Origin: Sphingomonas brevis
GTDB lineage: Bacteria; Pseudomonadota; Alphaproteobacteria; Sphingomonadales; Sphingomonadaceae
Length of the DNA stretch: 64,000 nucleotides
Assembly: GCF_023516505.1 (NCBI RefSeq)
Contig: NZ_JAMGBB010000001.1
Span: forward strand, 1,860,001 to 1,924,000
Direction: 5' to 3'
Position numbers and translations under genes: made by a program. The notes beneath the pieces were generated by a model. The model ran no database searches. It worked only from the letters and a program-made list of their open reading frames with translations, and had not been told where the DNA came from. Shown here piece after piece: positions 1 to 64,000 of this stretch; the stretch's first letter is position 1, and each line of letters opens with the position of its first letter.

Positions 1-214
1 GCGTTCCTATGGCTAAGAACGCCGCGCCTCCGGCCTAGTCGCACCATTCCGCAGCTTGCCAGGCCATCGGAACCTTGGCGGGAGACCGGCGGCCTTTTAG
101 CCCGTCTTTCCGTCTGCGACCCCGGATGCCAACCCGAGGTGACGATGGCATGACACCACAAGTGGCGAATCGCCGTCAAGAGTCGCCGCGGTCGCCTTTA
201 TCATGGAGTGAGTC
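1..214. other. Left edge, no gene recognised
   Basis: This stretch precedes gluQ. One forward frame is open from the window edge to about 153 but its translation is rich in Arg and Pro and resembles nothing I know. A 40-codon reverse frame starting near 150 is also unconvincing. It may hold the gluQ promoter or the end of an upstream gene. I see no tRNA or terminator. Confidence 0.3.
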
Positions 215-1063
215 CTGAAGGTCACACGTTTCGCCCCGTCGCCGTCCGGCCGGCTTCATCTCGGTCATGCCTATTCGGCGGTCGTCGGCCACGCACGCGC
301 CCGGGCAAGCGGCGGCGCCTTCCGGATCCGGATCGAAGACCTCGACCCCGGCCGCTGCCGGCCGGAATTCGTCGATGGAATCTATGAGGATCTGGACTGG
401 CTCGGCCTTCGCTTCGACGGCGAGCCGATCGTTCAATCGGAGCGGACGGCGCTTTATGGCGATGCGCTGGAGCGGCTGAAGGCGGCCGGGTTGGTCTATG
501 CCTGCTTCTGCACCCGCGCCGAGATCGCCCAGTCGTTGACGGCACCGCACGGCGATGCGGGCACCCAATATCCCGGCACCTGCCGGCCGCTGCCCGATAG
601 CCCCGAGAAGCGGGCGACCACACCCCATTGTTGGCGGCTCGACAGCGGAAAGGCGTTGGAACTGGCGGGACTGCCGAGCTGGACGGAAAGCGACGGCACG
701 CGCTTTGACGGGAAGCTAGGCGATTTCGGCGACGCGATCCTGGCGCGAAAGGATGCGCCCTCCTCCTACCATCTCGCCTGCGTGGTCGATGACGCCGCTT
801 CGGACGTGAATTTGGTGGTGCGCGGCAAGGATCTCCGCCCGTCGACGCCAACCCAGCGCCTGCTGCAAATCCTGCTCGACCTGCCCGAGCCGAGCTACCT
901 CCATCATCCTTTGGTCATGCACGCGGATGGTCGCCGGCTGGCCAAGCGCGATCTCGCCCCGACCCTTGCGGCGATGCGCGACTCCGGGGTCGATGGAACG
1001 GCGCTTGCCGCGCAATTGCTGGAGGGGCGGGTCCCCCTAGGATTTCAACTGTCAGAGGCCTAG
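215..1063 (+). CDS. gluQ: Glutamyl-Q tRNA(Asp) synthetase
   Basis: A truncated GluRS-like enzyme that charges glutamate onto queuosine-34 of tRNA(Asp) in the cytoplasm. The class I signature FAPSPSGRLHLGHA lies at residues 6-19, with HLGH as the HIGH motif. The zinc site seen in the E. coli homologue is present as C97-x-C99 and Y119-x3-C123. A degenerate KMSKS-like segment (RRLAKRD) lies near the C-terminus, and there is no anticodon-binding domain. At 282 residues it has the normal family length. The frame is closed by a TGA at 209-211, so the only reasonable start is CTG at 215, six bases after a GGAG (205-208). The first ATG/GTG/TTG start would be at 491 and would delete the catalytic HIGH motif. 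Confidence 0.93.
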   Translation: MKVTRFAPSPSGRLHLGHAYSAVVGHARARASGGAFRIRIEDLDPGRCRPEFVDGIYEDLDWLGLRFDGEPIVQSERTALYGDALERLKAAGLVYACFCTRAEIAQSLTAPHGDAGTQYPGTCRPLPDSPEKRATTPHCWRLDSGKALELAGLPSWTESDGTRFDGKLGDFGDAILARKDAPSSYHLACVVDDAASDVNLVVRGKDLRPSTPTQRLLQILLDLPEPSYLHHPLVMHADGRRLAKRDLAPTLAAMRDSGVDGTALAAQLLEGRVPLGFQLSEA

Positions 1064-1073
1064 ATAGGCGCCC

Positions 1074-1277
1074 ATGAACACCATCCTTTTCATCCTGCTG
1101 CTGGTCGCCATGGCCGCGGTTGTCTACGTCCTGGTCCGCGGCGTGATCGCAATGGCCAACGGCAAGGACGTCTCGGGCGAGGTCCAGCAGAACTACATGC
1201 AGAAGCGTGTGCTCTATCAGGGCGTCGCGATCGTCATCGTCGTCCTGATCCTGGCCCTGGCCAGCGGTCGGGGCTGA
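1074..1277 (+). CDS. HIG1-domain twin-helix membrane protein
   Basis: A 67-residue protein with two membrane helices (about 3-24 and 48-64) joined by a short polar loop containing NGKDVSGEVQQNYMQKRV, the layout of HIG1/hypoxia-induced domain proteins of alphaproteobacteria. In mitochondria the family associates with respiratory supercomplexes; the bacterial role is not established. It lies 10 bases after gluQ and 11 bases before the adenosyltransferase, an order I recall as common in Sphingomonadales, so it is probably co-transcribed. The family call rests on length, helix spacing and the loop. Confidence 0.8.
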   Translation: MNTILFILLLVAMAAVVYVLVRGVIAMANGKDVSGEVQQNYMQKRVLYQGVAIVIVVLILALASGRG

Positions 1278-1288
1278 GGGCCCGCCCC

Positions 1289-1852
1289 CTGGTCAAGCTC
1301 AACAAAATCTATACCCGCACCGGTGACGGCGGCAGCGCCGGGCTGGTCGATGGAAGCCGCGTTTCCAAGTCGTCGGCCCGAATGGCCGCCATCGGCGAAG
1401 TCGATGAAGCCAATTCGGCGATCGGCGTCGCAATTGCCGCGCTGCAGCCGGGAATGACCGTCAGCCAGCTTCGCGCCATCCAGAACGAACTGTTCGATCT
1501 TGGTGCCGACCTTGCGACTCCGGAAGGAGTCGAAGGCGCGCTGAGGATCGTCGAGCGGCAGGTAACCCGGCTCGAGGAAGAAATTGACGCGATGAACGAG
1601 GCGCTGGCGCCGCTGACCAGCTTCATATTGCCCGGCGGATCGATGGCTGTCGCTCTTGTCCACCTGGCGCGCTGCGCGGTTCGCAGGGCCGAACGGGCGG
1701 CCGTTGCGCTAAACGAAGCCGAGACGGTGAACGCCCATGCGCTCGCTTATTTGAACCGATTGTCCGATCATCTGTTTGTCGCTGCGCGGCACTTGGCCGC
1801 GGCAGAGGGTGGTGATGTGTTGTGGCAGCCTGGGGCAACTCGCGGCGATTAG
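1289..1852 (+). CDS. Cob(I)yrinic acid a,c-diamide adenosyltransferase (PduO type)
   Basis: This enzyme transfers the 5'-deoxyadenosyl group of ATP to cob(I)alamin. The N-terminus MVKLNKIYTRTGDGG is the characteristic PduO ATP-binding segment, followed by the family's GLVDGSRV and GEVDEANSAIG, and R-R-A-E-R in the last third. With CTG at 1289 as initiator it has 187 residues, the usual length. No ATG, GTG or TTG start precedes the ATP-binding segment; the first ATG (1382) would remove it. GAGGG at 1276-1280 is a plausible ribosome site eight bases before the CTG. It follows the HIG1 gene closely. Confidence 0.9.
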   Translation: MVKLNKIYTRTGDGGSAGLVDGSRVSKSSARMAAIGEVDEANSAIGVAIAALQPGMTVSQLRAIQNELFDLGADLATPEGVEGALRIVERQVTRLEEEIDAMNEALAPLTSFILPGGSMAVALVHLARCAVRRAERAAVALNEAETVNAHALAYLNRLSDHLFVAARHLAAAEGGDVLWQPGATRGD

Positions 1853-1932
1853 GCCGACGTTCGTCCACCATAGCGAACATTTATAGAACGAATAACTTTC
1901 CCGCAGAGCCGATTCATGGCAGTGGGCTGGCG

Positions 1933-3168
1933 ATGGCAAGAGGAGAGTCAGACTCCGACGGCAAGTCGTTGGGCGATCGCCTAGCTTCGACGCGGGCGAT
2001 GACGCTCGCCCTCGCCGCGCCGCTGTCCGACGCCGACGCAGCCATCCAGCCCCATCCCGATGCCTCGCCCGCGAAATGGCATTTGGCGCATACGACATGG
2101 TTTTTCGAAACCTTCATCCTGCGCGATCATGTGCCGGGCTATCGGCTGCACGACGAGCGCTGGGCCTATCTGTTCAACAGCTACTATGAAGGTGAGGGCG
2201 AGCGGCACGCCCGTCCGCGGCGCGGCATGCTCAGCCGGCCAAGCCTCGACTCGGTTCGCGAATGGCGTAGCGAGGTCGACGAGGCGCTCCAGCGCGCGCT
2301 GCCCAATTTGCCGGCCGGCGCTCTGAAGCTGGTCGAACTTGGAATTCATCATGAGCAGCAGCACCAGGAGCTGTTTCTGACCGATATTTTGGCGACGTTC
2401 GCCGAGAACCCCCTTGAGCCTGCTTATGACAGTCTCGATCGATCGCCAGGCGCCAAGGCCGAAAAGCTGGCGTGGATCGACGGGCGCGAGGGAATGGTCG
2501 AGATTGGGGCGCCCGATGGCGGCTTCGCCTTCGATTGCGAGCGCCCCCGCCACCAGGCACTGCTTCATCCTCACCGCATCGCCAGCCGCTGCGTCACCAA
2601 TGGCGAATGGCAGCAATTCATCGATGATGGCGGCTACCGGGCGCCAACCCTCTGGCTCAGCGACGGCTGGGATTGGCTCACGCGCGAAAATGTCACGTCA
2701 CCGCTCTATTGGCACGGAGATGGCAGGCAGTTCACCTTGGCCGGGCGCCGCGCGATCGACGCCGACGCACCGGTCGCTCATGTCGGCTATTATGAAGCTG
2801 ACGCCTTCGCCCGCTGGGCCGGAGCGCGCCTGCCGACCGAATATGAATGGGAAGCGGCGTTCGGCACGTTCGAATCCGGCCAGGGCCACCAGCTCGACCG
2901 GGCCGGCGCGGTGCTGCCCGAGGCCGGTGGCGGGCCGTTCGGCGATGTCTGGCAATGGACCCAGTCGGCCTTCCTTCCCTATCCCGGGTTCAAGCCCGAG
3001 GAAGGCACGGTAGGCGAATATAATGGCAAGTTCATGAGCGGGCAGATGGTGCTGAAGGGCGCCAGCTGCGCGACGCCGCGCGGGCACTCGCGCGCCAGCT
3101 ACCGCAATTTCTTCCCGCCGCCGTCGCGCTGGCAATTCACGGGGGTGCGCCTTGCTCAAGACGCTTGA
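1933..3168 (+). CDS. egtB: Ergothioneine biosynthesis sulfoxide synthase EgtB
   Basis: A non-haem iron enzyme that joins a thiol (cysteine or gamma-glutamylcysteine) to hercynine with O2. An N-terminal DinB-like four-helix domain carries the iron ligands H50 and the H-x3-H pair H140/H144 (HHEQQHQE). A C-terminal formylglycine-generating-enzyme-like domain follows, with NGEWQQFIDDGGY, RLPTEYEWE and a terminal RGASCATPRGHSR-like stretch. The 411 residues match EgtB and there is no fused methyltransferase, which argues against OvoA. ATG 1933 was chosen because the upstream GTG (1822) would overlap the preceding gene. It overlaps egtD by 17 bases. Confidence 0.92.
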   Translation: MARGESDSDGKSLGDRLASTRAMTLALAAPLSDADAAIQPHPDASPAKWHLAHTTWFFETFILRDHVPGYRLHDERWAYLFNSYYEGEGERHARPRRGMLSRPSLDSVREWRSEVDEALQRALPNLPAGALKLVELGIHHEQQHQELFLTDILATFAENPLEPAYDSLDRSPGAKAEKLAWIDGREGMVEIGAPDGGFAFDCERPRHQALLHPHRIASRCVTNGEWQQFIDDGGYRAPTLWLSDGWDWLTRENVTSPLYWHGDGRQFTLAGRRAIDADAPVAHVGYYEADAFARWAGARLPTEYEWEAAFGTFESGQGHQLDRAGAVLPEAGGGPFGDVWQWTQSAFLPYPGFKPEEGTVGEYNGKFMSGQMVLKGASCATPRGHSRASYRNFFPPPSRWQFTGVRLAQDA

Positions 3169-4111
3169 GATAGTTGACCCGGCGTTCCGCGCCGATGTGC
3201 TGAACGGCCTGGCCGAGCCGATTCCGGCCATTCCGGCGCGGTGGCTTTATGACCGGCGAGGGTCGGAACTGTTCGACGAGATCACCCGCCTTCCCGAATA
3301 TTATCCGACCCGCACCGAGACGGCGCTGCTCGAAGACAGGATCGACGAGTTGGCGAGGCTGGTCCCGGCGGACTCTGCCGTGATCGAATTTGGCGCGGGA
3401 AGCGCCACCAAGACCCCGATCCTGCTTCGCGCGGCCAAGCCCAAGGCCTATGTGCCGATCGATATCAGCGGCGATTATCTGCGCGAAAGCGCCGCACGGG
3501 TTGATGCCGAGTTTCCCGGCCTCGCCGTTCATCCGGTCGAAGCGGACTTTACCAACCACGTCGACCTTCCAGCGGCGATCGACGGAATGCCGCGCCTCGG
3601 CTTCTTCCCCGGTTCAACCATCGGCAACTTCGTTCCGCAAAGCGCGACCGACCTGCTGCGCCACTTCCGGAGCATCCTTGGCACCGGCGCGCGGCTGCTG
3701 ATCGGCATGGACCGGGTCAAGCCAGTCGACCGGCTGATCGCTGCCTATGACGACCCCAAGGGCGTCACCGCCGAGTTCAATCTCAACCTGCTGCGCCGCA
3801 TCAACCGGGAGCTTGGTGGCGATATCCCTCTCGATGCCTTCCGCCACCAGGCGAGGTGGAACGACATGATGGGGCGGATCGAAATGCACCTGGTTGCTAC
3901 CCGCGATGTCGAATTCCAAATCGAAGACCGCCGGTTCAGCTTTGCCAAGGGCCGGTCGATCCACACCGAAAACAGCCACAAATACGGGCCTCGCGGTGCC
4001 CGGTTGCTGCTGCTGGCCGGAGGCTGGACGCCACTTGCCGAATGGACTGCTCCCGACGAGGATTTTGCCCTGATCCTGGCCGAAGCTGAGCGCGAGCGGT
4101 TCGCCCCTTGA
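3152..4111 (+). CDS. egtD: L-histidine N-alpha-methyltransferase EgtD
   Basis: An S-adenosylmethionine enzyme that trimethylates histidine to hercynine, the substrate of EgtB. The 319-residue protein has the family N-terminus PARWLYDRRGSELFDEIT, the motif LPEYYPTRTE, and a SAM-binding VIEFGAGSATKTP. Near the end it has SHKYG, where family members bind the histidine substrate. The start is TTG at 3152, inside egtB and just after a GGGGG tract, so translation is coupled. No egtC or egtE is nearby, so the final C-S lyase step must be encoded elsewhere or be replaced. Confidence 0.93.
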   Translation: MLKTLEIVDPAFRADVLNGLAEPIPAIPARWLYDRRGSELFDEITRLPEYYPTRTETALLEDRIDELARLVPADSAVIEFGAGSATKTPILLRAAKPKAYVPIDISGDYLRESAARVDAEFPGLAVHPVEADFTNHVDLPAAIDGMPRLGFFPGSTIGNFVPQSATDLLRHFRSILGTGARLLIGMDRVKPVDRLIAAYDDPKGVTAEFNLNLLRRINRELGGDIPLDAFRHQARWNDMMGRIEMHLVATRDVEFQIEDRRFSFAKGRSIHTENSHKYGPRGARLLLLAGGWTPLAEWTAPDEDFALILAEAERERFAP

Positions 4112-4152
4112 GTGAGATTGTGCCGCGAAGAATGGGCGGCTAAGCCAACGCA

Positions 4153-4455
4153 ATGATCCTCGCTCTATTCGACATCGTCCTGTTCCTGCTCCGCCTGCTC
4201 TCGATCCTGGTTATCGTCCAGGTGATCGTGAGCTGGCTGGTCGCGTTCAACGTCGTCAACCTGCATCAGCCGTTCGTGCGGGCGCTCTACACCGGCATGG
4301 AACGGGTGACCGAGCCGGTCTACCGGCCGATCCGCAAGGTCCTGCCCGATTTCGGCGGGCTCGACTTCTCGCCGATCGTCCTCCTGCTGCTGATCCAGGT
4401 AATATCGATGCTGGTCGCCGGCGCACGGAATGATGTGCTGCTCGCGACGATATGA
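4153..4455 (+). CDS. YggT-family integral membrane protein
   Basis: A 100-residue protein with an N-terminal hydrophobic hairpin, the YggT hallmark [25 protein letters not shown] in two blocks around residues 52-75, and a C-terminal helix. YggT proteins are linked to osmotic-shock tolerance and cell-envelope or division functions in other bacteria, but the molecular role is not known. It overlaps folD by four bases (ATGA). Confidence 0.88.
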
Positions 4456-5339
4456 GCGCTCGCATTATCGACGGAAAGGGCGCGGCTGCCGCGCTTAGGG
4501 CGAAGGTCGCGGTCGAGGTCGCGGGGTATCGCGCTGCCACCGGCCGGGCTCCGGGTCTCGCCGTGGTGCTGGTCGGCGAAGATCCCGCTTCGGCGGTCTA
4601 TGTCCGTTCAAAGGGCAAGGCGACGCTGGAAGCCGGAATGCTGAGCTTCGAGCATAAGCTCCCGGCCGAGATCAGCGAGGGCAAGCTGATCGACCTTATC
4701 AACGAGCTCAATAGTGATCCGGCGGTCGATGGAATCCTGGTCCAATTGCCGCTGCCGGATCACATTGATCCCAACCAGGTCATATTGGCGATCGATCCGG
4801 ACAAGGATGTCGACGGCTTTCACCCGATCAACGCCGGCCGGCTGGCAATCGGGCTGACCGGCTTCACCCCCTGCACACCGCTGGGTTGCCTCAAGCTCCT
4901 CAAAGCAGAGCTCGGCGATCTCAGCGGCAAGAATGCGGTCGTGATCGGCCGTTCGAATATCGTCGGGAAACCGATGGCGATGCTGCTTCTGGCCGAGCAT
5001 TGCACCGTGACCATCGCCCATAGCCGCACCCGCGACCTGCCCGAGGTCGTGCGCGCGGCAGACATTGTCGTCGCGGCGGTCGGGCGTGCCGGCATGGTCA
5101 AGGGCGACTGGTTGAAGCCTGGCGCGACCGTCATTGACGTCGGCATCAATCGCGTGGCGGGGGAGGGTGGCAACAGCCATTTGGCGGGCGACGTCGACTT
5201 CGCCTCCGCTAGCCAGATAGCCGGTGCGATTACGCCCGTACCCGGCGGGGTCGGACCGATGACCATCGCCTGCCTGATCCGCAACACGCTGGTCTCCGCC
5301 GCGCGCCGTGACGGGTTTGAACTGCCGGAGGATTTATGA
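4452..5339 (+). CDS. folD: Bifunctional 5,10-methylene-THF dehydrogenase / methenyl-THF cyclohydrolase
   Basis: A cytoplasmic one-carbon enzyme interconverting methylene-, methenyl- and 10-formyl-tetrahydrofolate with NADP. The 295 residues are normal length. Visible family motifs are VYVRSKGKA with the catalytic lysine, [36 protein letters not shown] for NADP binding, TVTIAHSRT, and the C-terminal [11 protein letters not shown]. The start overlaps the upstream stop as ATGA, and its own end overlaps the next start. Confidence 0.97.
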
Positions 5340-5986
5340 TCCTGGCCCTTATTCTTGCGGCGCAGGCAGCACCTGCCGATGCCCCCGCGCCAGTCACGGC
5401 GATCGACGCCGAGCGGGCATTTGTCACCGATGCCCATACGATTGGCCAGTGGGCCGCGTTCCGCAAATGGTCGACCGACGACGCGGTAGTGTTCGGCCCT
5501 CAGCCCGAGAATGCGCACGAAGCGCTGAAGGATGCGCCGGAGCCCAAGGTCGCCATCTTCTGGTGGCCCGGCAAGAGCTACGTCAGCTGTGATGGCAACC
5601 TTGCCGTCAATACGGGCCCATGGGTTCGGCAGGCCGGCAAGAGGGTCGGCTTTTTCACTACCGTGTGGCGCAAGCAGGCGGGAGAGTGGCGGTGGGTCTA
5701 TGACGGTGGCGGCGACCTCGAAGTACCGCGAGCGGAAGGCGGCGACATCAAGCCAACCCTCGCCTCCTGCGCAACCCGACCCGCCCGGGCTGCAGTGCCG
5801 GGGCCAATCGAAGGTTTCGCCGCACCTTTCAAAACGGGCAGCGGAAGCAGCGCCGACGGCACCCTGACCTGGCATTACCGGGTCGACGTGCGCGGCGCGC
5901 GGCATTTCACCACCCAATTGTGGGATGGCAGTAGCTGGCAAACGGTGATCGACGACCGGGTTCCGGCCCCGCCCGCACAGCCATGA
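5336..5986 (+). CDS. Exported NTF2-like hypothetical protein
   Basis: A 216-residue protein with a short signal-like N-terminus ([13 protein letters not shown]). The mature part begins [26 protein letters not shown] and later has [19 protein letters not shown], the pattern of SnoaL/DUF4440-type NTF2-like folds. The C-terminal 80 residues resemble nothing I recognise. It overlaps folD by four bases at its start and marC by four at its end. Function is unknown. Confidence 0.72.
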
Positions 5987-6615
5987 TCGAGCTGTTCACC
6001 ACCGCCTTCATCACCCTTGCGGTGATCATCGATCCGCCGGGCTGCGCCCCGATCTTCGCCTCGCTGACAGCCGGTACCGACGCCGCGCATCGTCGGCGAA
6101 TGGCGATCCGTTCCGCCTTCGTCGCCTGGTGCATCCTGATCTTCTTCGCTCTGCTGGGCGAACCATTGCTCCGCACCCTCGGAATTTCACTGAGCGCTTT
6201 CCGCCTGGCCGGCGGCATCATGCTGTTCATGATTGCCCTCGACATGGTGTTCGAGCGGCGGACCGAGCGGCGGGAGGAACGCGCCAAGGAGATTGAGGGG
6301 ACGCCGGAGGCCGAGGATATTTCGGTTTTCCCGATGGCCATTCCGATGATCGCCGGACCGGGCTCGATCGCTTCGATCATGCTGCTCACCGCGCGCGCCG
6401 ACGGGCTGGTGGAGGATGCGATCGTGCTGACCGCGCTGACGCTGGTGTTGCTCCTGACCATGATCGCCCTCCTATTGGCCGGACCGCTGATGAAACTGAT
6501 CGGCGCCAAGCTGGAAGCGATGATCACTCGCATTCTCGGCGTGATCCTTGCGGCGCTGGCGGCCCAGTTTGTGCTCGACGGGTTGGAGCGGAGCCTGCCC
6601 GGCCTCGCGGGTTAG
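5983..6615 (+). CDS. MarC-family integral membrane protein
   Basis: A 210-residue polytopic protein with six predicted helices. The N-terminal motif VIDPPGCAPIFASLT and the mid-protein FPMAIPMIAGPGSIASIML are the two inverted-repeat signatures of the MarC/UPF0056 (NAAT) family. Family members have been proposed as amino-acid exporters, and the original link of MarC to antibiotic resistance was not upheld. Its stop codon overlaps the stop of the convergent downstream gene within TTAG. Confidence 0.9.
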   Translation: MIELFTTAFITLAVIIDPPGCAPIFASLTAGTDAAHRRRMAIRSAFVAWCILIFFALLGEPLLRTLGISLSAFRLAGGIMLFMIALDMVFERRTERREERAKEIEGTPEAEDISVFPMAIPMIAGPGSIASIMLLTARADGLVEDAIVLTALTLVLLLTMIALLLAGPLMKLIGAKLEAMITRILGVILAALAAQFVLDGLERSLPGLAG

Positions 6616-8447
6616 CGGACTACCTTCCACATTTTGAACGGCGAATTGGGACCGAGGTCGACCGGCCGAAGCCAGTTCGGAACCTTTCCCTTGTCGAGCT
6701 GCACGTAGAAGCCCTTGGGGGCCTCGGACATGAAGATCGTCGCGGTCGACATATTCGGGCAGGTCAGAACATAGTCGCTGCGATACTCGTCGATGATGCG
6801 GTGAGCCTGGGGCTCGTCGCCGCGGAACGCATTCATCACGTCGGCAATCATCTTGTCGTTGCGATGATAGGGGCCGCCGACCGCATCATGATGCGTCGCA
6901 ACGATCAGTCGCGGGCCGAGATCGATAAAGGTGAAGATCATGCCCTTGGGCTGGCGCGCAACCGGGGCCAGCGCGACCAGGCTCGGGCATTTGTTGTTGG
7001 CCTGAGACACCTGCTGCGCCATCGCGCCCTTCTTCTTGGCCGGGATGACCTGCATCGCGAGCGGCACCGCGGCGCCAAAGCCGAGCAGGACAAGAACGAA
7101 GGCGGCAATGTGCAGCCACCAATTGGACGATTTCATCCAGTGGCTGGCCAGCAGGACAATCAGGGCAGTTGCGCCAGGCAGGGCCATCATCTGCGCGGCC
7201 GGACCGGCGCGGACCTGCCAGAACAACAAGACGAGCCCTGCGAGCGACGGCAAGGCAACCGCCAGGATCCGGAGCAGCCGGTCGCGATTTTCCGACCCAG
7301 CCCTCCATTCGTTCCAAACGAGCAAGGCCCAGCCAAATACTGCTGTCGCTGGAAGCGCGATCACCGTCGCCGCCACGCGCCACTCGTGGCGGTAAAATGG
7401 CTTGGCCTCGCGCACATAATCGAGCCAGAGCCGTGTCGCTTCGGGCGACACACCTTCCAGTCGCTGGAGGCAGTTGGGCCAGGCGAGCGCGTGGAAACCG
7501 GCAAGCGTAATGCCCGCGACGGCTGCCCCCCCGAGCCGTGCTTTCCAGCTGTCCAGCTTCAGCATCGCAAGGCCGAGCATCACCGCACCGCCGATCGCGG
7601 CGTCGCTCAGCCAAACCGGCGACAGCGCGTCACACACCGCCTGGCGATTGGCGTAGGAAGCGAACAGCAGAAAGCCAAACGCGGTGCTGGCCACCAGCGA
7701 GGCTGCGTAAGTCGCTAGGCGGCGGCGCTGGTCGCGGTCGGCGACCCAAAGGAGTACCGTCGCGCCTCCAAGCAGCGCCAGGTAGATCATCATTTCCAGC
7801 CCGATCGCCAGCGACAGGCCGGTGGCGATGCCGAGCGTCGCGCCGCCCCTCGCCCGCTTCGGATCGGCCATCCCCGAAATCGACAGGGCAAGCAGGGCAA
7901 GCTGCCAGCCGTGGTGATCGATCCTCAATGGCGCGAACATGCCCATGGTCGAGTAAGCGCACAGCAGGCCGATCACCGGCAGCGGCCAGGCCTTGTCGTT
8001 CACCAGCCGCTTCATGGTCAGGGCCAGCGAAAAGGCCATTAACAAGAGCGGCAACAGGGGAGCGATGGCGACAGCGGTCCGCTCGGCGTCCGCCCCACCG
8101 ACCAGGGGCTTCATGAGCAGGATGATCCCGGCGATCGGCAGGTCGACCAGCCGCGACCAATGGATATTTCCTCCGCCATGCGCCGGGTCGAAGCGGTGCT
8201 GGATTAGGTCGAACCAGCCCTGCCCGCCAAGCAAGGCGCGAACCTGCGCCATGCGCAGGTTATCGTCGGTGTCGGGCAGCGCGAACGCCTGGATCAGGCC
8301 CCACTTGTTGGCGATGGCGACCGCCGCATAGGCCACCCACGCGAGGACCACCACCCAACGCCAATGGCGGAAAAACAACTCCCTGGTGCTGGAAAACAGC
8401 TCCGCCGGCCGATCCTCGTCCATCCGTTCCCCCGCCAACTCTGACAT
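6612..8447 (-). CDS. Polytopic membrane protein, GT-C glycosyltransferase-like
   Basis: A 611-residue protein with about eleven hydrophobic segments. The first periplasmic loop carries LPDTDDNLRMAQVRALL, an acidic motif in the place where GT-C enzymes (ArnT, STT3 and relatives) keep their catalytic acid, followed by FDPAHGGGNIHWSRLVDLP. A soluble C-terminal domain of roughly 130 residues follows the last helix. I infer a lipid-linked sugar transferase, supported by the divergent gtrA / GT2 / methyltransferase genes. The exact family is not certain. Confidence 0.68.
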   Translation of the reverse strand: MSELAGERMDEDRPAELFSSTRELFFRHWRWVVVLAWVAYAAVAIANKWGLIQAFALPDTDDNLRMAQVRALLGGQGWFDLIQHRFDPAHGGGNIHWSRLVDLPIAGIILLMKPLVGGADAERTAVAIAPLLPLLLMAFSLALTMKRLVNDKAWPLPVIGLLCAYSTMGMFAPLRIDHHGWQLALLALSISGMADPKRARGGATLGIATGLSLAIGLEMMIYLALLGGATVLLWVADRDQRRRLATYAASLVASTAFGFLLFASYANRQAVCDALSPVWLSDAAIGGAVMLGLAMLKLDSWKARLGGAAVAGITLAGFHALAWPNCLQRLEGVSPEATRLWLDYVREAKPFYRHEWRVAATVIALPATAVFGWALLVWNEWRAGSENRDRLLRILAVALPSLAGLVLLFWQVRAGPAAQMMALPGATALIVLLASHWMKSSNWWLHIAAFVLVLLGFGAAVPLAMQVIPAKKKGAMAQQVSQANNKCPSLVALAPVARQPKGMIFTFIDLGPRLIVATHHDAVGGPYHRNDKMIADVMNAFRGDEPQAHRIIDEYRSDYVLTCPNMSTATIFMSEAPKGFYVQLDKGKVPNWLRPVDLGPNSPFKMWKVVR

Positions 8448-8482
8448 TGTGTCCTAGCGGCGAAACACTACAGAGCAAGCCG

Positions 8483-8905
8483 ATGATCCAGTCGACGCTA
8501 CAGAAAATCGATCCCGATCGGCGGACCGTGCTGGTCCAGTTGATCCGCTACGGATTTGCCGGGCTGGCGATCACGCTGGCGGTCGCCGCCAGCTATTGGG
8601 CGATCACGGACCTTCTGCATATCGACCCGATGATCAGCTTCACCATCGTGTTCATCGTCTTTTCGCTGATCAGCTATGTCACCCATGGCGAGTTCAGCTT
8701 CCGCGGCCACGGCACCAGGGACCAGCACCATATCCGCATGGGCCGGTTCCTGGCGGTCAATGTGCTTGGCTATTTGGTCAACCAGGGTTTCATCTGGTTG
8801 CTGGTCAAGCAGGCCGGCGGACCGACCTGGTGGCCGACCATCCCGATGGTGTTCATCACGCCGCTCTTGACCTTCACCCTCCATCGGCGGTTCGTCTACG
8901 CATGA
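8483..8905 (+). CDS. GtrA-family membrane protein (copy 1)
   Basis: A 140-residue protein with four membrane helices, typical of GtrA flippases or accessory proteins that move undecaprenyl-phosphate-linked sugars. Helix 1 contains [19 protein letters not shown], and ISYVTHGEFSFRGHG and [11 protein letters not shown] follow. ATG 8483 was chosen over an upstream TTG (8447) because it places a short basic tail before helix 1. It overlaps the next glycosyltransferase by ATGA, the classical gtrA-gtrB arrangement. It is closely similar to the copy at 18804-19253. Confidence 0.88.
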   Translation: MIQSTLQKIDPDRRTVLVQLIRYGFAGLAITLAVAASYWAITDLLHIDPMISFTIVFIVFSLISYVTHGEFSFRGHGTRDQHHIRMGRFLAVNVLGYLVNQGFIWLLVKQAGGPTWWPTIPMVFITPLLTFTLHRRFVYA

Positions 8906-9849
8906 ACATGGTAGAGCTCAGCCTGGTCATGCCGGTCAAGGACGAGGAAGCGGCGATCGGCCCCTGCCTGGCCCGGCTGATTCCGGTCATCGAGGCAATG
9001 GATGATCCGGCGGCGCGATCGTTCGAGATATTGTTCGTCGACGACGGCAGCAGCGACGCTACCCTTGACGTCATTCGCAAGGCCAATGCGGCCGATGGCC
9101 GCATCCGCGGGATTTCGCTGTCGCGGAATTTCGGCAAGGAAGCTGCGCTGACCGCCGGGATCGACGCGGCCCGCGGAATGGCAGTGGTCCCGCTCGACGT
9201 CGACCTGCAGGACCCGCCGGAAGCGCTCCCGAAAATGGTCGCTCAATGGCGTCAGGGGTTCGACGTCGTTTACGGCGTGCGGGACAATCGCGAAACCGAC
9301 AGCCTGCCAAAGCGGATCACCGCCGACTTTTATTACCGGGCCCATAATTGGCTTTCCAACGACAAGATTCCCGAACATGCCGGAGACTTTCGGCTGCTCG
9401 ACCGGAAGGTGGTCGAGGTGATCCGGCGCATGCCGGAGCGCAATCGCTTCATGAAGGGCCTGTTTGCCTGGGCGGGCTTCAAGCAGACCGCGGTCAGCTA
9501 TCACCGCGAAGAGCGCAAGGTCGGCAGGACCAAGTATAATTATTGGAAGCTGTGGACGCTGGCGATTGATGGAATCACCTCGGCTTCGACTGCCCCGCTG
9601 CGCATCTGGAGCTACCTTGGCGGGGTCGTCGCCCTTGGCGCCTTGGGCTACGCGCTGTTCATCATCATTCGCACGCTGACCACCGGTATCGTCGTCCCCG
9701 GCTACGCCTCCTTGATGGTCGCGATCCTCTTTCTGGGAGGCCTTCAGCTGCTCTCCCTCGGTGTGCTCGGCGAATATGTCGGGCGGATACTGACCGAGAC
9801 CAAGGCGCGCCCGCTGTACGTCGTTCGCGAAACCATCGGCACCGACTGA
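8902..9849 (+). CDS. Polyprenyl-phosphate glycosyltransferase (GT2, GtrB/DPM1-like)
   Basis: A 315-residue enzyme with an N-terminal GT-A domain and two C-terminal membrane helices. Motifs are SLVMPVKDEEAAI, FVDDGSSDAT, SLSRNFGKEAALTAGID, the metal-binding PLDVDLQDPPE, and GDFRLLDRKVV followed by KVGRTKYNYWKL. This matches enzymes that charge bactoprenyl phosphate with a sugar on the cytoplasmic face. ATG 8902 is supported by the overlap with gtrA and by the GT2 motif starting six residues later; the frame extends upstream but that part is antisense-like in composition. Confidence 0.9.
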   Translation: MNMVELSLVMPVKDEEAAIGPCLARLIPVIEAMDDPAARSFEILFVDDGSSDATLDVIRKANAADGRIRGISLSRNFGKEAALTAGIDAARGMAVVPLDVDLQDPPEALPKMVAQWRQGFDVVYGVRDNRETDSLPKRITADFYYRAHNWLSNDKIPEHAGDFRLLDRKVVEVIRRMPERNRFMKGLFAWAGFKQTAVSYHREERKVGRTKYNYWKLWTLAIDGITSASTAPLRIWSYLGGVVALGALGYALFIIIRTLTTGIVVPGYASLMVAILFLGGLQLLSLGVLGEYVGRILTETKARPLYVVRETIGTD

Positions 9850-10580
9850 TGGAGCGAAAAGTCTATGACCAGATGGCGCAACTCGACAGCTGCCATTGGT
9901 GGTTCACCGCCCGCCGCCGGATTTTGGACGGCGTAATCGAGCGGATTGTCAGGCCGCCACGCGACGCTCGTATCCTCGAGCTCGGCGCCGGCACCGGCCA
10001 CAATCTGGCGATGCTGTCCCGCTTCGGCGAAGTTGAAGCGAGCGAGCTCGATCCTGGAGCGCGCGAACTGGCCAGCGAGCGGCTCGGCCGGCCGGTCGTC
10101 GAGGCCGCATTGCCCGACCTGTCGATGTTTCCGGCCGAGACCTATGACCTGGTGGCCCTGCTCGACGTGCTCGAGCATGTCACCGATGACACGGGATCGC
10201 TGACAGCCATCTTCGAACGGCTGAAGCCCGGCGGCGCGCTGCTCCTCACGGTTCCGATCAATCCGTGGATGTGGAGCGCACACGACGTCGCCCACCACCA
10301 TCATCGCCGCTACCGCAAGTCCGAAATCCGCCAACTCGCGACGAATGCGGGTTATCGGATTGACCTGCTGTCGCCGTTCAACAGCCTATTATTCCCGCCG
10401 ATCGCCGCAGTCAGGTTGGTTGGAAAGCTGACGCACAAGGACGACAGCGACGATGCCATGCCCTCGGCTCCCGTCAACAAGGTGCTCGACATGGTTTTTG
10501 GAATGGAGCGCGGCCTTATCGGCCGGGTCCCCTTACCGTTCGGAGTGTCCTTAGTCGCTGTTCTTCGCCGGCCTCGCTGA
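9849..10580 (+). CDS. Class I SAM-dependent methyltransferase
   Basis: A 243-residue protein. It has a cysteine- and tryptophan-containing N-terminal segment (DSCHWWFTARR), motif I ILELGAGTGHNL, an acidic end of strand 2 (ASELD), DLVALLDVLEHV as motif IV and LKPGGALLLTVP as post-motif. This is the Methyltransf_23/11 type often found in polysaccharide clusters. The substrate is probably a saccharide or lipid carrier. The start overlaps the preceding stop (TGATG). Its last 65 bases overlap the convergent membrane-protein gene. Confidence 0.85.
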   Translation: MERKVYDQMAQLDSCHWWFTARRRILDGVIERIVRPPRDARILELGAGTGHNLAMLSRFGEVEASELDPGARELASERLGRPVVEAALPDLSMFPAETYDLVALLDVLEHVTDDTGSLTAIFERLKPGGALLLTVPINPWMWSAHDVAHHHHRRYRKSEIRQLATNAGYRIDLLSPFNSLLFPPIAAVRLVGKLTHKDDSDDAMPSAPVNKVLDMVFGMERGLIGRVPLPFGVSLVAVLRRPR

Positions 10581-12147
10581 GCGGCACATGCTTTAGCAAT
10601 ATGGACCCCTTGACGGCCCAAACCGGCCGCCAGCCGTCGACCCAGTCCGCCGGGATAGGTCGCATATCGATCAGCCACAGATAATCGAAGGCGTCGTGGG
10701 GCAAATTGTAGAGCGCCGCGCGGACCGACCAGCCTTCATGCCGGCAGCCGGGATCGCGCACGATCTGCGATGGATCGCGCTGGAACCAGCCGGCCGCCGG
10801 GTAACGGACCGTCATCAGGGTCGAGCCGGCCATCGGCCAATGATCGTTGGTATAGGCCTCCTTGCGAACCGTCGCGATCGCGCCGAGATGGTCGGACCGC
10901 CTCAATGTCCAGCGCTCGCAGCGGTCCCACACCAGCACCGCGATCCGCGATCCGCGCTCGACATGGTCGAGCGCCTGCAGCTGGACCTTTTGCCGATTCC
11001 AGGCGATCGCCATGCTCGCGGTCGTTCCGGCGATCCGCACCAGCATGAAGCCGACCGCCGCCACCGCCAGCCAGGTCGCCAGCGGAAAGCGCGTTTCGTT
11101 CTTGAAACGGACCGCAAGGATGAAGATCGCCGCCGCGAACGGCACCAGCCGCATATCGGCATAGGCCGACCCGAACACGATGCGCGGCAGCAGCACGTAG
11201 GTGGCCGCCAGCATCAAGCCGGAAAAGGCGAGGTTACGCGACAGGGTCAGGCGCGGATGGATCAGGGCGAAGACCGGCACCGCCAGCACGACCGCGGCCG
11301 AGGCGATGTCGAACGCCTCCCACCGGTCGCGGAACATTCGCAGCAGATATTGCCACTTATAGTCCCAGTCGAACCACTTGTGCGTCAGCCCGCCCGTCGC
11401 TTCCGTCCGCCAAAGCACGACCAGGAGCACCGGAAGCGCCATAACCGCGGCGTGGTAGGCACCGCGCAGGATCGCCATCCACCAGCTTCTTCCCCGATCG
11501 TGCTGGCGGACGCATTCTGCCGAAAAGCACATCAGCCCCAGCGTGCCCCAGCCAAAGGTGTGGGCGAAGAAGACGATGAAGCTGATCGGCACGAACAATA
11601 TGGCACGAAGCCTGGACTTGCCCAGGCGGCCAAGCCGCAGCCACAGGCCGAATGCCAGCAACGCCAACGCCATCGACAGCGCGAAATTGACGAAGCCGAA
11701 CATGAAGGGATGCCCGAAGGCCAGCGGCAGCGCAAAGGCCACGGTCGGCGGCAGTCGATTATGCACTTCGCGAGCAACCCACAGCATGCCGGCTACGGTC
11801 ATTGGCGGGATCGACATCACCACCAGCTTGGTTGCCGGTTCGACCCCCAGCAGCTTCGATAAGGGCACCACAATCAGGTCGACGCCGAGATTGCCGATCG
11901 GCAGCCAGCGGAACGAAAACCATTGCTGCAGGAAGGGGCTGGTGGCGAGGTCGGCGGCGACTTTGTAGCGACCCATATGGCCGCCGATGTCGACGATCGG
12001 CGGGATCGCCGGATAGAGGAACGGTACGAAGGCCAGCAGGATCATTGCCGCAACGAACGGTCGCCCTTCCCACCATGGGCGCGGAGACCCTTTGGGCAGC
12101 GCCGCAGGCGCAGCCTGTTCGGCTACGAGATGCGGCGTCTTGATCAA
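10516..12147 (-). CDS. Large polytopic membrane protein of unknown function
   Basis: A 543-residue protein with about ten or eleven membrane helices and a soluble C-terminal domain of about 150 residues containing [22 protein letters not shown] and [16 protein letters not shown]. The arrangement resembles GT-C glycosyltransferases, and [12 protein letters not shown] in the first loop could supply an acidic residue, but I do not recognise the family. The start is TTG 12147, overlapping the argG stop (TTGA), so it is probably translated together with argG. The 3' end overlaps the convergent methyltransferase by 65 bases. Confidence 0.72.
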
Positions 12148-13364
12148 ATGCGGTCACGCCTTCCGAGCAGGCGCAGGCGGAGCGCGTTCAGCTTGATGAA
12201 CCCTTCGGCATCCCGCTGGTCATAGGCGCCGGCGTCGTCCTCGAACGTCACTACCTTCTCGCTGTACAGGCTGTTCGGCGACTTTCGGCCGGTAACATGG
12301 ACTCCGCCCTTGTACAGTTTCATCCGTACCGTGCCGTCGACCTTGGCCTGGCTCTGGTCGATCGCCGCCTGCAGCATCTCGCGCTCGGGCGCGAACCAGA
12401 ATCCGTTGTAGATCAGCTCCGCGTAGCGCGGCATCAGCTCGTCCTTGAGGTGCGCCGCACCGCGATCGAGGGTCAGCTGCTCGATTGCCCGGTGCGCGGC
12501 ATGGTAGATGGTGCCGCCCGGGGTCTCGTACATGCCGCGGCTCTTCATCCCGACGAAGCGGTTCTCGACCAGGTCGAGCCGGCCGATGCCGTGCCGCTTG
12601 CCAAGCTCGTTAAGCCTGGTCAGCAGCGCCGCCGGCGACAGCGCCTCGCCGTTGACCGCGACCCCATCTCCGCCCTTGAAGTCGATGGTGATTTCCTCCG
12701 GCTTATCGGGCGCGGAAACCAGATCGTCGGTGCGCGAATAGACATAGTCCGGGACCTCTTCCCACGGATCCTCAAGCACCTTGCCCTCGGACGAAGTGTG
12801 CAGAATATTGGCGTCGGTCGAAAAGGGGCTTTCGCCACGCTTGTCCTTGGGGACGGGTATCTGGTTCTTCTCGGCAAAGTCGATCAGCGCGGTTCGGCTG
12901 TTCAGATCCCATTCGCGCCATGGCGCGATCACCTTGATGTCCGGCGCCAGCGCATAATAGCCGAGTTCGAACCGGACCTGGTCGTTGCCCTTGCCTGTGG
13001 CTCCATGGCTGACGGCGTCAGCGCCGACCGCCCTCGCAATTTCGACCTGGCGCTTGGCGATCAGCGGGCGGGCGATCGACGTGCCGAGCAAGTATAGCCC
13101 CTCGTACAGGGCATTGGCCCGCATCATCGGGAAGACGTAATCGCCGACGAATTCCTCGCGGAGGTCGTCGATAAAGATATGCTCCGGCCTGACGCCCATC
13201 AGCTCGGCCTTGTGCCGTGCGGGCCCCAGCTCCTCGCCCTGGCCAAGGTCGGCGGTGAAGGTCACCACTTCGCAAGCATATGTCTGCTGCAGCCATTTCA
13301 GGATCACGCTCGTGTCGAGGCCGCCAGAAAAGGCGAGCACGACGCGGTTGATCTGTTCGGCCAT
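12144..13364 (-). CDS. argG: Argininosuccinate synthase
   Basis: This enzyme condenses citrulline and aspartate with ATP in arginine synthesis. The 406-residue protein opens with [19 protein letters not shown] (PP-loop), then has [42 protein letters not shown] and [15 protein letters not shown] 13364 is preceded by AAGGA at normal spacing and gives the standard N-terminus; the in-frame extension to 13439 is not needed. The 3' end overlaps a membrane-protein gene unrelated to arginine. Confidence 0.97.
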
Positions 13365-13496
13365 CTTGGTGTTTTCCTTCATGTTGAGGCTGCCCGGACG
13401 GGTGGCGGGCGCCTTGCCACCATCACCCCTGCCGTTCAAGCGCCATACAGATAATCGGGATTAGCCCTTCTTTTCCTGTAGAGGAGGGGCTGACTC

Positions 13497-14183
13497 ATGA
13501 AGAAGTTTCTGATCGCTACGGCCGCGCTGATGGCTGGGACCGTCGCTCTGGCCCAGAATGCTCAAACAGCGGCCCCGCCGCCCGCTCCGCCGGCCCCGCC
13601 CGCGCCAATGGCGCATCCGATGGCAGACAAGGTCATGACCCGCGCCGAAACGGTAGCGATGGTCCGGGAGCATTTCGGGCGGATGGATACCGACCGTAAC
13701 GGTTCAATTACCAAGGAAGAGATTGAGCAGGGCCATGAGAAGATGGCCGCTCACTTCAAGGATGGGCCGGGCGGACCGCACCGGATGATGATGCACGATG
13801 GGCCGATGGGCGATCCCAACGCGGCCTTCGATCGGTTGGATGCCAACCGCGATGGCGCAATCAGCCGCGACGAATTCGCCAAGGCTCATGAAGAGCGGAT
13901 CGAAAAGCGCATCGAAATTCGCGAGCAGCGCAAGGAAGCGCTGGGCGACAAGGGCGATCGGGGCGAGCTTCGGCCGCACCGATTTGGCGGTGGACGGATG
14001 ATCGTCATGGCCGATACCAACCACGACGGACAGATTACACTAGCCGAGGCTGAAACCCTCGCCCTTCAGCACTTCGACCAGATGGATGCCAATCATGACG
14101 GCCAGGTCACGCCGGAAGAGCGCCGCGCCGCCCGGCCGATGATTCACAAGAAGGTGATCGAAGAGCGCAAGACCGACGGCTAG
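13497..14183 (+). CDS. Exported EF-hand protein with four calcium-binding loops
   Basis: A 228-residue protein with a signal peptide (about residues 1-19, ending VALAQ) and a Pro/Ala-rich linker. Two EF-hand pairs follow. The loops are DTDRNGSITKEE, DANRDGAISRDE, DTNHDGQITLAE and DANHDGQVTPEE, each with Asp at 1, 3 and 5 and Glu at 12. A charged helix rich in Glu, Arg and Lys separates the pairs. It is probably periplasmic and may buffer or sense calcium. It is convergent with cfa, overlapping by four bases. Confidence 0.85.
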   Translation: MKKFLIATAALMAGTVALAQNAQTAAPPPAPPAPPAPMAHPMADKVMTRAETVAMVREHFGRMDTDRNGSITKEEIEQGHEKMAAHFKDGPGGPHRMMMHDGPMGDPNAAFDRLDANRDGAISRDEFAKAHEERIEKRIEIREQRKEALGDKGDRGELRPHRFGGGRMIVMADTNHDGQITLAEAETLALQHFDQMDANHDGQVTPEERRAARPMIHKKVIEERKTDG

Positions 14184-15421
14184 GCGGCCTTTCTCGGAGC
14201 GGCATCGGCGCGCCGGTACCGCTCCTCCGCCTCGAACATATAGTCGCGGGTGATCGGCACCGCATGGCGGTCGCGGATGTACTGGACCTGGTAATTGCAG
14301 GCCGCGCCGCTCTCGAACATCACGATCCCGCCGGCAAGGTAGAATTCCCACATCCGGAAGAAGCGCTCGTCATACATGGCGACGATCTGGTCGCGGGCCT
14401 GGGTCGCCCGTTCGAGCCAATGGCGCAGCGTATAGGCATAATGCAGCCTTAACATCTCGACATCGCTGGCGATCAGCCGGACTTTCTCGCTCGCTGCGCT
14501 CATCTGGCTGAGCGACGGCAGGTGATAGCCGGGGAAGACCCATTTGTCGGTGAATGGATCGGGCGCACCGGCCTGCCCAAGCTTGCCGATCGTGTGGAGC
14601 AACATCACCCCATCCTCGGCCAGCAGCTCCCGGCATTTGGCGTAAAACTCCTCATAGTGGGCCGCGCCGACATGTTCGAACATGCCGATCGACACGATCC
14701 GGTCGAAGCTGCCTTCGAGATGGCGATAGTCGATCAGTTCGAATTTCACCCGGTCGGCGACTCCTGCCTCCTCCGCCCGGCGCCGCGCGACCTTGAGCTG
14801 CTCCTCCGACAGCGTGATTCCGAGCACGTCGACGTCGGCGACCCGGTTCAGGTACAGCGCCGTGCCGCCCCAGCCCGAACCGATGTCGAGCACTCTCATT
14901 CCGGGCTTCAGGTGGAGCTTGGCGGCGATATGCGCTTTCTTGTCGGCCTGGGCCTGCTCCAGGCTGTTGGCCGGGTCGGTGAAGTAGGCGCAGCTGTATT
15001 GACGATCGCCGTCGAGGAACAGCTCGTACAGCTCATCCTTGAGGTCATAGTGATGCGCGACGTTGCGCCTCGACTTGGCCGGCTTGTTGCGGCGGAGCAG
15101 CTTCTTCAGGCCCTTGATCTTGCCCTTGCGCATCAGTGAGCGGCCTTCGCCGCCCTGCTCCCAGGGATTGGCCCCGGTGATCAGCTCCAACAGGTCGAGG
15201 ATCGTCCCGTCCTCAATGATGAGGCGCCCGTCCATGTAGGTTTCGCCGATGTTGAGGCGCGGATTGCGAACCAGGTCGAAGGCGACGCGCTTGTCGGCGA
15301 AACGAACCGTCAGCTCCTTGCCGTCGCCAGGCCCATAGGTTTCGCGGCTGCCGTCGGACTGGACAAGCGTGATCCGACCCCTGGTCAGCAACGTCCCGAT
15401 CAACCTGGAAATCAACGCCAT
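14180..15421 (-). CDS. cfa: Cyclopropane-fatty-acyl-phospholipid synthase family
   Basis: A SAM-dependent enzyme that methylenates unsaturated acyl chains of membrane phospholipids. The 413-residue protein has an N-terminal lipid-binding part, NVAHHYDLKDELYELFLD, QYSCAYF, the SAM motif VLDIGSGWGGTALYL, GITLSEEQ, DRIVSIGMFEHVG and KWVFPGYHLPSL. The YSCAYF and GMFEH motifs are typical of active CFA synthases. ATG 15421 gives the usual length. Confidence 0.92.
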   Translation of the reverse strand: MALISRLIGTLLTRGRITLVQSDGSRETYGPGDGKELTVRFADKRVAFDLVRNPRLNIGETYMDGRLIIEDGTILDLLELITGANPWEQGGEGRSLMRKGKIKGLKKLLRRNKPAKSRRNVAHHYDLKDELYELFLDGDRQYSCAYFTDPANSLEQAQADKKAHIAAKLHLKPGMRVLDIGSGWGGTALYLNRVADVDVLGITLSEEQLKVARRRAEEAGVADRVKFELIDYRHLEGSFDRIVSIGMFEHVGAAHYEEFYAKCRELLAEDGVMLLHTIGKLGQAGAPDPFTDKWVFPGYHLPSLSQMSAASEKVRLIASDVEMLRLHYAYTLRHWLERATQARDQIVAMYDERFFRMWEFYLAGGIVMFESGAACNYQVQYIRDRHAVPITRDYMFEAEERYRRADAAPRKAA

Positions 15422-15545
15422 TCATTACCTCCGGTCAGGAAGGCACGTTGGCTGGTTAAGCAGCCGCGTTCAAGTCTGCCCCGGCCCACCTTCGCGACTT
15501 CCCATCAAAAACCTTCTCACATAAGATGAGCACGGGGGAGGTGTT

Positions 15546-17156
15546 ATGGGGATTCAGGACGTGCATCATGCGGTTCGCGAAGACCTCGCCGATCTGGCCT
15601 CGGCGGCGCCGACGTTTGAAGGCCATCAGGCTGCAGCGGGCCAACCCAAGCTTAGACAGCTTACCTTTTCAATTTTGGCGGTCTTGGCAGCCATAGCCAT
15701 ATTACTTCAACTCAAGACGTATCCCAATCACGACGTCGCTTGGGTGCTATGGGGTACTCGTGAAATGTTGATGGGCGCCAAATGGGGTGTCAATATCATC
15801 GAGCCGAATCCCCCGCTGGCTTGGTATCTCTCAATTCCTACTACGATTATTGCCATGTGGTCAGGACTTCCGCTCGATTGGATTTTTCGAATCGCGGTAG
15901 TCGCCGCGGGTGCATTGTCTGTTGAATACTTCTGTCGGCTTTTGCCTGGCGAGCCCACGCGCGTTCGTTATGCGATGCTATGCGCCACTGCCGCGACTAG
16001 CCTCTTGATACTGCCCGGGAAGGAGTTTGGCCAGCGAGAGCACTTAGTTGCGATTGGAATACTTCCCTATTTAGCGTTATGTGGCCAACGAATTTGCGCG
16101 AAATGTGAGACTGGGGCTGCAAAAGCCGCAGCTATTGGCGTCTATGCTGCATTTGGCCTTGCGCTGAAACCATATTTTCTCGTGGCCCCACTTTGTTTAG
16201 AATTGGCCATTCAAATTGCGCGCAAGCGAAAAATATCATTAATACGTCCTGAGAATCTAGCCATATGTGGAGTCGGTTTAATATATGCAGCCGAACTGTT
16301 CTTATTCGAGCAGGATTATTTGCAACAAGTTGTTCCATTGGCGAGCTCCATCTATTGGTCCTTCGACCGTCCTTTGGCAGAAGTATGGGACAACGTTCAA
16401 CCGCAAATATTATCTGTGCTGCCGTTTGTATTGATTGTATTCGTGAAACGGGATCGGATTGGAATTGTCTTTCTTGCTGCACTGGTGGGATTTATTGCTT
16501 CCTATTTCGTGCAGCACAAAGGTTACCAGTATCACTTATTTCCATTCAGCGTAGTCGCATTGCTCTTGCTGGCACATTTAGCATCGGAACTGCGCGGCCT
16601 CGTGCGAATACCCATTCTCATCGCCCTGATAGCCTATCTCGGGATCTGCGCCCTACCGACTGTCCGGTGGTGGAAAGATAACCGGCCGGGCGGCCCAAGT
16701 GCGCTTGAGGTTGATCGAATGCGTAATTCAATAGCCGAGCATGCACTCAATGGCCGATTTTTGGTAGTCTCTCTTCACCCATATCCTACCTTCCCCGTCG
16801 CCATTTACACTGGAGCGCATCATGTCTCCCGCACGAACAGCCACTGGTTTTTGGGAGCGACGGCTCAGCTTCGAGCAGGTCTGGCAATACGACCAGACGC
16901 GGCCATGATTGAGAAGCATGCTCGCGAATTCATGCTTCACGACCTGTCCCAAATGCCCGACCTAGTGCTGATCGATACGGATGCCGCTCGTCACACCATG
17001 GGGCCAAGGGACTTTGATTATCTGGCGTTCTTCAAGGAAGACCCAGCATTCCAAGAAGCGTGGCGGCAGTATCGGGAGATCGAGCCAATCGGCAAATTTC
17101 GGCAGTTTGTCCGGATTGATACCAGAGTTCGCACGAAGGAAGCACAGGTCTCATGA
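15546..17156 (+). CDS. Polytopic membrane protein, GT-C-like, in a low-GC cassette
   Basis: A 536-residue protein with about eleven helices. The first loop has KTYPNHDVAWVLWGTREML, with an acidic residue placed as in GT-C mannosyl- or arabinosyltransferases, and NPPLAWYLSIP follows. I do not recognise the subfamily. ATG 15546 is preceded by GGGGGAGG. Codons ending in A or T are far commoner than in neighbours such as cfa, and this continues to 19.25 kb, suggesting transfer. The gene overlaps the following GT2 by four bases. Confidence 0.72.
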   Translation: MGIQDVHHAVREDLADLASAAPTFEGHQAAAGQPKLRQLTFSILAVLAAIAILLQLKTYPNHDVAWVLWGTREMLMGAKWGVNIIEPNPPLAWYLSIPTTIIAMWSGLPLDWIFRIAVVAAGALSVEYFCRLLPGEPTRVRYAMLCATAATSLLILPGKEFGQREHLVAIGILPYLALCGQRICAKCETGAAKAAAIGVYAAFGLALKPYFLVAPLCLELAIQIARKRKISLIRPENLAICGVGLIYAAELFLFEQDYLQQVVPLASSIYWSFDRPLAEVWDNVQPQILSVLPFVLIVFVKRDRIGIVFLAALVGFIASYFVQHKGYQYHLFPFSVVALLLLAHLASELRGLVRIPILIALIAYLGICALPTVRWWKDNRPGGPSALEVDRMRNSIAEHALNGRFLVVSLHPYPTFPVAIYTGAHHVSRTNSHWFLGATAQLRAGLAIRPDAAMIEKHAREFMLHDLSQMPDLVLIDTDAARHTMGPRDFDYLAFFKEDPAFQEAWRQYREIEPIGKFRQFVRIDTRVRTKEAQVS

Positions 17157-18172
17157 AAGGTAGTCGTGCCCCCTATCGAATTGCTGTGGTCATCCCTTGC
17201 TTCAATGTTGGTCAAACGATTGCCACTGTGGTGGAAACCATCCCGGGCGACATTTGGCGCATCTATTGTGTGGACGATTGCAGTCGCGACGACACGCAAT
17301 CTGTAATCACCCATTTCAGCAAGACGGACTCGCGCATTCGTGGAATCTGGCGTGAGCGTAACGGCGGCGTCGGCGCCGCATTTATGGACGGATTGACCAA
17401 GGCAATCGGCGACGGTGCCGAGATCATTGTCAAGGTCGATGGCGATGGGCAAATGAACGGCGCCTTCGTGAATGAATTCGCAGCGCCGATCGTCGAGGGT
17501 GAGGCCGATTATGTAAAAGGAAACCGCTTCTTCGACATCGAGCGGGTCCTGGCGATGCCCCGTATCCGGCTGGTCGGAAATGCCGGGCTTTCCTTTCTGT
17601 CCAAATTGTCGACCGGCTACTGGAATCTCTTCGATCCCACAAATGGTTACATAGCGATCCACAGCGATATTGCTCGATTGATTCCGGCGCATAAGGTGCA
17701 CCAGAGATACTTCTTCGAGTCCGACCTTTTATTTCGGCTAGCCATCCTCCGCGCGAAGGTCGTCGAATTGCCGCTGGAGACCGTCTACGAAGGCGAAGCT
17801 AGCCACCTCAATACGTGGCGTTGCCTGATCACGTTCCCGTTTCTGCATTTCAGAAACTTCTTCAAACGGCTGATTTACAACTATGTCGTCAGAAATTTCA
17901 GCGTAGGCTCGATCGCACTTCCAACTGGACTTCTCCTTGTATTGTCGGGCGTGATTTACGGCGTAATCAAGTGGCTGGACAGTTTCAGAACTGGAGACCC
18001 TGCCACCGCAGGCACAGTCATGCTGAGCGCGCTGCCGGTGCTGGTGGGCATACAGTTCATCTTGAGTTTTTTGGCACATGATGTTGCATCAGTTCCAGAT
18101 GCACCAATCCACAATCGCCTGAATCACAAGAAGACGATTGTAACTCCTGAGAGAAAAGCAAGAAATAAATGA
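17153..18172 (+). CDS. Glycosyltransferase family 2 with C-terminal membrane helices
   Basis: A 339-residue enzyme with the GT-A motifs VVIPCFNVGQTI, CVDDCSRDDT, GGVGAAFMDGLTKA and VKVDGDGQM (DxD at about residue 98-100). NGYIAIHSDIARLIP and two C-terminal hydrophobic helices follow. This resembles dolichyl/bactoprenyl-phosphate sugar synthases, though the DxD segment differs from the gene at 8902. It overlaps both neighbours by four bases (ATGA), so the four-gene cassette is one operon. Confidence 0.85.
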   Translation: MKGSRAPYRIAVVIPCFNVGQTIATVVETIPGDIWRIYCVDDCSRDDTQSVITHFSKTDSRIRGIWRERNGGVGAAFMDGLTKAIGDGAEIIVKVDGDGQMNGAFVNEFAAPIVEGEADYVKGNRFFDIERVLAMPRIRLVGNAGLSFLSKLSTGYWNLFDPTNGYIAIHSDIARLIPAHKVHQRYFFESDLLFRLAILRAKVVELPLETVYEGEASHLNTWRCLITFPFLHFRNFFKRLIYNYVVRNFSVGSIALPTGLLLVLSGVIYGVIKWLDSFRTGDPATAGTVMLSALPVLVGIQFILSFLAHDVASVPDAPIHNRLNHKKTIVTPERKARNK

Positions 18173-18819
18173 CCAGCATGATCGCGCATATCAGGAGGCG
18201 CCAGCGAGTGCTGAGGGCAGCAATCGAATACAAAAAGGATTTTGAGGCATGGGAAGAAAGCTGCGTTCCTTCCTATTGCCACCCTAACCCGGCGGCTGCT
18301 TATGTCAGCTGGCTGCGACTGTTTGCTGCTGCGGATCTTTCAAAGCGTGTCGGACCGCCTGCCAGAAGGGCATTGGATTTTGGCTCTTCAATTGGAGAGC
18401 TTGGCCACCTCCTTCCCAATACCGCCAAGTATGACTTTATCGAAGAACTCGATGCTGCAGCTGAGTTCCTGATTGAGCAGTTGCCCGACGCTCGGCGAAC
18501 GACATTGGAAGGCGCGCTGCAAGGCTCCTATGATCGCATATTCGCAATCGATTCCCTCGAGCACAACGCCAGCTATCGCGCCTTGCTTACGACTCTCATC
18601 ACCAAGCTCGCGCCTGGTGGTGTGTTCATCTTGTCGGGGCCAACCGAGAATAGGCTGTATAAATTGGGTCGCAAAATTGCCGGGTTTGAGGGTCACTATC
18701 ATGAGACTAATATCCACGCGATCGAAGCAGCTGCCGGCGAGATGATGAGCCGGCTTGCTGTCAAGACCATCTTGCCAATCGCACCCCTTTTTAGGGTTAC
18801 TGCATGGACCGCAAAATAG
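18169..18819 (+). CDS. Class I SAM-dependent methyltransferase
   Basis: A 216-residue protein with motif I ALDFGSSIGELGHLL, a helix containing FIEELDAAAEFL, DRIFAIDSLEHN in the motif IV position, and LAPGGVFILSGPTEN. It matches Methyltransf_11/23 enzymes of saccharide clusters. The motif I glycines are partly replaced (GSSIGE instead of GxGxG), so SAM binding should be regarded as likely rather than shown. It overlaps the next gtrA gene by 16 bases. Confidence 0.78.
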   Translation: MTSMIAHIRRRQRVLRAAIEYKKDFEAWEESCVPSYCHPNPAAAYVSWLRLFAAADLSKRVGPPARRALDFGSSIGELGHLLPNTAKYDFIEELDAAAEFLIEQLPDARRTTLEGALQGSYDRIFAIDSLEHNASYRALLTTLITKLAPGGVFILSGPTENRLYKLGRKIAGFEGHYHETNIHAIEAAAGEMMSRLAVKTILPIAPLFRVTAWTAK

Positions 18820-19253
18820 GCCGCTACAGCCTGACGGCGGCGGCTTTGGGGCTGCTACCCACAAAGATCCGAACGATTGCGGAACAAATGAGTCGGTACG
18901 CGATTGCCGGCTTGGGAATTACTTTGGCGGTTGCAGCAAGCTACTGGGCGCTCGCCGAACTTGGCCAGATCGATCCAATGATCTCGCTAGCGATAGTCGT
19001 GCCCATATTTGGCGCTATTAGCTACATAACGCATGGTTCGTTTAGCTTTCGAGGCCATGGCGAAAGAGATCGGCACCATATTCGTGCTGGCCGCTTCGTA
19101 TTTGTGGCGCTGGTCACGTTCCTGCTCAATCAGTTCCATGTTTGGCTACTGGTCAAACAGCTCGGTGGGCCAACCTGGTGGCCAACTATTCCTATGGTGC
19201 TGGTAACGCCGCTAGTGACGTTCGTGCTACTACGCCGCTACGTATATAACTAA
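18804..19253 (+). CDS. GtrA-family membrane protein (copy 2)
   Basis: A 149-residue four-helix protein, a close paralogue of the protein at 8483: shared segments are [32 protein letters not shown] and [11 protein letters not shown]. The DNA differs strongly in base composition from copy 1, so this is divergence in separate genomes or relaxed drift rather than a recent tandem duplication. It probably moves or orients the lipid-linked sugar made by the GT2 at 17153. Its stop overlaps the convergent rlmN stop. Confidence 0.87.
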
Positions 19254-20443
19254 GCCGCAGCAGCCGCTTCCCGGTCCCGCTCGGCTCTAGAACGCTTCTC
19301 CGCCGCAGTCTTGAGCTGGCCGCAGGCGGCGTCGATGTCGCGGCCGCGCGGAGTACGCACCGGCGCAGAGATTCCAGCCTCGAACACGATATTGCTGAAT
19401 GCCTTTATCCGCTCGTCGGTCGAGCATTCGTAAGGCGCGCCGGGCCAGGGGTTGAACGGGATCAGATTGACCTTGGCCGGCAGCTTGTATTGCTTGATCA
19501 GCCGCACCAGCTCCCGCGCGTCAGCATCGCTGTCATTCTTGTCCTTGAGCATCACATATTCGAAGGTGATGCGGCGCGCGTTGTTGGCGCCGGGATAGGC
19601 GGCGCAGGCGGCAAGCAGCTCGTCGATGCCGTATTTCTTGTTGAGCGGGACGATCTCGTCCCTGATTTCCTTGGTCACGGCGTGCAGGCTGACCGCGAGA
19701 TTTACCCCAATCTCCTCCCCGGCGCGGTCCATCATCGGCACCACGCCCGAGGTCGACAAGGTGATGCGGCGTTTGGAAAGTCCCAGCCCGTCGCCGTCCA
19801 TGACGACCTTCAGCGCCTGCTTCACATTGTCGAAATTATAGAGCGGCTCACCCATGCCCATCATGACGATATTGGTCAGCATCCGGCCTTCGGGGCTGGA
19901 CGGCCATTCACCGAGCGCGTCGCGGGCAAGCATGACCTGGCCGACGATTTCGCCGGCCTCGAGATTCCGAACCAGCTTCATCGTGCCGGTGTGGCAGAAA
20001 CGGCAATTGAGGGTGCAGCCGACCTGGCTCGACACGCACAGAGTTCCGCGGTCGGCGTCGGGGATGAACACCATCTCGAAATCATGGCCGTCGTGCGTCC
20101 GGAGCAGCCATTTGCGCGTGCCGTCGGAGGAAACCTGCGCCTCGACCACTTCAGGACGAGTGATTGCGAAACGCTCGATCAGCCAGGGCTGCTGGGCCTT
20201 GGCGATGTCGGTCATCTTGGCGAAGTCGCTGACCCCGCGATTATAGATCCAGTGCCAGATTTGCTTGGCGCGGAGCTTGGCCTGCTTCGGATCGAGCCCG
20301 GCGGCCTCCAGCGCGGAGCGGATGTCGGCCTTGGGACGCCCGATGAGCTCGACCTTGCCGTCGGCACGCGCCGGAGACGCGCGCGGAACGGGCACGGGAT
20401 CGACGGGGCCGGGAATCGGCATCAATGAGGTATTGGCGCTCAT
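19250..20443 (-). CDS. rlmN: 23S rRNA (A2503-C2)/tRNA (A37-C2) methyltransferase RlmN
   Basis: A radical SAM enzyme that adds a C2 methyl to A2503 of 23S rRNA and A37 of some tRNAs. The 4Fe-4S cysteines lie in [13 protein letters not shown] (CxxxCxxC); [26 protein letters not shown] and NLAVSLHAV are also present, with the methyl-carrying cysteine in DIDAACGQL near the C-terminus. The 397 residues include a 30-residue N-terminal tail. Convergent with the low-GC cassette. Confidence 0.96.
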
Positions 20444-20470
20444 GGCAGGCCGGCGCCAATATAAGAATTA

Positions 20471-20917
20471 TCAGCGATTTACCAGTGTTGCCGAACAAGC
20501 CGCCGCCGCATCGATCGCCAGCGGCGCACCGTCGAGGCTGTAGCGGTCGACGATCCGACCGCCGCCCGGGCTGCGTGCCTCGACCCGCATTCCCCCGCTG
20601 CGGCGCATGGCGGCGATAATCGCCTGCTCCTGCCTGGGGCCCCGGCTCCAGGCCATGTCGCCCTGGCTCATCAGCATGAACGGCTGATCGCCGATGGTCA
20701 GCATGACGGTCGCTCCCGCCCTCGGCACGCGGCTGAGCCGAATTGCAAGCTGTCCATGGCGTGGACCTCCGGCGTCAAACGACAGGCTGGCCCTGGCCGG
20801 CAAGCGATCCTTGTAGACCGTGCCGACCGACCTTGCCGCCGCCTCGCACGTCCGGCCCTGGCTCAGCGTCGACCATTGCCCGTCGGCGGCGACGATCGCC
20901 GGAGCCAGCGCCAACAT
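20471..20917 (-). CDS. Small exported protein at the end of the tad operon
   Basis: A 148-residue protein from ATG 20917, which overlaps the cpaA stop as TGATG. An alternative TTG start at 20959 would give a fuller signal peptide (VHSFLMLALAPAIVAA). The mature part has WSTLSQGRTCEAAARSV, PRHGQLAIRLSRVPRAGATVMLTIGDQPFML and a C-terminal cysteine. The layout recalls invasion-associated locus B (IalB)-like proteins, but the match is weak. Its role in pilus assembly, if any, is unknown. Confidence 0.62.
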   Translation of the reverse strand: MLALAPAIVAADGQWSTLSQGRTCEAAARSVGTVYKDRLPARASLSFDAGGPRHGQLAIRLSRVPRAGATVMLTIGDQPFMLMSQGDMAWSRGPRQEQAIIAAMRRSGGMRVEARSPGGGRIVDRYSLDGAPLAIDAAAACSATLVNR

Positions 20918-21429
20918 CAGAAATGAATGAACGGCGAGTTCCAAACGCGCAGCCACCAACCCATCAGCGCGACGCCCAGCGCGATCGCGATGCCATAGGG
21001 AATGGGGCCTCTGCGCTTCAGCAGCAAGGCCTTGGTTCGCGCGCCGTCGGGCCAGGGCAGGCGACGAACGGCCATGATGACCAGCGTTTCGATGCCACCG
21101 GCGATGGCGATCGCGACCATCGCCTTCCAGCCATCACTCAGGTCGAACCAGAGCGACGATGCCGCGAGCAGCTTGATGTCGCCCCCGCCCATCCAGCCGC
21201 GGCCGAACATGAAAGTGCCGACCGCCAGCACCGCCGCGAACAACAGGAAGTTCTGCCATAGACCGCTGACCGGCCCGTCAAGCACCAGCGCGGCGAAGGC
21301 ACCGATCGCTACCAGGCCCGATATCCAGTCGCTGATCCTGAGCCTCCAGCCGTCCTCAATTGCAGCCAGCACCAGCAACAGCAGCAATAGTCCAGCCAGC
21401 CAGTCCGGGGCCGTTACCAGCAGCCTCAT
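20917..21429 (-). CDS. cpaA: Type IVc prepilin peptidase CpaA/TadV
   Basis: An aspartyl protease of the inner membrane that removes the Flp leader. The 170-residue protein has about five helices. The two catalytic acids of the family are seen as AAIEDGWRLRISDW near residue 26 and GRGWMGGGDIKLLAA around residue 84 (GxGD). The first is D in a DxxxxxI context as in other CpaA proteins. It sits at the distal end of the operon, overlapping both neighbours. Confidence 0.9.
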   Translation of the reverse strand: MRLLVTAPDWLAGLLLLLLVLAAIEDGWRLRISDWISGLVAIGAFAALVLDGPVSGLWQNFLLFAAVLAVGTFMFGRGWMGGGDIKLLAASSLWFDLSDGWKAMVAIAIAGGIETLVIMAVRRLPWPDGARTKALLLKRRGPIPYGIAIALGVALMGWWLRVWNSPFIHF

Positions 21430-22250
21430 TGAGCGCGGCCCAACGCCGCGAGGTTGGCGGCCGCCCGGTCATACCAGCGGCTCCTGAGCTCTATCGCCTG
21501 AGCAAAGGCCGCTTCGGCGCGTTTCCGGTCACCGCTGGCCGCGGCGACGACTCCGGCATCGTTCAGCCGGATGGCGTAAGCTTCATCGCCCTCACCCGCG
21601 GTCCGAGCCGGCAATTCGGCCGCGACCGCCGCGCGGGCGAGTTCCAAATTGTTGGCGAGGCGCGGCAGTCTGGAGTTGATCGAATTGGCACGCTCGAAGC
21701 TCGCCAGAGCGTCGGCCCAGCGGCCACGGAGCATCATCGACCAACCCTGGTTATTGGCGACTGCGGCGCTGTTCGGATCGAGCTGAGCTGCGCGGAGATA
21801 GGCGGCGTCGGCCTCCTCCCACCGGCTCTGGTCATCGGCGGCCGCTCCCCGCGCGTTCCATGCCCGCCAGGTGGCGCCCGGCGCCTGTGTCGCACGGTCG
21901 AGCAATGCCGTGGCCTCGCTTGCACGGCCTAGATGCAGCGCGGCAATTCCGGCCCGCTCCAGCAGCAACGACTCATTGGGATGATTGGCAAGCAGTGCCC
22001 GGTAAAGGCCGAGCGCTGCTTCATATTCGCCCCGCGCCAGTGCGAGGTCGGCAAGCAACCGGTCGACCGGCTCGCCCTTGGCGCCGGCGGCGACAGCCAC
22101 TCCAAGCATTTGCTTGGCTTGGTCAAGCCGGCCCGCTGCAATTGCCCGGCCGGCCTCGCTGAGGGAAACAGCGGACGGCGCGTCGGCTTGAGGGGGCGCA
22201 GCTGGCGCGGGATCGGCGAGCGCCAAGAGCAACGCCAGCGTGAGGGTCAT
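21426..22250 (-). CDS. Exported tetratricopeptide-repeat protein (TadD-like)
   Basis: A 274-residue protein with a signal peptide (about 1-18, ending APAA). At least four TPR units follow, with the W/L-G-A/Y-A-F-A-P pattern visible in LARGEYEAALGLYRALLANHP, WEEADAAYLRAAQLDPN and RWADALASFERANSINS. Tad loci usually encode a TadD-type TPR protein that may scaffold secretin assembly. Overlaps its neighbours by four bases on both sides. Confidence 0.8.
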   Translation of the reverse strand: MTLTLALLLALADPAPAAPPQADAPSAVSLSEAGRAIAAGRLDQAKQMLGVAVAAGAKGEPVDRLLADLALARGEYEAALGLYRALLANHPNESLLLERAGIAALHLGRASEATALLDRATQAPGATWRAWNARGAAADDQSRWEEADAAYLRAAQLDPNSAAVANNQGWSMMLRGRWADALASFERANSINSRLPRLANNLELARAAVAAELPARTAGEGDEAYAIRLNDAGVVAAASGDRKRAEAAFAQAIELRSRWYDRAAANLAALGRAQ

Positions 22251-23257
22251 GCCTTGGGCTGGAGCGCGGTCTCGCGCGCCGCGTCGCGACCGAGCAGGAT
22301 GGTCAGCCCGCCCTTGTCCGCCTCACGACGCTCGAGGCTGAAGCCGAACTGGGCTGCCAGCCGAAGGGCTCGCGGTGCGTCCGCCGAGCTGTAGAGGATG
22401 GCGCTTTGTTTTCGAACCGCCGGGGCGTCGCCGATCTTCGCGTCTGCAAAACCGCGCATTGCGAGGTAGGCGCGAGTGCGGGCCGCGAGCCCCTGTACGC
22501 GCGCCGCATTGAGCAAGGTCACTGCCGGTTGCATCTTCCGATCGAATTGGATGGTCGTTCTGGTCGCAGTGCGAGCTACGGTCCGCGCTTCCCACTTCGG
22601 CTCGGGCCGGGTGACCAGCGCCACTTCGCGTAGCGACAACCGTTCCAACTTCAGGCTGGCGATCGGTCGCTCAACCGCCAACGGCGCAATGTGCGGCGCA
22701 ACCGCCACCGGCGCGAAGCTCGGCCGCTCAACCGCCACCGGCGCGGAGCGCGGCGGCGCGAGGGCTACCGTCACACTTTGCGCCGGTGGCGGAGGCAGCA
22801 CGGGAACCGAGCCAGGCACATCACGCGGCGCCTCGGGGGCGACGACGCGCGCCGCCAGCTCGGTCTTTACCCGTGCGGCTTCGTCACGCTGTCCCTGAGA
22901 ATCCAGGGACTGGGCGAACAGGGAATAGACTTCGGTATTAGCCGGATCGACCGCCAGCGCCGATTCATAGTAGCGCCGAGAAAGGTCGCCCCTCCCCATA
23001 CGGTCGTAACAGGTGGCAAGCCCAATCAGAGCCGGCACGCTGTCCGGCTCCTCGCGGAGCGCCTTGCGAAAAGCTTCGACCGCAAGGCCGACGTTGCCGA
23101 GCGCCAATTGCGACGCGCCTTCGGCCACGCGAAAGTTTGCCGGCTGCGATCCTTGGGCGAGCGGCTGTTTGATCGAGCGAACGTCGATGCTGTTTGCCGT
23201 GCAGGACGCCGCGGCGATTGCCGAGATGGTCCAAATGAGAGAGTAGCCCCTTTTCAT
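22247..23257 (-). CDS. TPR protein with a C-terminal LytR_C-like domain (TadD-like)
   Basis: A 336-residue protein with a signal sequence ending in AAASC, probably a lipoprotein. Two or three TPRs cover residues about 45-140 (AVEAFRKALREEPDSVPALIGLA). A Pro/Val/Ala-rich linker with repeated RPSFAPVAVAP-type segments follows. A C-terminal 85-residue module has VTLLNAARVQGLAARTRAYLA and RKQSAILYSS, the pattern of the LytR_C domain found with cell-wall polymer ligases. It may anchor the pilus machine to the envelope. The domain call is by pattern recognition. Confidence 0.78.
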   Translation of the reverse strand: MKRGYSLIWTISAIAAASCTANSIDVRSIKQPLAQGSQPANFRVAEGASQLALGNVGLAVEAFRKALREEPDSVPALIGLATCYDRMGRGDLSRRYYESALAVDPANTEVYSLFAQSLDSQGQRDEAARVKTELAARVVAPEAPRDVPGSVPVLPPPPAQSVTVALAPPRSAPVAVERPSFAPVAVAPHIAPLAVERPIASLKLERLSLREVALVTRPEPKWEARTVARTATRTTIQFDRKMQPAVTLLNAARVQGLAARTRAYLAMRGFADAKIGDAPAVRKQSAILYSSADAPRALRLAAQFGFSLERREADKGGLTILLGRDAARETALQPKA

Positions 23258-23261
23258 CGCC

Positions 23262-24239
23262 TCACCTCGTAATTGCCGGGATGACGGTCCGAATGGTTCG
23301 GATCACCGCTGGAAGCATCAGAACGCCGATCATCACCGGCAGCATGCAAGTGACAAGCGGCACCGATAGGAGCACCGGCAATCGATGCGCCTTTTCCTCT
23401 GCGCGCATCCGCCGCCGCTCACGCATTTCCGAAGCATAGACGCGCAAGGTCTGCGCGATGGAAGAACCCAGCTTGTTCGACTGGATAAGTAGTGTCGCAA
23501 ATGCCCGAATCTCGTCGGCGCCAGCACGGTCGGCCATGCGCCGCAGCGCGTCCTCCTGGCTTCTGCCGGCGCGAAGCTCGAGCACCACCGAGCCAAGCTG
23601 TTCGGCAAGCAGCGGATGCGACCGCGTCATTTCCATGCCCACCCTGCTGAAGGCCGCTTCAAGGCCCAGCCCGGCTTCAACGCAGACCAGCATCAGGTCG
23701 AGCGCATCCGGGAACCCATTGATGATGTCGCGTTGCCTGCGATCGGCGCGCGCCCTGATCCACAGGCTGGGCAGATAAAGGCCAGCCAGCGCGGCGATCA
23801 TTCCAGTAAGGTAGATTTTGGTCAGCGATGGCGAGCTTCCGTTCGCCCACAGGAACCCAATCGCCGCCAGCGGAAATCCGATCACCGTAATCAACCTGAT
23901 CAGCGAATAGACGCGCGGCGCATGTTCCTGCGAATAGCCGGCAGCTACCAGACGGCTGCGCAGCGTCGCATCCTTGGTATCGACCAGCGGCACGCCGGCC
24001 TTCTCGATCGCCGAGACCAGAGCAATCCAGGCCCCACGGGCGTCATGCACGCGCAGTCCCGCCCCGGGGACAATTCCGTCCTGGTCCATGCTTGGGGTCG
24101 AACCGCTCGACAGCCGTCGCCGGACTTCGTCCCGCTCGCGCAGGGTCAAAACGATGCCGAAGGTCACCGCGGCTACCGCCAGGAACAGCAGGATGAGCAG
24201 GGCGATCCGGGCGGTGTCATTGGCAAGGAGCTCGGTCAT
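23262..24239 (-). CDS. tadC: Tad pilus inner-membrane platform protein TadC
   Basis: A 325-residue T2SSF-domain protein. One N-terminal helix, a cytoplasmic segment, then paired helices around INGFPDALDLMLVCVEAGLGLEAAFSRVG, the diagnostic T2SSF stretch. LRAGRSQEDALRRMADR and IQSNKLGSSIAQTLRVYASEMR follow, with two final helices. With TadB it forms the membrane platform driven by the CpaF ATPase. Four bases separate it from tadB. Confidence 0.94.
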   Translation of the reverse strand: MTELLANDTARIALLILLFLAVAAVTFGIVLTLRERDEVRRRLSSGSTPSMDQDGIVPGAGLRVHDARGAWIALVSAIEKAGVPLVDTKDATLRSRLVAAGYSQEHAPRVYSLIRLITVIGFPLAAIGFLWANGSSPSLTKIYLTGMIAALAGLYLPSLWIRARADRRQRDIINGFPDALDLMLVCVEAGLGLEAAFSRVGMEMTRSHPLLAEQLGSVVLELRAGRSQEDALRRMADRAGADEIRAFATLLIQSNKLGSSIAQTLRVYASEMRERRRMRAEEKAHRLPVLLSVPLVTCMLPVMIGVLMLPAVIRTIRTVIPAITR

Positions 24240-24243
24240 CGCG

Positions 24244-25245
24244 CTACACCTTCAAGTCGATCATTCGGCGGATCGAAAAGAAGCCGATCAGATACAGAAC
24301 CAGCAACGCGACATAACCGGGCAGAAACGCCGGATCGTCGGCGACATCGAGATAGAATCGAGGGTTGCCGATGAACAGCAAGGTGAACGCCACGACCGGC
24401 AAGGCCGAAAGCATTGCGGCGGTCATCCTCCCCTCGCTCGAAAGGGCCCGAACCTTCAGCATCATCGATGCCCGTTCGCGGATCACCTGGCTCAGATTCT
24501 CCAAAATCTCGGCCAAGTTGCCGCCGGTCTCGCTCTGCACCGCAAGGCTGACCACGAACATCCGCATGTCTTCCAGGTCCCAACGATCGGCCATGGCGGT
24601 CAATGCGTCGCGCAGGTCCGCGCCATACGTGACTTCGTCGACGACGATGCCAAATTGGCTGCCGATCGGGTCCGGCATTTCGACCGTCAGCAGGTCGAGT
24701 GCAGCGGCAATCGGATGCCCGGCGCGAAGGCCGCGAACGAACACATCCAGGGCTACCGGAAACTGGTCCTGCATTTTCTTGCGCATGCGGGTCGCGCGGA
24801 GATTGAAATAGAACATCGGCAAAGCGGCGCCGACCAGGAATGAGAAGGTCGCGAGCAGCAACACCCGGCCGCTTCCAAGCGCGACTTCGCCAATGATCAT
24901 GAACAGGATGAGCGCCAGAAAGATCAGGAGGGGAGCGAGCGCCAGGGCCAGCATCAAGCGCCCGGTCGGCATCGCAATCCCGGCCGCCATCAGCGTCTTT
25001 TCAAAGGCGATGATCGGCCGTGCGATCAGGTTCGGGACCAGATCCGCCAGGTTGCTGGTCTGGCGGCGCAGCAGCTGCATTGCCTCACCCCGCGAAACGC
25101 CGCGACTGATCAGGTCGAGGCGCTGGTTGATTGCCTGGCTTTCAAGCTTGCGGCCAACCATGACCGATACGACCCGCTCGACCGCAAACACCACCGCGGC
25201 GAACACAAGGACCAGGACGATCGCGCGGAGCCAGACATCGCTCAT
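24244..25245 (-). CDS. tadB: Tad pilus inner-membrane platform protein TadB
   Basis: A 333-residue T2SSF-domain protein. N-terminal helices are followed by FPVALDVFVRGLRAGHPIAAALDLL, EVTYGADLRDALTAMADR and SLAVQSETGGNLAEILENLSQVIRER, the conserved platform motifs, then two helices. It is the partner of TadC and overlaps the end of cpaF by four bases. Confidence 0.94.
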   Translation of the reverse strand: MSDVWLRAIVLVLVFAAVVFAVERVVSVMVGRKLESQAINQRLDLISRGVSRGEAMQLLRRQTSNLADLVPNLIARPIIAFEKTLMAAGIAMPTGRLMLALALAPLLIFLALILFMIIGEVALGSGRVLLLATFSFLVGAALPMFYFNLRATRMRKKMQDQFPVALDVFVRGLRAGHPIAAALDLLTVEMPDPIGSQFGIVVDEVTYGADLRDALTAMADRWDLEDMRMFVVSLAVQSETGGNLAEILENLSQVIRERASMMLKVRALSSEGRMTAAMLSALPVVAFTLLFIGNPRFYLDVADDPAFLPGYVALLVLYLIGFFSIRRMIDLKV

Positions 25246-26630
25246 GCTTCGAAATTCCTGTCCGGGCGGAAGAGGTCGGGCGACAGGGTAACGCCGTGCG
25301 CCATGACCTGCTCAAGGAAACGCGGGCGAATGCCGCTGGCCTCGAAGCGACCCTGGACGATGCCGTCGGCGGAGACACCGGTCTGCCGGTAGCGGAAGAT
25401 CTCCTGCATGGTGATGACATCGCCTTCCATGCCGCTCAATTCGGAGAGGCTGACCAACTTGCGCCGGCCGTCCGAGAGTCGGGCCACCTGCACGACGACG
25501 TGAATTGCCGATGAGATTTGCGCCCGCGCCGAGCGTGCCGGGACGTCGATCCCGCTCATCCCGATCATCTGCTCGACGCGGCTTAGTGCGTCGCGCGGCG
25601 TGTTGGCGTGGACGGTAGTCATCGATCCGTCGTGCCCGGTGTTCATCGCCTGCAGCATGTCGAACGCTTCGCCGGCGCGAACCTCGCCGACGATGATCCG
25701 ATCGGGCCGCATGCGCAGCGAGTTCTTGACGAGGTCGCGTTGAAGGATTTCGCCCCTTCCTTCGATATTGGCAGGCCGTGTCTCCAGCCGGGCGACATGC
25801 TCCTGCTGAAGTTGAAGTTCGGCCGAATCCTCAATCGTGACGATCCGCTCGCGATTGTCGATGAAAGCCGACATCGCATTGAGCATGGTTGTCTTGCCGG
25901 AGCCGGTACCGCCGGAGATGAGCACGTTGAGCCGTGCCGCGACGACCGCCTTCAGCACGTCCGCAACTTGTGAAGGCACCGACCCGATCTCGGTCAACCG
26001 AGCCATACTGATCGGCGTCTTGGCGAATTTGCGGATCGACAGCAGAGCCCCGTCAAGCGCCAGCGGCGGAACCACCGCGTTGACGCGGCTGCCGTCGGCG
26101 AGACGGGCGTCGACCATCGGCGCGGATTCATCAACGCGGCGGCCGACTGCCGAAACGATCTTCTGAATGATGCGGATGAGGTGCTTTTCGTCCTTGAACC
26201 TAACCGGCGATGCCTCCAGCACACCGAACCGCTCAACGAACACGCTATTGTGTCCGTTCACCAATATATCGGTGATCGTTGCATCCTTGAGCAGCGGCTC
26301 GATCGGGCCCAGCCCGAGCAGCTCGTCCAGCACATCGTCGACCAGCTGCCGGCGTTCGGCCTGGTTGAGCGCATGACGCTGCTTGTCCAGTTCCTCCAGG
26401 ACGATATCGCCGACTTCGTCCTGGATCTGTTCGCGCGACATGGTGTCGAGCGCGCTCAAATTGATCAGTCCGAGCAGGCGCTGGTGGAGCTCAACCTTGA
26501 GATCGGTGTGAAGGTCCTTGGTAGCGAACGCGCCGGCATCGCCGGTAGTCTGGAGCTTCCGTTCTTCTTCGGTCCGCTCGGCAACCTCTTCCGGGCCGGT
26601 TTGATCCTTGGGTTTGCGAATCTGCCACAT
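25242..26630 (-). CDS. cpaF: Tad/Flp pilus assembly ATPase CpaF/TadA
   Basis: A 462-residue GSPII_E-type ATPase that powers Flp pilus extension and probably retraction. After a variable 50-residue N-terminus it has TDILVNGHNSVFVE, the Walker A ISGGTGSGKTTMLNA, the aspartate box RIVTIEDSAELQL, the Walker B region RPDRIIVGEVRAGEAFDMLQAMNTGHDGS (broken here as two adjacent segments) and the histidine box TTVHANTPRDAL. All catalytic motifs are intact. Confidence 0.96.
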   Translation of the reverse strand: MWQIRKPKDQTGPEEVAERTEEERKLQTTGDAGAFATKDLHTDLKVELHQRLLGLINLSALDTMSREQIQDEVGDIVLEELDKQRHALNQAERRQLVDDVLDELLGLGPIEPLLKDATITDILVNGHNSVFVERFGVLEASPVRFKDEKHLIRIIQKIVSAVGRRVDESAPMVDARLADGSRVNAVVPPLALDGALLSIRKFAKTPISMARLTEIGSVPSQVADVLKAVVAARLNVLISGGTGSGKTTMLNAMSAFIDNRERIVTIEDSAELQLQQEHVARLETRPANIEGRGEILQRDLVKNSLRMRPDRIIVGEVRAGEAFDMLQAMNTGHDGSMTTVHANTPRDALSRVEQMIGMSGIDVPARSARAQISSAIHVVVQVARLSDGRRKLVSLSELSGMEGDVITMQEIFRYRQTGVSADGIVQGRFEASGIRPRFLEQVMAHGVTLSPDLFRPDRNFEA

Positions 26631-26632
26631 GA

Positions 26633-27832
26633 TCAGCGCTCCAGCCCAAGAGCGCCGGCAAGGCCGCGCTCAAGCGCGTCGATATCGCGGCACAAAGGTG
26701 ACTTGCGCTTGACCTGGTCGATCGGAATCCCGCGATCGATCGCCTGGCTCATCGTCTCATGGTCGTTGGATATGCAGTAGGAAACTGGTTTCTTCAGCAC
26801 CCTCTCCGCATCCGACTCGCTCAAGGTGCGGAAGAAGCCCTTTTCGGTGCGATTGAGTACGATGCGCACTTCGAGGTTACCCATGTCCTGGGTGCCAAGC
26901 AGATCGAGTTGCCGGCGAGCGCGATGAAGGCTTGGCACGCGAAGTTCGGTCACCAGCAAGACCAGGTCTGACCGCGCGAGCAACGACAACGACCAGTTCG
27001 TCCAGTTCATCGGCAGGTCGACCAGTACGGTGCCATATTCAGAGACCGCCAAGTCGACAATCGAAAGCATCTGTTCGCTGGTCAGCATTTCGAGCGGCAT
27101 GATTTCGCGCGGAGCACCAATTACCCGAAGGCCACTGGGATGGCGCGTGGCGACCGAGCGCAGCAGATCGCCGTCGAGCCGTTTTCCGGCTTCAACCAGG
27201 TCGCTAAAGGTCAAGGAGGGCTGAAGGCCGAGCTGGAGGGCCGCGTTGCCGAACTGGACATCCAGGTCGATCAGACATGCCTCACGCCCTGCGGCGGCCT
27301 CATTTGCCGCAAAGCGCAACGCCAATTGGCTAAGCAATGCGGTGGCGCCAATGCCGCCTTCGCTCTTGATGACCGTCACGATCTTTTGGTGACCGGCCCG
27401 GGCGCGCGGACCCTGGGCAGCCGCGATCCGGCGAATTGGATCGAGAGCGGTTTCAAGTTCTTCGGGATCGAGCGGCAAGGGCACCACGTCATGGGCCCCG
27501 GCGCGGACCAGCGCGCGGACCAGCTTCATCGAAGGTTCGTAGGCAGCCGCGATCAAGGGCACGGGACCTTCGGCCAGCTTCTTGAACCGATCGGTCGACC
27601 GGTCATCGCCTTCGGTTACCTGAACGACGGCGGCAGCCGCGCCGGACAGAACCGACGGATCGATCGGCGCCGCCGTATCGATAATGACGAGCTCGAGCGG
27701 GAAGCCGGCGGCGCGCGCGCCAACCAGCTCATTTGCCTGGCCTTCAGCTCCGGCAAGCAACAGGCGCACCGGTGGAGGGCCAGTGTCGGCCATCCACTGG
27801 GCGGTGGGTCGGTCAGGGTTATGCACGCTCAT
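26633..27832 (-). CDS. cpaE: Tad pilus localisation ATPase-like protein CpaE/TadZ
   Basis: A 399-residue protein with an N-terminal receiver-like domain (VRLLLAGAEGQ ... APIDPSVLSGAAAAVVQV) and a ParA/MinD-type C-terminal domain. The Walker A region is VTVIKSEGGIGATALLSQLA, a deviant loop with Gly-Ala in place of the usual Lys-Ser/Thr, as in many TadZ proteins. LIDLDVQFGNAALQLG follows. Family members place the pilus machine at the pole. Confidence 0.93.
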   Translation of the reverse strand: MSVHNPDRPTAQWMADTGPPPVRLLLAGAEGQANELVGARAAGFPLELVIIDTAAPIDPSVLSGAAAAVVQVTEGDDRSTDRFKKLAEGPVPLIAAAYEPSMKLVRALVRAGAHDVVPLPLDPEELETALDPIRRIAAAQGPRARAGHQKIVTVIKSEGGIGATALLSQLALRFAANEAAAGREACLIDLDVQFGNAALQLGLQPSLTFSDLVEAGKRLDGDLLRSVATRHPSGLRVIGAPREIMPLEMLTSEQMLSIVDLAVSEYGTVLVDLPMNWTNWSLSLLARSDLVLLVTELRVPSLHRARRQLDLLGTQDMGNLEVRIVLNRTEKGFFRTLSESDAERVLKKPVSYCISNDHETMSQAIDRGIPIDQVKRKSPLCRDIDALERGLAGALGLER

Positions 27833-27877
27833 TACTACCTCAGTTCAAAAATTCCGTCTTGGCGGGCTGGCGCATCT

Positions 27878-28495
27878 TCAATTCGAAAATCCGCAGTCGC
27901 CGGTGGTTGAACATTCGCCGTCCTCTAGAGTCAGCGACGCTCTGATGGTCGGCAGGGTCACACTGCCGCCAAACAAGATCAGGGGTTGAAAAGTCATGTT
28001 TCGAACTTCGACCGTCGTCAGCGGAGAGACGTCGGGTCCGGTGGGATCGCCGGCATAGCCCAGCCCCACATTCTGATAGATCACTCGCACCTGCGGCGCG
28101 GTGATCAGCGGATAGAATCTCTGCATCCAGGTCACGATGGCAGTAAAGGCGGTCGCATTGCGGCCGGAAACGCTGCTGGCGGCCCCGGTCACCGTGCAAT
28201 TGCCGGTCGAGTCGCACGTGGCGCTGCCGAAGGTCGCATTCGGCACCACATTTCCGCCGGGCAGGCCGTAACCGCCAACGAAATCCGTATTGATGACGTT
28301 CGCCACGGGATCGCTAACAACCGCATAGCGAACGCCCATCTGCGTTGCCTTTTCCAGCCGGTTCAGGGTCCACATGTAACGGCCGACATCGATGATCCCG
28401 AACAGGAAAAGCAGCAGCAACGGCAGCACCATCGCGAACTCGGCGGCACTGGCTGCGCGTTCATCGCGCGCGATCGAGGCGAGCCGCGCCATCAT
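27878..28495 (-). CDS. TadE-like pseudopilin (copy A)
   Basis: A 205-residue protein with the TadE N-terminus RAASAAEFAMVLPLLLLFLFGIIDVGRYMW: a G/A-type cleavage region, Glu at about +5 and one membrane helix. A beta-rich periplasmic domain follows, with two cysteine pairs (GSATCDSTGNCTV and GECSTTGDCG). It starts in an ATGATG overlapping the stop of copy B. TadE proteins are minor pilins processed by CpaA/TadV. Confidence 0.88.
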   Translation of the reverse strand: MMARLASIARDERAASAAEFAMVLPLLLLFLFGIIDVGRYMWTLNRLEKATQMGVRYAVVSDPVANVINTDFVGGYGLPGGNVVPNATFGSATCDSTGNCTVTGAASSVSGRNATAFTAIVTWMQRFYPLITAPQVRVIYQNVGLGYAGDPTGPDVSPLTTVEVRNMTFQPLILFGGSVTLPTIRASLTLEDGECSTTGDCGFSN

Positions 28496-29010
28496 ATGCC
28501 GAACACCGTGGCCTGGCTCGATGCGTTGAGCGACAGGCCGCCCGCCGGAATTCCGAACACTCCGGCCAAAGGCGAGTAGGGAACGGAAGCCGCGACGGTT
28601 ACGCGAGGGACATTCGGTCTCGCGCTATAGATGCCGTCATAGATGCGCGCACCGTCGACGCCTGCATTGGCGTAGCAATCGATGGTGACGGTTATCGTGG
28701 AGTTGTTGGTCCAGTAATAAAGCTGTGGCCTGTCTACGCCGGAAACGACCGTGGCCTTTCCGAAGCGCACCACATTCTTGATCTGATCTTCATTTGCCGC
28801 TGGGCCGCCGCAGGGCATCGACGTGAAGCTTTGGCGTGCGGCGAAACGAGCGCCATCGCGCACCGCCTTCAAGACCTGATGCTGGTCCCAGAAAAAATTG
28901 CCAACCTCGAGCGAGCCGAACATAATCAAGACGAGCAACGGCGCGACCATCGCCATTTCGGCGGCGGCGGCACCGCGGCGATCTGACCAAAGGCGAGGGC
29001 GCGCGGTCAT
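28492..29010 (-). CDS. TadE-like pseudopilin (copy B)
   Basis: A 172-residue protein with the leader and helix RRGAAAAEMAMVAPLLVLIMFGSLEVGNFFW, a shorter periplasmic domain and cysteines at PCGGP and DCYAN. ATG 29010 overlaps the tadG stop as TGATG; the open frame extends further upstream but that part is antisense to tadG. It probably forms a minor-pilin pair with copy A. Confidence 0.88.
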   Translation of the reverse strand: MTARPRLWSDRRGAAAAEMAMVAPLLVLIMFGSLEVGNFFWDQHQVLKAVRDGARFAARQSFTSMPCGGPAANEDQIKNVVRFGKATVVSGVDRPQLYYWTNNSTITVTIDCYANAGVDGARIYDGIYSARPNVPRVTVAASVPYSPLAGVFGIPAGGLSLNASSQATVFGI

Positions 29011-30569
29011 CAGCGCACCAGGTACGGCGAGTCGCGCCGTATGATTTGGGCCGCATTGCCGCCTGGAGTGACTTCTCCGATCACTTCCAGGTAGATTTCG
29101 TTGCCGCTGTCGCCATTCCCGCGGCCCGGATTGGCCACGCCAGGCTCGACCAGGAACATGTCGACCCATGCCCCGATCTGGACCGGCGTCGATGCGCCAT
29201 GCAATGACCCGCAGTTGCCGCCAACGGCGACCTGGAGCACGCGGCGATCGCGAGACGGATCGGGAACTGTGGCATTGCACACCGGCGAGCCCCTCTGCCG
29301 ATCAGTACCAGTAGTATCGTTAGGAATACTATTGTTCGTGATTTCCCACAGATAGGTTTCGTAGCGCGTCCAGGTCGCGGCGTCAGCCGGCGGAGTAACC
29401 CCCGCGTGATTCTTGGCCCAATAGTCGCCGCGCGCCCAGACGCCGTCGCCAAAGCGTGGATTGGCGCCAGGGCAAGTCGAGCCGTAGCTGGTGTAATGGC
29501 AATTGTCCCGGGGCAAGCCCATGGCCTGAATCGTCTGGCCTGCCGTTTGAAACTGCCGCATCGGGTCGGCACCGGCTGCCTGTACCGGTCTGAATCTATT
29601 AGCGGCCGGCACCAGATGCCAGGCGTCGTTGCCATTGTTGTGGCTAGTCCGGGTACCACACCCGCTACCGGACGTCTTGACGAGGTCCTTTGTCACATTC
29701 AGGGCTGGCGGACATGCGCTGCCTAGGCATGGCGCAAGCGCCACTCCGGCGCCATTGCTGATGTCGTAAATGTCGAACCTGGTATTGATCGCGACAATCG
29801 CTGGCGTCGGCGCGCCCGAGCTGACCGATTGCGGGCCTTCAATCTGCTGGCACTGGAACACCGGGTTCTGGAAGGCGAGGCCGATCTGGGTCGAATTGGC
29901 GTCCTGTGGCCCGATATAACCGAAGTCGCCGGGCGCCCAATTGGGACCGCTGTTCGAAACCGCCCTGATTCCATGACCCCTCAGCGCGTTCCAATCCGAC
30001 ACTCCGCCGGTCGGAGGGCAAATCATCAGCGGCGGCACCTTGCATATGGCAGTGCCCAGGCCGGCAACCGCCTGTGCCCTCATATCGCCAGAAGAAAGCG
30101 CTCCTACGACCGGCGTGAGCGCATAATTGGCTCGTCTCGTGTCAACCGCGACCTGCACGAAATTGGCATCGGCCATCGTCGTCGCCGGCACAGTCGCCAG
30201 CTTGTCCTGGAAAAAGCGGATGCTCGCATCCGGATTGTCCGTGATCACGGTATCGGACGTGCACACATTTGAATCGGCAATGGTTACCGCCAGGCCGCCG
30301 CTATCATTGGCCATCACTGTCTGGTTGGTCACAAGCAAGCGCGCCGCCGCGACGGCCCTGGAGCAAGCCGCGGATTCGCCATCCAGCTGGCTGGCAGCCG
30401 CTAGGGCCGCCTGGTCCGCGGCGTTCTGCAATTCGGTGTCGAGGCCGGCCATGTGCGCATAATCGAACGCAATTCCGCCGACGCCAATCAGCGCGAACAG
30501 GGATAGCGCAACCGTCGGCGCAACCGCCGCCTGCTTATCGCTCCATATCCGGAAGAGACGCCGATTCAT
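29010..30569 (-). CDS. tadG: TadG-family pilus assembly protein
   Basis: A 519-residue protein with one N-terminal helix in the Tad/TadG context: VALSLFALIGVGGIAFDYAHM, then DTELQNAADQAALAAASQL, the marked TadG_N motif. The long periplasmic region has several cysteines, Asn/Gly-rich loops and no clear von Willebrand A motif. The family is linked to anchoring or stabilising the pilus. Last of the large genes before two tadE-like genes. Confidence 0.88.
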   Translation of the reverse strand: MNRRLFRIWSDKQAAVAPTVALSLFALIGVGGIAFDYAHMAGLDTELQNAADQAALAAASQLDGESAACSRAVAAARLLVTNQTVMANDSGGLAVTIADSNVCTSDTVITDNPDASIRFFQDKLATVPATTMADANFVQVAVDTRRANYALTPVVGALSSGDMRAQAVAGLGTAICKVPPLMICPPTGGVSDWNALRGHGIRAVSNSGPNWAPGDFGYIGPQDANSTQIGLAFQNPVFQCQQIEGPQSVSSGAPTPAIVAINTRFDIYDISNGAGVALAPCLGSACPPALNVTKDLVKTSGSGCGTRTSHNNGNDAWHLVPAANRFRPVQAAGADPMRQFQTAGQTIQAMGLPRDNCHYTSYGSTCPGANPRFGDGVWARGDYWAKNHAGVTPPADAATWTRYETYLWEITNNSIPNDTTGTDRQRGSPVCNATVPDPSRDRRVLQVAVGGNCGSLHGASTPVQIGAWVDMFLVEPGVANPGRGNGDSGNEIYLEVIGEVTPGGNAAQIIRRDSPYLVR

Positions 30570-30581
30570 GCCTTACCATCC

Positions 30582-30899
30582 TCAGCTTCCCGGAGCGTTT
30601 CCACCGCCGGCGCCGCTGCCGCCGCTGCCGCTGCCGACGCCACCGCCGCTGCCGGCGCTCTCGCGCCGGAGTGCCTTGGTTGTTCCTTTGCGATAACGTT
30701 CTGTTGCCTTCTGCGCCTTTTCGCCATTGTCGCCCGGCTGCGCGCCATCCGCCGGGTAAACCGGATCAGGATTGATGGTCTGGATGGCCATGTCGTATCG
30801 ATGAGCCTCGCCGAAGCCGGGATCGACCGGGGCGCAGCCCGCCGCCGCGAACAGCGCCGCACCGGCCGAAATCAGCATCGCCTTAGAACGCATGGCCAT
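30582..30899 (-). CDS. Short lipoprotein at the CpaD position
   Basis: A 105-residue protein with a lipobox-like FAAAGC at about residues 15-20, the segment EAHRYDMAIQTINPDPVYP, and a C-terminal tail of Gly/Ser/Ala repeats. It overlaps the end of cpaC by 17 bases. The position and lipoprotein nature match CpaD/TadO pilotins, but it is about half their length and its glycine-rich end is of low complexity. The alternative start is ATG 30893. I infer a reduced CpaD-like role. Confidence 0.75.
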   Translation of the reverse strand: MAMRSKAMLISAGAALFAAAGCAPVDPGFGEAHRYDMAIQTINPDPVYPADGAQPGDNGEKAQKATERYRKGTTKALRRESAGSGGGVGSGSGGSGAGGGNAPGS

Positions 30900-32451
30900 A
30901 GTCTTTCTCCAGCTTGGAGGGATCGAGCGCCGCCATTCCCCCTGGCGCCGGCGCCGGCGATGTCTCACCGATCGGGCGGCCGGCAGGTGACGGCTGAGTC
31001 GGCGCCAACGGATTGACCCCAACGCCCGTGTCGGGACGGCCGAGCAGGAACAGGTCGACCTCGTCCGGCGCTGTTGCGCGATCGGTCGGCACCTTCATCG
31101 CCGCCGCCCGGACCGGCTTGACCAGCCGCGGCGTGACGATGATGACAAGTTCCGTCTCTTCCTTCTGGAAGTTGGTCGAGCGGAACAGGGTGCCGATGAT
31201 CGGGATCGATCCGAGGACCGGGAACTGCCGAATGGTGTCCTGGAAGTCCCTGCGGATCAGGCCGGCCAGCGCGAAGCTCTCGCCATCGCGAAGCTCGACC
31301 GTCGTATGGGCGCGGCGGGTCTGTAGGCCCGGTATGCGGAGGTTGTTGACGACGACCGATGCCGAAGCGTCGATCGAGCTCACTTCAGGCGCCACCTCCA
31401 GGTTGATCACGCCGTCGGCAAGCACCGTCGGCGTGAACGCCAGGCTGACGCCGAATTGCTTGAACTGAACCGAGATTGCGCTGTCGCCGCCGCTGTTCCC
31501 ACTCTGTGCGACAGGAATGGGGAATTCCCCGCCGGCGAGGAAGCTGGCGGTTTCACCCGACAAGGCAACCAGCGTCGGCTCGGCCAGGGTGGTGACAACA
31601 CCTTTGCGCTCCAGCGCGTTGAACGCGACGTCAAAGTTCAATCCGGCGATCTTGAACATCCGTGTCAGGATGCCGAAGCTGTCGACAATCGAGCCCAATG
31701 ACAACGTCGGCGCATTGGGTGTGGTAGTCGTCGTGACGTCACCCGTCACCGGATCGGTCGACACGGTGGTCGTGCTGCCGAGCGAGCCGGACAGGCTTGC
31801 GCCGCCGCCGATCGCGCCCTGAAAGCCGTGGCTGCCGCTGCCTTCGACAAATGAGCTGAACCCCAGATCCTTGAGCGCGCCGCGCTTGATCTCGGAGAAG
31901 CGGACCTCGAGCATCACCTGCTGGGCCGATCCGATCGACAAGAGGTTGATGACCTTGCCCGGCGCATAGGTTTCGGCCAGCTGAACCGCGCGATCCGCCG
32001 CCGGCCCTGAGCTGACGATGCCTTCCAGCACAACCGAATCATTGGCGATGCGCGCGCCTACCTGGTCGCCCGGCATCAATTCGGACAATTGCCGCTTCAG
32101 CCCGATGACGTCCGGCCCGACCGCAATGTCGACCACCGCGATCAGCATGTTGCGCCGGTCATAGAGGGTGAGGCTGGTGGTCCCCATCTTCTTGCCGAGC
32201 ACATAGATTGACTGGTCCGACAGCGGCAGCACGTCGGCGATGTCGGGATTGCCGATCAGCGCCTTGGCGAACGGCCGGTCGGAGCGCAGCACCTGGCTCT
32301 TGTTGACCGGCACCGCCAGCTCGCCGGCGCGAACGCCGTCGGATTCGCTGACCGAGATCTGTGCCGCGGCCGGAACGGCGGCCGCGAAGGCTGCCGCGCT
32401 ACAAGCGATGGCCGCGCCAAGCGCCGCCCTTGTCAAAGTCCTATTGAGCAT
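30883..32451 (-). CDS. cpaC: Tad pilus outer-membrane secretin CpaC/RcpA
   Basis: A 522-residue protein with a signal peptide (ending PAAAQ). The N-terminal pilus-formation domain has LRSDRPFAKALIGNPDIADVLP, then a BON-like segment (GARIANDSVVLEGIV). The secretin core has VMLEVRFSEI, VTTLAEPTLVALSGETASFLAGGEFPIP (in two adjoining blocks) and the C-terminal PVLGSIPIIGTLFRSTNF with ELVIIVTPRLV. ATG 32451 is preceded by GGGG and overlaps cpaB by 11 bases. Confidence 0.95.
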   Translation of the reverse strand: MLNRTLTRAALGAAIACSAAAFAAAVPAAAQISVSESDGVRAGELAVPVNKSQVLRSDRPFAKALIGNPDIADVLPLSDQSIYVLGKKMGTTSLTLYDRRNMLIAVVDIAVGPDVIGLKRQLSELMPGDQVGARIANDSVVLEGIVSSGPAADRAVQLAETYAPGKVINLLSIGSAQQVMLEVRFSEIKRGALKDLGFSSFVEGSGSHGFQGAIGGGASLSGSLGSTTTVSTDPVTGDVTTTTTPNAPTLSLGSIVDSFGILTRMFKIAGLNFDVAFNALERKGVVTTLAEPTLVALSGETASFLAGGEFPIPVAQSGNSGGDSAISVQFKQFGVSLAFTPTVLADGVINLEVAPEVSSIDASASVVVNNLRIPGLQTRRAHTTVELRDGESFALAGLIRRDFQDTIRQFPVLGSIPIIGTLFRSTNFQKEETELVIIVTPRLVKPVRAAAMKVPTDRATAPDEVDLFLLGRPDTGVGVNPLAPTQPSPAGRPIGETSPAPAPGGMAALDPSKLEKDYGHAF

Positions 32452-33379
32452 AGCCCCCCACCTCATAGTCCTTCGTGTCGGTTCCCCGTGTGACGCTGAT
32501 CGTCGACGTGTCCTTGACTGCCTGAACCGCGCGCTGAACGACCGGCGGGCGCGGGCGGCTGACCCGCACGGCCGGAGCCGGTCTGGCCGGCGCAGTGGCC
32601 GAGTTCATCGCCGGACCCGCGCCAGGCGGCAGCGATCCGTAATAGGAATAGCGCAAGTCGTTGAGGCTGACCGTCTCGACTTTCGGAATATTCTGCTCTT
32701 CGCCCGGCTTGCGCAGCGCCAGGCTGAGCTGGCCCAGCTGCTGGCCTAGCACCAGCTTCTGGGCGTCGAGCGGATTGACCTCCAAAGTGGTCGAATTGGT
32801 CGGGCTCGGCTTGCCGTCGGCACCCGCCGTTTGGGTTCCCATCGCGATCACCCGGACATTCTGGAGAAGCACGTCGGTGACCTGCTCGCCCGAACCATTG
32901 CCGTTGATCGGCGTGCGAGTGATCAGCACGTCGACCGTGTCGTTGGGTTTGACGAAGCCAGCCACGCCGGACACGTCATTGATCCGGACGGTCAGCGCGC
33001 GCATCCCGTCGGGCAGCAGCGCGGCGATCGAGGCGCCCTGCCCGGCGCCCGTGAGGTCCGCCGCAAGCAGCGGCTGGTTGACCAGGATCGGACGCAGCGC
33101 GACGCGGCGCTTGCCCGCCGGCAACAGCTCCGCCATCGACCGGTACGACCCAGGCGGCAGGCTTGCCGCGGGATATTGGACAAATTTGACCCGGTCCGGC
33201 GTGACGTCGGTGCCATAGGCCAAGGGCATCGAGGCGACCGCGATGCGCACCATGCCGCCCTGCGGCAGCTGCGAGCTGATCTGCCTCTCACGGCCGCTCA
33301 AATAAGAGTTGGCGATAAGGACGGCGACCAGCCCCAATACCAGGGCGATGCCGAGCGCAATAAGAGTCTGCCGTTTCAC
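32441..33379 (-). CDS. cpaB: Tad pilus assembly protein CpaB/RcpC
   Basis: A 312-residue protein with an N-terminal helix, an SAF domain (VASMPLAYGTDVTPDRVKFVQYP) and the CpaB motif MRALTVRINDVSGVAGFVKPNDTVDVLIT with VLLQNVRVIAMG. A Pro/Ala/Arg-rich C-terminal tail follows. CpaB is periplasmic and works with the CpaC secretin. It is the first gene after the flp pilin and its hairpin. Confidence 0.94.
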   Translation of the reverse strand: MKRQTLIALGIALVLGLVAVLIANSYLSGRERQISSQLPQGGMVRIAVASMPLAYGTDVTPDRVKFVQYPAASLPPGSYRSMAELLPAGKRRVALRPILVNQPLLAADLTGAGQGASIAALLPDGMRALTVRINDVSGVAGFVKPNDTVDVLITRTPINGNGSGEQVTDVLLQNVRVIAMGTQTAGADGKPSPTNSTTLEVNPLDAQKLVLGQQLGQLSLALRKPGEEQNIPKVETVSLNDLRYSYYGSLPPGAGPAMNSATAPARPAPAVRVSRPRPPVVQRAVQAVKDTSTISVTRGTDTKDYEVGGYAQ

Positions 33380-33453
33380 AGCCTGGTCCCCCGCTATCGA
33401 AGGCTACGCAAACAATACGCTATTTCGTCCAGCCCACCCAGACGAAAGTACAA

Positions 33454-33481
33454 GGGCGGCCACACCGAAGCGTGGCCGCCC
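33454..33481 (-). terminator. Stable hairpin between flp and cpaB
   Basis: A perfect 10-bp inverted repeat, GGGCGGCCAC and GTGGCCGCCC, with an 8-base loop, lies eight bases after the flp stop. On the - strand it is followed by TTGTACTTT, a weak U-rich tail. It probably acts as a partial terminator or 3'-end stabiliser so that flp mRNA exceeds cpaB mRNA. Confidence 0.65.
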
Positions 33482-33488
33482 AACTCAC

Positions 33489-33686
33489 TTAGCAGTCAGC
33501 GTTCGGCGAACCGACGGTGCCCGGATCGTTGATGCACGAAGCAGCATCGTCCATGGCATTGCCAATGGCCTGGCTGAGGCCGAGCGCCGCGATGGCAATG
33601 ACCGCGCCGATAATGGCAAGGATCAGCGCATATTCGGCGGCCGACGCGCCACGATCGTCGCGCAGCATGTTGATGAAAGTCTTCAT
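33489..33686 (-). CDS. flp: Flp/Fap-type major pilin
   Basis: A 65-residue prepilin. A short basic leader ends RDDRG, followed by ASAAEYALILAIIGAVIAIAAL, the Flp signature with Glu at +5 and Tyr at +6 after the expected cleavage. A short C-terminus carries two cysteines (ASCIND and the final NADC). ATG 33686 is preceded by GGGGACGG. It is the first gene of the tad operon and presumably the most abundant product. Confidence 0.95.
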   Translation of the reverse strand: MKTFINMLRDDRGASAAEYALILAIIGAVIAIAALGLSQAIGNAMDDAASCINDPGTVGSPNADC

Positions 33687-34129
33687 TATCCGTCCCCTAT
33701 CAAGTTGATCCCCCCGTCCCAGTGGGACGAATGAGATGTGTCGCACGCCAGGGGAGGCGGACTGATTTGGACTGGCAGGACGCCGATACGCGACAACCCC
33801 CGCAATCAAAATTCCACGGCCCCCCAGCCGCTTGACCCCCAAAGCCTCTGCCTGCCTTAACTTTTTGTCAAGCATGACTGTTTAACCCAGATTAACAGCA
33901 TTTGCTGGCTAAACTGCGTGGATGACTGGCCGAAAACTGCCATTTCTGGGGATGTTGTGACTTATCCACAGCGGTGGATCATTACACCGCCGGAGTCTCG
34001 AAACTGGACAGACTCCGTTCCCGGGATCACTGATTATCGAAAGTTAAGGGGTTGGAGGAGCCAGGCGAATGGCTTTCAGGCTTCGATTCGCCTCCCGAGT
34101 CGCGGCGCCGGCGCGCCGGAATTAGCAGC
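33687..34129. promoter_or_regulatory. Regulatory region upstream of flp
   Basis: A 443-bp non-coding stretch. It holds a 15-bp perfect palindrome CGTCCCA-G-TGGGACG (33715-33729), 28 bases before the flp start. A TTGACA on the - strand (33866-33871) is a possible -35 but without a convincing -10. A DnaA-box-like 9-mer (33962-33970) is also present. No convincing gene was seen; a short forward frame (33918-34133) looks non-coding. Confidence 0.5.
33962..33970 (+). promoter_or_regulatory. Single DnaA-box-like site
   Basis: The 9-mer TTATCCACA matches the strongest DnaA-box consensus exactly, within the AT-richer stretch upstream of flp. It is single, with no cluster or AT-rich unwinding element beside it, so an origin is unlikely. 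DnaA can also regulate genes; chance is possible too. Confidence 0.3.
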
Positions 34130-34930
34130 TTAGGCCTCGACGCGGTGGCGGAAGGTCACGTTCACCCGCTTCGACAGCAGCAGGTAGGGTAGCCACAGGC
34201 AGACGCTGATGAGGACTTTCTTGACGTTGCCGTCGAGCAGGGTGTGCAGCGCGTCGGCCACTGGTCCCGGCAACCCTTCGGTTCCGGCCACGACGCGGGC
34301 AATGCCGAGCTGCATCGTAATGTCGATCGCCCAGATCGCCACCAGCAGGCGCGGGAACAAGGGTACCCGGCGCAGTGCGGCGACGAAGGCGATGGTATAG
34401 AGGCTGGTCAGCAGCACGACGTCCAACGTCATCATGAAGTGCAGCGTCGACAACCAGGCCGGGATCGTCCCGCTCAGTGCCGGGATCGACGCCAGATATT
34501 CCAGCGCCCGCACCGGGACGTTGAGCAGCATTCCTACCAGCAGCGAGACCATGATGCCGCACGATCCGTACAGCCGATGTCGCTCCGCCTCGGTCCGGCT
34601 GATCGAACGCCATTTGCCGGCGATCGCCAGCCGCGTCGTCGGCTGCGGCAACAAATGGCCGTCGCGAAACCAGATCAGCGCCAGGCCCATCGACAGCAAG
34701 GGCGCGCCGACCACCAGGACATAGGGCAGGAACGTCGAAGCATCTGGCGCGGCGTGCAGCGGACTGGACGCAATGCGGACCGCGCACCCTGCCATCGCCA
34801 GCATGAACCAGAAGGTCATGATGCGCGGCAGGCGATCCTCGATCTTCAGCAGCAGCGCGCCAGACTTGGCACGCAGCCTGCGCTGCAGGCTGAGATAGGT
34901 GGTCCGGGCTTCGGTCGAAGTGAAAGTCAT
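34130..34930 (-). CDS. DUF2569-like polytopic membrane protein
   Basis: A 266-residue protein with a soluble N-terminal segment of about 35 residues and five or six helices. The C-terminal VLISVCLWLPYLLLSKRVNVTF resembles the conserved end of DUF2569 proteins (xSxRVxxTF). Function is not known. It has its own transcript start, about 70 bases from the next gene, and an overlapping larger frame (34122-34994) is only a shadow. Confidence 0.65.
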   Translation of the reverse strand: MTFTSTEARTTYLSLQRRLRAKSGALLLKIEDRLPRIMTFWFMLAMAGCAVRIASSPLHAAPDASTFLPYVLVVGAPLLSMGLALIWFRDGHLLPQPTTRLAIAGKWRSISRTEAERHRLYGSCGIMVSLLVGMLLNVPVRALEYLASIPALSGTIPAWLSTLHFMMTLDVVLLTSLYTIAFVAALRRVPLFPRLLVAIWAIDITMQLGIARVVAGTEGLPGPVADALHTLLDGNVKKVLISVCLWLPYLLLSKRVNVTFRHRVEA

Positions 34931-35000
34931 ATGCAGCGGGATATTCGATTAACCTTACTGCACAGTAAAAGCCTGGTTCGCCCGACCGTTCCAATCGAAC

Positions 35001-36080
35001 TTAGCTATGGATTTGATGCCGCACCGGACCGGCATCATATTTGACCTGGGCCCACAGGGCATAACCGATGATCGGCGGCATCCACCAAACACCCGCAATC
35101 GCGATCACCGGGGACAGAAACCCGAGCGCGATCGGAATCCGGTGGCGAATGGGCATGGCATGCCATTCGCTAAAAATAAGGAGGCCGAAGCCAAGACAGA
35201 CAACCGTCATGTCATAGTGGAAGCCGTAGGGCGAAATCAGGAAGGTGGCGGTGGCGGCAGTAAAGACATTGACTCTTTTAGCCAGCAGCAAGGCGCCGGC
35301 GATGGCAAAGGCAATCCATCCCCAAAACCCATATCCGATGGCGGGGGTAACCCCGGCGTGGAACCAGCGCTCCATCGCAGTCATTTTTTCTGCGTGAACG
35401 ATCAGATTCTCGAGGAAGGCGGGCCACAAGGCGAAGCCGAAGGCAGCAACGCTGGCGAGCATCAATCCGATCGTAAGCGCCACCGTTTTCCAGAACGCGC
35501 TCCACCTTCGCAGCGACAGGATGCTGAGCAGGCCGACATGCGGCTTCACGGTTAGCAAGGCGACCGCGGCCCACCGGCCCCTGAACGCCAGGAGCCACAG
35601 GCCGCCGAACGCCAAGCCGGTTTGCCCAAAGTCCACGCAGATCAATGCCGCTGGCGTCAGTATGGACAGGATTGGCGGAAACCCCTTGGGCAGACATGGC
35701 CGCGCCGCCCAATAGAAAAACGCCGCCGTCGCGACGTTCCAGGCCAGATATGCCGGGATATAGGGCAGGATCGCGAAAGGCAGGAACGCAAATAGCGCGT
35801 GAGGCGGGTAGGGAAATATCGTCGCCCGGCCGAGGTGCAGTTGATCGGCATAAAGCTGCGTCGCCGTCGCGCTGTAGATTGCTCCGGCATCGCCGGCGAT
35901 TGCTTGCTTGGCCGCAACCCAAAGTGCCGAGAAATCATATTGGTTCGCCTCACCGGTGAGGATCAGGCAAAGCGGCAGGAGCGCGCCGATGAGCCAGATC
36001 TGCAGCGCGGTCGACAGATTTGAATGCGGCCGAAGGGTCGCGGCATCGCGCAATTCGTCCGGGCTCGATTGATCCGTCAC
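35001..36080 (-). CDS. Glycosyltransferase family 87 (DUF2029-type)
   Basis: A 359-residue protein with about nine helices. QYDFSALWVAAKQAIAGDAGAIY is the family's first-loop motif with the catalytic-type Asp, followed by FPYPPHALFAFLPFAIL and VKPHVGLL; these are typical of GT87 polyprenyl-phosphate mannose/hexose-dependent transferases. GTG 36080 overlaps the upstream stop as GTGA; the frame upstream of it is antisense-like. It may add a sugar to a lipid or saccharide made with the PAP2 proteins next door. Confidence 0.82.
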   Translation of the reverse strand: MTDQSSPDELRDAATLRPHSNLSTALQIWLIGALLPLCLILTGEANQYDFSALWVAAKQAIAGDAGAIYSATATQLYADQLHLGRATIFPYPPHALFAFLPFAILPYIPAYLAWNVATAAFFYWAARPCLPKGFPPILSILTPAALICVDFGQTGLAFGGLWLLAFRGRWAAVALLTVKPHVGLLSILSLRRWSAFWKTVALTIGLMLASVAAFGFALWPAFLENLIVHAEKMTAMERWFHAGVTPAIGYGFWGWIAFAIAGALLLAKRVNVFTAATATFLISPYGFHYDMTVVCLGFGLLIFSEWHAMPIRHRIPIALGFLSPVIAIAGVWWMPPIIGYALWAQVKYDAGPVRHQIHS

Positions 36081-36313
36081 GGAAGTATGGCCCTGAAGAC
36101 GCCAAGGCCTACGGCGCCCAGGACGAAGATGACGAACAGGGCCAGGGCGGCAACGACCAGGCCGATGATGAGGCTGCTCACGCCGAAGAAAAGGGCGATG
36201 ACAATTCGCCGCCAAAGCGGCCCGGTCCGCGCCTTTTCAATTAAGGGACGGGGCAATAGGTCGGCAAAGACCTGCGCCAGCCCGATGTACAAATGCGCGA
36301 CGAAATCCCCCAT
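36077..36313 (-). CDS. Small membrane protein of unknown function
   Basis: A 78-residue protein with an amphipathic N-terminal part (VAHLYIGLAQVFADLLPRPL), a basic linker and a long hydrophobic stretch (about residues 37-75) that could form one or two helices. It is translationally coupled to the GT87 gene by GTGA, so it may be an accessory subunit. Confidence 0.65.
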   Translation of the reverse strand: MGDFVAHLYIGLAQVFADLLPRPLIEKARTGPLWRRIVIALFFGVSSLIIGLVVAALALFVIFVLGAVGLGVFRAILP

Positions 36314-36527
36314 TAGGTCAGGCTATAGCAGCCACGAGTCAATTTCGACCACCAGGCGATTCTCGCGGCTCGCGTTCATTGGCCCCGATTTCTTATTCTG
36401 CTGTTGCAATTTGGATCGCCCGAAAGTTTATGTCGACGGAGACGGCAATTGGAAATCTAAACTGGGCCCGCATTTACGTTGTCGTCGGCGGCCGATCCCC
36501 AGCTACACCGATTCCGGTCCATCTCGG

Positions 36528-37697
36528 CTACTCCGCGCCGCTTGGGATCGGCACGGGATTGAGTTCCTCCAGCGGTGCGCGGCTCAGGCGCTTGATATAC
36601 AGACGTACTGTGAACCAGCAGCCGACTGCGATGATGGACCCGATCAGTCCGTCCAGTGCATAGTGATAACCAAAGTGAACGGACCCCACAAAGATGCAGG
36701 CATAAAATACAGCGGCAAGCGCTTTTCGAATTGCGCCATTGGCAACCAGAAAGAAAATAGTAGCAGTTGCGACGTGAACGGAGGGCATAGCGGAAATTCC
36801 GCCCCCTCTAACGACGACTTTTGAGTCGAAGGCCAGTTCCAAATAGGACTGAATGAAGCGGAGGCCCCTTCCAGGAGGCAGGCTTTGGTTAATCGTTGAT
36901 CGCAGTTCTTCAAAACGATGCGCGTATGATGAGTCAACCAAATGCAGGAAAACCGGTCCAGCCGATGACCAGGCGTAAGCTCCCAGAAAACCGACTACGA
37001 ACCAGGTAAGCAGCACAACTGCAAAATACTCTGCGATAGTCTTTCGTGTGCCGTAGATCGCCACAAACGCGTTGACATAGACAAGCGCCGTCCCCCAGAC
37101 AAAGGTGTAGCACCAAGCTAATATTCGCGTCCCTGTCGGTCCAATGAACCAGTGTGTTATCCGCCACGGATCGGTGCCAAATAGCCAATGGTCGGCGTTG
37201 GCCCAGAACGCGTCCCATCTATAACCTATCAGAAACGGAATTGCGGATTTCGCAACTGTGAATCCGGTCAAAAAGAGCGGGAAAATGACTGCTGGAAGCA
37301 CCAGATGGTCGAGACGCTCTGGCAGTTGCCGCCGTAACTCTTGGAGCGGGCGATCGGCGCTACGCAACGCCATCTTGGTGGTCTCGATGAAAGCCCACAC
37401 AAGCAGTGCCAGACATGTGAACCCAACCGCAACTTCGAAATATTCGATCGCGACAAGCGACGTGTCCAACCCGGCGGCAAATGCGGCTGATAGCCCGGCC
37501 AAAGCTATCAGCCCGGTCAGTGCTAATGGTGCAAGCAGCACTTGAGCTTTTGACAATTCCCCCATGAATTCCAGAGGATGATACAATTTCTGAATTGATA
37601 CAATCGCAGGTATCAATCCTCTTTTGAACGGAAACAACGTTTTCTGTGCCATTGACTGGCTTGGAAATTGGGGTGGCTCTTGAGTCATGCTTTCCAA
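36528..37697 (-). CDS. PAP2-superfamily membrane protein (paralogue 1)
   Basis: A 389-residue polytopic protein. The C-terminal catalytic pair is SAMPSVHVATATIF (C2, with the active His) and [10 protein letters not shown] (C3, with His and Asp). Upstream are DHWLFGTDPWRITHWFIGPTG and AWSSAGPVFLHL. This is the layout of PAP2_3 / inositol-phosphorylceramide-synthase-like proteins, which transfer phosphoryl head groups. It is less GC-rich than its two paralogues downstream and 214 bases apart from them. Confidence 0.85.
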   Translation of the reverse strand: MESMTQEPPQFPSQSMAQKTLFPFKRGLIPAIVSIQKLYHPLEFMGELSKAQVLLAPLALTGLIALAGLSAAFAAGLDTSLVAIEYFEVAVGFTCLALLVWAFIETTKMALRSADRPLQELRRQLPERLDHLVLPAVIFPLFLTGFTVAKSAIPFLIGYRWDAFWANADHWLFGTDPWRITHWFIGPTGTRILAWCYTFVWGTALVYVNAFVAIYGTRKTIAEYFAVVLLTWFVVGFLGAYAWSSAGPVFLHLVDSSYAHRFEELRSTINQSLPPGRGLRFIQSYLELAFDSKVVVRGGGISAMPSVHVATATIFFLVANGAIRKALAAVFYACIFVGSVHFGYHYALDGLIGSIIAVGCWFTVRLYIKRLSRAPLEELNPVPIPSGAE

Positions 37698-37911
37698 CCC
37701 TCAAGGATTGAAGTTGACTGAATCCGACTAGAGACAACCCAGCAACTTAGCACCGTAACGACTGCCACTTGCCCCTAAGTACCAGCACGACGCCCCAGAT
37801 CACATTGCCAGCTAGCTACTAACCCGGTTCAAACTGGCAATGTACTCAACCGCCACCCACTGCGACCTCATGCTGAGGGAATTTGCCATGGAGTGCCACA
37901 GTGGGGAATCC

Positions 37912-38949
37912 CTAACTGGCCGATGCCAGTTCGGACTGCTTCAATTCGCTGGCCTCTCGCCGTTTGAACCAGCTATTGCAAACCCACTGGCAAGCCACGG
38001 CTCCACCCGCACCGACGATGCCGTCGATCGCATAGTGCCAGCCGAGCGCGACGGACATCGCCCACATGTAGAGCGCGAACAGCGCGGCGAGCGGGGCCAG
38101 CCTCGACCGCTGGCCGCGGAACGCCAGATAAATCCAGGCGACGGTGCCGATGTGCAGCGATGGCATGGCCGAGATGCCGGCGCCGACGCCGAGTGTTCCG
38201 CTCGTGTGGAAATTCCACAGATAGCCGGACACCATTTGGGTCACTTGCGGGATATTGTTGCTGAGCTCCGCGAAGCGATCTCCGAGGCCGGCGCGCTGGT
38301 AGAAGATCGGACCGGCGGAAGAGAGCAATAACTGGCCGATCGTCCCGAACACCGACCAGATGGCAAAGTAGGCGATGAGCGAGGCCGAACGCTGCGGCGA
38401 CGGCTTTTGCGCCAGCACCCATACGACCGTCGCCATGATCGCCACCGCCCACAGGAAGCTGTAGGCGCCGGCGTGGACGGTAAGGTCGAACCCCTTGAAC
38501 AGCCGCCACGGATCGGTGCCGAAAATGGCATGGTCGATATCGGCCAGCATCCCGTCAGCCCAGAAGGGGGCGACCGCGGTAAGCTCGGGCTTGATCCACA
38601 TGAAGAACAGCATGTCGATGCCGGCCAGCATCGCACCCGCCAGCGCCGCCAGCAGAAATGCCTTCCTGGCCATCAACTGCCCGTGGAGTTCGAAGATCGG
38701 GGATTCGACGCCCGCCTTCCTGAGCTTGATGACCGTGATCAGCAGCCACAGCAGGCCGCCGAACAGCATGTAATACATCCAGTTAAGGAAGCGGCCGAAA
38801 TAGGCGGGGATATGGTCGTAACCCGCGATCGGCAGCAGGATCAGCGCGGCCAGGCCGAGGCCCGCGGTCATGACCGCGCTGGGAATCAGCCAGTCGCGTT
38901 CGCGCGGGTTGAGCGCGGCGGCAAATTCCGTCGGATCGACCGACTTCAT
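37912..38949 (-). CDS. PAP2-superfamily membrane protein (paralogue 2)
   Basis: A 345-residue protein with [44 protein letters not shown] and [14 protein letters not shown]. The conserved order matches paralogues 1 and 3. ATG 38949 gives this length. A much longer frame running to 40026 is rejected because its upstream half lies antisense to paralogue 3. It overlaps the stop of paralogue 3 by four bases. Confidence 0.86.
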
Positions 38950-39959
38950 ATTGCCGCCAATGTCGATTGGGGAGCCAGCTTGGCCGGAGCGACCATTGGC
39001 GCGGTCGCCTTCCAGCAGGCCCAGGCCAGCGCCGAGCCGATGATGCCGTCGAGGGCGTAGTGATAGCCGAAATGCACCGAAGCCACCCAGATGATGAACC
39101 ATAGCATGATTGCCGGGGCCCGCCACCACGTCCGCCAGCTCAGGATTACCAGGAAGGCGCAAACCCCGAGATGCATCGACGGCATCGCCGAAATGCCCCC
39201 GGCGCGGAACGCCTCCCGACGATCGAACGCTTCGCGCAGATATTGCTGCGACCCGAGGATCGGATCGTCGGCCGGCAGCAACCTGGTAAGCGACTGGTGG
39301 AGCGGATCGAAATGCTCGCCCAGCAACGGATCGACCAGGTCCGCGAAGATCGGCCCTGCCGAAGAGAAGAGCGACGCGCCAACCACCCCGACCACGAACC
39401 ACGTCGACATCATCGCCGTATAGGCGCGAGTGACGTGCCGGGGATCCGCCGAAAAGGCATAGAGCGGAAGCGCCAATCCAAGCACCAGGCCCCAGCCGAA
39501 GGTGTATGCGGAAACCAGGTATCCGGACCCGGTCGGCCCGATCAGCGCATGGGTCACGCGCCACGGATCGCCGTTGAACAACAATGCGTCGGCGGCGGTC
39601 CAGAAACCGTCCCACTGAAATCCGGTGAACAGCGGAAAGCTGGTCTTCGCGACGGTGAAACCGGTCATGAATATCGGAAAAATCAACGTCGGGAGGAGAA
39701 GGATTAAAAGGCGCTCGCGAACCATTGCTGATACGGCGGTGACCGGGCCAACCTTGCGCAGCGCCGGCTCGCGCAGCCATGGAATGAGCATCCACGGAAT
39801 GACCGCGACGATGGCGGCCCAGATGCCGACCTCGACATAGGCCGACAACAGGCGGGTCCCAGCGACGCCGCCGGCAATCGCCATTAGCAGTGCGACGGCA
39901 AAGGTCGCCGCGCAGACCACGCAGGGCAGCACCATTTCCCGGGCGTACTTCAGGTCCAC
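38946..39959 (-). CDS. PAP2-superfamily membrane protein (paralogue 3)
   Basis: A 337-residue protein with [52 protein letters not shown] and [15 protein letters not shown]. It is closer in sequence to paralogue 1 than to 2 at these motifs (ATHWFIGPTG / [20 protein letters not shown] shared). First gene of a two-gene operon with paralogue 2. In sphingomonads a sphingolipid head-group reaction is a reasonable guess, not a demonstrated role. Confidence 0.86.
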
Positions 39960-40337
39960 GCGATTCCTCCCACGAGCACCCGCGTAAATTGATCGTGGTT
40001 AAGGGATCGATAATTCCGGGTATCAATGTTTGCAGCGATCCGCTTGCCCTGGGCCGGCCGTTGTGGCTCGCGTGGGCGGATCTCGCCGTATTCGACCCAA
40101 AGCGGCCGTTAGCGGAATGACCGAGTTCAACCCATCGCGCACATGGCGACCGTCATCCGAACAACGGGAAATGCATCGTTGGCATGACTGCGATGATTGA
40201 TTGATATTCGCGTTCGGCGGCACATTTTTCCTACGTTGAGGTAGATGATGGGCTGACGGGTTCGGTCTGATGCTCAGAGCCTGTAATGTTGAAGCCGCGC
40301 TCCCGGGTTTTGACGGGACCTCTCGCTGGAGAAACTT
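39960..40337. other. Intergenic region with degenerate palindromic repeats
   Basis: A 378-bp gap between divergent genes. It contains two degraded relatives of the window's palindromic repeat: a half-copy at about 40090-40112 (GACCCAAAGCGGCCGTTAG) and another at about 40116-40147. The rest has no coding frame I trust. Promoters for the PAP2 pair and the serine hydrolase are presumably here but no clear -35/-10 was found. Confidence 0.45.
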
Positions 40338-41474
40338 ATGTGCCTTCTCGCCACCCTGGCCCTTTGCGCCGCCACGATGACGCCTTCTGCGTCCATTGCG
40401 CCGTCTGCAAACGGTCGTGAGGCTGCGGCGCTTACCCACGCCATGGCTGGGTCAAAGACACCCGGCATGGCTGTGCTGGAAATTCGCAATGGCTTTCCTC
40501 AGGTCGAAGCCGTGAGCGGCAAACGGCGCATCTCCCGTCCGGATCCCGTGAAGGTAGGCGACCGCTGGAATTTGGGCTCCGACGGCAAGGCTATGACCGC
40601 CACCATGGTCGCCAGGTTGGTGGAGGAGGGCAAGTTGCGCTGGGATACACCCCTCGCCCAGCTCTTGCCGGAACTGGCGGCTGACATGCAGCCACAATAT
40701 CGGGACGTGACGCTGCTTGAGCTGTTGTCGCACCGGGCTGGTCTGCCCGAAAATCATGACGATCTGCCGTACTTCTACACCTTTCTTGATGACAAGCGGC
40801 CGCTCCCGACGCAGCGCCTGGACTATCTCCACAAGGCGGTGGCCGATGCGCCGATTGCTCCGGCACGTGGCGAAATGCATTATTCGAACACCGGGTTGAT
40901 CCTGGCGGCCGCAGTTGCCGAACGTGCCGCCGGAAAGCCGTTCGAACAACTAATGTATGAAGAGGTCTTCGGACCACTTGGCATGAAGTCGGCGACATTT
41001 GCCCAGCCAGTGAAACCGAACGAGCCTGTCGGCCATGTGGACGGCCGGGTTGCCGACCAGCCGAAGGATTCGAACCCGCAAATGTTCATGCCTGCCGGAG
41101 GCGTGCGAATGAGCATTGCCGACTGGGCGCGCTTCTGCATTGACCAGATGAACGGCGACCAGGGACACGGCAAACTGCTCAAGCCAGAGACATACAGACT
41201 GTTGCATACAGGGCAGGGTGCTACGCACAGTGCGCTCGGCTGGGGCGTGGCCGCGACGCCGCTCGGGCGGCAGGGACCCGCGCTGACTCACAATGGCTCC
41301 GATGGCAACTGGTATGCCATCGTTGTTCTGTTCCCGAAGACTGGCAATGGCCTGCTCGTTGCCGCCAATGCGGCCGACAGCATGGGAGGTGACAAGGCAA
41401 CGCTGGCGGTTGCGCGCGAGTTGATCGAAGACCTCGCTCCGCCGAAACTCACTGAACCTGCGCCAGCCCTTTAA
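40338..41474 (+). CDS. Serine hydrolase (class C beta-lactamase / PBP4 family)
   Basis: A 378-residue protein with a signal-like N-terminus. The catalytic SxxK is S-D-G-K in NLGSDGKAMTATMVARLVEEG, YSN in MHYSNTGLILAAAV is the second motif, and HNGSDGNW fills the KTG-like position. LSHRAGLPEN is also conserved. The SDGK is unusual, as SxTK is the rule. An esterase or peptidase is more likely than a lactamase. A palindromic repeat (41479-41512) follows the stop. Confidence 0.85.
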   Translation: MCLLATLALCAATMTPSASIAPSANGREAAALTHAMAGSKTPGMAVLEIRNGFPQVEAVSGKRRISRPDPVKVGDRWNLGSDGKAMTATMVARLVEEGKLRWDTPLAQLLPELAADMQPQYRDVTLLELLSHRAGLPENHDDLPYFYTFLDDKRPLPTQRLDYLHKAVADAPIAPARGEMHYSNTGLILAAAVAERAAGKPFEQLMYEEVFGPLGMKSATFAQPVKPNEPVGHVDGRVADQPKDSNPQMFMPAGGVRMSIADWARFCIDQMNGDQGHGKLLKPETYRLLHTGQGATHSALGWGVAATPLGRQGPALTHNGSDGNWYAIVVLFPKTGNGLLVAANAADSMGGDKATLAVARELIEDLAPPKLTEPAPAL

Positions 41475-41478
41475 TAAG

Positions 41479-41512
41479 CTAATGACCGCTTTCCACCCAT
41501 TGCGGTCATTAG
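41479..41512. repeat. Palindromic repeat copy 1 (best copy)
   Basis: Perfect 11-bp arms CTAATGACCGC and GCGGTCATTAG flank the core TTTCCACCCATT, five bases after the serine hydrolase stop. This is the most intact member of the family in the window. Confidence 0.8.
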
Positions 41513-41562
41513 GTCGACCGCCCGGAGTATCGCGTCCCGCCGAGCTTTGATAATCTCGGGCC

Positions 41563-41712
41563 ATGAACACACCGTGGGGGTCTAAGAAAGAGCAGCCGGA
41601 CCGGCCACCCGATTGGCCGATTCAAATACAAGCCACGGACTTTGACGGTCCCGCCAGACCGCTGGTGCGGGGGCGCGTCGTTATCATTTGGGGCATGGCT
41701 AAGCCGAGTTAG
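41563..41712 (+). CDS. Possible 49-residue small protein
   Basis: An ATG frame of 50 codons whose product begins NTPWGSKKEQPDRPPDW and ends VVIIWGMAKPS. The composition (few rare residues, Trp/Asp/Pro balance) looks more like protein than a shadow, but I recognise no family and see no clear ribosome site. It lies just after repeat copy 1. Confidence 0.3.
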   Translation: MNTPWGSKKEQPDRPPDWPIQIQATDFDGPARPLVRGRVVIIWGMAKPS

Positions 41713-42163
41713 GCTTGCCACCTTATTTGATCATTCAACCAATTTCTGCCTCTGGGACGGCACCATACGAATGCCCAGTCGTTGCACATGTTGGTTTGGG
41801 GAACTCGTGCCAAATGATCGCGTCGTTAAAGTAGGGCTACTCCCGGAAAGCGGATTAGATCTGCTCGGCGACGCATTTGCACGACTTTGGCCTGTCCAAG
41901 ACGACCCGTCCTTTGACGACTTATTGATCGTCATCGACATGCAGCCAAAATGTTCATCCCGGCGCTTGCGTATCGGGAAGCCCGCACCGTCCAAATCGCC
42001 TAAAGAACGGGCCAATAGTAATGCCCTGCACAATCACGGAAAACAGAACGACGACGTAGGTTGCCGCGAGGATGATTGTGCGTCCAGGTCCCAGCGGAAG
42101 AGACAGCGCCAACGCAACCGAAATGCCGCCGCGCATCCCGCCCCAAAGCAGAATCGGCAGTGA
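41642..42163 (+). pseudogene. Possible decayed small gene, fused frame over nhaP 3' end
   Basis: The middle of this frame (about 41800-41945) reads RVVKVGLLPESGLDLL then PVQDDPSFDDLLIVID, which looks like genuine coding sequence of a short hypothetical protein. The frame then runs on into DNA antisense to nhaP without a stop, where composition changes. I infer a small gene that has lost its own stop, or a frameshifted remnant. Low confidence. Confidence 0.3.
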
Positions 42164-43237
42164 TAACCCATCAGTAGGGGCCAGCCACCGGATTGCGGCC
42201 AACGGTGCAGCGACAGATAGCGTCCGCGCCAGCAGCACCAACGGGACTGCAATTGCTCCCACCAGCAGAAGCCGGGCATCTGGAGCAATCGCGATGAGTT
42301 CCAGCCCGATCAGCAGGAAGAGGATCGCATTCAACAGCTCGTCGATAAGTGCCCAAAATTTGAGCACATGGTCGCGCGTCTCTTCGCTCATGGCGAGGGC
42401 TACACCGGCATTGCCGATCAACAGTCCAGCTACGGCCATCGCGACCGGTCCGCTAACATGGAGCCAGCTCCCAAGGCTGTAACCGCCCATGACCATCGCC
42501 AGGGTAATCATCAGTTCGACGTTGTATTCGTCGATGCTGCGCATTGCCCAAAATCCAATCGAACCGACCACCAGGCCCAATATGACGCCGCCTCCCGCTT
42601 CAAGGGCGAACGACTGGATGGCGGATGCTGCCGTGAAGGTTTCTGACCCAGTTGCCGCTGCCAGCAGAATGGCGACAACTACAACTCCAACGCCGTCATT
42701 GAACAGGCTCTCGCCAGCCACCGTTGCCTGCAATGTAGGCGGACAAGCTGCGCGCTTCAGGACCCCCATGACGGCTACCGGATCGGTTGGACTGATCAAT
42801 GCTCCAAACACGAAGCACCAGGAGAGCGGTAACGGCACACCAAAGGCGAGGGTTAGAAAGTAAAAGCCGCCCCCGACGATCAGTGTGGAAAGCAACACAC
42901 CAACCGTGCTCAATACTACGATCGGCCAACGGCCTTTCTGCATGTCTCCCCAATCGACATGCAATGCGCCAGCAAACAGCAAGAACGAGAGCATCCCGTC
43001 CATGAGTGTCGTTTCAAAGTCTATTCCATTCAGGAAGGTCGCTACCATGGCCGACAAATCGCTGGCCGGGAGGACGTAATCGATTGCGATGACCAGCAGA
43101 GACGCAACTGCGCCCATGACTGTCATCGCCACCGAAGACGGGAGGCCGATCAGCCGATGATTGATGTAGGCCAGCACGGCAGTCAGGACTACCAGGATAG
43201 CAGCGGCGTCGAACGCGCTCAGGGCGAAACCATGCAT
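41954..43237 (-). CDS. CPA1-family Na+/H+ antiporter (NhaP-like)
   Basis: A 427-residue protein with about twelve helices. Helix-5 region SPTDPVAVMGVLKR and GESLFNDGVGVVV hold the ND pair (FNDG) used for ion binding in CPA1 antiporters; the C-terminal half has LWGGMRGGISVALALSLP. ATG 43237 was preferred to TTG 43279. It exchanges cations for protons across the inner membrane; the exact ion is not determined. Flanked by repeat copies. Confidence 0.92.
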   Translation of the reverse strand: MHGFALSAFDAAAILVVLTAVLAYINHRLIGLPSSVAMTVMGAVASLLVIAIDYVLPASDLSAMVATFLNGIDFETTLMDGMLSFLLFAGALHVDWGDMQKGRWPIVVLSTVGVLLSTLIVGGGFYFLTLAFGVPLPLSWCFVFGALISPTDPVAVMGVLKRAACPPTLQATVAGESLFNDGVGVVVVAILLAAATGSETFTAASAIQSFALEAGGGVILGLVVGSIGFWAMRSIDEYNVELMITLAMVMGGYSLGSWLHVSGPVAMAVAGLLIGNAGVALAMSEETRDHVLKFWALIDELLNAILFLLIGLELIAIAPDARLLLVGAIAVPLVLLARTLSVAAPLAAIRWLAPTDGLSLPILLWGGMRGGISVALALSLPLGPGRTIILAATYVVVLFSVIVQGITIGPFFRRFGRCGLPDTQAPG

Positions 43238-43310
43238 CGTCGTCTGATGTGCCCAATGACCCAGCAAAAGGCCAGCCAACGGCTTATTAACCGCCCAAAC
43301 CTGCTACCGC

Positions 43311-43341
43311 TAACGACCGCTCTCCACCCATTCCGGCCAAG
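43311..43341. repeat. Palindromic repeat copy 2 (degenerate)
   Basis: TAACGACCGC, then TCTCCACCCATT, then CCGGCCAAGA: the core is kept but the right arm has drifted. It lies between divergent nhaP and a GNAT gene. Confidence 0.6.
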
Positions 43342-43383
43342 ACCGAAATCGACGTGATCAGAATATGAAGCTACGTCTCCAAT

Positions 43384-43887
43384 ATGATTGATCCAAAGAT
43401 TGCCCCGCTTTCAGGCCAAATTCGTGCATCAACTGCGGGCGATGGTAACAGGGTTGTATCCATCTGGCGCGATGCCGTGGATGCCACCCATCATTTTCTG
43501 ACAGTTTCCGACCGGCTGGCAATCGACGTGGCGGTTCGAGATTTCCTGCCAAGCGCACCGATGATGCTGTGGGTCGATGACCATGACGTGGCGGTTGGGT
43601 TCATGATCTTGACAGAGTTTCGAATGGAAGCGCTGTTCGTCGATCCGTCGAAGCATGGAATGGGGATCGGCCGGCGCTTTGTCGAATACGCCCTAGAGAG
43701 ACACCCCACCATTACGACTGAAGTCAACGAGCAGAATCATCAAGCGCGCCGATTCTACGATGGCGTTGGATTCGAAACGGTCGGGCGCTCCGAACTGGAT
43801 GAGGAGGGTCGGCCCTATCCGCTTTTGCATTTGCAATTGCGCCGATCGGCCTATCAACCGCGCTCGCAGCCGCATCGTATCGTTTAG
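43384..43887 (+). CDS. GNAT-family N-acetyltransferase
   Basis: A 167-residue protein with the acetyl-CoA motif A region MEALFVDPSKHGMGIGRRFVEYAL and motif B EVNEQNHQARRFYDGVGFETVGRSELD (in two blocks). This resembles YjaB-type acetyltransferases. The acceptor is unknown. Confidence 0.87.
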   Translation: MIDPKIAPLSGQIRASTAGDGNRVVSIWRDAVDATHHFLTVSDRLAIDVAVRDFLPSAPMMLWVDDHDVAVGFMILTEFRMEALFVDPSKHGMGIGRRFVEYALERHPTITTEVNEQNHQARRFYDGVGFETVGRSELDEEGRPYPLLHLQLRRSAYQPRSQPHRIV

Positions 43888-43931
43888 GCAGCCAACCGTT
43901 GGTCAGGAGCCTAAGCTGCCCTTGGCAAACG

Positions 43932-43963
43932 CTAATGTCCGCTTTCCACCCATTGCGGCCATT
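43932..43963. repeat. Palindromic repeat copy 3
   Basis: CTAATGTCCGC, core TTTCCACCCATT, and GCGGCCATT: arms with one mismatch. Lies between the convergent 3' ends of a GNAT gene and a PNPOx-like gene. Confidence 0.75.
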
Positions 43964-43981
43964 TTGCCGGCAACTCCCAGG

Positions 43982-44461
43982 TTACGTTTCCGAATAACTC
44001 CATCCGGATCCATCCCGAACCAGAACAGCGGCGCTGTATCCATTCGGCTCCGGCATTACGTCATGGACAGCGCTCCAGAGTTCTATCCGATCGGGAACTA
44101 GACGTGCGAAAACCGTAGCCGGATCCTCGGGTCCACCGGGATTCCAGCGATAGTGACCCGGCTGCCAGATGGCCCGCTTCAATTCGAGATCCTCGACGAT
44201 TTCGGCCCTTCCGACCAGAGTGACATAACTCTTATCGGCGTCGTGCTGATAAAGCAGCGTCATTCGGCCAGTACTTTCGATCTCGCGGACTTTTCGACAT
44301 CTCCGGTTTGTCATCACATCGACCCTCCAGTCATCCCGCATGGGAAGTGGCTGTACGACGCGCGCGTTTAGATCGCCTGCTTCCGCCTGCGTTACCGCTA
44401 CGCAGAAGGTAAGCTCATCAATCAGCTTGCGGGCCAGGTCTAGGAGCCGTTCTATTTCCAT
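43982..44461 (-). CDS. Pyridoxamine 5'-phosphate oxidase-like FMN-binding protein
   Basis: A 159-residue split-barrel protein. DVMTNRRCRKVREIESTGRMTLLYQHDADKSYVTLVGRAEIV (contiguous across two strands) is the general-stress-protein-26 type of FMN-binding fold. EDLELKRAIW and RIELWS complete the pattern. Substrate unknown. Confidence 0.82.
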   Translation of the reverse strand: MEIERLLDLARKLIDELTFCVAVTQAEAGDLNARVVQPLPMRDDWRVDVMTNRRCRKVREIESTGRMTLLYQHDADKSYVTLVGRAEIVEDLELKRAIWQPGHYRWNPGGPEDPATVFARLVPDRIELWSAVHDVMPEPNGYSAAVLVRDGSGWSYSET

Positions 44462-44513
44462 GTGCTACGCTAAAAATTGATCGGCTGACGTAACAGGGTT
44501 GAAGCCAGTGGCA

Positions 44514-44546
44514 TAATTTCCGCTTTGCACCCATTTCTGCCATTAG
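44514..44546. repeat. Palindromic repeat copy 4 (degenerate)
   Basis: TAATTTCCGC, TTTGCACCCATT, TCTGCCATTAG: recognisable core and ends with several changes. Lies in the short gap upstream of the PNPOx-like gene and downstream of the methyltransferase. Confidence 0.6.
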
Positions 44547-44573
44547 CTCGATCTCGAGAATCAGTGACGGCTC

Positions 44574-45443
44574 TCAAAAGTCAGAGCGACGCGTTCCGAG
44601 TGCCACCCAATAGGGAGCGCAGTCAGAAAAGCGGATATTCTCAAGGCCGCTTCGCTCCATCATTGCCCGGATTTCCGGCTTGGTGAAGCGCTGCTCCAGC
44701 CTCGTTCCAAACCGGTCGAGAGCGTCAGTGCGCATCGTGTAGAAGCTCAGGTTTCGATACCAGTTGAGCGGGATGGAGGAAGGGTCTCGGCCTGACTTCT
44801 CGACGATCCTAGCAGTGCGTGCGAGCGGCCAATAAGTCGTTGCGGCGATCACTGCTGCGACGCCTTTCCGAGCGGGAAAGGGGAGCTTGGAAACGACGCG
44901 TCTCCCAATGTCCGATCCGCGCCACAGCGATTGGAACCAGAGCGGGCGATTGTCGAAGCGATAGTAGATGTAGAGCAAGAACTGGCCGCCGCGCCTGACC
45001 TTGCCAACCGCATTGCGCAGCGCCGCCTCCGGGTCCGGGATGTGATGGAGGACGCCAAGGCTGTAGCCGAAATCCTGGCTGCCATCGGCCAATGGAATGT
45101 CGTCGGCCGACGCGCGATGGAAAGTGACGTTGGGGCAGTCGGCAAGGTTGCGCCGGGCGACGTCGATCGCGTCGGACGGGTCGATGCAGTGCAGCTTGTC
45201 GCACCGCGGCGCGACGAATCTTGCCCAGCGCCCCGATCCGCAGCCGAGGTCGAAGCCTTCGCTGAGATCGGTGAAATCGAACATCGAGAAATAATCGCCG
45301 AACATGCTGCGGGCATCGTCGTCGCTGAGCACGGACTGGTCGAACGAATGCCACTCACGGCCAAAGCCCTCGACAGTTGCATGATCGATATTCTGCACGG
45401 CGAGGTTCCTATCGGCGGGCTGCCCGGAAACTTCAAGGAACAA
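44574..45443 (-). CDS. Class I SAM-dependent methyltransferase
   Basis: A 289-residue protein with EGFDLGCGSGRWARFVAP as motif I, CIDPSDAIDVAR, DFGYSLGVLHHIPDPEAAL and VRRGGQFLLYIYY. The C-terminal 110 residues include hydrophobic stretches (LPFPARKGVAAVIAATTYW) and a final CAPYWVALGTRR. It resembles Methyltransf_11 enzymes with an added C-terminal domain. Substrate unknown. Repeat copy 5 lies just upstream. Confidence 0.82.
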   Translation of the reverse strand: MFLEVSGQPADRNLAVQNIDHATVEGFGREWHSFDQSVLSDDDARSMFGDYFSMFDFTDLSEGFDLGCGSGRWARFVAPRCDKLHCIDPSDAIDVARRNLADCPNVTFHRASADDIPLADGSQDFGYSLGVLHHIPDPEAALRNAVGKVRRGGQFLLYIYYRFDNRPLWFQSLWRGSDIGRRVVSKLPFPARKGVAAVIAATTYWPLARTARIVEKSGRDPSSIPLNWYRNLSFYTMRTDALDRFGTRLEQRFTKPEIRAMMERSGLENIRFSDCAPYWVALGTRRSDF

Positions 45444-45764
45444 GCACCGCTACCAATTAAGGGCGGCAGGCGATGCGCTTTCTGGCGGCTCTCCACCCAT
45501 TCCGGCCATTAGAATCTGCCCTGGGAAATCGATGGAAGTCTCCACTTCGGACCTTTGCCGTTTCGTCCATCAGAGCATAGTGCGAGTTAGTCTGACAGCA
45601 CCCTAGCCGGAAGTCCGCCATCGTTTTGGAATGAGATCGATGATCGCTTGCGCTGCGCGGGAGTCTCAGGTCCGAATCCGATGCTTCAAATATGGATGCA
45701 ACGTGCCAAGTGACGATTCGCTGACTTCAAACGAATTGGTGAAGGAAGCCCAGCGGACGACACA
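45444..45764. other. Intergenic region
   Basis: 321 bases between divergent genes. Repeat copy 5 is at the left. No coding frame, terminator or clear promoter was seen in the remainder. Confidence 0.4.
45481..45512. repeat. Palindromic repeat copy 5 (degenerate)
   Basis: TGGCGGC followed by TCTCCACCCATT and CCGGCCATTAG: left arm eroded, core and right arm kept. Confidence 0.6.
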
Positions 45765-46187
45765 ATGAATCAGGAGAAACTCACCATCGCCTCACGGCAG
45801 GTCTCGCCAGACCAGATCGGCGAGTTGGAAGACCGGTTCTACGAATTCAACGCGGCCCGAACCGGCCATCGCGACTACGCTCAACTCGCATTCGTTGCGG
45901 AAGCCGCTGGCGCGGCCGTGGGCACAATCGCTGGCTTCACCTGGGGAGGCTATTGCGAGTTGCGGCAGCTTTGGATTGACGAGGATCATCGGAGCAAGGG
46001 CCTCGGCCGGCGTTTGATCACAACGGCGATTGAGGAGGCCAGGAGCCGCGGATGCGTCGCGATCTATCTTGCGACCTATTCGTTTCAGGCTCCCGGCTTT
46101 TACAAACGCTTTGGTTTTGAACCCGTGGTTGAGATTGAGAACAGGCCGGTCGGCCACAGCGACTTCATCATGCGGCTAGCGCTTTAG
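45765..46187 (+). CDS. GNAT-family N-acetyltransferase
   Basis: A 140-residue protein with LRQLWIDEDHRSKGLGRRLITTAIEEARSRG (motif A, in which R/G-x-x-G-x-G is KGLGRR), then ATYSFQAPGFYKRFGFEPVVE (motif B). Typical GNAT length. It is followed directly, stop to start, by the HAD gene, so the two are probably co-transcribed. Confidence 0.87.
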   Translation: MNQEKLTIASRQVSPDQIGELEDRFYEFNAARTGHRDYAQLAFVAEAAGAAVGTIAGFTWGGYCELRQLWIDEDHRSKGLGRRLITTAIEEARSRGCVAIYLATYSFQAPGFYKRFGFEPVVEIENRPVGHSDFIMRLAL

Positions 46188-46961
46188 ATGGAGTCCCGCC
46201 CGCCAATAGTTTCGACGCGGCGGCAGCTTCTCACGCTGGTCGCAGTTGCGGCGTCGCCTGGCCCGTTGTTCGGCCACCCACCGCGCCGCATTCGGGCGAT
46301 CGCCTTCGATGGCTTCGTGCTATTCAGTCCTCAGACGATCGTGAAGCGCGCGCGCGAGGTGGCTGGTGAAAAGGGCGATGCCCTGGTCTCGGCAGCCTCC
46401 GGGATGCTGTTTGGATATACTTGGTATTATACGAGCGCACGCAAATACGCCGGGTTCGACGAGCTCGCTGAGGATGCTTTCAAGTCAGCCGCCCAGAGCC
46501 TTGGCCTCAACCTCAGCAACACTGATCTCGAACAGTTGGTCGAAGGTTATTCAAATCTCGAGCTGTGGCCGGATGTGCCCGGTGCGCTCCAAACGCTGCG
46601 GCGTCATAATGTCCGATTGGCGATGCTCTCCAACCTTTCGGAGCGAGCACTCATGTCGAACCTTCGTACCAATGGGGTCGATGAACATTTTGAATTCGTT
46701 CTCAGTACGGACGCAGCGCGGCAGTATAAGCCAAGCCCGAAGGCTTATGACCTCGCCGTACGGGCTTTCAAAATTTCCAAAAGCGAGATTGGCTTCGCGG
46801 CGTCCGCGAGCTGGGATGCATCGGGCGCAACCTGGTTCGGATTTCCGAGCATTTGGGTGAACCGCAATGGACTTCCGGCCGAGCAAGCCCATGCCGTGCC
46901 GACCGTCATCTCCAGTGGGATGGACGGGGTACTTCGGCTGTCAGGCCTGCAGACGCTCTAG
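46188..46961 (+). CDS. Exported HAD-like (haloacid dehalogenase type II-like) hydrolase
   Basis: A 257-residue protein. The N-terminus STRRQLLTLVAVAASPGPLFG looks like a twin-arginine or Sec signal. The HAD motifs are IRAIAFDGFVLF (Asp nucleophile), LAMLSNLSE (motif II), the lysine in QYKPSPKAYDLAVRAF, and a motif IV region SASWDASGATWFG. This order matches L-2-haloacid dehalogenases, with motif I altered (DGFVLF in place of DxYGTL). A periplasmic dehalogenase-type enzyme is unusual. Confidence 0.78.
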   Translation: MESRPPIVSTRRQLLTLVAVAASPGPLFGHPPRRIRAIAFDGFVLFSPQTIVKRAREVAGEKGDALVSAASGMLFGYTWYYTSARKYAGFDELAEDAFKSAAQSLGLNLSNTDLEQLVEGYSNLELWPDVPGALQTLRRHNVRLAMLSNLSERALMSNLRTNGVDEHFEFVLSTDAARQYKPSPKAYDLAVRAFKISKSEIGFAASASWDASGATWFGFPSIWVNRNGLPAEQAHAVPTVISSGMDGVLRLSGLQTL

Positions 46962-46962
46962 C

Positions 46963-47574
46963 TTAAGTCGTAAGCGCGCGGAGGCGCTCCATCGACGGGC
47001 GTGCCCCGACGGCTGCCGCCCAGCGGCTTAGTGCGGCATACTGAGAAAGGTCGACGGCCCCGAAAGCGGTGAAGGCAGACACGCCTAGAAATGCGGTGAT
47101 GTCGGCAACAGAGAAACTATCGCCGACAATGAACAAGGTTCGTTCGAGCTGCTCATTGAAGGCAGCCAAGGCTCGCTGAGCTCGGACGGCCAGCACGACG
47201 GCCCATTCGGGATGCTGCTCGACGTGACCGACGAACATCGGATGCGTCTGGTGGACGTATTCGATGGCGGGGGCGTAGACGAGGAGTTCCGCACGTCTTT
47301 CCCAAAGCTCGACCTGGAGCTGCTCGTCTTCAGAGTCGCCAAATAGTCCGGTGTGCCATTGGCGATGCAGGTGGCGGCAGATCGTCAGCGATTCAGAGAT
47401 CATCTCCCCCGAATCCGTTTCCAGCACCGGCACCGTTCCAAAAGGGTTGATCTTGAGAAACGCGGGTGAGCGAGTGTCCGAAACCTCAACCTCCTGGAGC
47501 GCGTGGCCGCATTCATCGAGAAAGATCTGTACCTTGAGCACACTCGGCGCCGGCGTCTTCACATGGAGTTTCAT
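46963..47574 (-). CDS. Glutathione S-transferase family protein
   Basis: A 203-residue protein. The thioredoxin-like N-terminal domain shows APSVLKVQIFLDE, INPFGTVPVLETDSGEMISES (cis-Pro and ES pair) and the C-terminal alpha domain has FIVGDSFSVADITAFLGV with the N-capping Ser/Asp. ATG 47574 preceded by GAAGGG. Convergent with the HAD gene by one base gap. Confidence 0.88.
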   Translation of the reverse strand: MKLHVKTPAPSVLKVQIFLDECGHALQEVEVSDTRSPAFLKINPFGTVPVLETDSGEMISESLTICRHLHRQWHTGLFGDSEDEQLQVELWERRAELLVYAPAIEYVHQTHPMFVGHVEQHPEWAVVLAVRAQRALAAFNEQLERTLFIVGDSFSVADITAFLGVSAFTAFGAVDLSQYAALSRWAAAVGARPSMERLRALTT

Positions 47575-47587
47575 CGAGCCCTTCAAT

Positions 47588-48091
47588 CTATGCGGCAAGC
47601 GTGGTCAGGACGAGTTCGAATTCAATCGCATCGTTGAGCGGGATGCGGCTATCTTCAGTATATTTCGGGTAACCATTCTCCACGGTGAATGCATCGCGGA
47701 CAATTTGCGACGCCCGGAATCCGTGACGGAGATAGAAACGGATGGCGTTCGCATCGGCGATAGACGTCGATACCCTCAGACTCTTCGCCTTTTGCATGCG
47801 GCAGTAGCGAACCACCTCCTTCATAAGCGTTCCGCCAATGCCTTGCCCTTGGCGCCACGCGACAACGGCAATGCTTTTGAGCTCGAAGACATCCTGAGCT
47901 TCGGTTTCAAGGATTAGGGCTTGGCCCAGCGGCTGGCCGAACTGTGAGGCAACTAGGACCTCACCACGGTAGAGATACAAGAGAATCTGCCGGTTGGAGT
48001 CGTCCGCGAGTTGGAACAATGACATGAGCTCCCGGCGATCACGCCGAAACGGCGAGCACCAGATTCGATCCGCTGCTGATTGGAGAAGCAT
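47588..48091 (-). CDS. GNAT-family N-acetyltransferase
   Basis: A 167-residue protein with ELKSIAVVAWRQGQGIGGTLMKEVVRYC (motif A with Q-G-I-G-G) and SIADANAIRFYLRHGFRAS (motif B). ATG 48091 lies two bases after the upstream stop; TTG 48124 is an alternative. Substrate unknown. Confidence 0.84.
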   Translation of the reverse strand: MLLQSAADRIWCSPFRRDRRELMSLFQLADDSNRQILLYLYRGEVLVASQFGQPLGQALILETEAQDVFELKSIAVVAWRQGQGIGGTLMKEVVRYCRMQKAKSLRVSTSIADANAIRFYLRHGFRASQIVRDAFTVENGYPKYTEDSRIPLNDAIEFELVLTTLAA

Positions 48092-48093
48092 AA

Positions 48094-48822
48094 CTAGATC
48101 GAGGTCGTCAGCTGGACCAGCCAATCGGGTGCCGCTTGGACGAACCGAGCTTCGATGATCCGATCAAGACCGCTCAGAATCAGAATGCTCACGACGAGCA
48201 AAATCACCCCAAGCGCCTTCTTGGCGATCTTGGCGTTGGCCGCGAGACCGTGCCTCATGCGTTGAAACAGGCTTCTGCCCAGTAGGGCAATACTCAGCAA
48301 GACCGCCGCAATGCCGGTGGCGAAGGATGCCATCGTCAGCGCGACGCTCGAGAGCTGCTGCCCTTGGGCAGCGAGCGCAATTGCCGCGCCCAGCGTTGGG
48401 CCGACGCACGGACTCCACACTAGTCCAAGCAGTACGCCAATCGCCGCTTGGCCCCAAATGCCGCCATTGTCGAAGGCCTGCTGCCGATCGCCCGCCCAAG
48501 CCACAAGCGGCGAGGCCAATTTAGCGACAAGATCCTGGAGTCCCGGAATTATGAGGAAGATGCCAGCTGCGCCGAGAATCAGCGCACCACTTGCCCTTAG
48601 GTGATCAGCGTCGACGCCGAGACGAGTGCCGAATGCTGCGACTATGAACCCGACGATTGTGAAGCTCGCGATGAGACCGACGGCAAGCGCCAAGGCGCCA
48701 AACCGGTGCTGCTGTCCCGCGGATGCGAGCACCACCGGGACGAGTGGCAGGACGCACGGCGAGAGTATGGTGAGAGCTCCGGCAACAAACGCCAGGAGCG
48801 GGTTGAAAACCTCGCCGGACAT
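48094..48822 (-). CDS. CcdA/DsbD-type membrane thiol-disulfide carrier
   Basis: A 242-residue protein with six helices. The two redox cysteines lie in LSPCVLPLVPVVL (helix 1) and WSPCVGPTLGAAIAL (helix 4), each next to Pro as in CcdA. This protein passes electrons from cytoplasmic thioredoxin to the periplasm. The adjacent upstream gene encodes a periplasmic thioredoxin, its likely partner; both are on the - strand, divergent from the ECF sigma gene. Confidence 0.92.
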   Translation of the reverse strand: MSGEVFNPLLAFVAGALTILSPCVLPLVPVVLASAGQQHRFGALALAVGLIASFTIVGFIVAAFGTRLGVDADHLRASGALILGAAGIFLIIPGLQDLVAKLASPLVAWAGDRQQAFDNGGIWGQAAIGVLLGLVWSPCVGPTLGAAIALAAQGQQLSSVALTMASFATGIAAVLLSIALLGRSLFQRMRHGLAANAKIAKKALGVILLVVSILILSGLDRIIEARFVQAAPDWLVQLTTSI

Positions 48823-48828
48823 TTGGGG

Positions 48829-49215
48829 CTAGCGAAGCGCCGACGCAATGAGTGCGGTCACCTTTTTTGGGTCCGCATCATAAGCGAGGCGGGCCGTTTC
48901 ACGCCGACCATGGAAAGCGATCAGCGTTGATTGCTTTTGAGCTCCGAAGCTCGTCCACAATGGCTTTTGCGTATCATAGTCGATCGTGAGGACGGTGACG
49001 TTCCGAAACACCGGAGTGGACAGCAATTTGCTGATGGTCGTTTCTTGGGCTCGGCAAATTGGGCACCAGCTCGCATGCACGAACACAATCGTCGGAGCGT
49101 CCTTGGCCTGGAGCGCCTGAAAGGCCGCTCGGTCGAAGTTACGAATCTCGCCAGCACTCGCTGGGGCGGCGGCCATTACGATTGCTGCGACGGCCATGGA
49201 AAAGAAGGCTCGCAT
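48829..49215 (-). CDS. Exported thioredoxin-like protein
   Basis: A 128-residue protein with a signal peptide ending PASAG. The active site is ASWCPICRAQE (CPIC), followed by VLTIDYDTQKPLW and an STLIAFHGRRE segment, where thioredoxins have the cis-Pro loop; here the cis-Pro appears to be replaced by Ser (KQSTL). It probably exchanges electrons with the CcdA-type protein six bases downstream. Confidence 0.87.
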   Translation of the reverse strand: MRAFFSMAVAAIVMAAAPASAGEIRNFDRAAFQALQAKDAPTIVFVHASWCPICRAQETTISKLLSTPVFRNVTVLTIDYDTQKPLWTSFGAQKQSTLIAFHGRRETARLAYDADPKKVTALIASALR

Positions 49216-49286
49216 GTCAGTACCTCATGCTAGAATTATGAAGCTGCGCTGGCCAACAGGGCAGGCCAGTTCAGCGATCACCGCGG

Positions 49287-49931
49287 GTGGCGACTGCAGG
49301 TGAATTCGTGAAAGAAAGCTCGACGGTCACAAAATTCTCTGAAGGGACTGTGACCAAACGTGGCGGTGAGGCGAATTCAGTGTCGGGAATCGATGTGATT
49401 GCGCGCGAAGCTGAACTGAGAGCACGCATGATCCGCGCGCTTGATGGCGACGCCGCGGCTTATGATGCGCTGCTGCGCCTGTTGGTGCCACAGCTGCGGG
49501 CCTTCTTTAACCGGCGGGTCCAAAGCGAGGACGTTTCGGAGGACCTCGTGCAGGAAACTTTAATTGCCGTGCACACCAAGCGGTCGACCTACGATCGGGC
49601 GCGGCCTTTTTCGGCGTGGCTCTATGCGATCGCGCGCTATAAAATGGCGGACCACTTCCGACGATCATATCGGCTGATGCCATCCGAGTATCTTGACGAG
49701 CAGATTGCTGCTCCTGACTTCGAGCTTGCCAGCCTCGCGTTGATCGACGTTGACCGATTGCTCGGCGATTTGCCCGTGAAGCAGCAGGCTGCAATCCGCG
49801 CCACGAAAATCGAGGGATTGTCACTGTCAGAAGCTGCTGCCGCGGCAGGCATCTCCCAGTCGGACGCCAAGATGTCAGTGTATCGCGGGCTCAAGCGTCT
49901 ATCCGCACGAGTACAGGGGAAAGTGAGATGA
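49287..49931 (+). CDS. ECF RNA polymerase sigma factor (SigF-like)
   Basis: A 214-residue sigma-70 family protein. Region 2 has SEDVSEDLVQETLIAVHTKRSTYD and FSAWLYAIARYKMADHFRR; region 4 has LPVKQQAAIRATKIEGLSLSEAAAAAGISQSDAKMSVYRGLKRL. GTG 49287 gives a 40-residue N-terminal tail; later starts (49380, 49428) are possible. It overlaps the NrsF-type anti-sigma gene by four bases, and the SigF-NrsF pair of Caulobacter controls bufferin genes, here just downstream. Confidence 0.9.
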   Translation: MATAGEFVKESSTVTKFSEGTVTKRGGEANSVSGIDVIAREAELRARMIRALDGDAAAYDALLRLLVPQLRAFFNRRVQSEDVSEDLVQETLIAVHTKRSTYDRARPFSAWLYAIARYKMADHFRRSYRLMPSEYLDEQIAAPDFELASLALIDVDRLLGDLPVKQQAAIRATKIEGLSLSEAAAAAGISQSDAKMSVYRGLKRLSARVQGKVR

Positions 49932-50581
49932 CTTCCGTGCAGCGTCCAACCGACGAATTGGTCCAGTCTCTGGTGTCGGGGCTCCGGCCGGTGCCGCGGG
50001 CGGCCGTTGCGCTTCGATTGGCGCTTGGAGCGACAGCGGGAGCGGCGATTTCCGTCGTCCTTCTGATATCCATCGTGGGAATGAGGCCAGACCTAGGCGT
50101 GGTTGTTAACTCGGTCCGCTTCTGGTCGAAGGCATCCTATATGATCGTCACGGCCGGGATTTCCCTGCTTGTCGCGGCACGCCTGGCTCGTCCCGGTTCG
50201 AGCACGAACATCCTGTGGCTCCTTCCAATCCCGCTGTTGATTTATCTTCCCGCGGCCACTTTTGAGCTGGTCCGGACCACCCCTGCAGACCGCATGGCAT
50301 TGGTTCTCGGCCATGGTTGGCAGCTGTGCACCTGGTTGGTTCTGGCTCTCTCCATTCCGATCTACGCCGGCCTGTGGTGGGCCTTCCAATCATTCGCGCC
50401 GACCCGCATGGAGGCGACGGGTGCAGTCACTGGCCTCTGCGCGAGCGCGATCGCCGGAGTCATCTATTGCCTTCATTGCCCGACTGACACTGCCGTGTTC
50501 GCATTGGTCTGGTATACCCTAGCGTTTGCTGTCGCGGCCATTGTCGGTCGCCGGTTTGGGCCACGACTTTTGCATTGGTGA
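49928..50581 (+). CDS. nrsF: NrsF-family (DUF1109) anti-sigma factor
   Basis: A 217-residue inner-membrane protein with six helices. The cytoplasmic N-terminus TDELVQSLVSGLRPVPR is the DUF1109 opening. The helices are separated by short loops, and cysteines appear in WQLCTWLV, GLCASAIAGVIYCLHCP, so metal or redox sensing is possible. NrsF holds the cognate ECF sigma at the membrane until a signal releases it. Confidence 0.9.
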   Translation: MTSVQRPTDELVQSLVSGLRPVPRAAVALRLALGATAGAAISVVLLISIVGMRPDLGVVVNSVRFWSKASYMIVTAGISLLVAARLARPGSSTNILWLLPIPLLIYLPAATFELVRTTPADRMALVLGHGWQLCTWLVLALSIPIYAGLWWAFQSFAPTRMEATGAVTGLCASAIAGVIYCLHCPTDTAVFALVWYTLAFAVAAIVGRRFGPRLLHW

Positions 50582-50587
50582 ATGAAT

Positions 50588-50613
50588 GTAACTTTTGTCG
50601 CTGCTCCGACGAA
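50588..50613 (+). promoter_or_regulatory. SigF-type promoter upstream of bufA
   Basis: GTAACT at 50588-50593, then exactly 16 bases, then CGAA at 50610-50613. From memory the Caulobacter SigF consensus is GTAACC-N16-CGAA, so this differs by one base. It lies 50 bases before bufA and seven bases after nrsF ends, so the buf operon can be driven by the sigma encoded just upstream. I saw no second copy before the sigma gene. Confidence 0.7.
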
Positions 50614-50662
50614 ATCCTGATGCCGGTTCGGCATCAACCCATTTCGTGGAGTTCAAGCGACC

Positions 50663-50929
50663 ATGTCCTATCTCAAACCTACCCTGAGTATCGCCGCCAC
50701 GGCAGCCGTACTGGCCCTCAGCGCGACGGCGCCGACTGCTCCCGCCTTTGCCGCCAAGAGCGCGGAGGTGGCGCCATGCTACGGAGTCAATGACTGTAAA
50801 GGGCAGTCCGACTGCAAGACCGCCAAGAACGAATGCAAGGGGCAGAACTCCTGCAAGGGTCAGGGCTTCAAGGACCTGACCAAGGATCAGTGCGCCAAGG
50901 CAGGTGGCAGTCTGACGCCGCAAAGCTAG
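50663..50929 (+). CDS. bufA2: BufA2-type periplasmic bufferin (DUF2282-like)
   Basis: An 88-residue precursor with a signal peptide ending PAFAA. The mature peptide has six cysteines at regular places: VAPCYG, VNDCKGQSDCKTAKNECKG, QNSCKGQGF and KDQCAKAG. The NxCKGQ spacing is the bufferin pattern. Such peptides are modified by the MNIO enzyme to carry thiooxazole-type copper-binding groups and are exported to buffer metal. The gene is preceded by a SigF-like promoter. Confidence 0.9.
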   Translation: MSYLKPTLSIAATAAVLALSATAPTAPAFAAKSAEVAPCYGVNDCKGQSDCKTAKNECKGQNSCKGQGFKDLTKDQCAKAGGSLTPQS

Positions 50930-50937
50930 CTTCCTAA

Positions 50938-50965
50938 GCCCAGCTCGTCTGAAAACGAGCTGGGC
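50938..50965 (+). terminator. Stable hairpin between bufA and bufB
   Basis: Perfect 11-bp arms GCCCAGCTCGT and ACGAGCTGGGC with a CTGAAA loop, eight bases after the bufA stop. Only CCCTTT follows, so it is not a classical strong terminator. It probably protects the bufA 3' end and lowers read-through, giving more peptide than enzyme. Confidence 0.7.
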
Positions 50966-50987
50966 CCTTTCCCAAGAGATCACAGTA

Positions 50988-51824
50988 ATGATCAGCGAAG
51001 GCCAACCACGCCTTTTCGGCCTGGGGCTGCGCAAGCCTCACTACCGACAGTTTGCCGAAGGCTCCGTGCCGGTCGATTTTGTCGAGGTCATCTCGGAAAA
51101 CTTCATGGTTGAAGGCGGACGACCGCTTGTCACCCTGTCCCGGGTCCGAGAACATTATCCCGTCGCGCTCCATGGCGTTTCGATGTCGCTGGGGTCAGTT
51201 TCGGGATTGAATGACGTCCACTTGGATCAGCTCCAATTGCTAATCGACCGGGTGGATCCGCTCTTCGTTTCGGATCATCTCTGTTGGACCGGATACGAAG
51301 AGTTCAATTCGCATGATCTGCTTCCACTTCCCTATACCGACGAAGCGCTGAGCATTGTTGGGCGAAACATCGTCAAGGCACAGGAACGTCTCGACCGACA
51401 GATCCTGATCGAGAACCCGACAAGTTATGTGACTTTCGATCACTCGTCGATGACCGAATGGGAGTTCATCCGCGAACTCACCCAACACACCGGCTGCGGC
51501 TTGCTGCTCGACGTCAATAACGTGTTCGTGAGTGCAATGAACCATGGGTTCGATGCACTGCATTACCTCGAAGCCCTAAGAGGCTGCGACGTCCGCCAAA
51601 TTCATCTCGCGGGTCATGACGATACAGGTTCGCTCCGGATCGACACCCATGACCGGGACGTCTGTGCCGCAGTCTGGGAACTCTATTGCTTAACGATCGC
51701 ACTTTTTCCGCAGGCGGCGACCATGATTGAGCGCGACGACGAAATTCCGCCGATCGAGTGGCTGTTGGCCGAGCTCAATCAAGCGCGGTCGATTGCGGGT
51801 CGAGCCGCAGCCTTGGTGAGCTGA
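50988..51824 (+). CDS. bufB: Multinuclear non-haem iron-dependent oxidative enzyme (DUF692) BufB
   Basis: A 278-residue TIM-barrel enzyme. It has GLGLRKPHY, EVISENFM (metal-binding Glu and Asn), ALHGVSMSLGS, LFVSDHLCW, ENPTSYV, LLDVNNVFVSAMNHG and IHLAGHDD; the His/Asp/Glu/Asn set is the family's iron-binding pattern. MNIO enzymes rearrange cysteines of the partner peptide. The gene follows bufA by 58 bases across a hairpin and overlaps bufC (TGATG). Confidence 0.93.
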   Translation: MISEGQPRLFGLGLRKPHYRQFAEGSVPVDFVEVISENFMVEGGRPLVTLSRVREHYPVALHGVSMSLGSVSGLNDVHLDQLQLLIDRVDPLFVSDHLCWTGYEEFNSHDLLPLPYTDEALSIVGRNIVKAQERLDRQILIENPTSYVTFDHSSMTEWEFIRELTQHTGCGLLLDVNNVFVSAMNHGFDALHYLEALRGCDVRQIHLAGHDDTGSLRIDTHDRDVCAAVWELYCLTIALFPQAATMIERDDEIPPIEWLLAELNQARSIAGRAAALVS

Positions 51825-52582
51825 TGAGGCTCCGGGACCTCCAGCGGGAATTCAGCGAATGCCTTCGCGACGGTCGCGCGCGGCATAAATTGCCAATCGT
51901 CGGTGATGGGCTGCGCGTCTACCGGAATAACTATCGGGAGCAGCTTCGTTCAGCACTCAGAACGGGATTTCCCTATCTGGCACTCTGGCTTGGAGATTCG
52001 GAGTTCGAGCGCGCTGCCGATGCGCATATCGCTCTTCAGTTTCCGGCGAGCTGGACCTTGGATCATTATGGATATGACTTCTCCGCGACGGTCCAGGCGC
52101 TATTTCCTCAAGACCCCGAAGTTCCGGAGCTTGCGTGGCTCGATTGGGCGATGGCCGAGGCGCTTGTTGCCGAGGATGAGGCGCCTATCGACACGGGTCA
52201 CCTCACGCAGCTCAATTGGGATGATGCACGCATCATTTTCGTATCGTCCTTGAGGACTTCGGAAGCGCGGTCCAATGCCGCCGACATTTGGTTGGCAATC
52301 GACGAGCAATCGCCCCCTCCACCTGCGGCCATCTTGTCAGAAAGTCATGCCTATATTGTTTGGCGCCGCGGACTCCTGCCGTGCTTCAGGTCGGTTCCGA
52401 TCTGGGAGTTTCAGGTCGTCTCGGCGCTTAAGGATGGCTCCAGTTTTGCCGATGCATGCGAGATCCTCCGGCTTAGGTTTGGTACCGAAGGCGCAATTGG
52501 CTCCGCTAGTGACATGCTGGCTCGCTGGCTTAGCGATGAGCTCATCACGCGCGTTGAATCAGGAGTGCTGGGCGAAGTGTAG
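51824..52582 (+). CDS. bufC: BufC partner protein (DUF2063 domain)
   Basis: A 252-residue protein with the DUF2063 N-terminal domain: LRDLQREFSECLRDG then LRVYRNNYREQLRSALRTGFPYLALWLG. This domain binds the precursor peptide and presents it to the MNIO. The C-terminal winged-helix-like part has WRRGLLPCFRSVPIWEF. ATG 51824 shares bases with the bufB stop. Repeat copy 6 lies downstream. Confidence 0.9.
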   Translation: MRLRDLQREFSECLRDGRARHKLPIVGDGLRVYRNNYREQLRSALRTGFPYLALWLGDSEFERAADAHIALQFPASWTLDHYGYDFSATVQALFPQDPEVPELAWLDWAMAEALVAEDEAPIDTGHLTQLNWDDARIIFVSSLRTSEARSNAADIWLAIDEQSPPPPAAILSESHAYIVWRRGLLPCFRSVPIWEFQVVSALKDGSSFADACEILRLRFGTEGAIGSASDMLARWLSDELITRVESGVLGEV

Positions 52583-52726
52583 CCATCGGCAGGTCGAGCA
52601 CGAATTAGCTCCTAGGAGCGCATACCTTGTGGCCCCCTTGGCTAGCGCTCTCGACGCAGCTGAGCACTGTCTCAGCTGCGTCCCCCCGCACTCAGGAATT
52701 GCAATTCTCCGCCCCCAGAGACATTC

Positions 52727-52760
52727 CTAATGGCCGCAATGGGTCGAAAGCGGTCATTGC
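52727..52760. repeat. Palindromic repeat copy 6 (reverse orientation)
   Basis: CTAATGGCCGC, AATGGGTCGAAA and GCGGTCATTGC, which is the reverse-complement orientation of the core with one change. Downstream of bufC and upstream of a small membrane protein. Confidence 0.7.
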
Positions 52761-52790
52761 ATTGGGAGCTTTGTGCCGTACCCTACCCAC

Positions 52791-53027
52791 ATGTGGGGGC
52801 TTCGGTTTCGCAGGCTGATCTCGTGGCTAGTGCTGATAGGGGCGTCGGCAGCCTATTGGGCCGAACTCGCGCCGTTTCTGCACACCAAAAAGCAGTACAT
52901 CGATGCTTTCATTATTTTCGTGGTCTTGTTCTTCGGCGCACTCGCGGCATTGGTATTTGTCTTGCGGCTGCCAACTTCGAAGGAGGGACCGACACCTAGA
53001 GTGATCCCGAGATTGGAAGAGTCCTAG
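52791..53027 (+). CDS. Small membrane protein, two helices, unknown
   Basis: A 78-residue protein with a basic start (MWGLRFRRLISW), a helix (about 10-27) and a second helix (about 42-63, IIFVVLFFGALAALVFVL). The hydrophobic pattern and absence of rare codons suggest a real gene. A GTG at 52773 is an earlier possible start. It is flanked by repeat copies 6 and 7. No family recognised. Confidence 0.55.
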   Translation: MWGLRFRRLISWLVLIGASAAYWAELAPFLHTKKQYIDAFIIFVVLFFGALAALVFVLRLPTSKEGPTPRVIPRLEES

Positions 53028-53057
53028 CAGCCGCAATAGGTGGATAGCGGACATAGG
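53024..53057. repeat. Palindromic repeat copy 7 (degenerate)
   Basis: CTAGCAGCCGC, AATAGGTGGATA, GCGGACATAGG: reverse orientation with drift in the left arm. It overlaps the stop of the small membrane-protein gene by four bases. Confidence 0.6.
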
Positions 53058-53083
53058 CGAACCCAATAAATCTTTGCGGGTTC

Positions 53084-53113
53084 GGGAATAAACTGTCCGC
53101 CGGCCGAGTCACT
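53084..53113 (+). promoter_or_regulatory. Candidate ECF promoter for the cupredoxin operon
   Basis: GGGAATAA at 53084-53091, a 16-base spacer, then GTCACT at 53108-53113, 32 bases before the metallophosphoesterase start. GGGAATAA-type -35 elements occur in several alphaproteobacterial ECF regulons, and an ECF gene sits in this operon. The assignment is tentative. Confidence 0.35.
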
Positions 53114-53145
53114 GGCATCGACACTTTGAAACGAAGGTCGATGCT

Positions 53146-54084
53146 ATGTCTGGAATTGAAGAAGACCGCCGCGATTTCCTGAAATGCATGGCGTGGGCGG
53201 GAACTGGCGCGCTGTTCGCGTTCACCGGGGGCGTCGGCAGCTCGATGGGCCTCGACCATGCCCTGGCTGCGCCGCTTCGGAATATGGCCGCAAAGCCTTT
53301 CACGTTCGTCCAGCTGAGCGACAGCCATATCGGCTTCAACAAGCCGCCCAATGCAGATGCCCGCGCAACTTTCGGCGAAGCAATCGCGAAAGTGAAGGCG
53401 CTTCCGGCCCAACCTGATTTCATCATTCACACCGGGGACGTTTCACAGCTCTCGCGCGACGAGGAGTTCGACGACGCCGAACAGATGTTGAAGGCGACGG
53501 GTCTTCCGGTGTTCTTCGTCCCAGGCGAACATGACATGCTCGACCCCGATGGCGGCAAGGCCTTCCTCAATCGCTTCGGAAAGGGATCGAAGGGCGCGGG
53601 CTGGTACAGTTTCGACCACAAGGGCGTCCACTTCGTTGCTCTCGTCAATGTCGCCGACCTGAAGCCGGGCGGCATGGGCAACCTCGGCGCCGAACAGCTC
53701 AAATGGCTGGCGGCGGACCTTGCCGGGCGGCCGTCTTCGACCCCTATCGTCGTCTTCGCGCATATCCCGCTGTGGACGGTTTACGCCGACTGGGGATGGG
53801 GCACGGATGACGCCGCCGAGGCGCTGAAGCTCCTTGCACGCTTCGGTTCGGTCACGGTCCTCAATGGCCACATTCACCAGATCACGCAGAAAGTGGAAGG
53901 GCGCATCGCCTTCCACACCGCGCGATCAACCGCCTTTCCGCAACCGGCTCCCGGCACTGCGGAGTCTCCAGGGCCGCTCAAGGTCCCTGCCGAACAGCTC
54001 CGCTCTATGCTTGGAATCACCGACGCGATGTTCGTGCGCGGTCACGACCGCATCGCACTTATCGACTCCACCCTTTCCGCCTGA
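53146..54084 (+). CDS. Tat-exported metallophosphoesterase
   Basis: A 312-residue protein with a twin-arginine-like signal (DRRDFLKCMAWAGTGALF). The calcineurin-like motifs are QLSDSHIGF (D-x-H), IHTGDVSQ (GD), VPGEHDM (GEHD in place of GNHD), FAHIPLW and NGHIHQ (GHxH). All metal ligands appear present. It heads an operon with cupredoxin, ECF sigma and anti-sigma; the substrate is unknown. Confidence 0.9.
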   Translation: MSGIEEDRRDFLKCMAWAGTGALFAFTGGVGSSMGLDHALAAPLRNMAAKPFTFVQLSDSHIGFNKPPNADARATFGEAIAKVKALPAQPDFIIHTGDVSQLSRDEEFDDAEQMLKATGLPVFFVPGEHDMLDPDGGKAFLNRFGKGSKGAGWYSFDHKGVHFVALVNVADLKPGGMGNLGAEQLKWLAADLAGRPSSTPIVVFAHIPLWTVYADWGWGTDDAAEALKLLARFGSVTVLNGHIHQITQKVEGRIAFHTARSTAFPQPAPGTAESPGPLKVPAEQLRSMLGITDAMFVRGHDRIALIDSTLSA

Positions 54085-54100
54085 CCCCACAGGAGAACCC

Positions 54101-54457
54101 ATGACTCGCGCATTCAAGATTCTAACGTTCCAAGCATCTACCCTCCTTGCCGGCATCCTGATGCTGTCGGCGGTGGCGGACATGGCGAAGGCCGCTCCGT
54201 CACAGCCGGCCGCAGTCGTGACGATCGGCAACTTCACCTTCAAGGCGCCGGTCGTGACAGTGCAGACCGGAACGACGGTCACTTGGACCAACGACGACGA
54301 TATCCCGCACACGGTCGTGTCAAAGGATGGGGTGTTTAAGTCGAAGGTTCTCGATACCGGCGACCGTTTCTCCTTCACTTTCGCCAAGTCGGGTCAATTC
54401 GGCTATTTCTGTTCGCTGCACCCGCACATGACGGGCACGATCGTCGTCAAAGCGTGA
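54101..54457 (+). CDS. Exported cupredoxin (amicyanin/plastocyanin-like)
   Basis: A 118-residue protein with a signal peptide ending AKAAPS. The type-1 copper ligands are visible as His in DIPHTVV and Cys-His-Met in YFCSLHPHMTG. VTWTNDD is the usual strand. ATG 54101 is preceded by AGGAGA. It probably transfers electrons or binds copper in the periplasm. Confidence 0.92.
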   Translation: MTRAFKILTFQASTLLAGILMLSAVADMAKAAPSQPAAVVTIGNFTFKAPVVTVQTGTTVTWTNDDDIPHTVVSKDGVFKSKVLDTGDRFSFTFAKSGQFGYFCSLHPHMTGTIVVKA

Positions 54458-54481
54458 GGCACGGGAACTGGTCGTGAGACT

Positions 54482-55126
54482 GTGAAGACTTTCAGTCATT
54501 TGCTCTTCAGAGCACGCTCACGGGCCAGCGAGAGTTCGGTGCTGGGTGTCCCCCGGCCCGATGCCGGCCAAGCCGACAGATTCAGGCAGCTCATCCTGCC
54601 GCACCTGGACGGGGCTTATAATCTCGCATGCTATCTGACGCGGGACCCGGTGCTCAGCCAGGATGTCGTGCAGGATTCGTGCCTGCGCGCCTTCCGTGCC
54701 TTCGCCCAGTTCCGTGGCGGATCGGCGCGGGCTTGGCTGTTCACGATCGTGCGCAATTGCTGCCGGACGGCGCAATCCGGTCAAAGCGGTATGCTCAGCC
54801 TCGTCATTCACGAAAGCAGTCTGGACGAGGAAGTGGCGGTTGCGCTCAACGAGCGAGCTGACCCTTCGCCGACGCCGGAAGAAGAGGTCATCCGCAAGAC
54901 CGAGATCAGCCAGCTGCGCGCCGCAATCGAGGCCATGCCGGAGCCGTTTCGCGAAGCCATTGTCCTGCGTGACCTTGAGGATCTGTCCTATGCGGAGATT
55001 GCCGAAGTTACAGGAGTTCCGATCGGAACGGTCATGTCGCGCCTGTCGCGGGGGCGGTCCATACTTGCCAAAGAGCTCTTGCCGCCCGCCAAGGGTGCAG
55101 ACGAAGCGTCAAGGAGCGTGAAGTGA
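54482..55126 (+). CDS. ECF RNA polymerase sigma factor
   Basis: A 214-residue sigma-70 protein. Region 2 has YNLACYLTRDPVLSQDVVQDSCLRAFRAFAQF and SARAWLFTIVRNCCRT; region 4 has MPEPFREAIVLRDLEDLSYAEIAEVTGVPIGTVMSRLSRGR. GTG 54482 was taken as start. It is coupled to the zinc-finger anti-sigma gene by overlapping bases, so this operon is self-regulated in all likelihood. Confidence 0.92.
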   Translation: MKTFSHLLFRARSRASESSVLGVPRPDAGQADRFRQLILPHLDGAYNLACYLTRDPVLSQDVVQDSCLRAFRAFAQFRGGSARAWLFTIVRNCCRTAQSGQSGMLSLVIHESSLDEEVAVALNERADPSPTPEEEVIRKTEISQLRAAIEAMPEPFREAIVLRDLEDLSYAEIAEVTGVPIGTVMSRLSRGRSILAKELLPPAKGADEASRSVK

Positions 55127-55878
55127 TGTCCGCCTGTGTTGATCAGGAACTGCTGCTGGGCGGCCTCATCGACGGCGAGCTCGACGCCGCCAACACTGCG
55201 CTGGTCGAGGCCCACGTCGCGCGATGCGAAGGCTGTCGTGAGGAGCTTGACCGGCTGCAGGCTGTTCGCAACCTCCTCCGGGCTGACGGAGTTCGCCATT
55301 CGGCGCCCGAAACTTTGAAACAGCGCATTGCGGAATTGCCGGAACTGTCGCCGAGGGCAGGCAAGCGGCAAATGCTTCCGGGCTGGCTTGCTCCGGGCCT
55401 TGCCGGAGCGCTGGCGGCTTCGTTGGCGATGGTGCTGTTCGTTCCGGTTTCAGATCCGTCGGGAATCGACCAGCAGCTCGTCTCAAGCCATGTCCGTTCG
55501 CTTCAGCCGGGCCACCTGACGGACGTCCAGACAACCAATCAGCACATCGTGAAGCCATGGTTCAACGGCAAGATCGATTTCGCGCCGCCGGTTCCTGAGC
55601 TCGCGGATAAGGGGTTCCCATTGGCCGGCGGCCGGCTCGATTCCATCGATGGAAGGACGGTAGCTGCCATCGTCTATCATCGCAGGCTCCACACGGTGAA
55701 CCTGTTCGTCTGGCCGTCGAAGCCCGTGAGCGAGCGAACCTCAGTCGAAGACGGGTTTGAACTGGCCGAATGGAGCGATGGAGGCCTCAGGTTCGCGGCC
55801 GTGTCAGACATTCCCCCACAGGAATTGCAGCAATTCGAGCGAGCGTTCCGAGCGCAAGCCGCCGCCAGCCAGCGTTAA
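55126..55878 (+). CDS. Zinc-finger anti-sigma factor (membrane)
   Basis: A 250-residue protein. An N-terminal zf-HC2/ZAS domain has VEAHVARCEGCREELDRL (H-x3-C-x2-C), one membrane helix around residues 88-106 (GLAGALAASLAMVLFVPV), and a periplasmic part with VAAIVYHRRLHTVNLFVWP and PPQELQQFERAF. The sensor part resembles other alphaproteobacterial anti-sigma factors. ATG 55126 overlaps the sigma stop; GTG 55123 is one codon earlier. Confidence 0.9.
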   Translation: MSACVDQELLLGGLIDGELDAANTALVEAHVARCEGCREELDRLQAVRNLLRADGVRHSAPETLKQRIAELPELSPRAGKRQMLPGWLAPGLAGALAASLAMVLFVPVSDPSGIDQQLVSSHVRSLQPGHLTDVQTTNQHIVKPWFNGKIDFAPPVPELADKGFPLAGGRLDSIDGRTVAAIVYHRRLHTVNLFVWPSKPVSERTSVEDGFELAEWSDGGLRFAAVSDIPPQELQQFERAFRAQAAASQR

Positions 55879-55894
55879 GCACCGAACGATTGGC

Positions 55895-55927
55895 CAATGT
55901 CCGGAATGGGTCGAAACCGGTCATTGG
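55895..55927. repeat. Palindromic repeat copy 8
   Basis: CAATGTCCGG, AATGGGTCGAAA, CCGGTCATTGG: reverse orientation, arms mostly kept. It lies in the 72-bp gap between convergent anti-sigma and oxygenase genes. Confidence 0.7.
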
Positions 55928-55950
55928 ACTCGACGTGCGGACAAACCCAC

Positions 55951-57015
55951 TCAATCCTCGACAGCGTAGTCGTCGCCGTAAAACTTGCTCGTACTTCGGG
56001 TGTGAAAGGTCTGGGCCTTGATGGGCTCATAATTTGGCGGGCCCAAGCCAGGCAAAACCTCAAGAATCTCCTGCTCCCAAACGTAGACCGCCACCGGAAA
56101 CGAAACTCGTGCCTTCGCGAGATGCGATCGGTCGCTCGGCTTTCCGACGCGGTGCGTTGTCGATGGAAGCCGGTCGTTGCTGATCCGCTGCATGTAGTCG
56201 CCCGTGTTGATGATGATGGATCCATAGGGAGGATTTAGCCGCACCCATTTGCCGCTGCGGTGATTCCAAACCTGCAACCCGTCGACGGTCGTGGCTGGCA
56301 AGAGGGTGAACAGGTCAACATCTTCATGGCCCAGCAGCCTGCCTGCGCCCGACAGGTCCTGGGCCCGGCTCATTGGCGGATAGTAGTTCAGGCGCAGCCC
56401 GAAATTGGTGCCCGTCAACTTTTGATCATAAATGTGTGGGTCGACGCCAAGGCCGTGGAGTATTGCCTGAGCGATCGGCTTGAACAATTTCTCATGCTCG
56501 AGCGCGAGCCGGCGGAACAGCGGCTCATATTCCACTTGCGGCCAATAATCCTCTGGCCGGAAGTTGCCGTCGCGCTGCTGCGGAATGTCGAATGCTCGGC
56601 GGCACCACACCCAGCCTTCGACCAGATCGGGATGGATTTCGCTGGTCTCCTCGATCGGGAAATATCCTTGACTGACCGATCCAAATCGTTGGGCGCGAAA
56701 TCGCATCTTGTCGTCAAGTGACGTCGTCGTGAACAGCCTGTGGATGCCGTCTTGAATGTCATCGTAAAGTGCCGGATCCACGCCGTGTCCAATTAGAACG
56801 GCAAAGCCAATTTCCTCCAACGCACCGACAAATTCATGGGCAAAGCGCGCCTTGGCGGCCTCATCTCCGCTCAGATAATCGCCAAGATCCAACGTGGCGA
56901 TCAGATAATCCTCGTCGAATTCATCGCGATCGCTTTCGGCCAGTCGATAGGTATGCGACTTTCGCACTTGGTCATACTTCTCGAAGTCGCGGTTAAGCGC
57001 GTTTGGGTTGGTCAT
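55951..57015 (-). CDS. 2-oxoglutarate/Fe(II) oxygenase, isopenicillin-N-synthase family
   Basis: A 354-residue protein with the DIOX_N domain (GFAVLIGHGVDPALYDDIQ) and the double-stranded helix core. The iron triad is HEDVD (H-x-D) and the distal His in STTHRVGKP, with 2OG-binding R-V-S-F-P. It also has NFGLRLNYYPPMS. Overlaps the TSUP gene start by four bases, so the two probably act together; the substrate is unknown. Confidence 0.9.
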   Translation of the reverse strand: MTNPNALNRDFEKYDQVRKSHTYRLAESDRDEFDEDYLIATLDLGDYLSGDEAAKARFAHEFVGALEEIGFAVLIGHGVDPALYDDIQDGIHRLFTTTSLDDKMRFRAQRFGSVSQGYFPIEETSEIHPDLVEGWVWCRRAFDIPQQRDGNFRPEDYWPQVEYEPLFRRLALEHEKLFKPIAQAILHGLGVDPHIYDQKLTGTNFGLRLNYYPPMSRAQDLSGAGRLLGHEDVDLFTLLPATTVDGLQVWNHRSGKWVRLNPPYGSIIINTGDYMQRISNDRLPSTTHRVGKPSDRSHLAKARVSFPVAVYVWEQEILEVLPGLGPPNYEPIKAQTFHTRSTSKFYGDDYAVED

Positions 57016-57908
57016 GATGCCACCACCGCTGTTTGTGCCAACTGCGCCTTTTCGTCACGCCTGCCGCTTAGCGCGGCTCTCAGCAATACAATCGCCGCAT
57101 AAACTACCACTACAAGCACCATCCAGCGAAGCAGCTCAAGAGGCATGGATTTCACGATCAGGGCCGCAACGATCACAGCGGGAATCCCTCCCAGCGCAAG
57201 GCCAAGAACAATGCGAAGGTCGATCTGCCCCATTCGGATATGCCGGACGCCGGAGCCGACACCCATCAACGAGCCGCCGGTGGCCATGATCGGGAAGCAC
57301 AGTCTTGGGTCCATGCCCATCAAGCTGAGAATGACCAGCGTCGGCGCAAAATTGCCAACGCCGAAGTTTGCCAGCAGCCCCAGCCCAAAGCTGACAATAA
57401 TAGCGATCGACGTCTGGACGGGCGGCAGGCCAGTTGAAGTCCCACCGACTGGAAACAGGTGCAGGTTGGTCATCCCGTAAGCGGTGGCGGCCAAGATCAA
57501 GCCTATCGCGACAAGCAATTGTACCACCCAAACCCTCGCCCGGGCCACCAATGGCGCTCCGACCAACCCGCCGGCCATCGTTGCCATCGCACAGCCGAAC
57601 AACAAGATTGGATCGACCAGCACTCCCAGCAAGATCAGGAAGATGACGCTTTCGGCCAGGACCGGTGGCGTGAGGCCGGCGATCATCGTTGGCGGGATCA
57701 GGCGATCTGGCACCAGTCGCCGAAACTTCATCCATGCAGTGGTCGTGGCAAATGAGCCAATTCCCAGTGCGTCGAAAAAATTCACGACTGCGCCTAGGAT
57801 CAGTGCTTCGAGATTCGGCCGGACCCTGTGGGCAATGACGGCCAGAGTGAGCGCGCGGCCATAATAGATGATCGCGACGCCGATAATGACAAGGATGATC
57901 GTCAACAT
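57012..57908 (-). CDS. TSUP (TauE/SafE, DUF81) family permease
   Basis: A 298-residue membrane protein with about eight helices and internal duplication. GAVVNFFDALGIGSFATTTAWMKF and GLGLLANFGVGNFAPTLVIL are the two related repeats, with MATGGSLMGVGSGVRHI. TSUP proteins export or import sulfur-containing or organic anions. The start ATG 57908 follows the trpA-like remnant by 16 bases. Confidence 0.88.
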   Translation of the reverse strand: MLTIILVIIGVAIIYYGRALTLAVIAHRVRPNLEALILGAVVNFFDALGIGSFATTTAWMKFRRLVPDRLIPPTMIAGLTPPVLAESVIFLILLGVLVDPILLFGCAMATMAGGLVGAPLVARARVWVVQLLVAIGLILAATAYGMTNLHLFPVGGTSTGLPPVQTSIAIIVSFGLGLLANFGVGNFAPTLVILSLMGMDPRLCFPIMATGGSLMGVGSGVRHIRMGQIDLRIVLGLALGGIPAVIVAALIVKSMPLELLRWMVLVVVVYAAIVLLRAALSGRRDEKAQLAQTAVVAS

Positions 57909-57924
57909 AGTTGCTTGCAGTTCC

Positions 57925-58179
57925 TCACGCTGCGCACCGCATCGTCGCAGCTTTCAATTCTGAAACCAAGGTGGCGACCCGCGGAGGCGAATGATCTGCC
58001 TCCGTCGCCGCACTAGCCATCGCGCAGCCGACGATCACACCAGCCGCACCCGACGCGGCGGCCTAGCGGAGCTGGTCCGGCGTGGAGATGCCGAAACCGA
58101 GGGCGGGCGGCGGAGCGCCCAGTTGACGAAGTTCATCGAACAAACGCTGCGGTGCGGCCGATTGGCTTGGGTTCGACAT
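57925..58179 (-). pseudogene. trpA-like remnant with internal stop
   Basis: An 85-codon - strand frame broken by one TAG at codon 39 (58063-58065). Before the stop it reads PPALGFGISTPDQLR, the TrpA phosphate-binding motif. After it AAASGAAGVIVGCAMASAA and VATLVSELKAA continue the TrpA C-terminal pattern. Only the last third of TrpA is present. I infer a fossil of tryptophan synthase alpha. A weak hairpin and a tiny Trp-containing frame precede it. Confidence 0.68.
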
Positions 58180-58199
58180 GGAAATTCCTTGCGGCAATG

Positions 58200-58222
58200 A
58201 AAAACCCGTCGGAAGGCGGGTC
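58200..58222 (-). terminator. Weak attenuator-like hairpin upstream of the trpA remnant
   Basis: On the - strand ACCCG, an 8-base loop and CGGGT are followed by a run of five T. The stem is only 5 bp plus a mismatched extension. A six-residue frame MAWLLN with one Trp codon (58256-58276) lies 33 bases upstream. This could be a relic of trp attenuation. Low confidence. Confidence 0.3.
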
Positions 58223-58412
58223 GAGGAGCTGGTCAGTGTGAATGGATCAAGATGATCAGTTCAGCAGCCACGCCATCGCGCCGCGAGGGTCGTTCCGCGC
58301 CACCGAAGCCAGGCCGTCCCGCCCGAAGCGGGCTGGAAACTGTTGGCAAGGGGGCGAAATTCCGTCACGCCCTAAGCCTCGCCATCACCCGTCCATTTGT
58401 CAAGCGCGTGCC

Positions 58413-59642
58413 ATGCCAGACCGTTCAATGATCCTTTCCGATGTGCTGGAGCTCGACCTCGGCGATCCGCTCCGCGCGATTCGCCAGCGGTTCCTGCTGC
58501 CCGAGGGCATTGCCTATTTCGACGGGCATTCGCTGGGCCCCTTGCCCCGCCTGACGCAGGCGAAACTGGGCGAGGTGGTCAATGACCAGTGGGGCCGGCA
58601 GCTAATCGGCGGCTGGAACGCCGGCTGGATCGACGCGCCGCAAAGGGTCGGCGCAAAGATTGCCGGGCTAATCGGCGCCAAGCCGCATGAGGTCATCATC
58701 GCCGATTCAACCTCCGTGAACCTGTTCAAGCTAATTGTCGCCGCCTCCCGGCTTTCGCAGGGCTCGGCCCTGCTAACGGAAACGGACAATTTCCACACCG
58801 ACCGATACATTGCCTCGGGCGCCGCCGAACTCGCCGGCCTCGACCTGAGGATCGAGTCCCGCGAGAAGATCGAAGACAGCCTCGATTCCACCACCAACCT
58901 GCTACTCCTGACCCACGTCCATTATGGAACGTCGGAGCGATACGCCATGGCGGCCGTGACGAAGCAGGCGCGGGGCGCCGGGGCGCTGACCATCTGGGAC
59001 CTCTGCCACAGCGCGGGCGCCGTCCCGCTGCAGCTGAATCGCGACGGAGTCGAGCTGGCGGTCGGCTGCGGATACAAATATCTCAACGGCGGGCCGGGGG
59101 CACCGTCATTCCTCTATGTCGCCGAACATCTTCAGGACCGGCTGCTGTCGCCGCTGCGCGGCTGGATGGGCCATGCAGCGCCGTTCGATTTTTCCGCCGA
59201 CTATGTGCCGGCGCCCGGGATCGACCGATTCCTCGCGGGGACGCCGCCGATCCTGAGCTTCGCAGCGCTCGAAGCTGCGATCGAAGCATTCGACGACGTC
59301 CCCATGCAGTCCGTGTGGGAAAAGTCGATCGCCCTGTTCGAGCTGTTCGACCGGCTGATGTCCGAACGCTGCCCGGAATTGATCTGCGTCACACCGAGAG
59401 ATGCATCGCGTCGGGGCAGTCACATCGCCTTCCGGCACCCTAATGCTTTCGCCATCTGCCAGGCGCTGATCGCCGAGGGTGTGATTGGCGATTTCCGCGC
59501 CCCTGACATCATCCGCTTCGGCTTGACGCCGCTTTACCTGCGCTTCGAGGATGTCTGGAGCGCGGTCGAGAGCTGCGCGGCGATCATGGACAGCCGAAGC
59601 TGGGATCAGCCGCAGTTCAATGCTCGGCAAAAGGTGACTTAA
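58413..59642 (+). CDS. kynU: Kynureninase
   Basis: A PLP enzyme that cleaves kynurenine to anthranilate and alanine. The 409-residue protein has FDGHSLGPLPR, GWNAGWIDAP, IADSTSVNLFKLI, TIWDLCHSAGAVPLQL with the PLP-binding Asp, and the Schiff-base lysine in CGYKYLNGGPGAP, then AGTPPILSFAALE. ATG 58413 is chosen because upstream sequence is Arg/Pro-rich. No kynA or kynB neighbours are seen. Confidence 0.95.
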   Translation: MPDRSMILSDVLELDLGDPLRAIRQRFLLPEGIAYFDGHSLGPLPRLTQAKLGEVVNDQWGRQLIGGWNAGWIDAPQRVGAKIAGLIGAKPHEVIIADSTSVNLFKLIVAASRLSQGSALLTETDNFHTDRYIASGAAELAGLDLRIESREKIEDSLDSTTNLLLLTHVHYGTSERYAMAAVTKQARGAGALTIWDLCHSAGAVPLQLNRDGVELAVGCGYKYLNGGPGAPSFLYVAEHLQDRLLSPLRGWMGHAAPFDFSADYVPAPGIDRFLAGTPPILSFAALEAAIEAFDDVPMQSVWEKSIALFELFDRLMSERCPELICVTPRDASRRGSHIAFRHPNAFAICQALIAEGVIGDFRAPDIIRFGLTPLYLRFEDVWSAVESCAAIMDSRSWDQPQFNARQKVT

Positions 59643-59660
59643 TCGGAATCTCGTGGCCGG

Positions 59661-59694
59661 CTAATGTCCTCTTTGGGTCGAAGACGGACATTGG
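59661..59694. repeat. Palindromic repeat copy 9
   Basis: CTAATGTCC-T, CTTTGGGTCGAA, GACGGACATTGG: ends well kept, core altered. It lies between convergent kynU and YciI genes. Confidence 0.65.
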
Positions 59695-59725
59695 TAACCG
59701 TATCCAAGGCCTAGGAGACTGATCC

Positions 59726-59995
59726 CTACGGACCTGACTTCCACTCCCGCACAGTTATCGTTGAACAGTCCTGCAGGTTGAGTGGATCCTGCTCTGCCAC
59801 GAACAGTGCCTGATTATAGCTCCTCACCTTCAAAACGTATGCGCCACCTGTCCCATCGGTAAATGGGCCAGATTGCTCGAGCATCCCTCGCTCGCGCAGA
59901 TCATCGAGAAAGCAAAGATGCGCCGGTATCACCCGCGGATCGAATGCAGGGGTGCGAATCATCATCACCAAACATTTCACAGTCGGTCCCGCCAT
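59726..59995 (-). CDS. YciI-like protein
   Basis: An 89-residue protein with RVIPAHLCFLDDLRERGMLEQSGPFTDGTGGAYVL and a C-terminal DCSTITVREW. The His and Asp placement and GPFxDGxGG loop match YciI (DUF1330-related) proteins, which are ferredoxin-like and of uncertain function. Just upstream on the + side is an NDH-2 gene in the same direction. Confidence 0.8.
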   Translation of the reverse strand: MAGPTVKCLVMMIRTPAFDPRVIPAHLCFLDDLRERGMLEQSGPFTDGTGGAYVLKVRSYNQALFVAEQDPLNLQDCSTITVREWKSGP

Positions 59996-60021
59996 TTGTT
60001 CGAGGAGCTGCCATGACGTTG

Positions 60022-61299
60022 TTAGGCGCCCGCTTCGCGGCCAAGAATTCGGGACGAAGAAACAGCTTCATCTGTGATCAGGCGGGCGCTGCGTTGATAG
60101 GTAAAGTAGTTCCAAAGCCAGCTGATCCCGACCGCAAGGCGACTGCGGAATCCGACCAGGAACCAGATATGGGCTAGTGACCAGATCAGCCAGGCAATAA
60201 ACCCGCTCTGCTGGTAATTGCCCCATTCAATCACCGCCTTGCTGCGGCCGATCGTCGCTAGATTGCCGAAGCTGCGGTAAGCAAATGGCATTGCGCAGCG
60301 GCCAAGGATCTGGTCGGCGACCCAGCGGCCCTGCTGTTTGGCAACCGGCGCAATCGCCGGGAGAGCCTGACCATCCATGCTGGGGACATTGGCAGTATCG
60401 CCGATAGCGAAAATCCGGTCATGATCCGGAACCCGGAGGTCGCGTTCCACGAAGATGCGCCCCTGGCGGTCGTGCTCGGCCTTTAGCCATTGCGCAGCTG
60501 GCGAGGCTTGAACACCGGCCGCCCAAACGACGGTATGGGCCGGGATTTGTACCCGCCCGCTGGCAACGTGATCACCCGCGACGTTGCTAACCGGTGAGTT
60601 GACCAGGACTTCTACGCCAAGCTCACTAAGCGCCTGCTCGGCCTTGAGGGAAAGCGGCGGCGGAAATGCCGGCAAAACCCTTGAGCCCGCCTCGACCAGC
60701 ACAACTCTCGAGCAACGCGGCGTAATGCTGCGAAAATCGTTAGAGGCGGAACGGCGCGCGAGCTCGGCGATTGCTCCCGCCATCTCGACACCGGTTGGGC
60801 CGCCGCCGATTACCACAAATGTTAGCAGCCTCCGCCGCCGGGTCGCGTCCGTCTCCGTTTCGGCAAGTTCCAGCGCCAAAAGGACGCGGCGACGGATGTC
60901 GACTGCGTCCTCGATACTCTTGAGGCCGGGGGCGTGGCTGGCCCAATGGTCTTGGCCGAAGTAGCTATGGCAGGCGCCGGTCGACAGGATCAGCCAGTCA
61001 AAGGCCAGGGGTCCGGTGCGATCGAGGATGACTTGGTTCGAGCTCGATTCGATCCCCACTACTTCGTCAAGCAACACCCGCACATTGGGAGCGCTGGAGA
61101 GAATCGACCGGATCGGGGCAGCGATGTCAGCCGGCGATAAGGCGGCGGTCGCAACTTGGTAGAGCAGCGGTTGAAACAGGTGATGGTTGCGCCGATCAAC
61201 CAAGGTCACGTCGACGCGCTTGCCGACCAGCCGCTTCGCAGCGGCCAGCCCGCCGAAGCCGGCGCCAACGATGACAACCCTGGGCGCCCTTTCGCTCAT
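60022..61299 (-). CDS. NAD(P)/FAD oxidoreductase, type II NADH dehydrogenase-like
   Basis: A 425-residue protein with the FAD motif VVIVGAGFGGLAAAKRL, the NADH motif FVVIGGGPTGVEMAGAIAEL, AIGDTANVPS as the second FAD motif, and a C-terminal membrane-associated amphipathic part (GFIAWLIWSLAHIWFLVG). It transfers electrons from NADH to quinone without proton pumping. A separate operon from the upstream AhpD gene. Confidence 0.92.
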   Translation of the reverse strand: MSERAPRVVIVGAGFGGLAAAKRLVGKRVDVTLVDRRNHHLFQPLLYQVATAALSPADIAAPIRSILSSAPNVRVLLDEVVGIESSSNQVILDRTGPLAFDWLILSTGACHSYFGQDHWASHAPGLKSIEDAVDIRRRVLLALELAETETDATRRRRLLTFVVIGGGPTGVEMAGAIAELARRSASNDFRSITPRCSRVVLVEAGSRVLPAFPPPLSLKAEQALSELGVEVLVNSPVSNVAGDHVASGRVQIPAHTVVWAAGVQASPAAQWLKAEHDRQGRIFVERDLRVPDHDRIFAIGDTANVPSMDGQALPAIAPVAKQQGRWVADQILGRCAMPFAYRSFGNLATIGRSKAVIEWGNYQQSGFIAWLIWSLAHIWFLVGFRSRLAVGISWLWNYFTYQRSARLITDEAVSSSRILGREAGA

Positions 61300-61529
61300 T
61301 CAAATGCGCCGTCCAGCTGCCGTCGACGGGGAGCGCAGTGCAAATGATCGAGGTGGCGCCTAGCCCGCAAAGAACTACGCGCCAGGGGGGTGCGGTCCAT
61401 GGTCTGCATTTGCATCATGCGTCTCCATTGAGTGGCAGGCGCTTAGGATGCCGTTCGAGAGGCAATAACGAAAATTCAGTTTGTGCATCGACTCCATAGT
61501 CCCCTTAACTTTACGCGCGGCCGCGACGG

Positions 61530-61548
61530 GCTGGTGTCAGACACCAGC
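61530..61548. promoter_or_regulatory. Perfect 19-bp palindrome
   Basis: GCTGGTGTC-A-GACACCAGC, with nine-base arms and a single central A. It is too short for a strong terminator in this context and is followed by no T run. It is a plausible operator for a dimeric regulator acting on the NDH-2 gene about 230 bases away. Confidence 0.45.
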
Positions 61549-61689
61549 GAAAACTCGAAAGTTGCCGCTCTCCTGACGAGATAAGGGACGGTCAATCTTC
61601 ATGCTCAGATTAATCACAAACCGAAGCGTGTAACTGGGACGCCGGCGGCAATGGCTGGAGAATGGACGATCTCAGCGAAAAGAAAATGT

Positions 61690-61719
61690 CGTCGGCGAGA
61701 GGTGGAGAGCTCGCCGACG
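61690..61719 (-). terminator. Rho-independent terminator after the AhpD-like gene
   Basis: Perfect 10-bp arms CGTCGGCGAG and CTCGCCGACG with a 10-base loop, ten bases after the stop. On the - strand it is followed by ACATTTTCTTTT. Confidence 0.75.
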
Positions 61720-61728
61720 AAGAAGTCG

Positions 61729-62274
61729 TCAGGCGGCTTGCGCGGCGCGGACAACGGGGAAGTCAATGTCGGTCTCGGCGACGTTGTTGATGTAGTTTGT
61801 GAGTACATTGAGGGCCACGCTCGCAACGATCTCAATAACCTGGGCTTCGCTAAAACCAGCCAGCCGAACCTCGGCGATGTCAGCATCGCTGACGCGACCC
61901 CGCATATCGAGGACTTTCCGGGCGAAGACGACCGCGGCGTCGGCCTTGGCGTCGCCCGAATGGCCAGCGCGATTGAGGGCAATCTCGGTGTCATCGATCT
62001 TGGCGAGGTTGAGGCCGAGATAGGTATGCGCCGACAGGCAATAGTCGCAGCCATTCGCCTGAGCGATGGCGAGAGCGATCCGTTCGCGGGTTTTGGCGTC
62101 GAGCGTCCCTCCGAGCGCGCCGTTTAGGCCAAGATAGCCTTCGAGTGCTGCAGGGCTGTTCCCCACGAGGCGGAAAAGATTCGGGACGATGCCGAGCTGC
62201 TTCCCGACCGCGTCGAGCAACGGCTGTGATTCGGCGGGGGCGTCTTCGCGGGATGGGATGGTGATGCGGGACAT
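61729..62274 (-). CDS. Carboxymuconolactone decarboxylase/AhpD-family protein
   Basis: A 181-residue all-helical protein with the CxxC motif of AhpD-like alkylhydroperoxidases, QANGCDYCLSAHTYLG. VPNLFRLVGNSP and DTEIALNRAGHS are also conserved in the family. ATG 62274 is preceded by GAAGGAG. Divergent from a LysR gene, which probably regulates it. Confidence 0.9.
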   Translation of the reverse strand: MSRITIPSREDAPAESQPLLDAVGKQLGIVPNLFRLVGNSPAALEGYLGLNGALGGTLDAKTRERIALAIAQANGCDYCLSAHTYLGLNLAKIDDTEIALNRAGHSGDAKADAAVVFARKVLDMRGRVSDADIAEVRLAGFSEAQVIEIVASVALNVLTNYINNVAETDIDFPVVRAAQAA

Positions 62275-62390
62275 TGAGATATCTCCTTCTCGGGCCGCGG
62301 GATGCGGCCTCCCAACAACGAATGCCATTCGCGCACTTCTGTGATAATCCGGTCATTGCCCACTTCACTCATGCGAATAACGGGATAATC

Positions 62391-63377
62391 ATGGACCGAC
62401 TGGATATGCTTCGGACCTTCGTGGCGGTCGCGGACAATGCCAGCTTCGCCGAAGCTGCGCGGCGCTTGCGGATCTCGCCGACAGCTGCAAGTCGTGCGGT
62501 CGCTGTCCTTGAAGCCTCGCTTAGTACCGTTCTGCTTCGTAGAACAACTCGTTCAGTTCGGACTACGGCCGAGGGAGCCATCTATCTAGATAAGTGCCGC
62601 GCGGTGCTCGCTGATCTCGACGACGCGGCGCTTGCCTTACGCGGCGACGCCGCGACGCCAGGCGGAACCCTGGTCGTCACCGCGCCGGTCACGTTCGGGC
62701 GGCTCCATATCGTCCCAATCGTGACCGCAATGCTACGTGCTCACAGTACGCTCAGGGTCGAGCTAACTCTGGTCGATCGGGTGGTTCGGCTGGTTGATGA
62801 AGGGATCGACGTCGCGGTTCGGATTGGAGATCTATCGGATAGTGCCCTTTACGCGCTTAAGGTTGCTGAAGTGCGTCGCATCCTTGTCGCCAGCCCCCGT
62901 TATCTCGCAGTACATCCAGCGCCTGCTGGTGTCGCCGGCCTGCACGGCCATTCTTTGATTTCGTTTGACGAACTGGATCGCACTCAGGAGTGGCGGTTCG
63001 GCTCCAGCGGCAAGCCGGCTATACGGGTCGGGCCGCGACTTATCGTAAATGCCGCCGATGCGGCAATCTCGGCGGCCATCGACGGCTTGGGGATAGCGCA
63101 TGTGCTTTCATACCAGGCTCTCGACGCGATTTCTTCCGGGCAACTGGTGACATTGCTTGACGACCTCGCACCGCCTCCGATCCCTGTCCACTTAATCTAT
63201 CAGGCCAACCGTCGGACGTCGGTGAACGTCCGCGCTTTCAACGACGCCGCGCGAATGCATTTCGGGCGGCTGGACCTTTCCGGACGGCTGACAACTGCGT
63301 CCACCAGGGGCAAAAGAAAAATCGCTCTGACGACCGCAATCGGTGGAAAGCGGCCACTAGTTCGAGGCCGCACCTAA
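62391..63377 (+). CDS. LysR-family transcriptional regulator
   Basis: A 328-residue protein. The winged helix-turn-helix is at about residues 4-62 (MLRTFVAVADNASFAEAARRL, ISPTAASRAVAVLEASL), and the effector-binding domain follows (GGTLVVTAPVTFGRLHIVPIV). ATG 62391 gives the canonical N-terminus. The last 16 residues are encoded by repeat copy 10. It is divergent from the AhpD-like gene, a usual arrangement for LysR control. Confidence 0.93.
   Translation: MDRLDMLRTFVAVADNASFAEAARRLRISPTAASRAVAVLEASLSTVLLRRTTRSVRTTAEGAIYLDKCRAVLADLDDAALALRGDAATPGGTLVVTAPVTFGRLHIVPIVTAMLRAHSTLRVELTLVDRVVRLVDEGIDVAVRIGDLSDSALYALKVAEVRRILVASPRYLAVHPAPAGVAGLHGHSLISFDELDRTQEWRFGSSGKPAIRVGPRLIVNAADAAISAAIDGLGIAHVLSYQALDAISSGQLVTLLDDLAPPPIPVHLIYQANRRTSVNVRAFNDAARMHFGRLDLSGRLTTASTRGKRKIALTTAIGGKRPLVRGRT
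63328..63360. repeat. Palindromic repeat copy 10 inside the lysR 3' end
   Basis: TGACGACCGC, AATCGGTGGAAA, GCGGCCACTAG. It lies within the coding region of lysR and adds a C-terminal tail reading LTTAIGGKRPLV, and it also spans the end of the convergent CdiI-like gene. Confidence 0.65.
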
Positions 63378-63779
63378 GTCGGGGAGATTGAGGCTTTCAC
63401 GGAACGCGTCGTTCTCATCGGCCGGCCGCTCCAACGCTCGATGATACAATGCCGGGAGCACGGCAGCATACTCAGGCCGCTCCCTCCATACGCCCGGCTC
63501 AGCCCGAATGAGGGAAGAAAGCACATCGCCGGGATAATAGCCGCCTTCGAACAATGGGTCAGCTTCAAGCTTGGGCATGACGAAATCAAGCACGCATGGG
63601 AACCCATCGGATTGCGCGACCAGACACCCGATTTCCGCATTGGTGAGTTGGTAAAGTGGCTTCTTCCAGGACTGCCAGACTGCCTTGACCAATGGCATCG
63701 GCGCCTGTCGCGGGTCACCCGCGCTCAAACCCGTCAGTTCCTCTAGCGACAATGAAAAGTCGGTCGGTTTCTGTTTCAT
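63357..63779 (-). CDS. CdiI-like contact-dependent inhibition immunity protein
   Basis: A 140-residue soluble protein. KKPLYQLTNAEIGCLVAQSDG and LEADPLFEGGYYPGDVLSSLIR match the CdiI immunity family (KPL..LT..E...L..Q..G and DPL..G.YYPGD). No cdiA toxin or cdiB transporter is seen in the window, so it is an orphan. It overlaps the end of lysR by 21 bases. Confidence 0.8.
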   Translation of the reverse strand: MKQKPTDFSLSLEELTGLSAGDPRQAPMPLVKAVWQSWKKPLYQLTNAEIGCLVAQSDGFPCVLDFVMPKLEADPLFEGGYYPGDVLSSLIRAEPGVWRERPEYAAVLPALYHRALERPADENDAFRESLNLPDLGAASN

Positions 63780-63803
63780 TGGTCGCCGTCATCGCAGCAC
63801 GAC

Positions 63804-63837
63804 CTATTGTCCGCAATGGGTGGAAAGCTGCCGTTAG
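63804..63837. repeat. Palindromic repeat copy 11
   Basis: CTATTGTCCGC, AATGGGTGGAAA, GCTGCCGTTAG: reverse orientation with a few changes. It lies between ridA and the CdiI-like gene. Confidence 0.7.
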
Positions 63838-63845
63838 CTCTTGCC

Positions 63846-64000
63846 TATTTCTGCCTCGCGTGTGCCCAGCATTCGAGTTCAATCAAGGCGCCACCAGCCA
63901 AGCCATTCGCGCCGATGGCGCTACGGGCCGGTAGCTTGCCGATCGGGAAATAGGGAACGTAAATTGCGTTAAATGCGGGCCACTTGCTCATGTCGGAAAG
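63846..64000 (-). CDS. RidA-family protein, partial at right edge
   Basis: The C-terminal 50 residues run off the window edge. [21 protein letters not shown] and [14 protein letters not shown] match the RidA/YjgF signature (Arg for substrate binding and the E-C-W end). RidA proteins hydrolyse reactive enamines and imines. The stop is at 63846-63848. Confidence 0.85.

Follow-up and report, generated by a model that had tools for sequence, protein, structure and literature searches.

The window analysed here is a stretch of 64,000 nucleotides from the genome of Sphingomonas brevis (contig NZ_JAMGBB010000001.1, positions 1,860,001 to 1,924,000), and its right part carries short palindromic repeats in two runs. 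The left edge of the first run, array A, is formed by a degraded copy with the core TTCGACCCA (40079..40112, +, 16.8 bits) and, 1 bp past it, by a second degraded copy (40114..40147, +, 19.5 bits). A gene for a beta-lactamase-family protein (PF00144; 40467..41474, +) and a copy with perfect 11-bp arms and two mismatches to the consensus (41479..41512, +) follow. This copy is of the C-type defined below, as are those at 43310..43343, 43932..43965, 44513..44546 and 45479..45512 (all +), the last one of array A. The cassette genes lying between these sites encode an Na+/H+ exchanger (PF00999; 41954..43237, −), a GNAT acetyltransferase (43477..43887, +), a pyridoxamine-phosphate-oxidase-like protein (43982..44461, −) and a methyltransferase (44574..45398, −). 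A stretch with no site at 12 bits and no gene of the recombinase family described below (45513..52726) separates array A from a second, converging array. The latter comprises G-type sites at 52727..52760, 55894..55927 and 59661..59694 and C-type sites at 53024..53057, 63327..63360 and 63804..63837 (all −), and includes a one-gene cassette for a CdiI-like immunity protein (PF18616; 63357..63779, −). It runs on past the window, with its G-type first site at contig position 1,926,441. The eleven copies from 41479 to 63837 were found both by a 34-mer scan and by a weight matrix. Copies of the repeat are mostly intergenic and often lie directly 3′ of stop codons.

The 34-mer scan (≤ 10 mismatches) matched 11 distinct places in the window, all right of 41.4 kb (12 counts, since one place was matched on both strands), and gave no match in 20 Markov shuffles used as control. 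The weight matrix, built from 96 copies of this genome including those of the window, returned 13 sites with ≥ 12 bits, which are the eleven repeats of the preliminary description plus the weak ones at 40079 and 40114. All of these are therefore real. In the first 39 kb the matrix found no full site, and it found nothing at 8 bits in 10 shuffled windows and nothing at 14 bits in eight 20-kb controls taken from other parts of the genome. The left half contained one match to a 16-base part of the site (position 10417, 2 mismatches), which is not a full site. The reported absence of copies from the first 39 kb thus holds for full sites; an equal abundance there, named beforehand as an outcome that would speak against a recent mobile or region-specific element, was not observed. 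Confinement to the accessory half is correct within the window but does not make the family region-specific, since the 16-base part (≤ 2 mismatches) has 82 matches at about 25 places in the whole genome, with 0 for the reversed control. Likewise, both strands are used as had been noted, but orientations are not mixed: all seven sites at 40.1–45.5 kb are on the plus strand and all six at 52.7–63.8 kb on the minus strand.

The consensus of the 96 copies is CTAATGNCCGC-TTTCSACCCATT-GCGGNCATTAG, a 34-bp site in which 11-bp arms flank the conserved 12-bp core TTTCSACCCATT; there is almost no conservation beyond the 34 bp. G-type sites have the sequence TTTCGACCC and C-type sites the sequence TTTCCACCC. 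At the most variable arm position, the two bases pair within a copy in 31 of 96 cases, no better than between random copies (0.32), and a mutual-information test detected an association between these two columns. Comparing the pairing between halves of neighbouring sites with that between halves of one site gave no signal.

The preliminary description suggested a terminator or mRNA-end function, and the copies could be elements of this kind that were selected in gene-dense islands, as their frequent position right after stop codons would allow. However, none of the 11 terminator-like sites in 44–64 kb overlaps a copy, and such sites are fewer than in shuffles (mean 17.7). Of six window copies folded as DNA, one (the 41479 copy) formed the full 11-bp hairpin and a second a partial one, whereas the other four formed no hairpin spanning the full or near-full length of both arms. 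Moreover, the genes between copies have no fixed direction relative to the sites, with 166 in the same and 122 in the opposite direction in eight genomes. We regard a role in transcription termination as extremely improbable.

The arrangement of the copies was analyzed in this genome and in the loci of eight genomes. Neighbours less than 4 kb apart had the same orientation in 75 of 79 cases in this genome and in 363 of 386 pairs in the eight genomes, the 23 discordant pairs being 16 convergent and 7 divergent ones. This genome contains 21 groups of at least two sites, in 17 of which the first site is G-type, compared to 15 of 75 later sites. Among the 71 arrays with at least three sites in the eight genomes, 58 start with a G-type and 60 end with a C-type site, leaving 13 and 11 exceptions, respectively. 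The units between neighbours less than 4 kb apart have a median length of 636 bp; of 313 units, 171 had one called gene, 100 had no gene and 42 had more than one, counts that rest on a simple gene caller. In summary, the arrays consist of copies in one orientation with typically one gene, in either direction, between neighbours.

This organization also bears on the earlier proposal of an interspersed mobile or REP-type element, according to which the palindrome itself would be mobile, either as a REP/BIME repeat that an IS200-like (RAYT) transposase disseminates or as a MITE. The copies are indeed short, palindromic, mostly intergenic and numerous, and REP/BIME sequences with RAYT transposases are likewise described as many short extragenic palindromes (PMC2817692). 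However, a search of this one genome for a Y1 (IS200-like) transposase (PF01797) gave no match, with the positive control matching 5 of 14 known genomes. The alternating orientation of BIMEs is absent from the arrays, and what moves appears to be a gene-carrying unit from site to site, with exchange of site halves (see below). The interspersed nature of the family, its link to mobile accessory DNA and the non-conserved positions of the copies stand, but not the copy as a miniature element in itself. The REP or MITE explanation is largely refuted, and we assign it hardly any probability.

Comparison of related loci revealed how array contents change. For loci L031 and L155, the similarity of the flanks extends into the boundary sites, and the array contents differ. 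Between L051 and L071, the match reaches the first site, and contents change also beside the G-type end. A 9.6-kb array is missing in L162, whose empty site was read; its flanks have diverged beyond placing the exact target of the first insertion. Eight recently copied cassettes (88.7–99.7% identity) displayed a change of partner inside the site. Three tightly bracketing copy pairs located the crossover at index 14–24, the core being 11–22, and the other pairs were compatible with this position. Three of the eight pairs were readable on the left side only, the tandem copies in L277 limited the crossover only to index 4–28, and in the pair with 88.7% identity a difference at index 15 may be a later mutation. 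Copy cases 8 and 9 of this comparison were uninformative. The ends of older shared cassettes are not at sites; for example, the methyltransferase cassette of array A has an 848-bp copy with 84% identity in another array of this genome (L031), where the match stops hundreds of bases short.

Genomes G022 and G010 share 2 kb of cassette DNA with 97.4% identity, whereas a conserved gene is 79% identical, and the corresponding values for G078 and G014 in the same between-species comparison are 88.7% and 74%. Judged by these identities, cassettes have been transferred between species. For the window locus, the best matches of the genes at 38.9–40.0 kb and at about 73.2 kb (window numbering carried on into L048) sit about 190 bp apart in S. 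cremea, where the counterpart of the locus is otherwise rearranged. Dimers of C- and G-type sites in S. cremea had raised the idea that each unit is a transposon, with G as its left and C as its right end. This idea was dropped because near-identical copies exchange half-sites and because in one dimer case the switch of partner is located at the core of the C site, the G site moving along with the cassette.

In related genomes, converging sites adjoin a gene for a tyrosine recombinase that has about 200 aa and comprises only the catalytic domain, which makes it a candidate enzyme. Sites were found beside all 16 members of the corresponding clade (support 100/100), 13 of which have C-type sites on both sides (C+ INT C−). 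All four small recombinases scanned matched PF00589 with 64.9–75.1 bits. In a seven-row alignment (A2), R48, K76, H145, R148, H171, and Y180 were invariant, which we take from the family to be the catalytic residues. Among solved chains, matches at E 0.001 were confined to XerD, XerH, an XerC-like protein, and XerA. The integron integrase model TIGR02249 did not match the three site-linked small recombinases at E 1e-5, and an unlinked relative reached 25.7 bits, the cut-off being 265. This genome and S. cremea, the two richest in sites among the genomes compared, contained no recombinase match at E 1e-40, and the arrays of this genome therefore look like orphans.

The genome encodes seven tyrosine recombinases, including XerC- and XerD-like ones. 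None of the seven passed the integron-integrase cut-offs (best: XerD-like with 97 and XerC-like with 95 bits), and the DNA-invertase models PRK09870 and PRK09871 matched only the XerC- and XerD-like proteins. The other five enzymes were considered for the role of the catalyst and rejected. Two of them hit a phage-integrase-type model and a third an Xer-type model, in each case without reaching the curated cut-off; the remaining two had no match at E 1e-10.

Two explanations without a dedicated recombinase were considered. The sites might be mere 34-bp homologies, the arrays being shuffled by RecA-type homologous recombination. This would agree with the many arrays lacking a linked recombinase here, it could explain a tandem duplication and a permuted cassette (L277, L039/L053), and recombination between 34-bp repeats could in principle exchange halves, too. 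However, all eight copy pairs fit a single crossover window of about five bases, cassettes are found in unlinked arrays and in different species, and all 16 members of the recombinase clade are accompanied by sites, which renders such shuffling quite improbable. Alternatively, host XerC/XerD might act on the sites, as in the pdif modules of Acinetobacter plasmids, which are XerCD/dif-like sites. In the site-rich S. cremea, PF00589 has no more than three matches, two of them with XerC/XerD-like scores (131 and 118 bits), and the two Xer-like genes of S. brevis would be available, too. However, a layout of 11-12-11 with GC-rich arms is unlike that of the 28-bp dif site (11-6-11), five of five site-free genomes also have two XerC/XerD-scoring matches (≥ 112 bits), and the linked small recombinases are the better candidates. 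Action of XerCD is thus very improbable. The pdif modules resemble the present arrays in that short tyrosine-recombinase sites with inverted arms enclose small modules of genes, but differ in site length, core and arms, whereas the arrays described here have a linked dedicated small recombinase and a single orientation.

At the level of sequence comparison, the arrays, the exchange of their contents, the exchange of half-sites and the link to the recombinase clade are established. We consider it highly probable that the copies are sites for conservative site-specific recombination of gene-cassette arrays, with the small tyrosine recombinase as the likely catalyst. The repeats are probably swap sites for single genes, neither stray junk nor transcription stops, in a system that is integron-like but made of different parts. 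Each copy is laid out like a lox or dif site: the inverted arms would bind the recombinase, the asymmetric core would give direction, and strand exchange would take place within or at the core, the likeliest position being near TTTCS^ACCCA. A cassette would extend from one core to the following one, in many cases with one gene in either direction, and would be excised or inserted between equally oriented sites, presumably via a circular intermediate. G- and C-type sites may serve as start and end of the arrays, respectively. In related genomes, the putative catalyst is encoded between converging sites where two arrays meet. As the window contains two converging arrays without a recombinase gene, it presumably represents an orphan locus, which could either be immobile now or be supplied with recombinase in trans.

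Integrons are the textbook cassette-capture system. The arrays described here share with integrons and CALINs the directional arrangement of mostly one-gene cassettes, partial palindromes as the sites next to each cassette, the gene of a tyrosine recombinase at an array, orphan arrays without integrase, and cassettes common to several species. An integron-like spacing (sites less than 4 kb apart, mostly single genes) was found for 386 pairs. However, the attC core sites (RYYYAAC/GTTRRRY) sought in the 96-copy consensus are absent, the sites have 34 bp with the crossover in or at a central core, the linked enzyme has only the catalytic domain, its gene is located between two converging arrays, cassette genes point in both directions, and a single genome contains 21 groups of sites. 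With respect to attI, the sites beside the recombinase are mostly C-type, and contents change also at the G-type end (L051/L071). In PMC9668308, integrons are characterized by an IntI with an IntI-specific additional domain. When the model TIGR02249 was used in place of this domain itself, neither the small recombinases nor the seven enzymes of this genome qualified as IntI.

FimB/FimE-type invertases and shufflons invert DNA between inverted sites. The FimB/FimE-type enzymes also are small tyrosine recombinases of nearly 200 aa with short sites, but the sites described here are direct repeats bounding cassettes. A description of the present system was not found in the open-licence literature. 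We consider it fairly likely that it represents a second, independently assembled cassette-capture system beside the integron, in which a minimal tyrosine recombinase without core-binding domain drives about 20 arrays across small-genome Sphingomonas chromosomes and transfers genes singly, whatever their direction, from array to array and from species to species. If so, a system whose sites differ and whose enzyme is far smaller would offer a natural way to test what cassette capture requires, i.e., which sites, which direction, and where the enzyme sits. It would also account for the mosaic of accessory genes in these Sphingomonas genomes, and a 200-aa recombinase with a short site could serve as a laboratory tool.

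At E 1e-5, 1,945 plasmid records matched the recombinase, most with less than 60% identity, which may simply be other tyrosine recombinases; 391 records contain a relative covering ≥ 80% of the query and 95 a relative with ≥ 60% identity. Due to these plasmid-borne relatives, the same question can be put outside Sphingomonas. A core sequence guessed for other genera of this family was discarded after matching 3 of 99 genomes, once each. Outside the genus, most testable recombinase loci had no flanking inverted pair above shuffles, in a test of low sensitivity that recognized two of three linked positive controls (L249 and L247, but not L255). Relatives of the recombinase exist on plasmids and in further Proteobacteria, and in a few cases related inverted sites flank them, which suggests a more widespread system that has escaped notice. 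Flanking inverted pairs stood out most clearly from shuffles at the Bosea locus L239 (27.2 vs. 12.8), at L297 (19.6 vs. 12.0) and on the viral contigs L319 (16.0 vs. 13.8) and L321 (16.4 vs. 12.6); L294 scored above shuffles as well (16.6 vs. 12.8), and a few other loci did so only slightly.

The palindromic repeat family put forward in the preliminary description proved to be real: 11 distinct places in the window matched CTAATGTCCGCTTTCCACCCATTGCGGACATTAG with at most 10 mismatches, and none did in 20 Markov shuffles. Across 96 copies (hereafter sites) from the S. brevis genome, conservation spans 34 bases, consisting of 11-base arms and a 12-base core (TTTCSACCCATT), with the core more conserved than most arm positions and next to nothing conserved outside. 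A weight matrix built from these 96 copies, window copies included, added two degraded sites at 40.1 kb to the window scan and detected no site in the left 39 kb, in agreement with the previously described confinement to the right part, nor in eight 20-kb control stretches.

In the S. brevis genome (2.59 Mb, the window being bases 1,860,001-1,924,000), the sites cluster in about 25 places, 21 of which are groups of at least two sites, and 75 of 79 neighbouring sites less than 4 kb apart have the same orientation. The same was true for 363 of 386 neighbours in a set of 487 sites from eight Sphingomonas genomes, whose loci were mostly picked for holding sites or a recombinase. In these loci, the median unit between neighbouring sites is 636 bp, and 313 units contain one called gene (171), none (100) or more than one (42). 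Genes run both with the site (166) and against it (122), so the sites carry a direction distinct from that of the genes. The fifth core base, by which we distinguish G-type and C-type sites, tracks the position in the array: of 71 arrays with at least three sites, 58 open with a G-type site and 60 close with a C-type one. Of 40 tight C/G pairs (gap below 12 bases; S. cremea and others), 32 have the order C then G. The two types may have roles of their own in the system.

The strongest evidence on the crossover position comes from sequence comparison of recent copies of cassettes (DNA from core to core) at different places. Eight pairs were available: in Sphingomonas G022, L226/L277 (case 1; 99.7% over 350 bp), a tandem in L277 (case 2; 99.5%, 754 bp) and L276/L277 (case 4; 97.2%, 290 bp); in S. 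cremea (G014), L180/L187 (case 3; 98.4%, 374 bp); in G010, L220/L291 (case 6; 97.4%, 543 bp) and L221/L235 (eighth pair; 97.4%, 390 bp); and between species, G022 L227/G010 L293 (case 5; 97.4%, 2 kb) and G078 L151/S. cremea L181 (case 7; 88.7%, 666 bp). In all eight, the left site differs in its outer part and is identical from the core on, cases 5 and 7 showing single-base exceptions. Five pairs (cases 1-4 and L221/L235) allowed the right site to be read; it is identical up to the core and then diverges, with a one-base exception in case 2. With site positions numbered from 0 (the core is index 11-22), outer differences in the left site extend to index 13, 3, 13, 15, 6, 8, and 15 in cases 1-7, respectively. 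In the right site, differences begin at index 16 (the next at 21) in case 1, at 29 in case 2, and at 25 in case 3, case 4 and L221/L235. By cases 1, 3 and 4, the crossover falls within index 14-24, and all eight pairs fit a point between 15|16 and 20|21; two older copy pairs (cases 8 and 9) were uninformative. A transposon as the moving unit would keep both ends whole; the exchange of half-sites seen here is a mark of site-specific recombination and opposes this reading. Since the interspecies identities (97.4% in case 5, 88.7% in case 7) far exceed those at a conserved gene of the same species (79% and 74%), cassettes travel between species.

Exchange of array contents between sites was also apparent in relatives. 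Compared with G078, the nearest relative among the genomes used (88% identity at a conserved gene), the flanks of array L031 align as far as the boundary sites and on into them at both ends, and its interior has no match. Array L051 shares with G078 its first site and a 563-aa gene, and the DNA between these is without a match there. The 9.6-kb array L046 is entirely missing from locus L162, which bears sites about 3 kb off (near 10.08 and 10.73 kb), where S. brevis has none. In loci L074 and L077 of more distant relatives, genes matching the surroundings of the L051 array in size and order are adjacent, with no site between. Within S. brevis, the window cassette with the methyltransferase recurs in array L031 at 84% identity, and a cassette made of two parts is found in permuted order around a site (L039:10718-12584 versus L053:9326-11149), as a circle or a tandem duplication would produce.

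A search for PF00589 in 17 genomes returned conspicuous members of about 200 aa. Twelve small ones were inspected; that of L235 (22% identity) belongs to a different family, and eight of the remaining 11 lie inside arrays, with L222, L223 and L234 outside. These proteins comprise just the catalytic domain, three site-linked ones matching Xer models (263-360 residues) from a position of at least 107. Relatives at E ≤ 1e-40 occur in 37 of 71 Sphingomonas genomes. In a tree of 30 returned loci, 16 form one clade (support 100/100; 182-260 aa from the earliest start codon, most about 200), and sites adjoin all 16: in 13, converging C-type sites flank the gene on both sides, in two a G-type site takes one of the flanks, and the last has a site on a single flank. 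A second group comprises the other 14 loci, 11 of which lack sites within about 1.3 kb. The linkage in the first clade suggests that the candidate recombinase catalyses cassette exchange; the intermediates would be circular cassettes, and the cassettes may be useful to the cell.

Several observations concern individual recombinase loci. In the second group, the 210-aa proteins of L222, L234, L250, L253, L254, L256, L257 and L262 are near-identical across several species (L253 and L254 identical) and have no recognisable sites nearby; for L223, a further member, the nearest sites are about 7.5 kb away. In G022, an SRAP (SOS-response-associated peptidase) gene accompanies the recombinase within converging sites (L226:8624-9241 and L227:8533-9150); the two units are 91% identical, and PF02586 was matched by scanning the L227 copy. 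On Bosea plasmid pNBC550 (L239:5797-6726), a recombinase relative lies between a 58-base inverted pair with AATGTCCGC arms, hinting at related sites beyond Sphingomonas.

Of 37 genomes in the genus, five had no match to the site pattern. Three of these (G001, G019, G035) also had no recombinase match; one G002 copy placed in the tree belongs to the second group, and G006 has one outside the tree. Many sites but no recombinase match at E 1e-40 were found in S. brevis, S. cremea and G033, an incomplete genome, and tblastn with four recombinases against the fetched loci of S. brevis and S. cremea gave a best E of only 0.027. Judged by this analysis, their arrays look like orphans comparable to the CALINs of integrons.

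The system resembles integrons in its mode of working, with cassette arrays, and differs from them in the outcome of the integrase and site tests made here, the integrase criterion being that of PMC9668308. The tests made here likewise separate it from REP/RAYT elements, to which the preliminary description had likened the repeats. No description of this cassette system was found in the open-licence literature searched, including the portion of PMC9668308 covered. Because this literature was open-licence only and plasmid relatives of the recombinase carry the generic annotation 'tyrosine-type recombinase/integrase', parts of the system may be known under other names. Cassette arrays operated by tyrosine recombinases are known as a kind of system, from which the present one differs in site, enzyme and layout.

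In the window, array A (plus strand, 40.1-45.5 kb) and array B (minus strand, from 52.7 kb to contig position 1,926,441) converge on a site-free stretch, the layout that houses the recombinase gene elsewhere; no such gene was found in this stretch. It contains, at 49380-52582, consecutive genes for an ECF sigma factor, an NrsF-like anti-sigma factor, a small ORF, an MbnB/TglH/ChrH RiPP enzyme (PF05114) and a DUF2063 protein. This row looks like a copper-binding RiPP operon of the bufferin type. At 63357-63779, a CdiI-type immunity protein (PF18616) is the sole gene of its cassette, with no toxin partner visible. In the site-free half, the GC content falls to 0.517 at 16001-18000, most 2-kb steps there being above 0.6.
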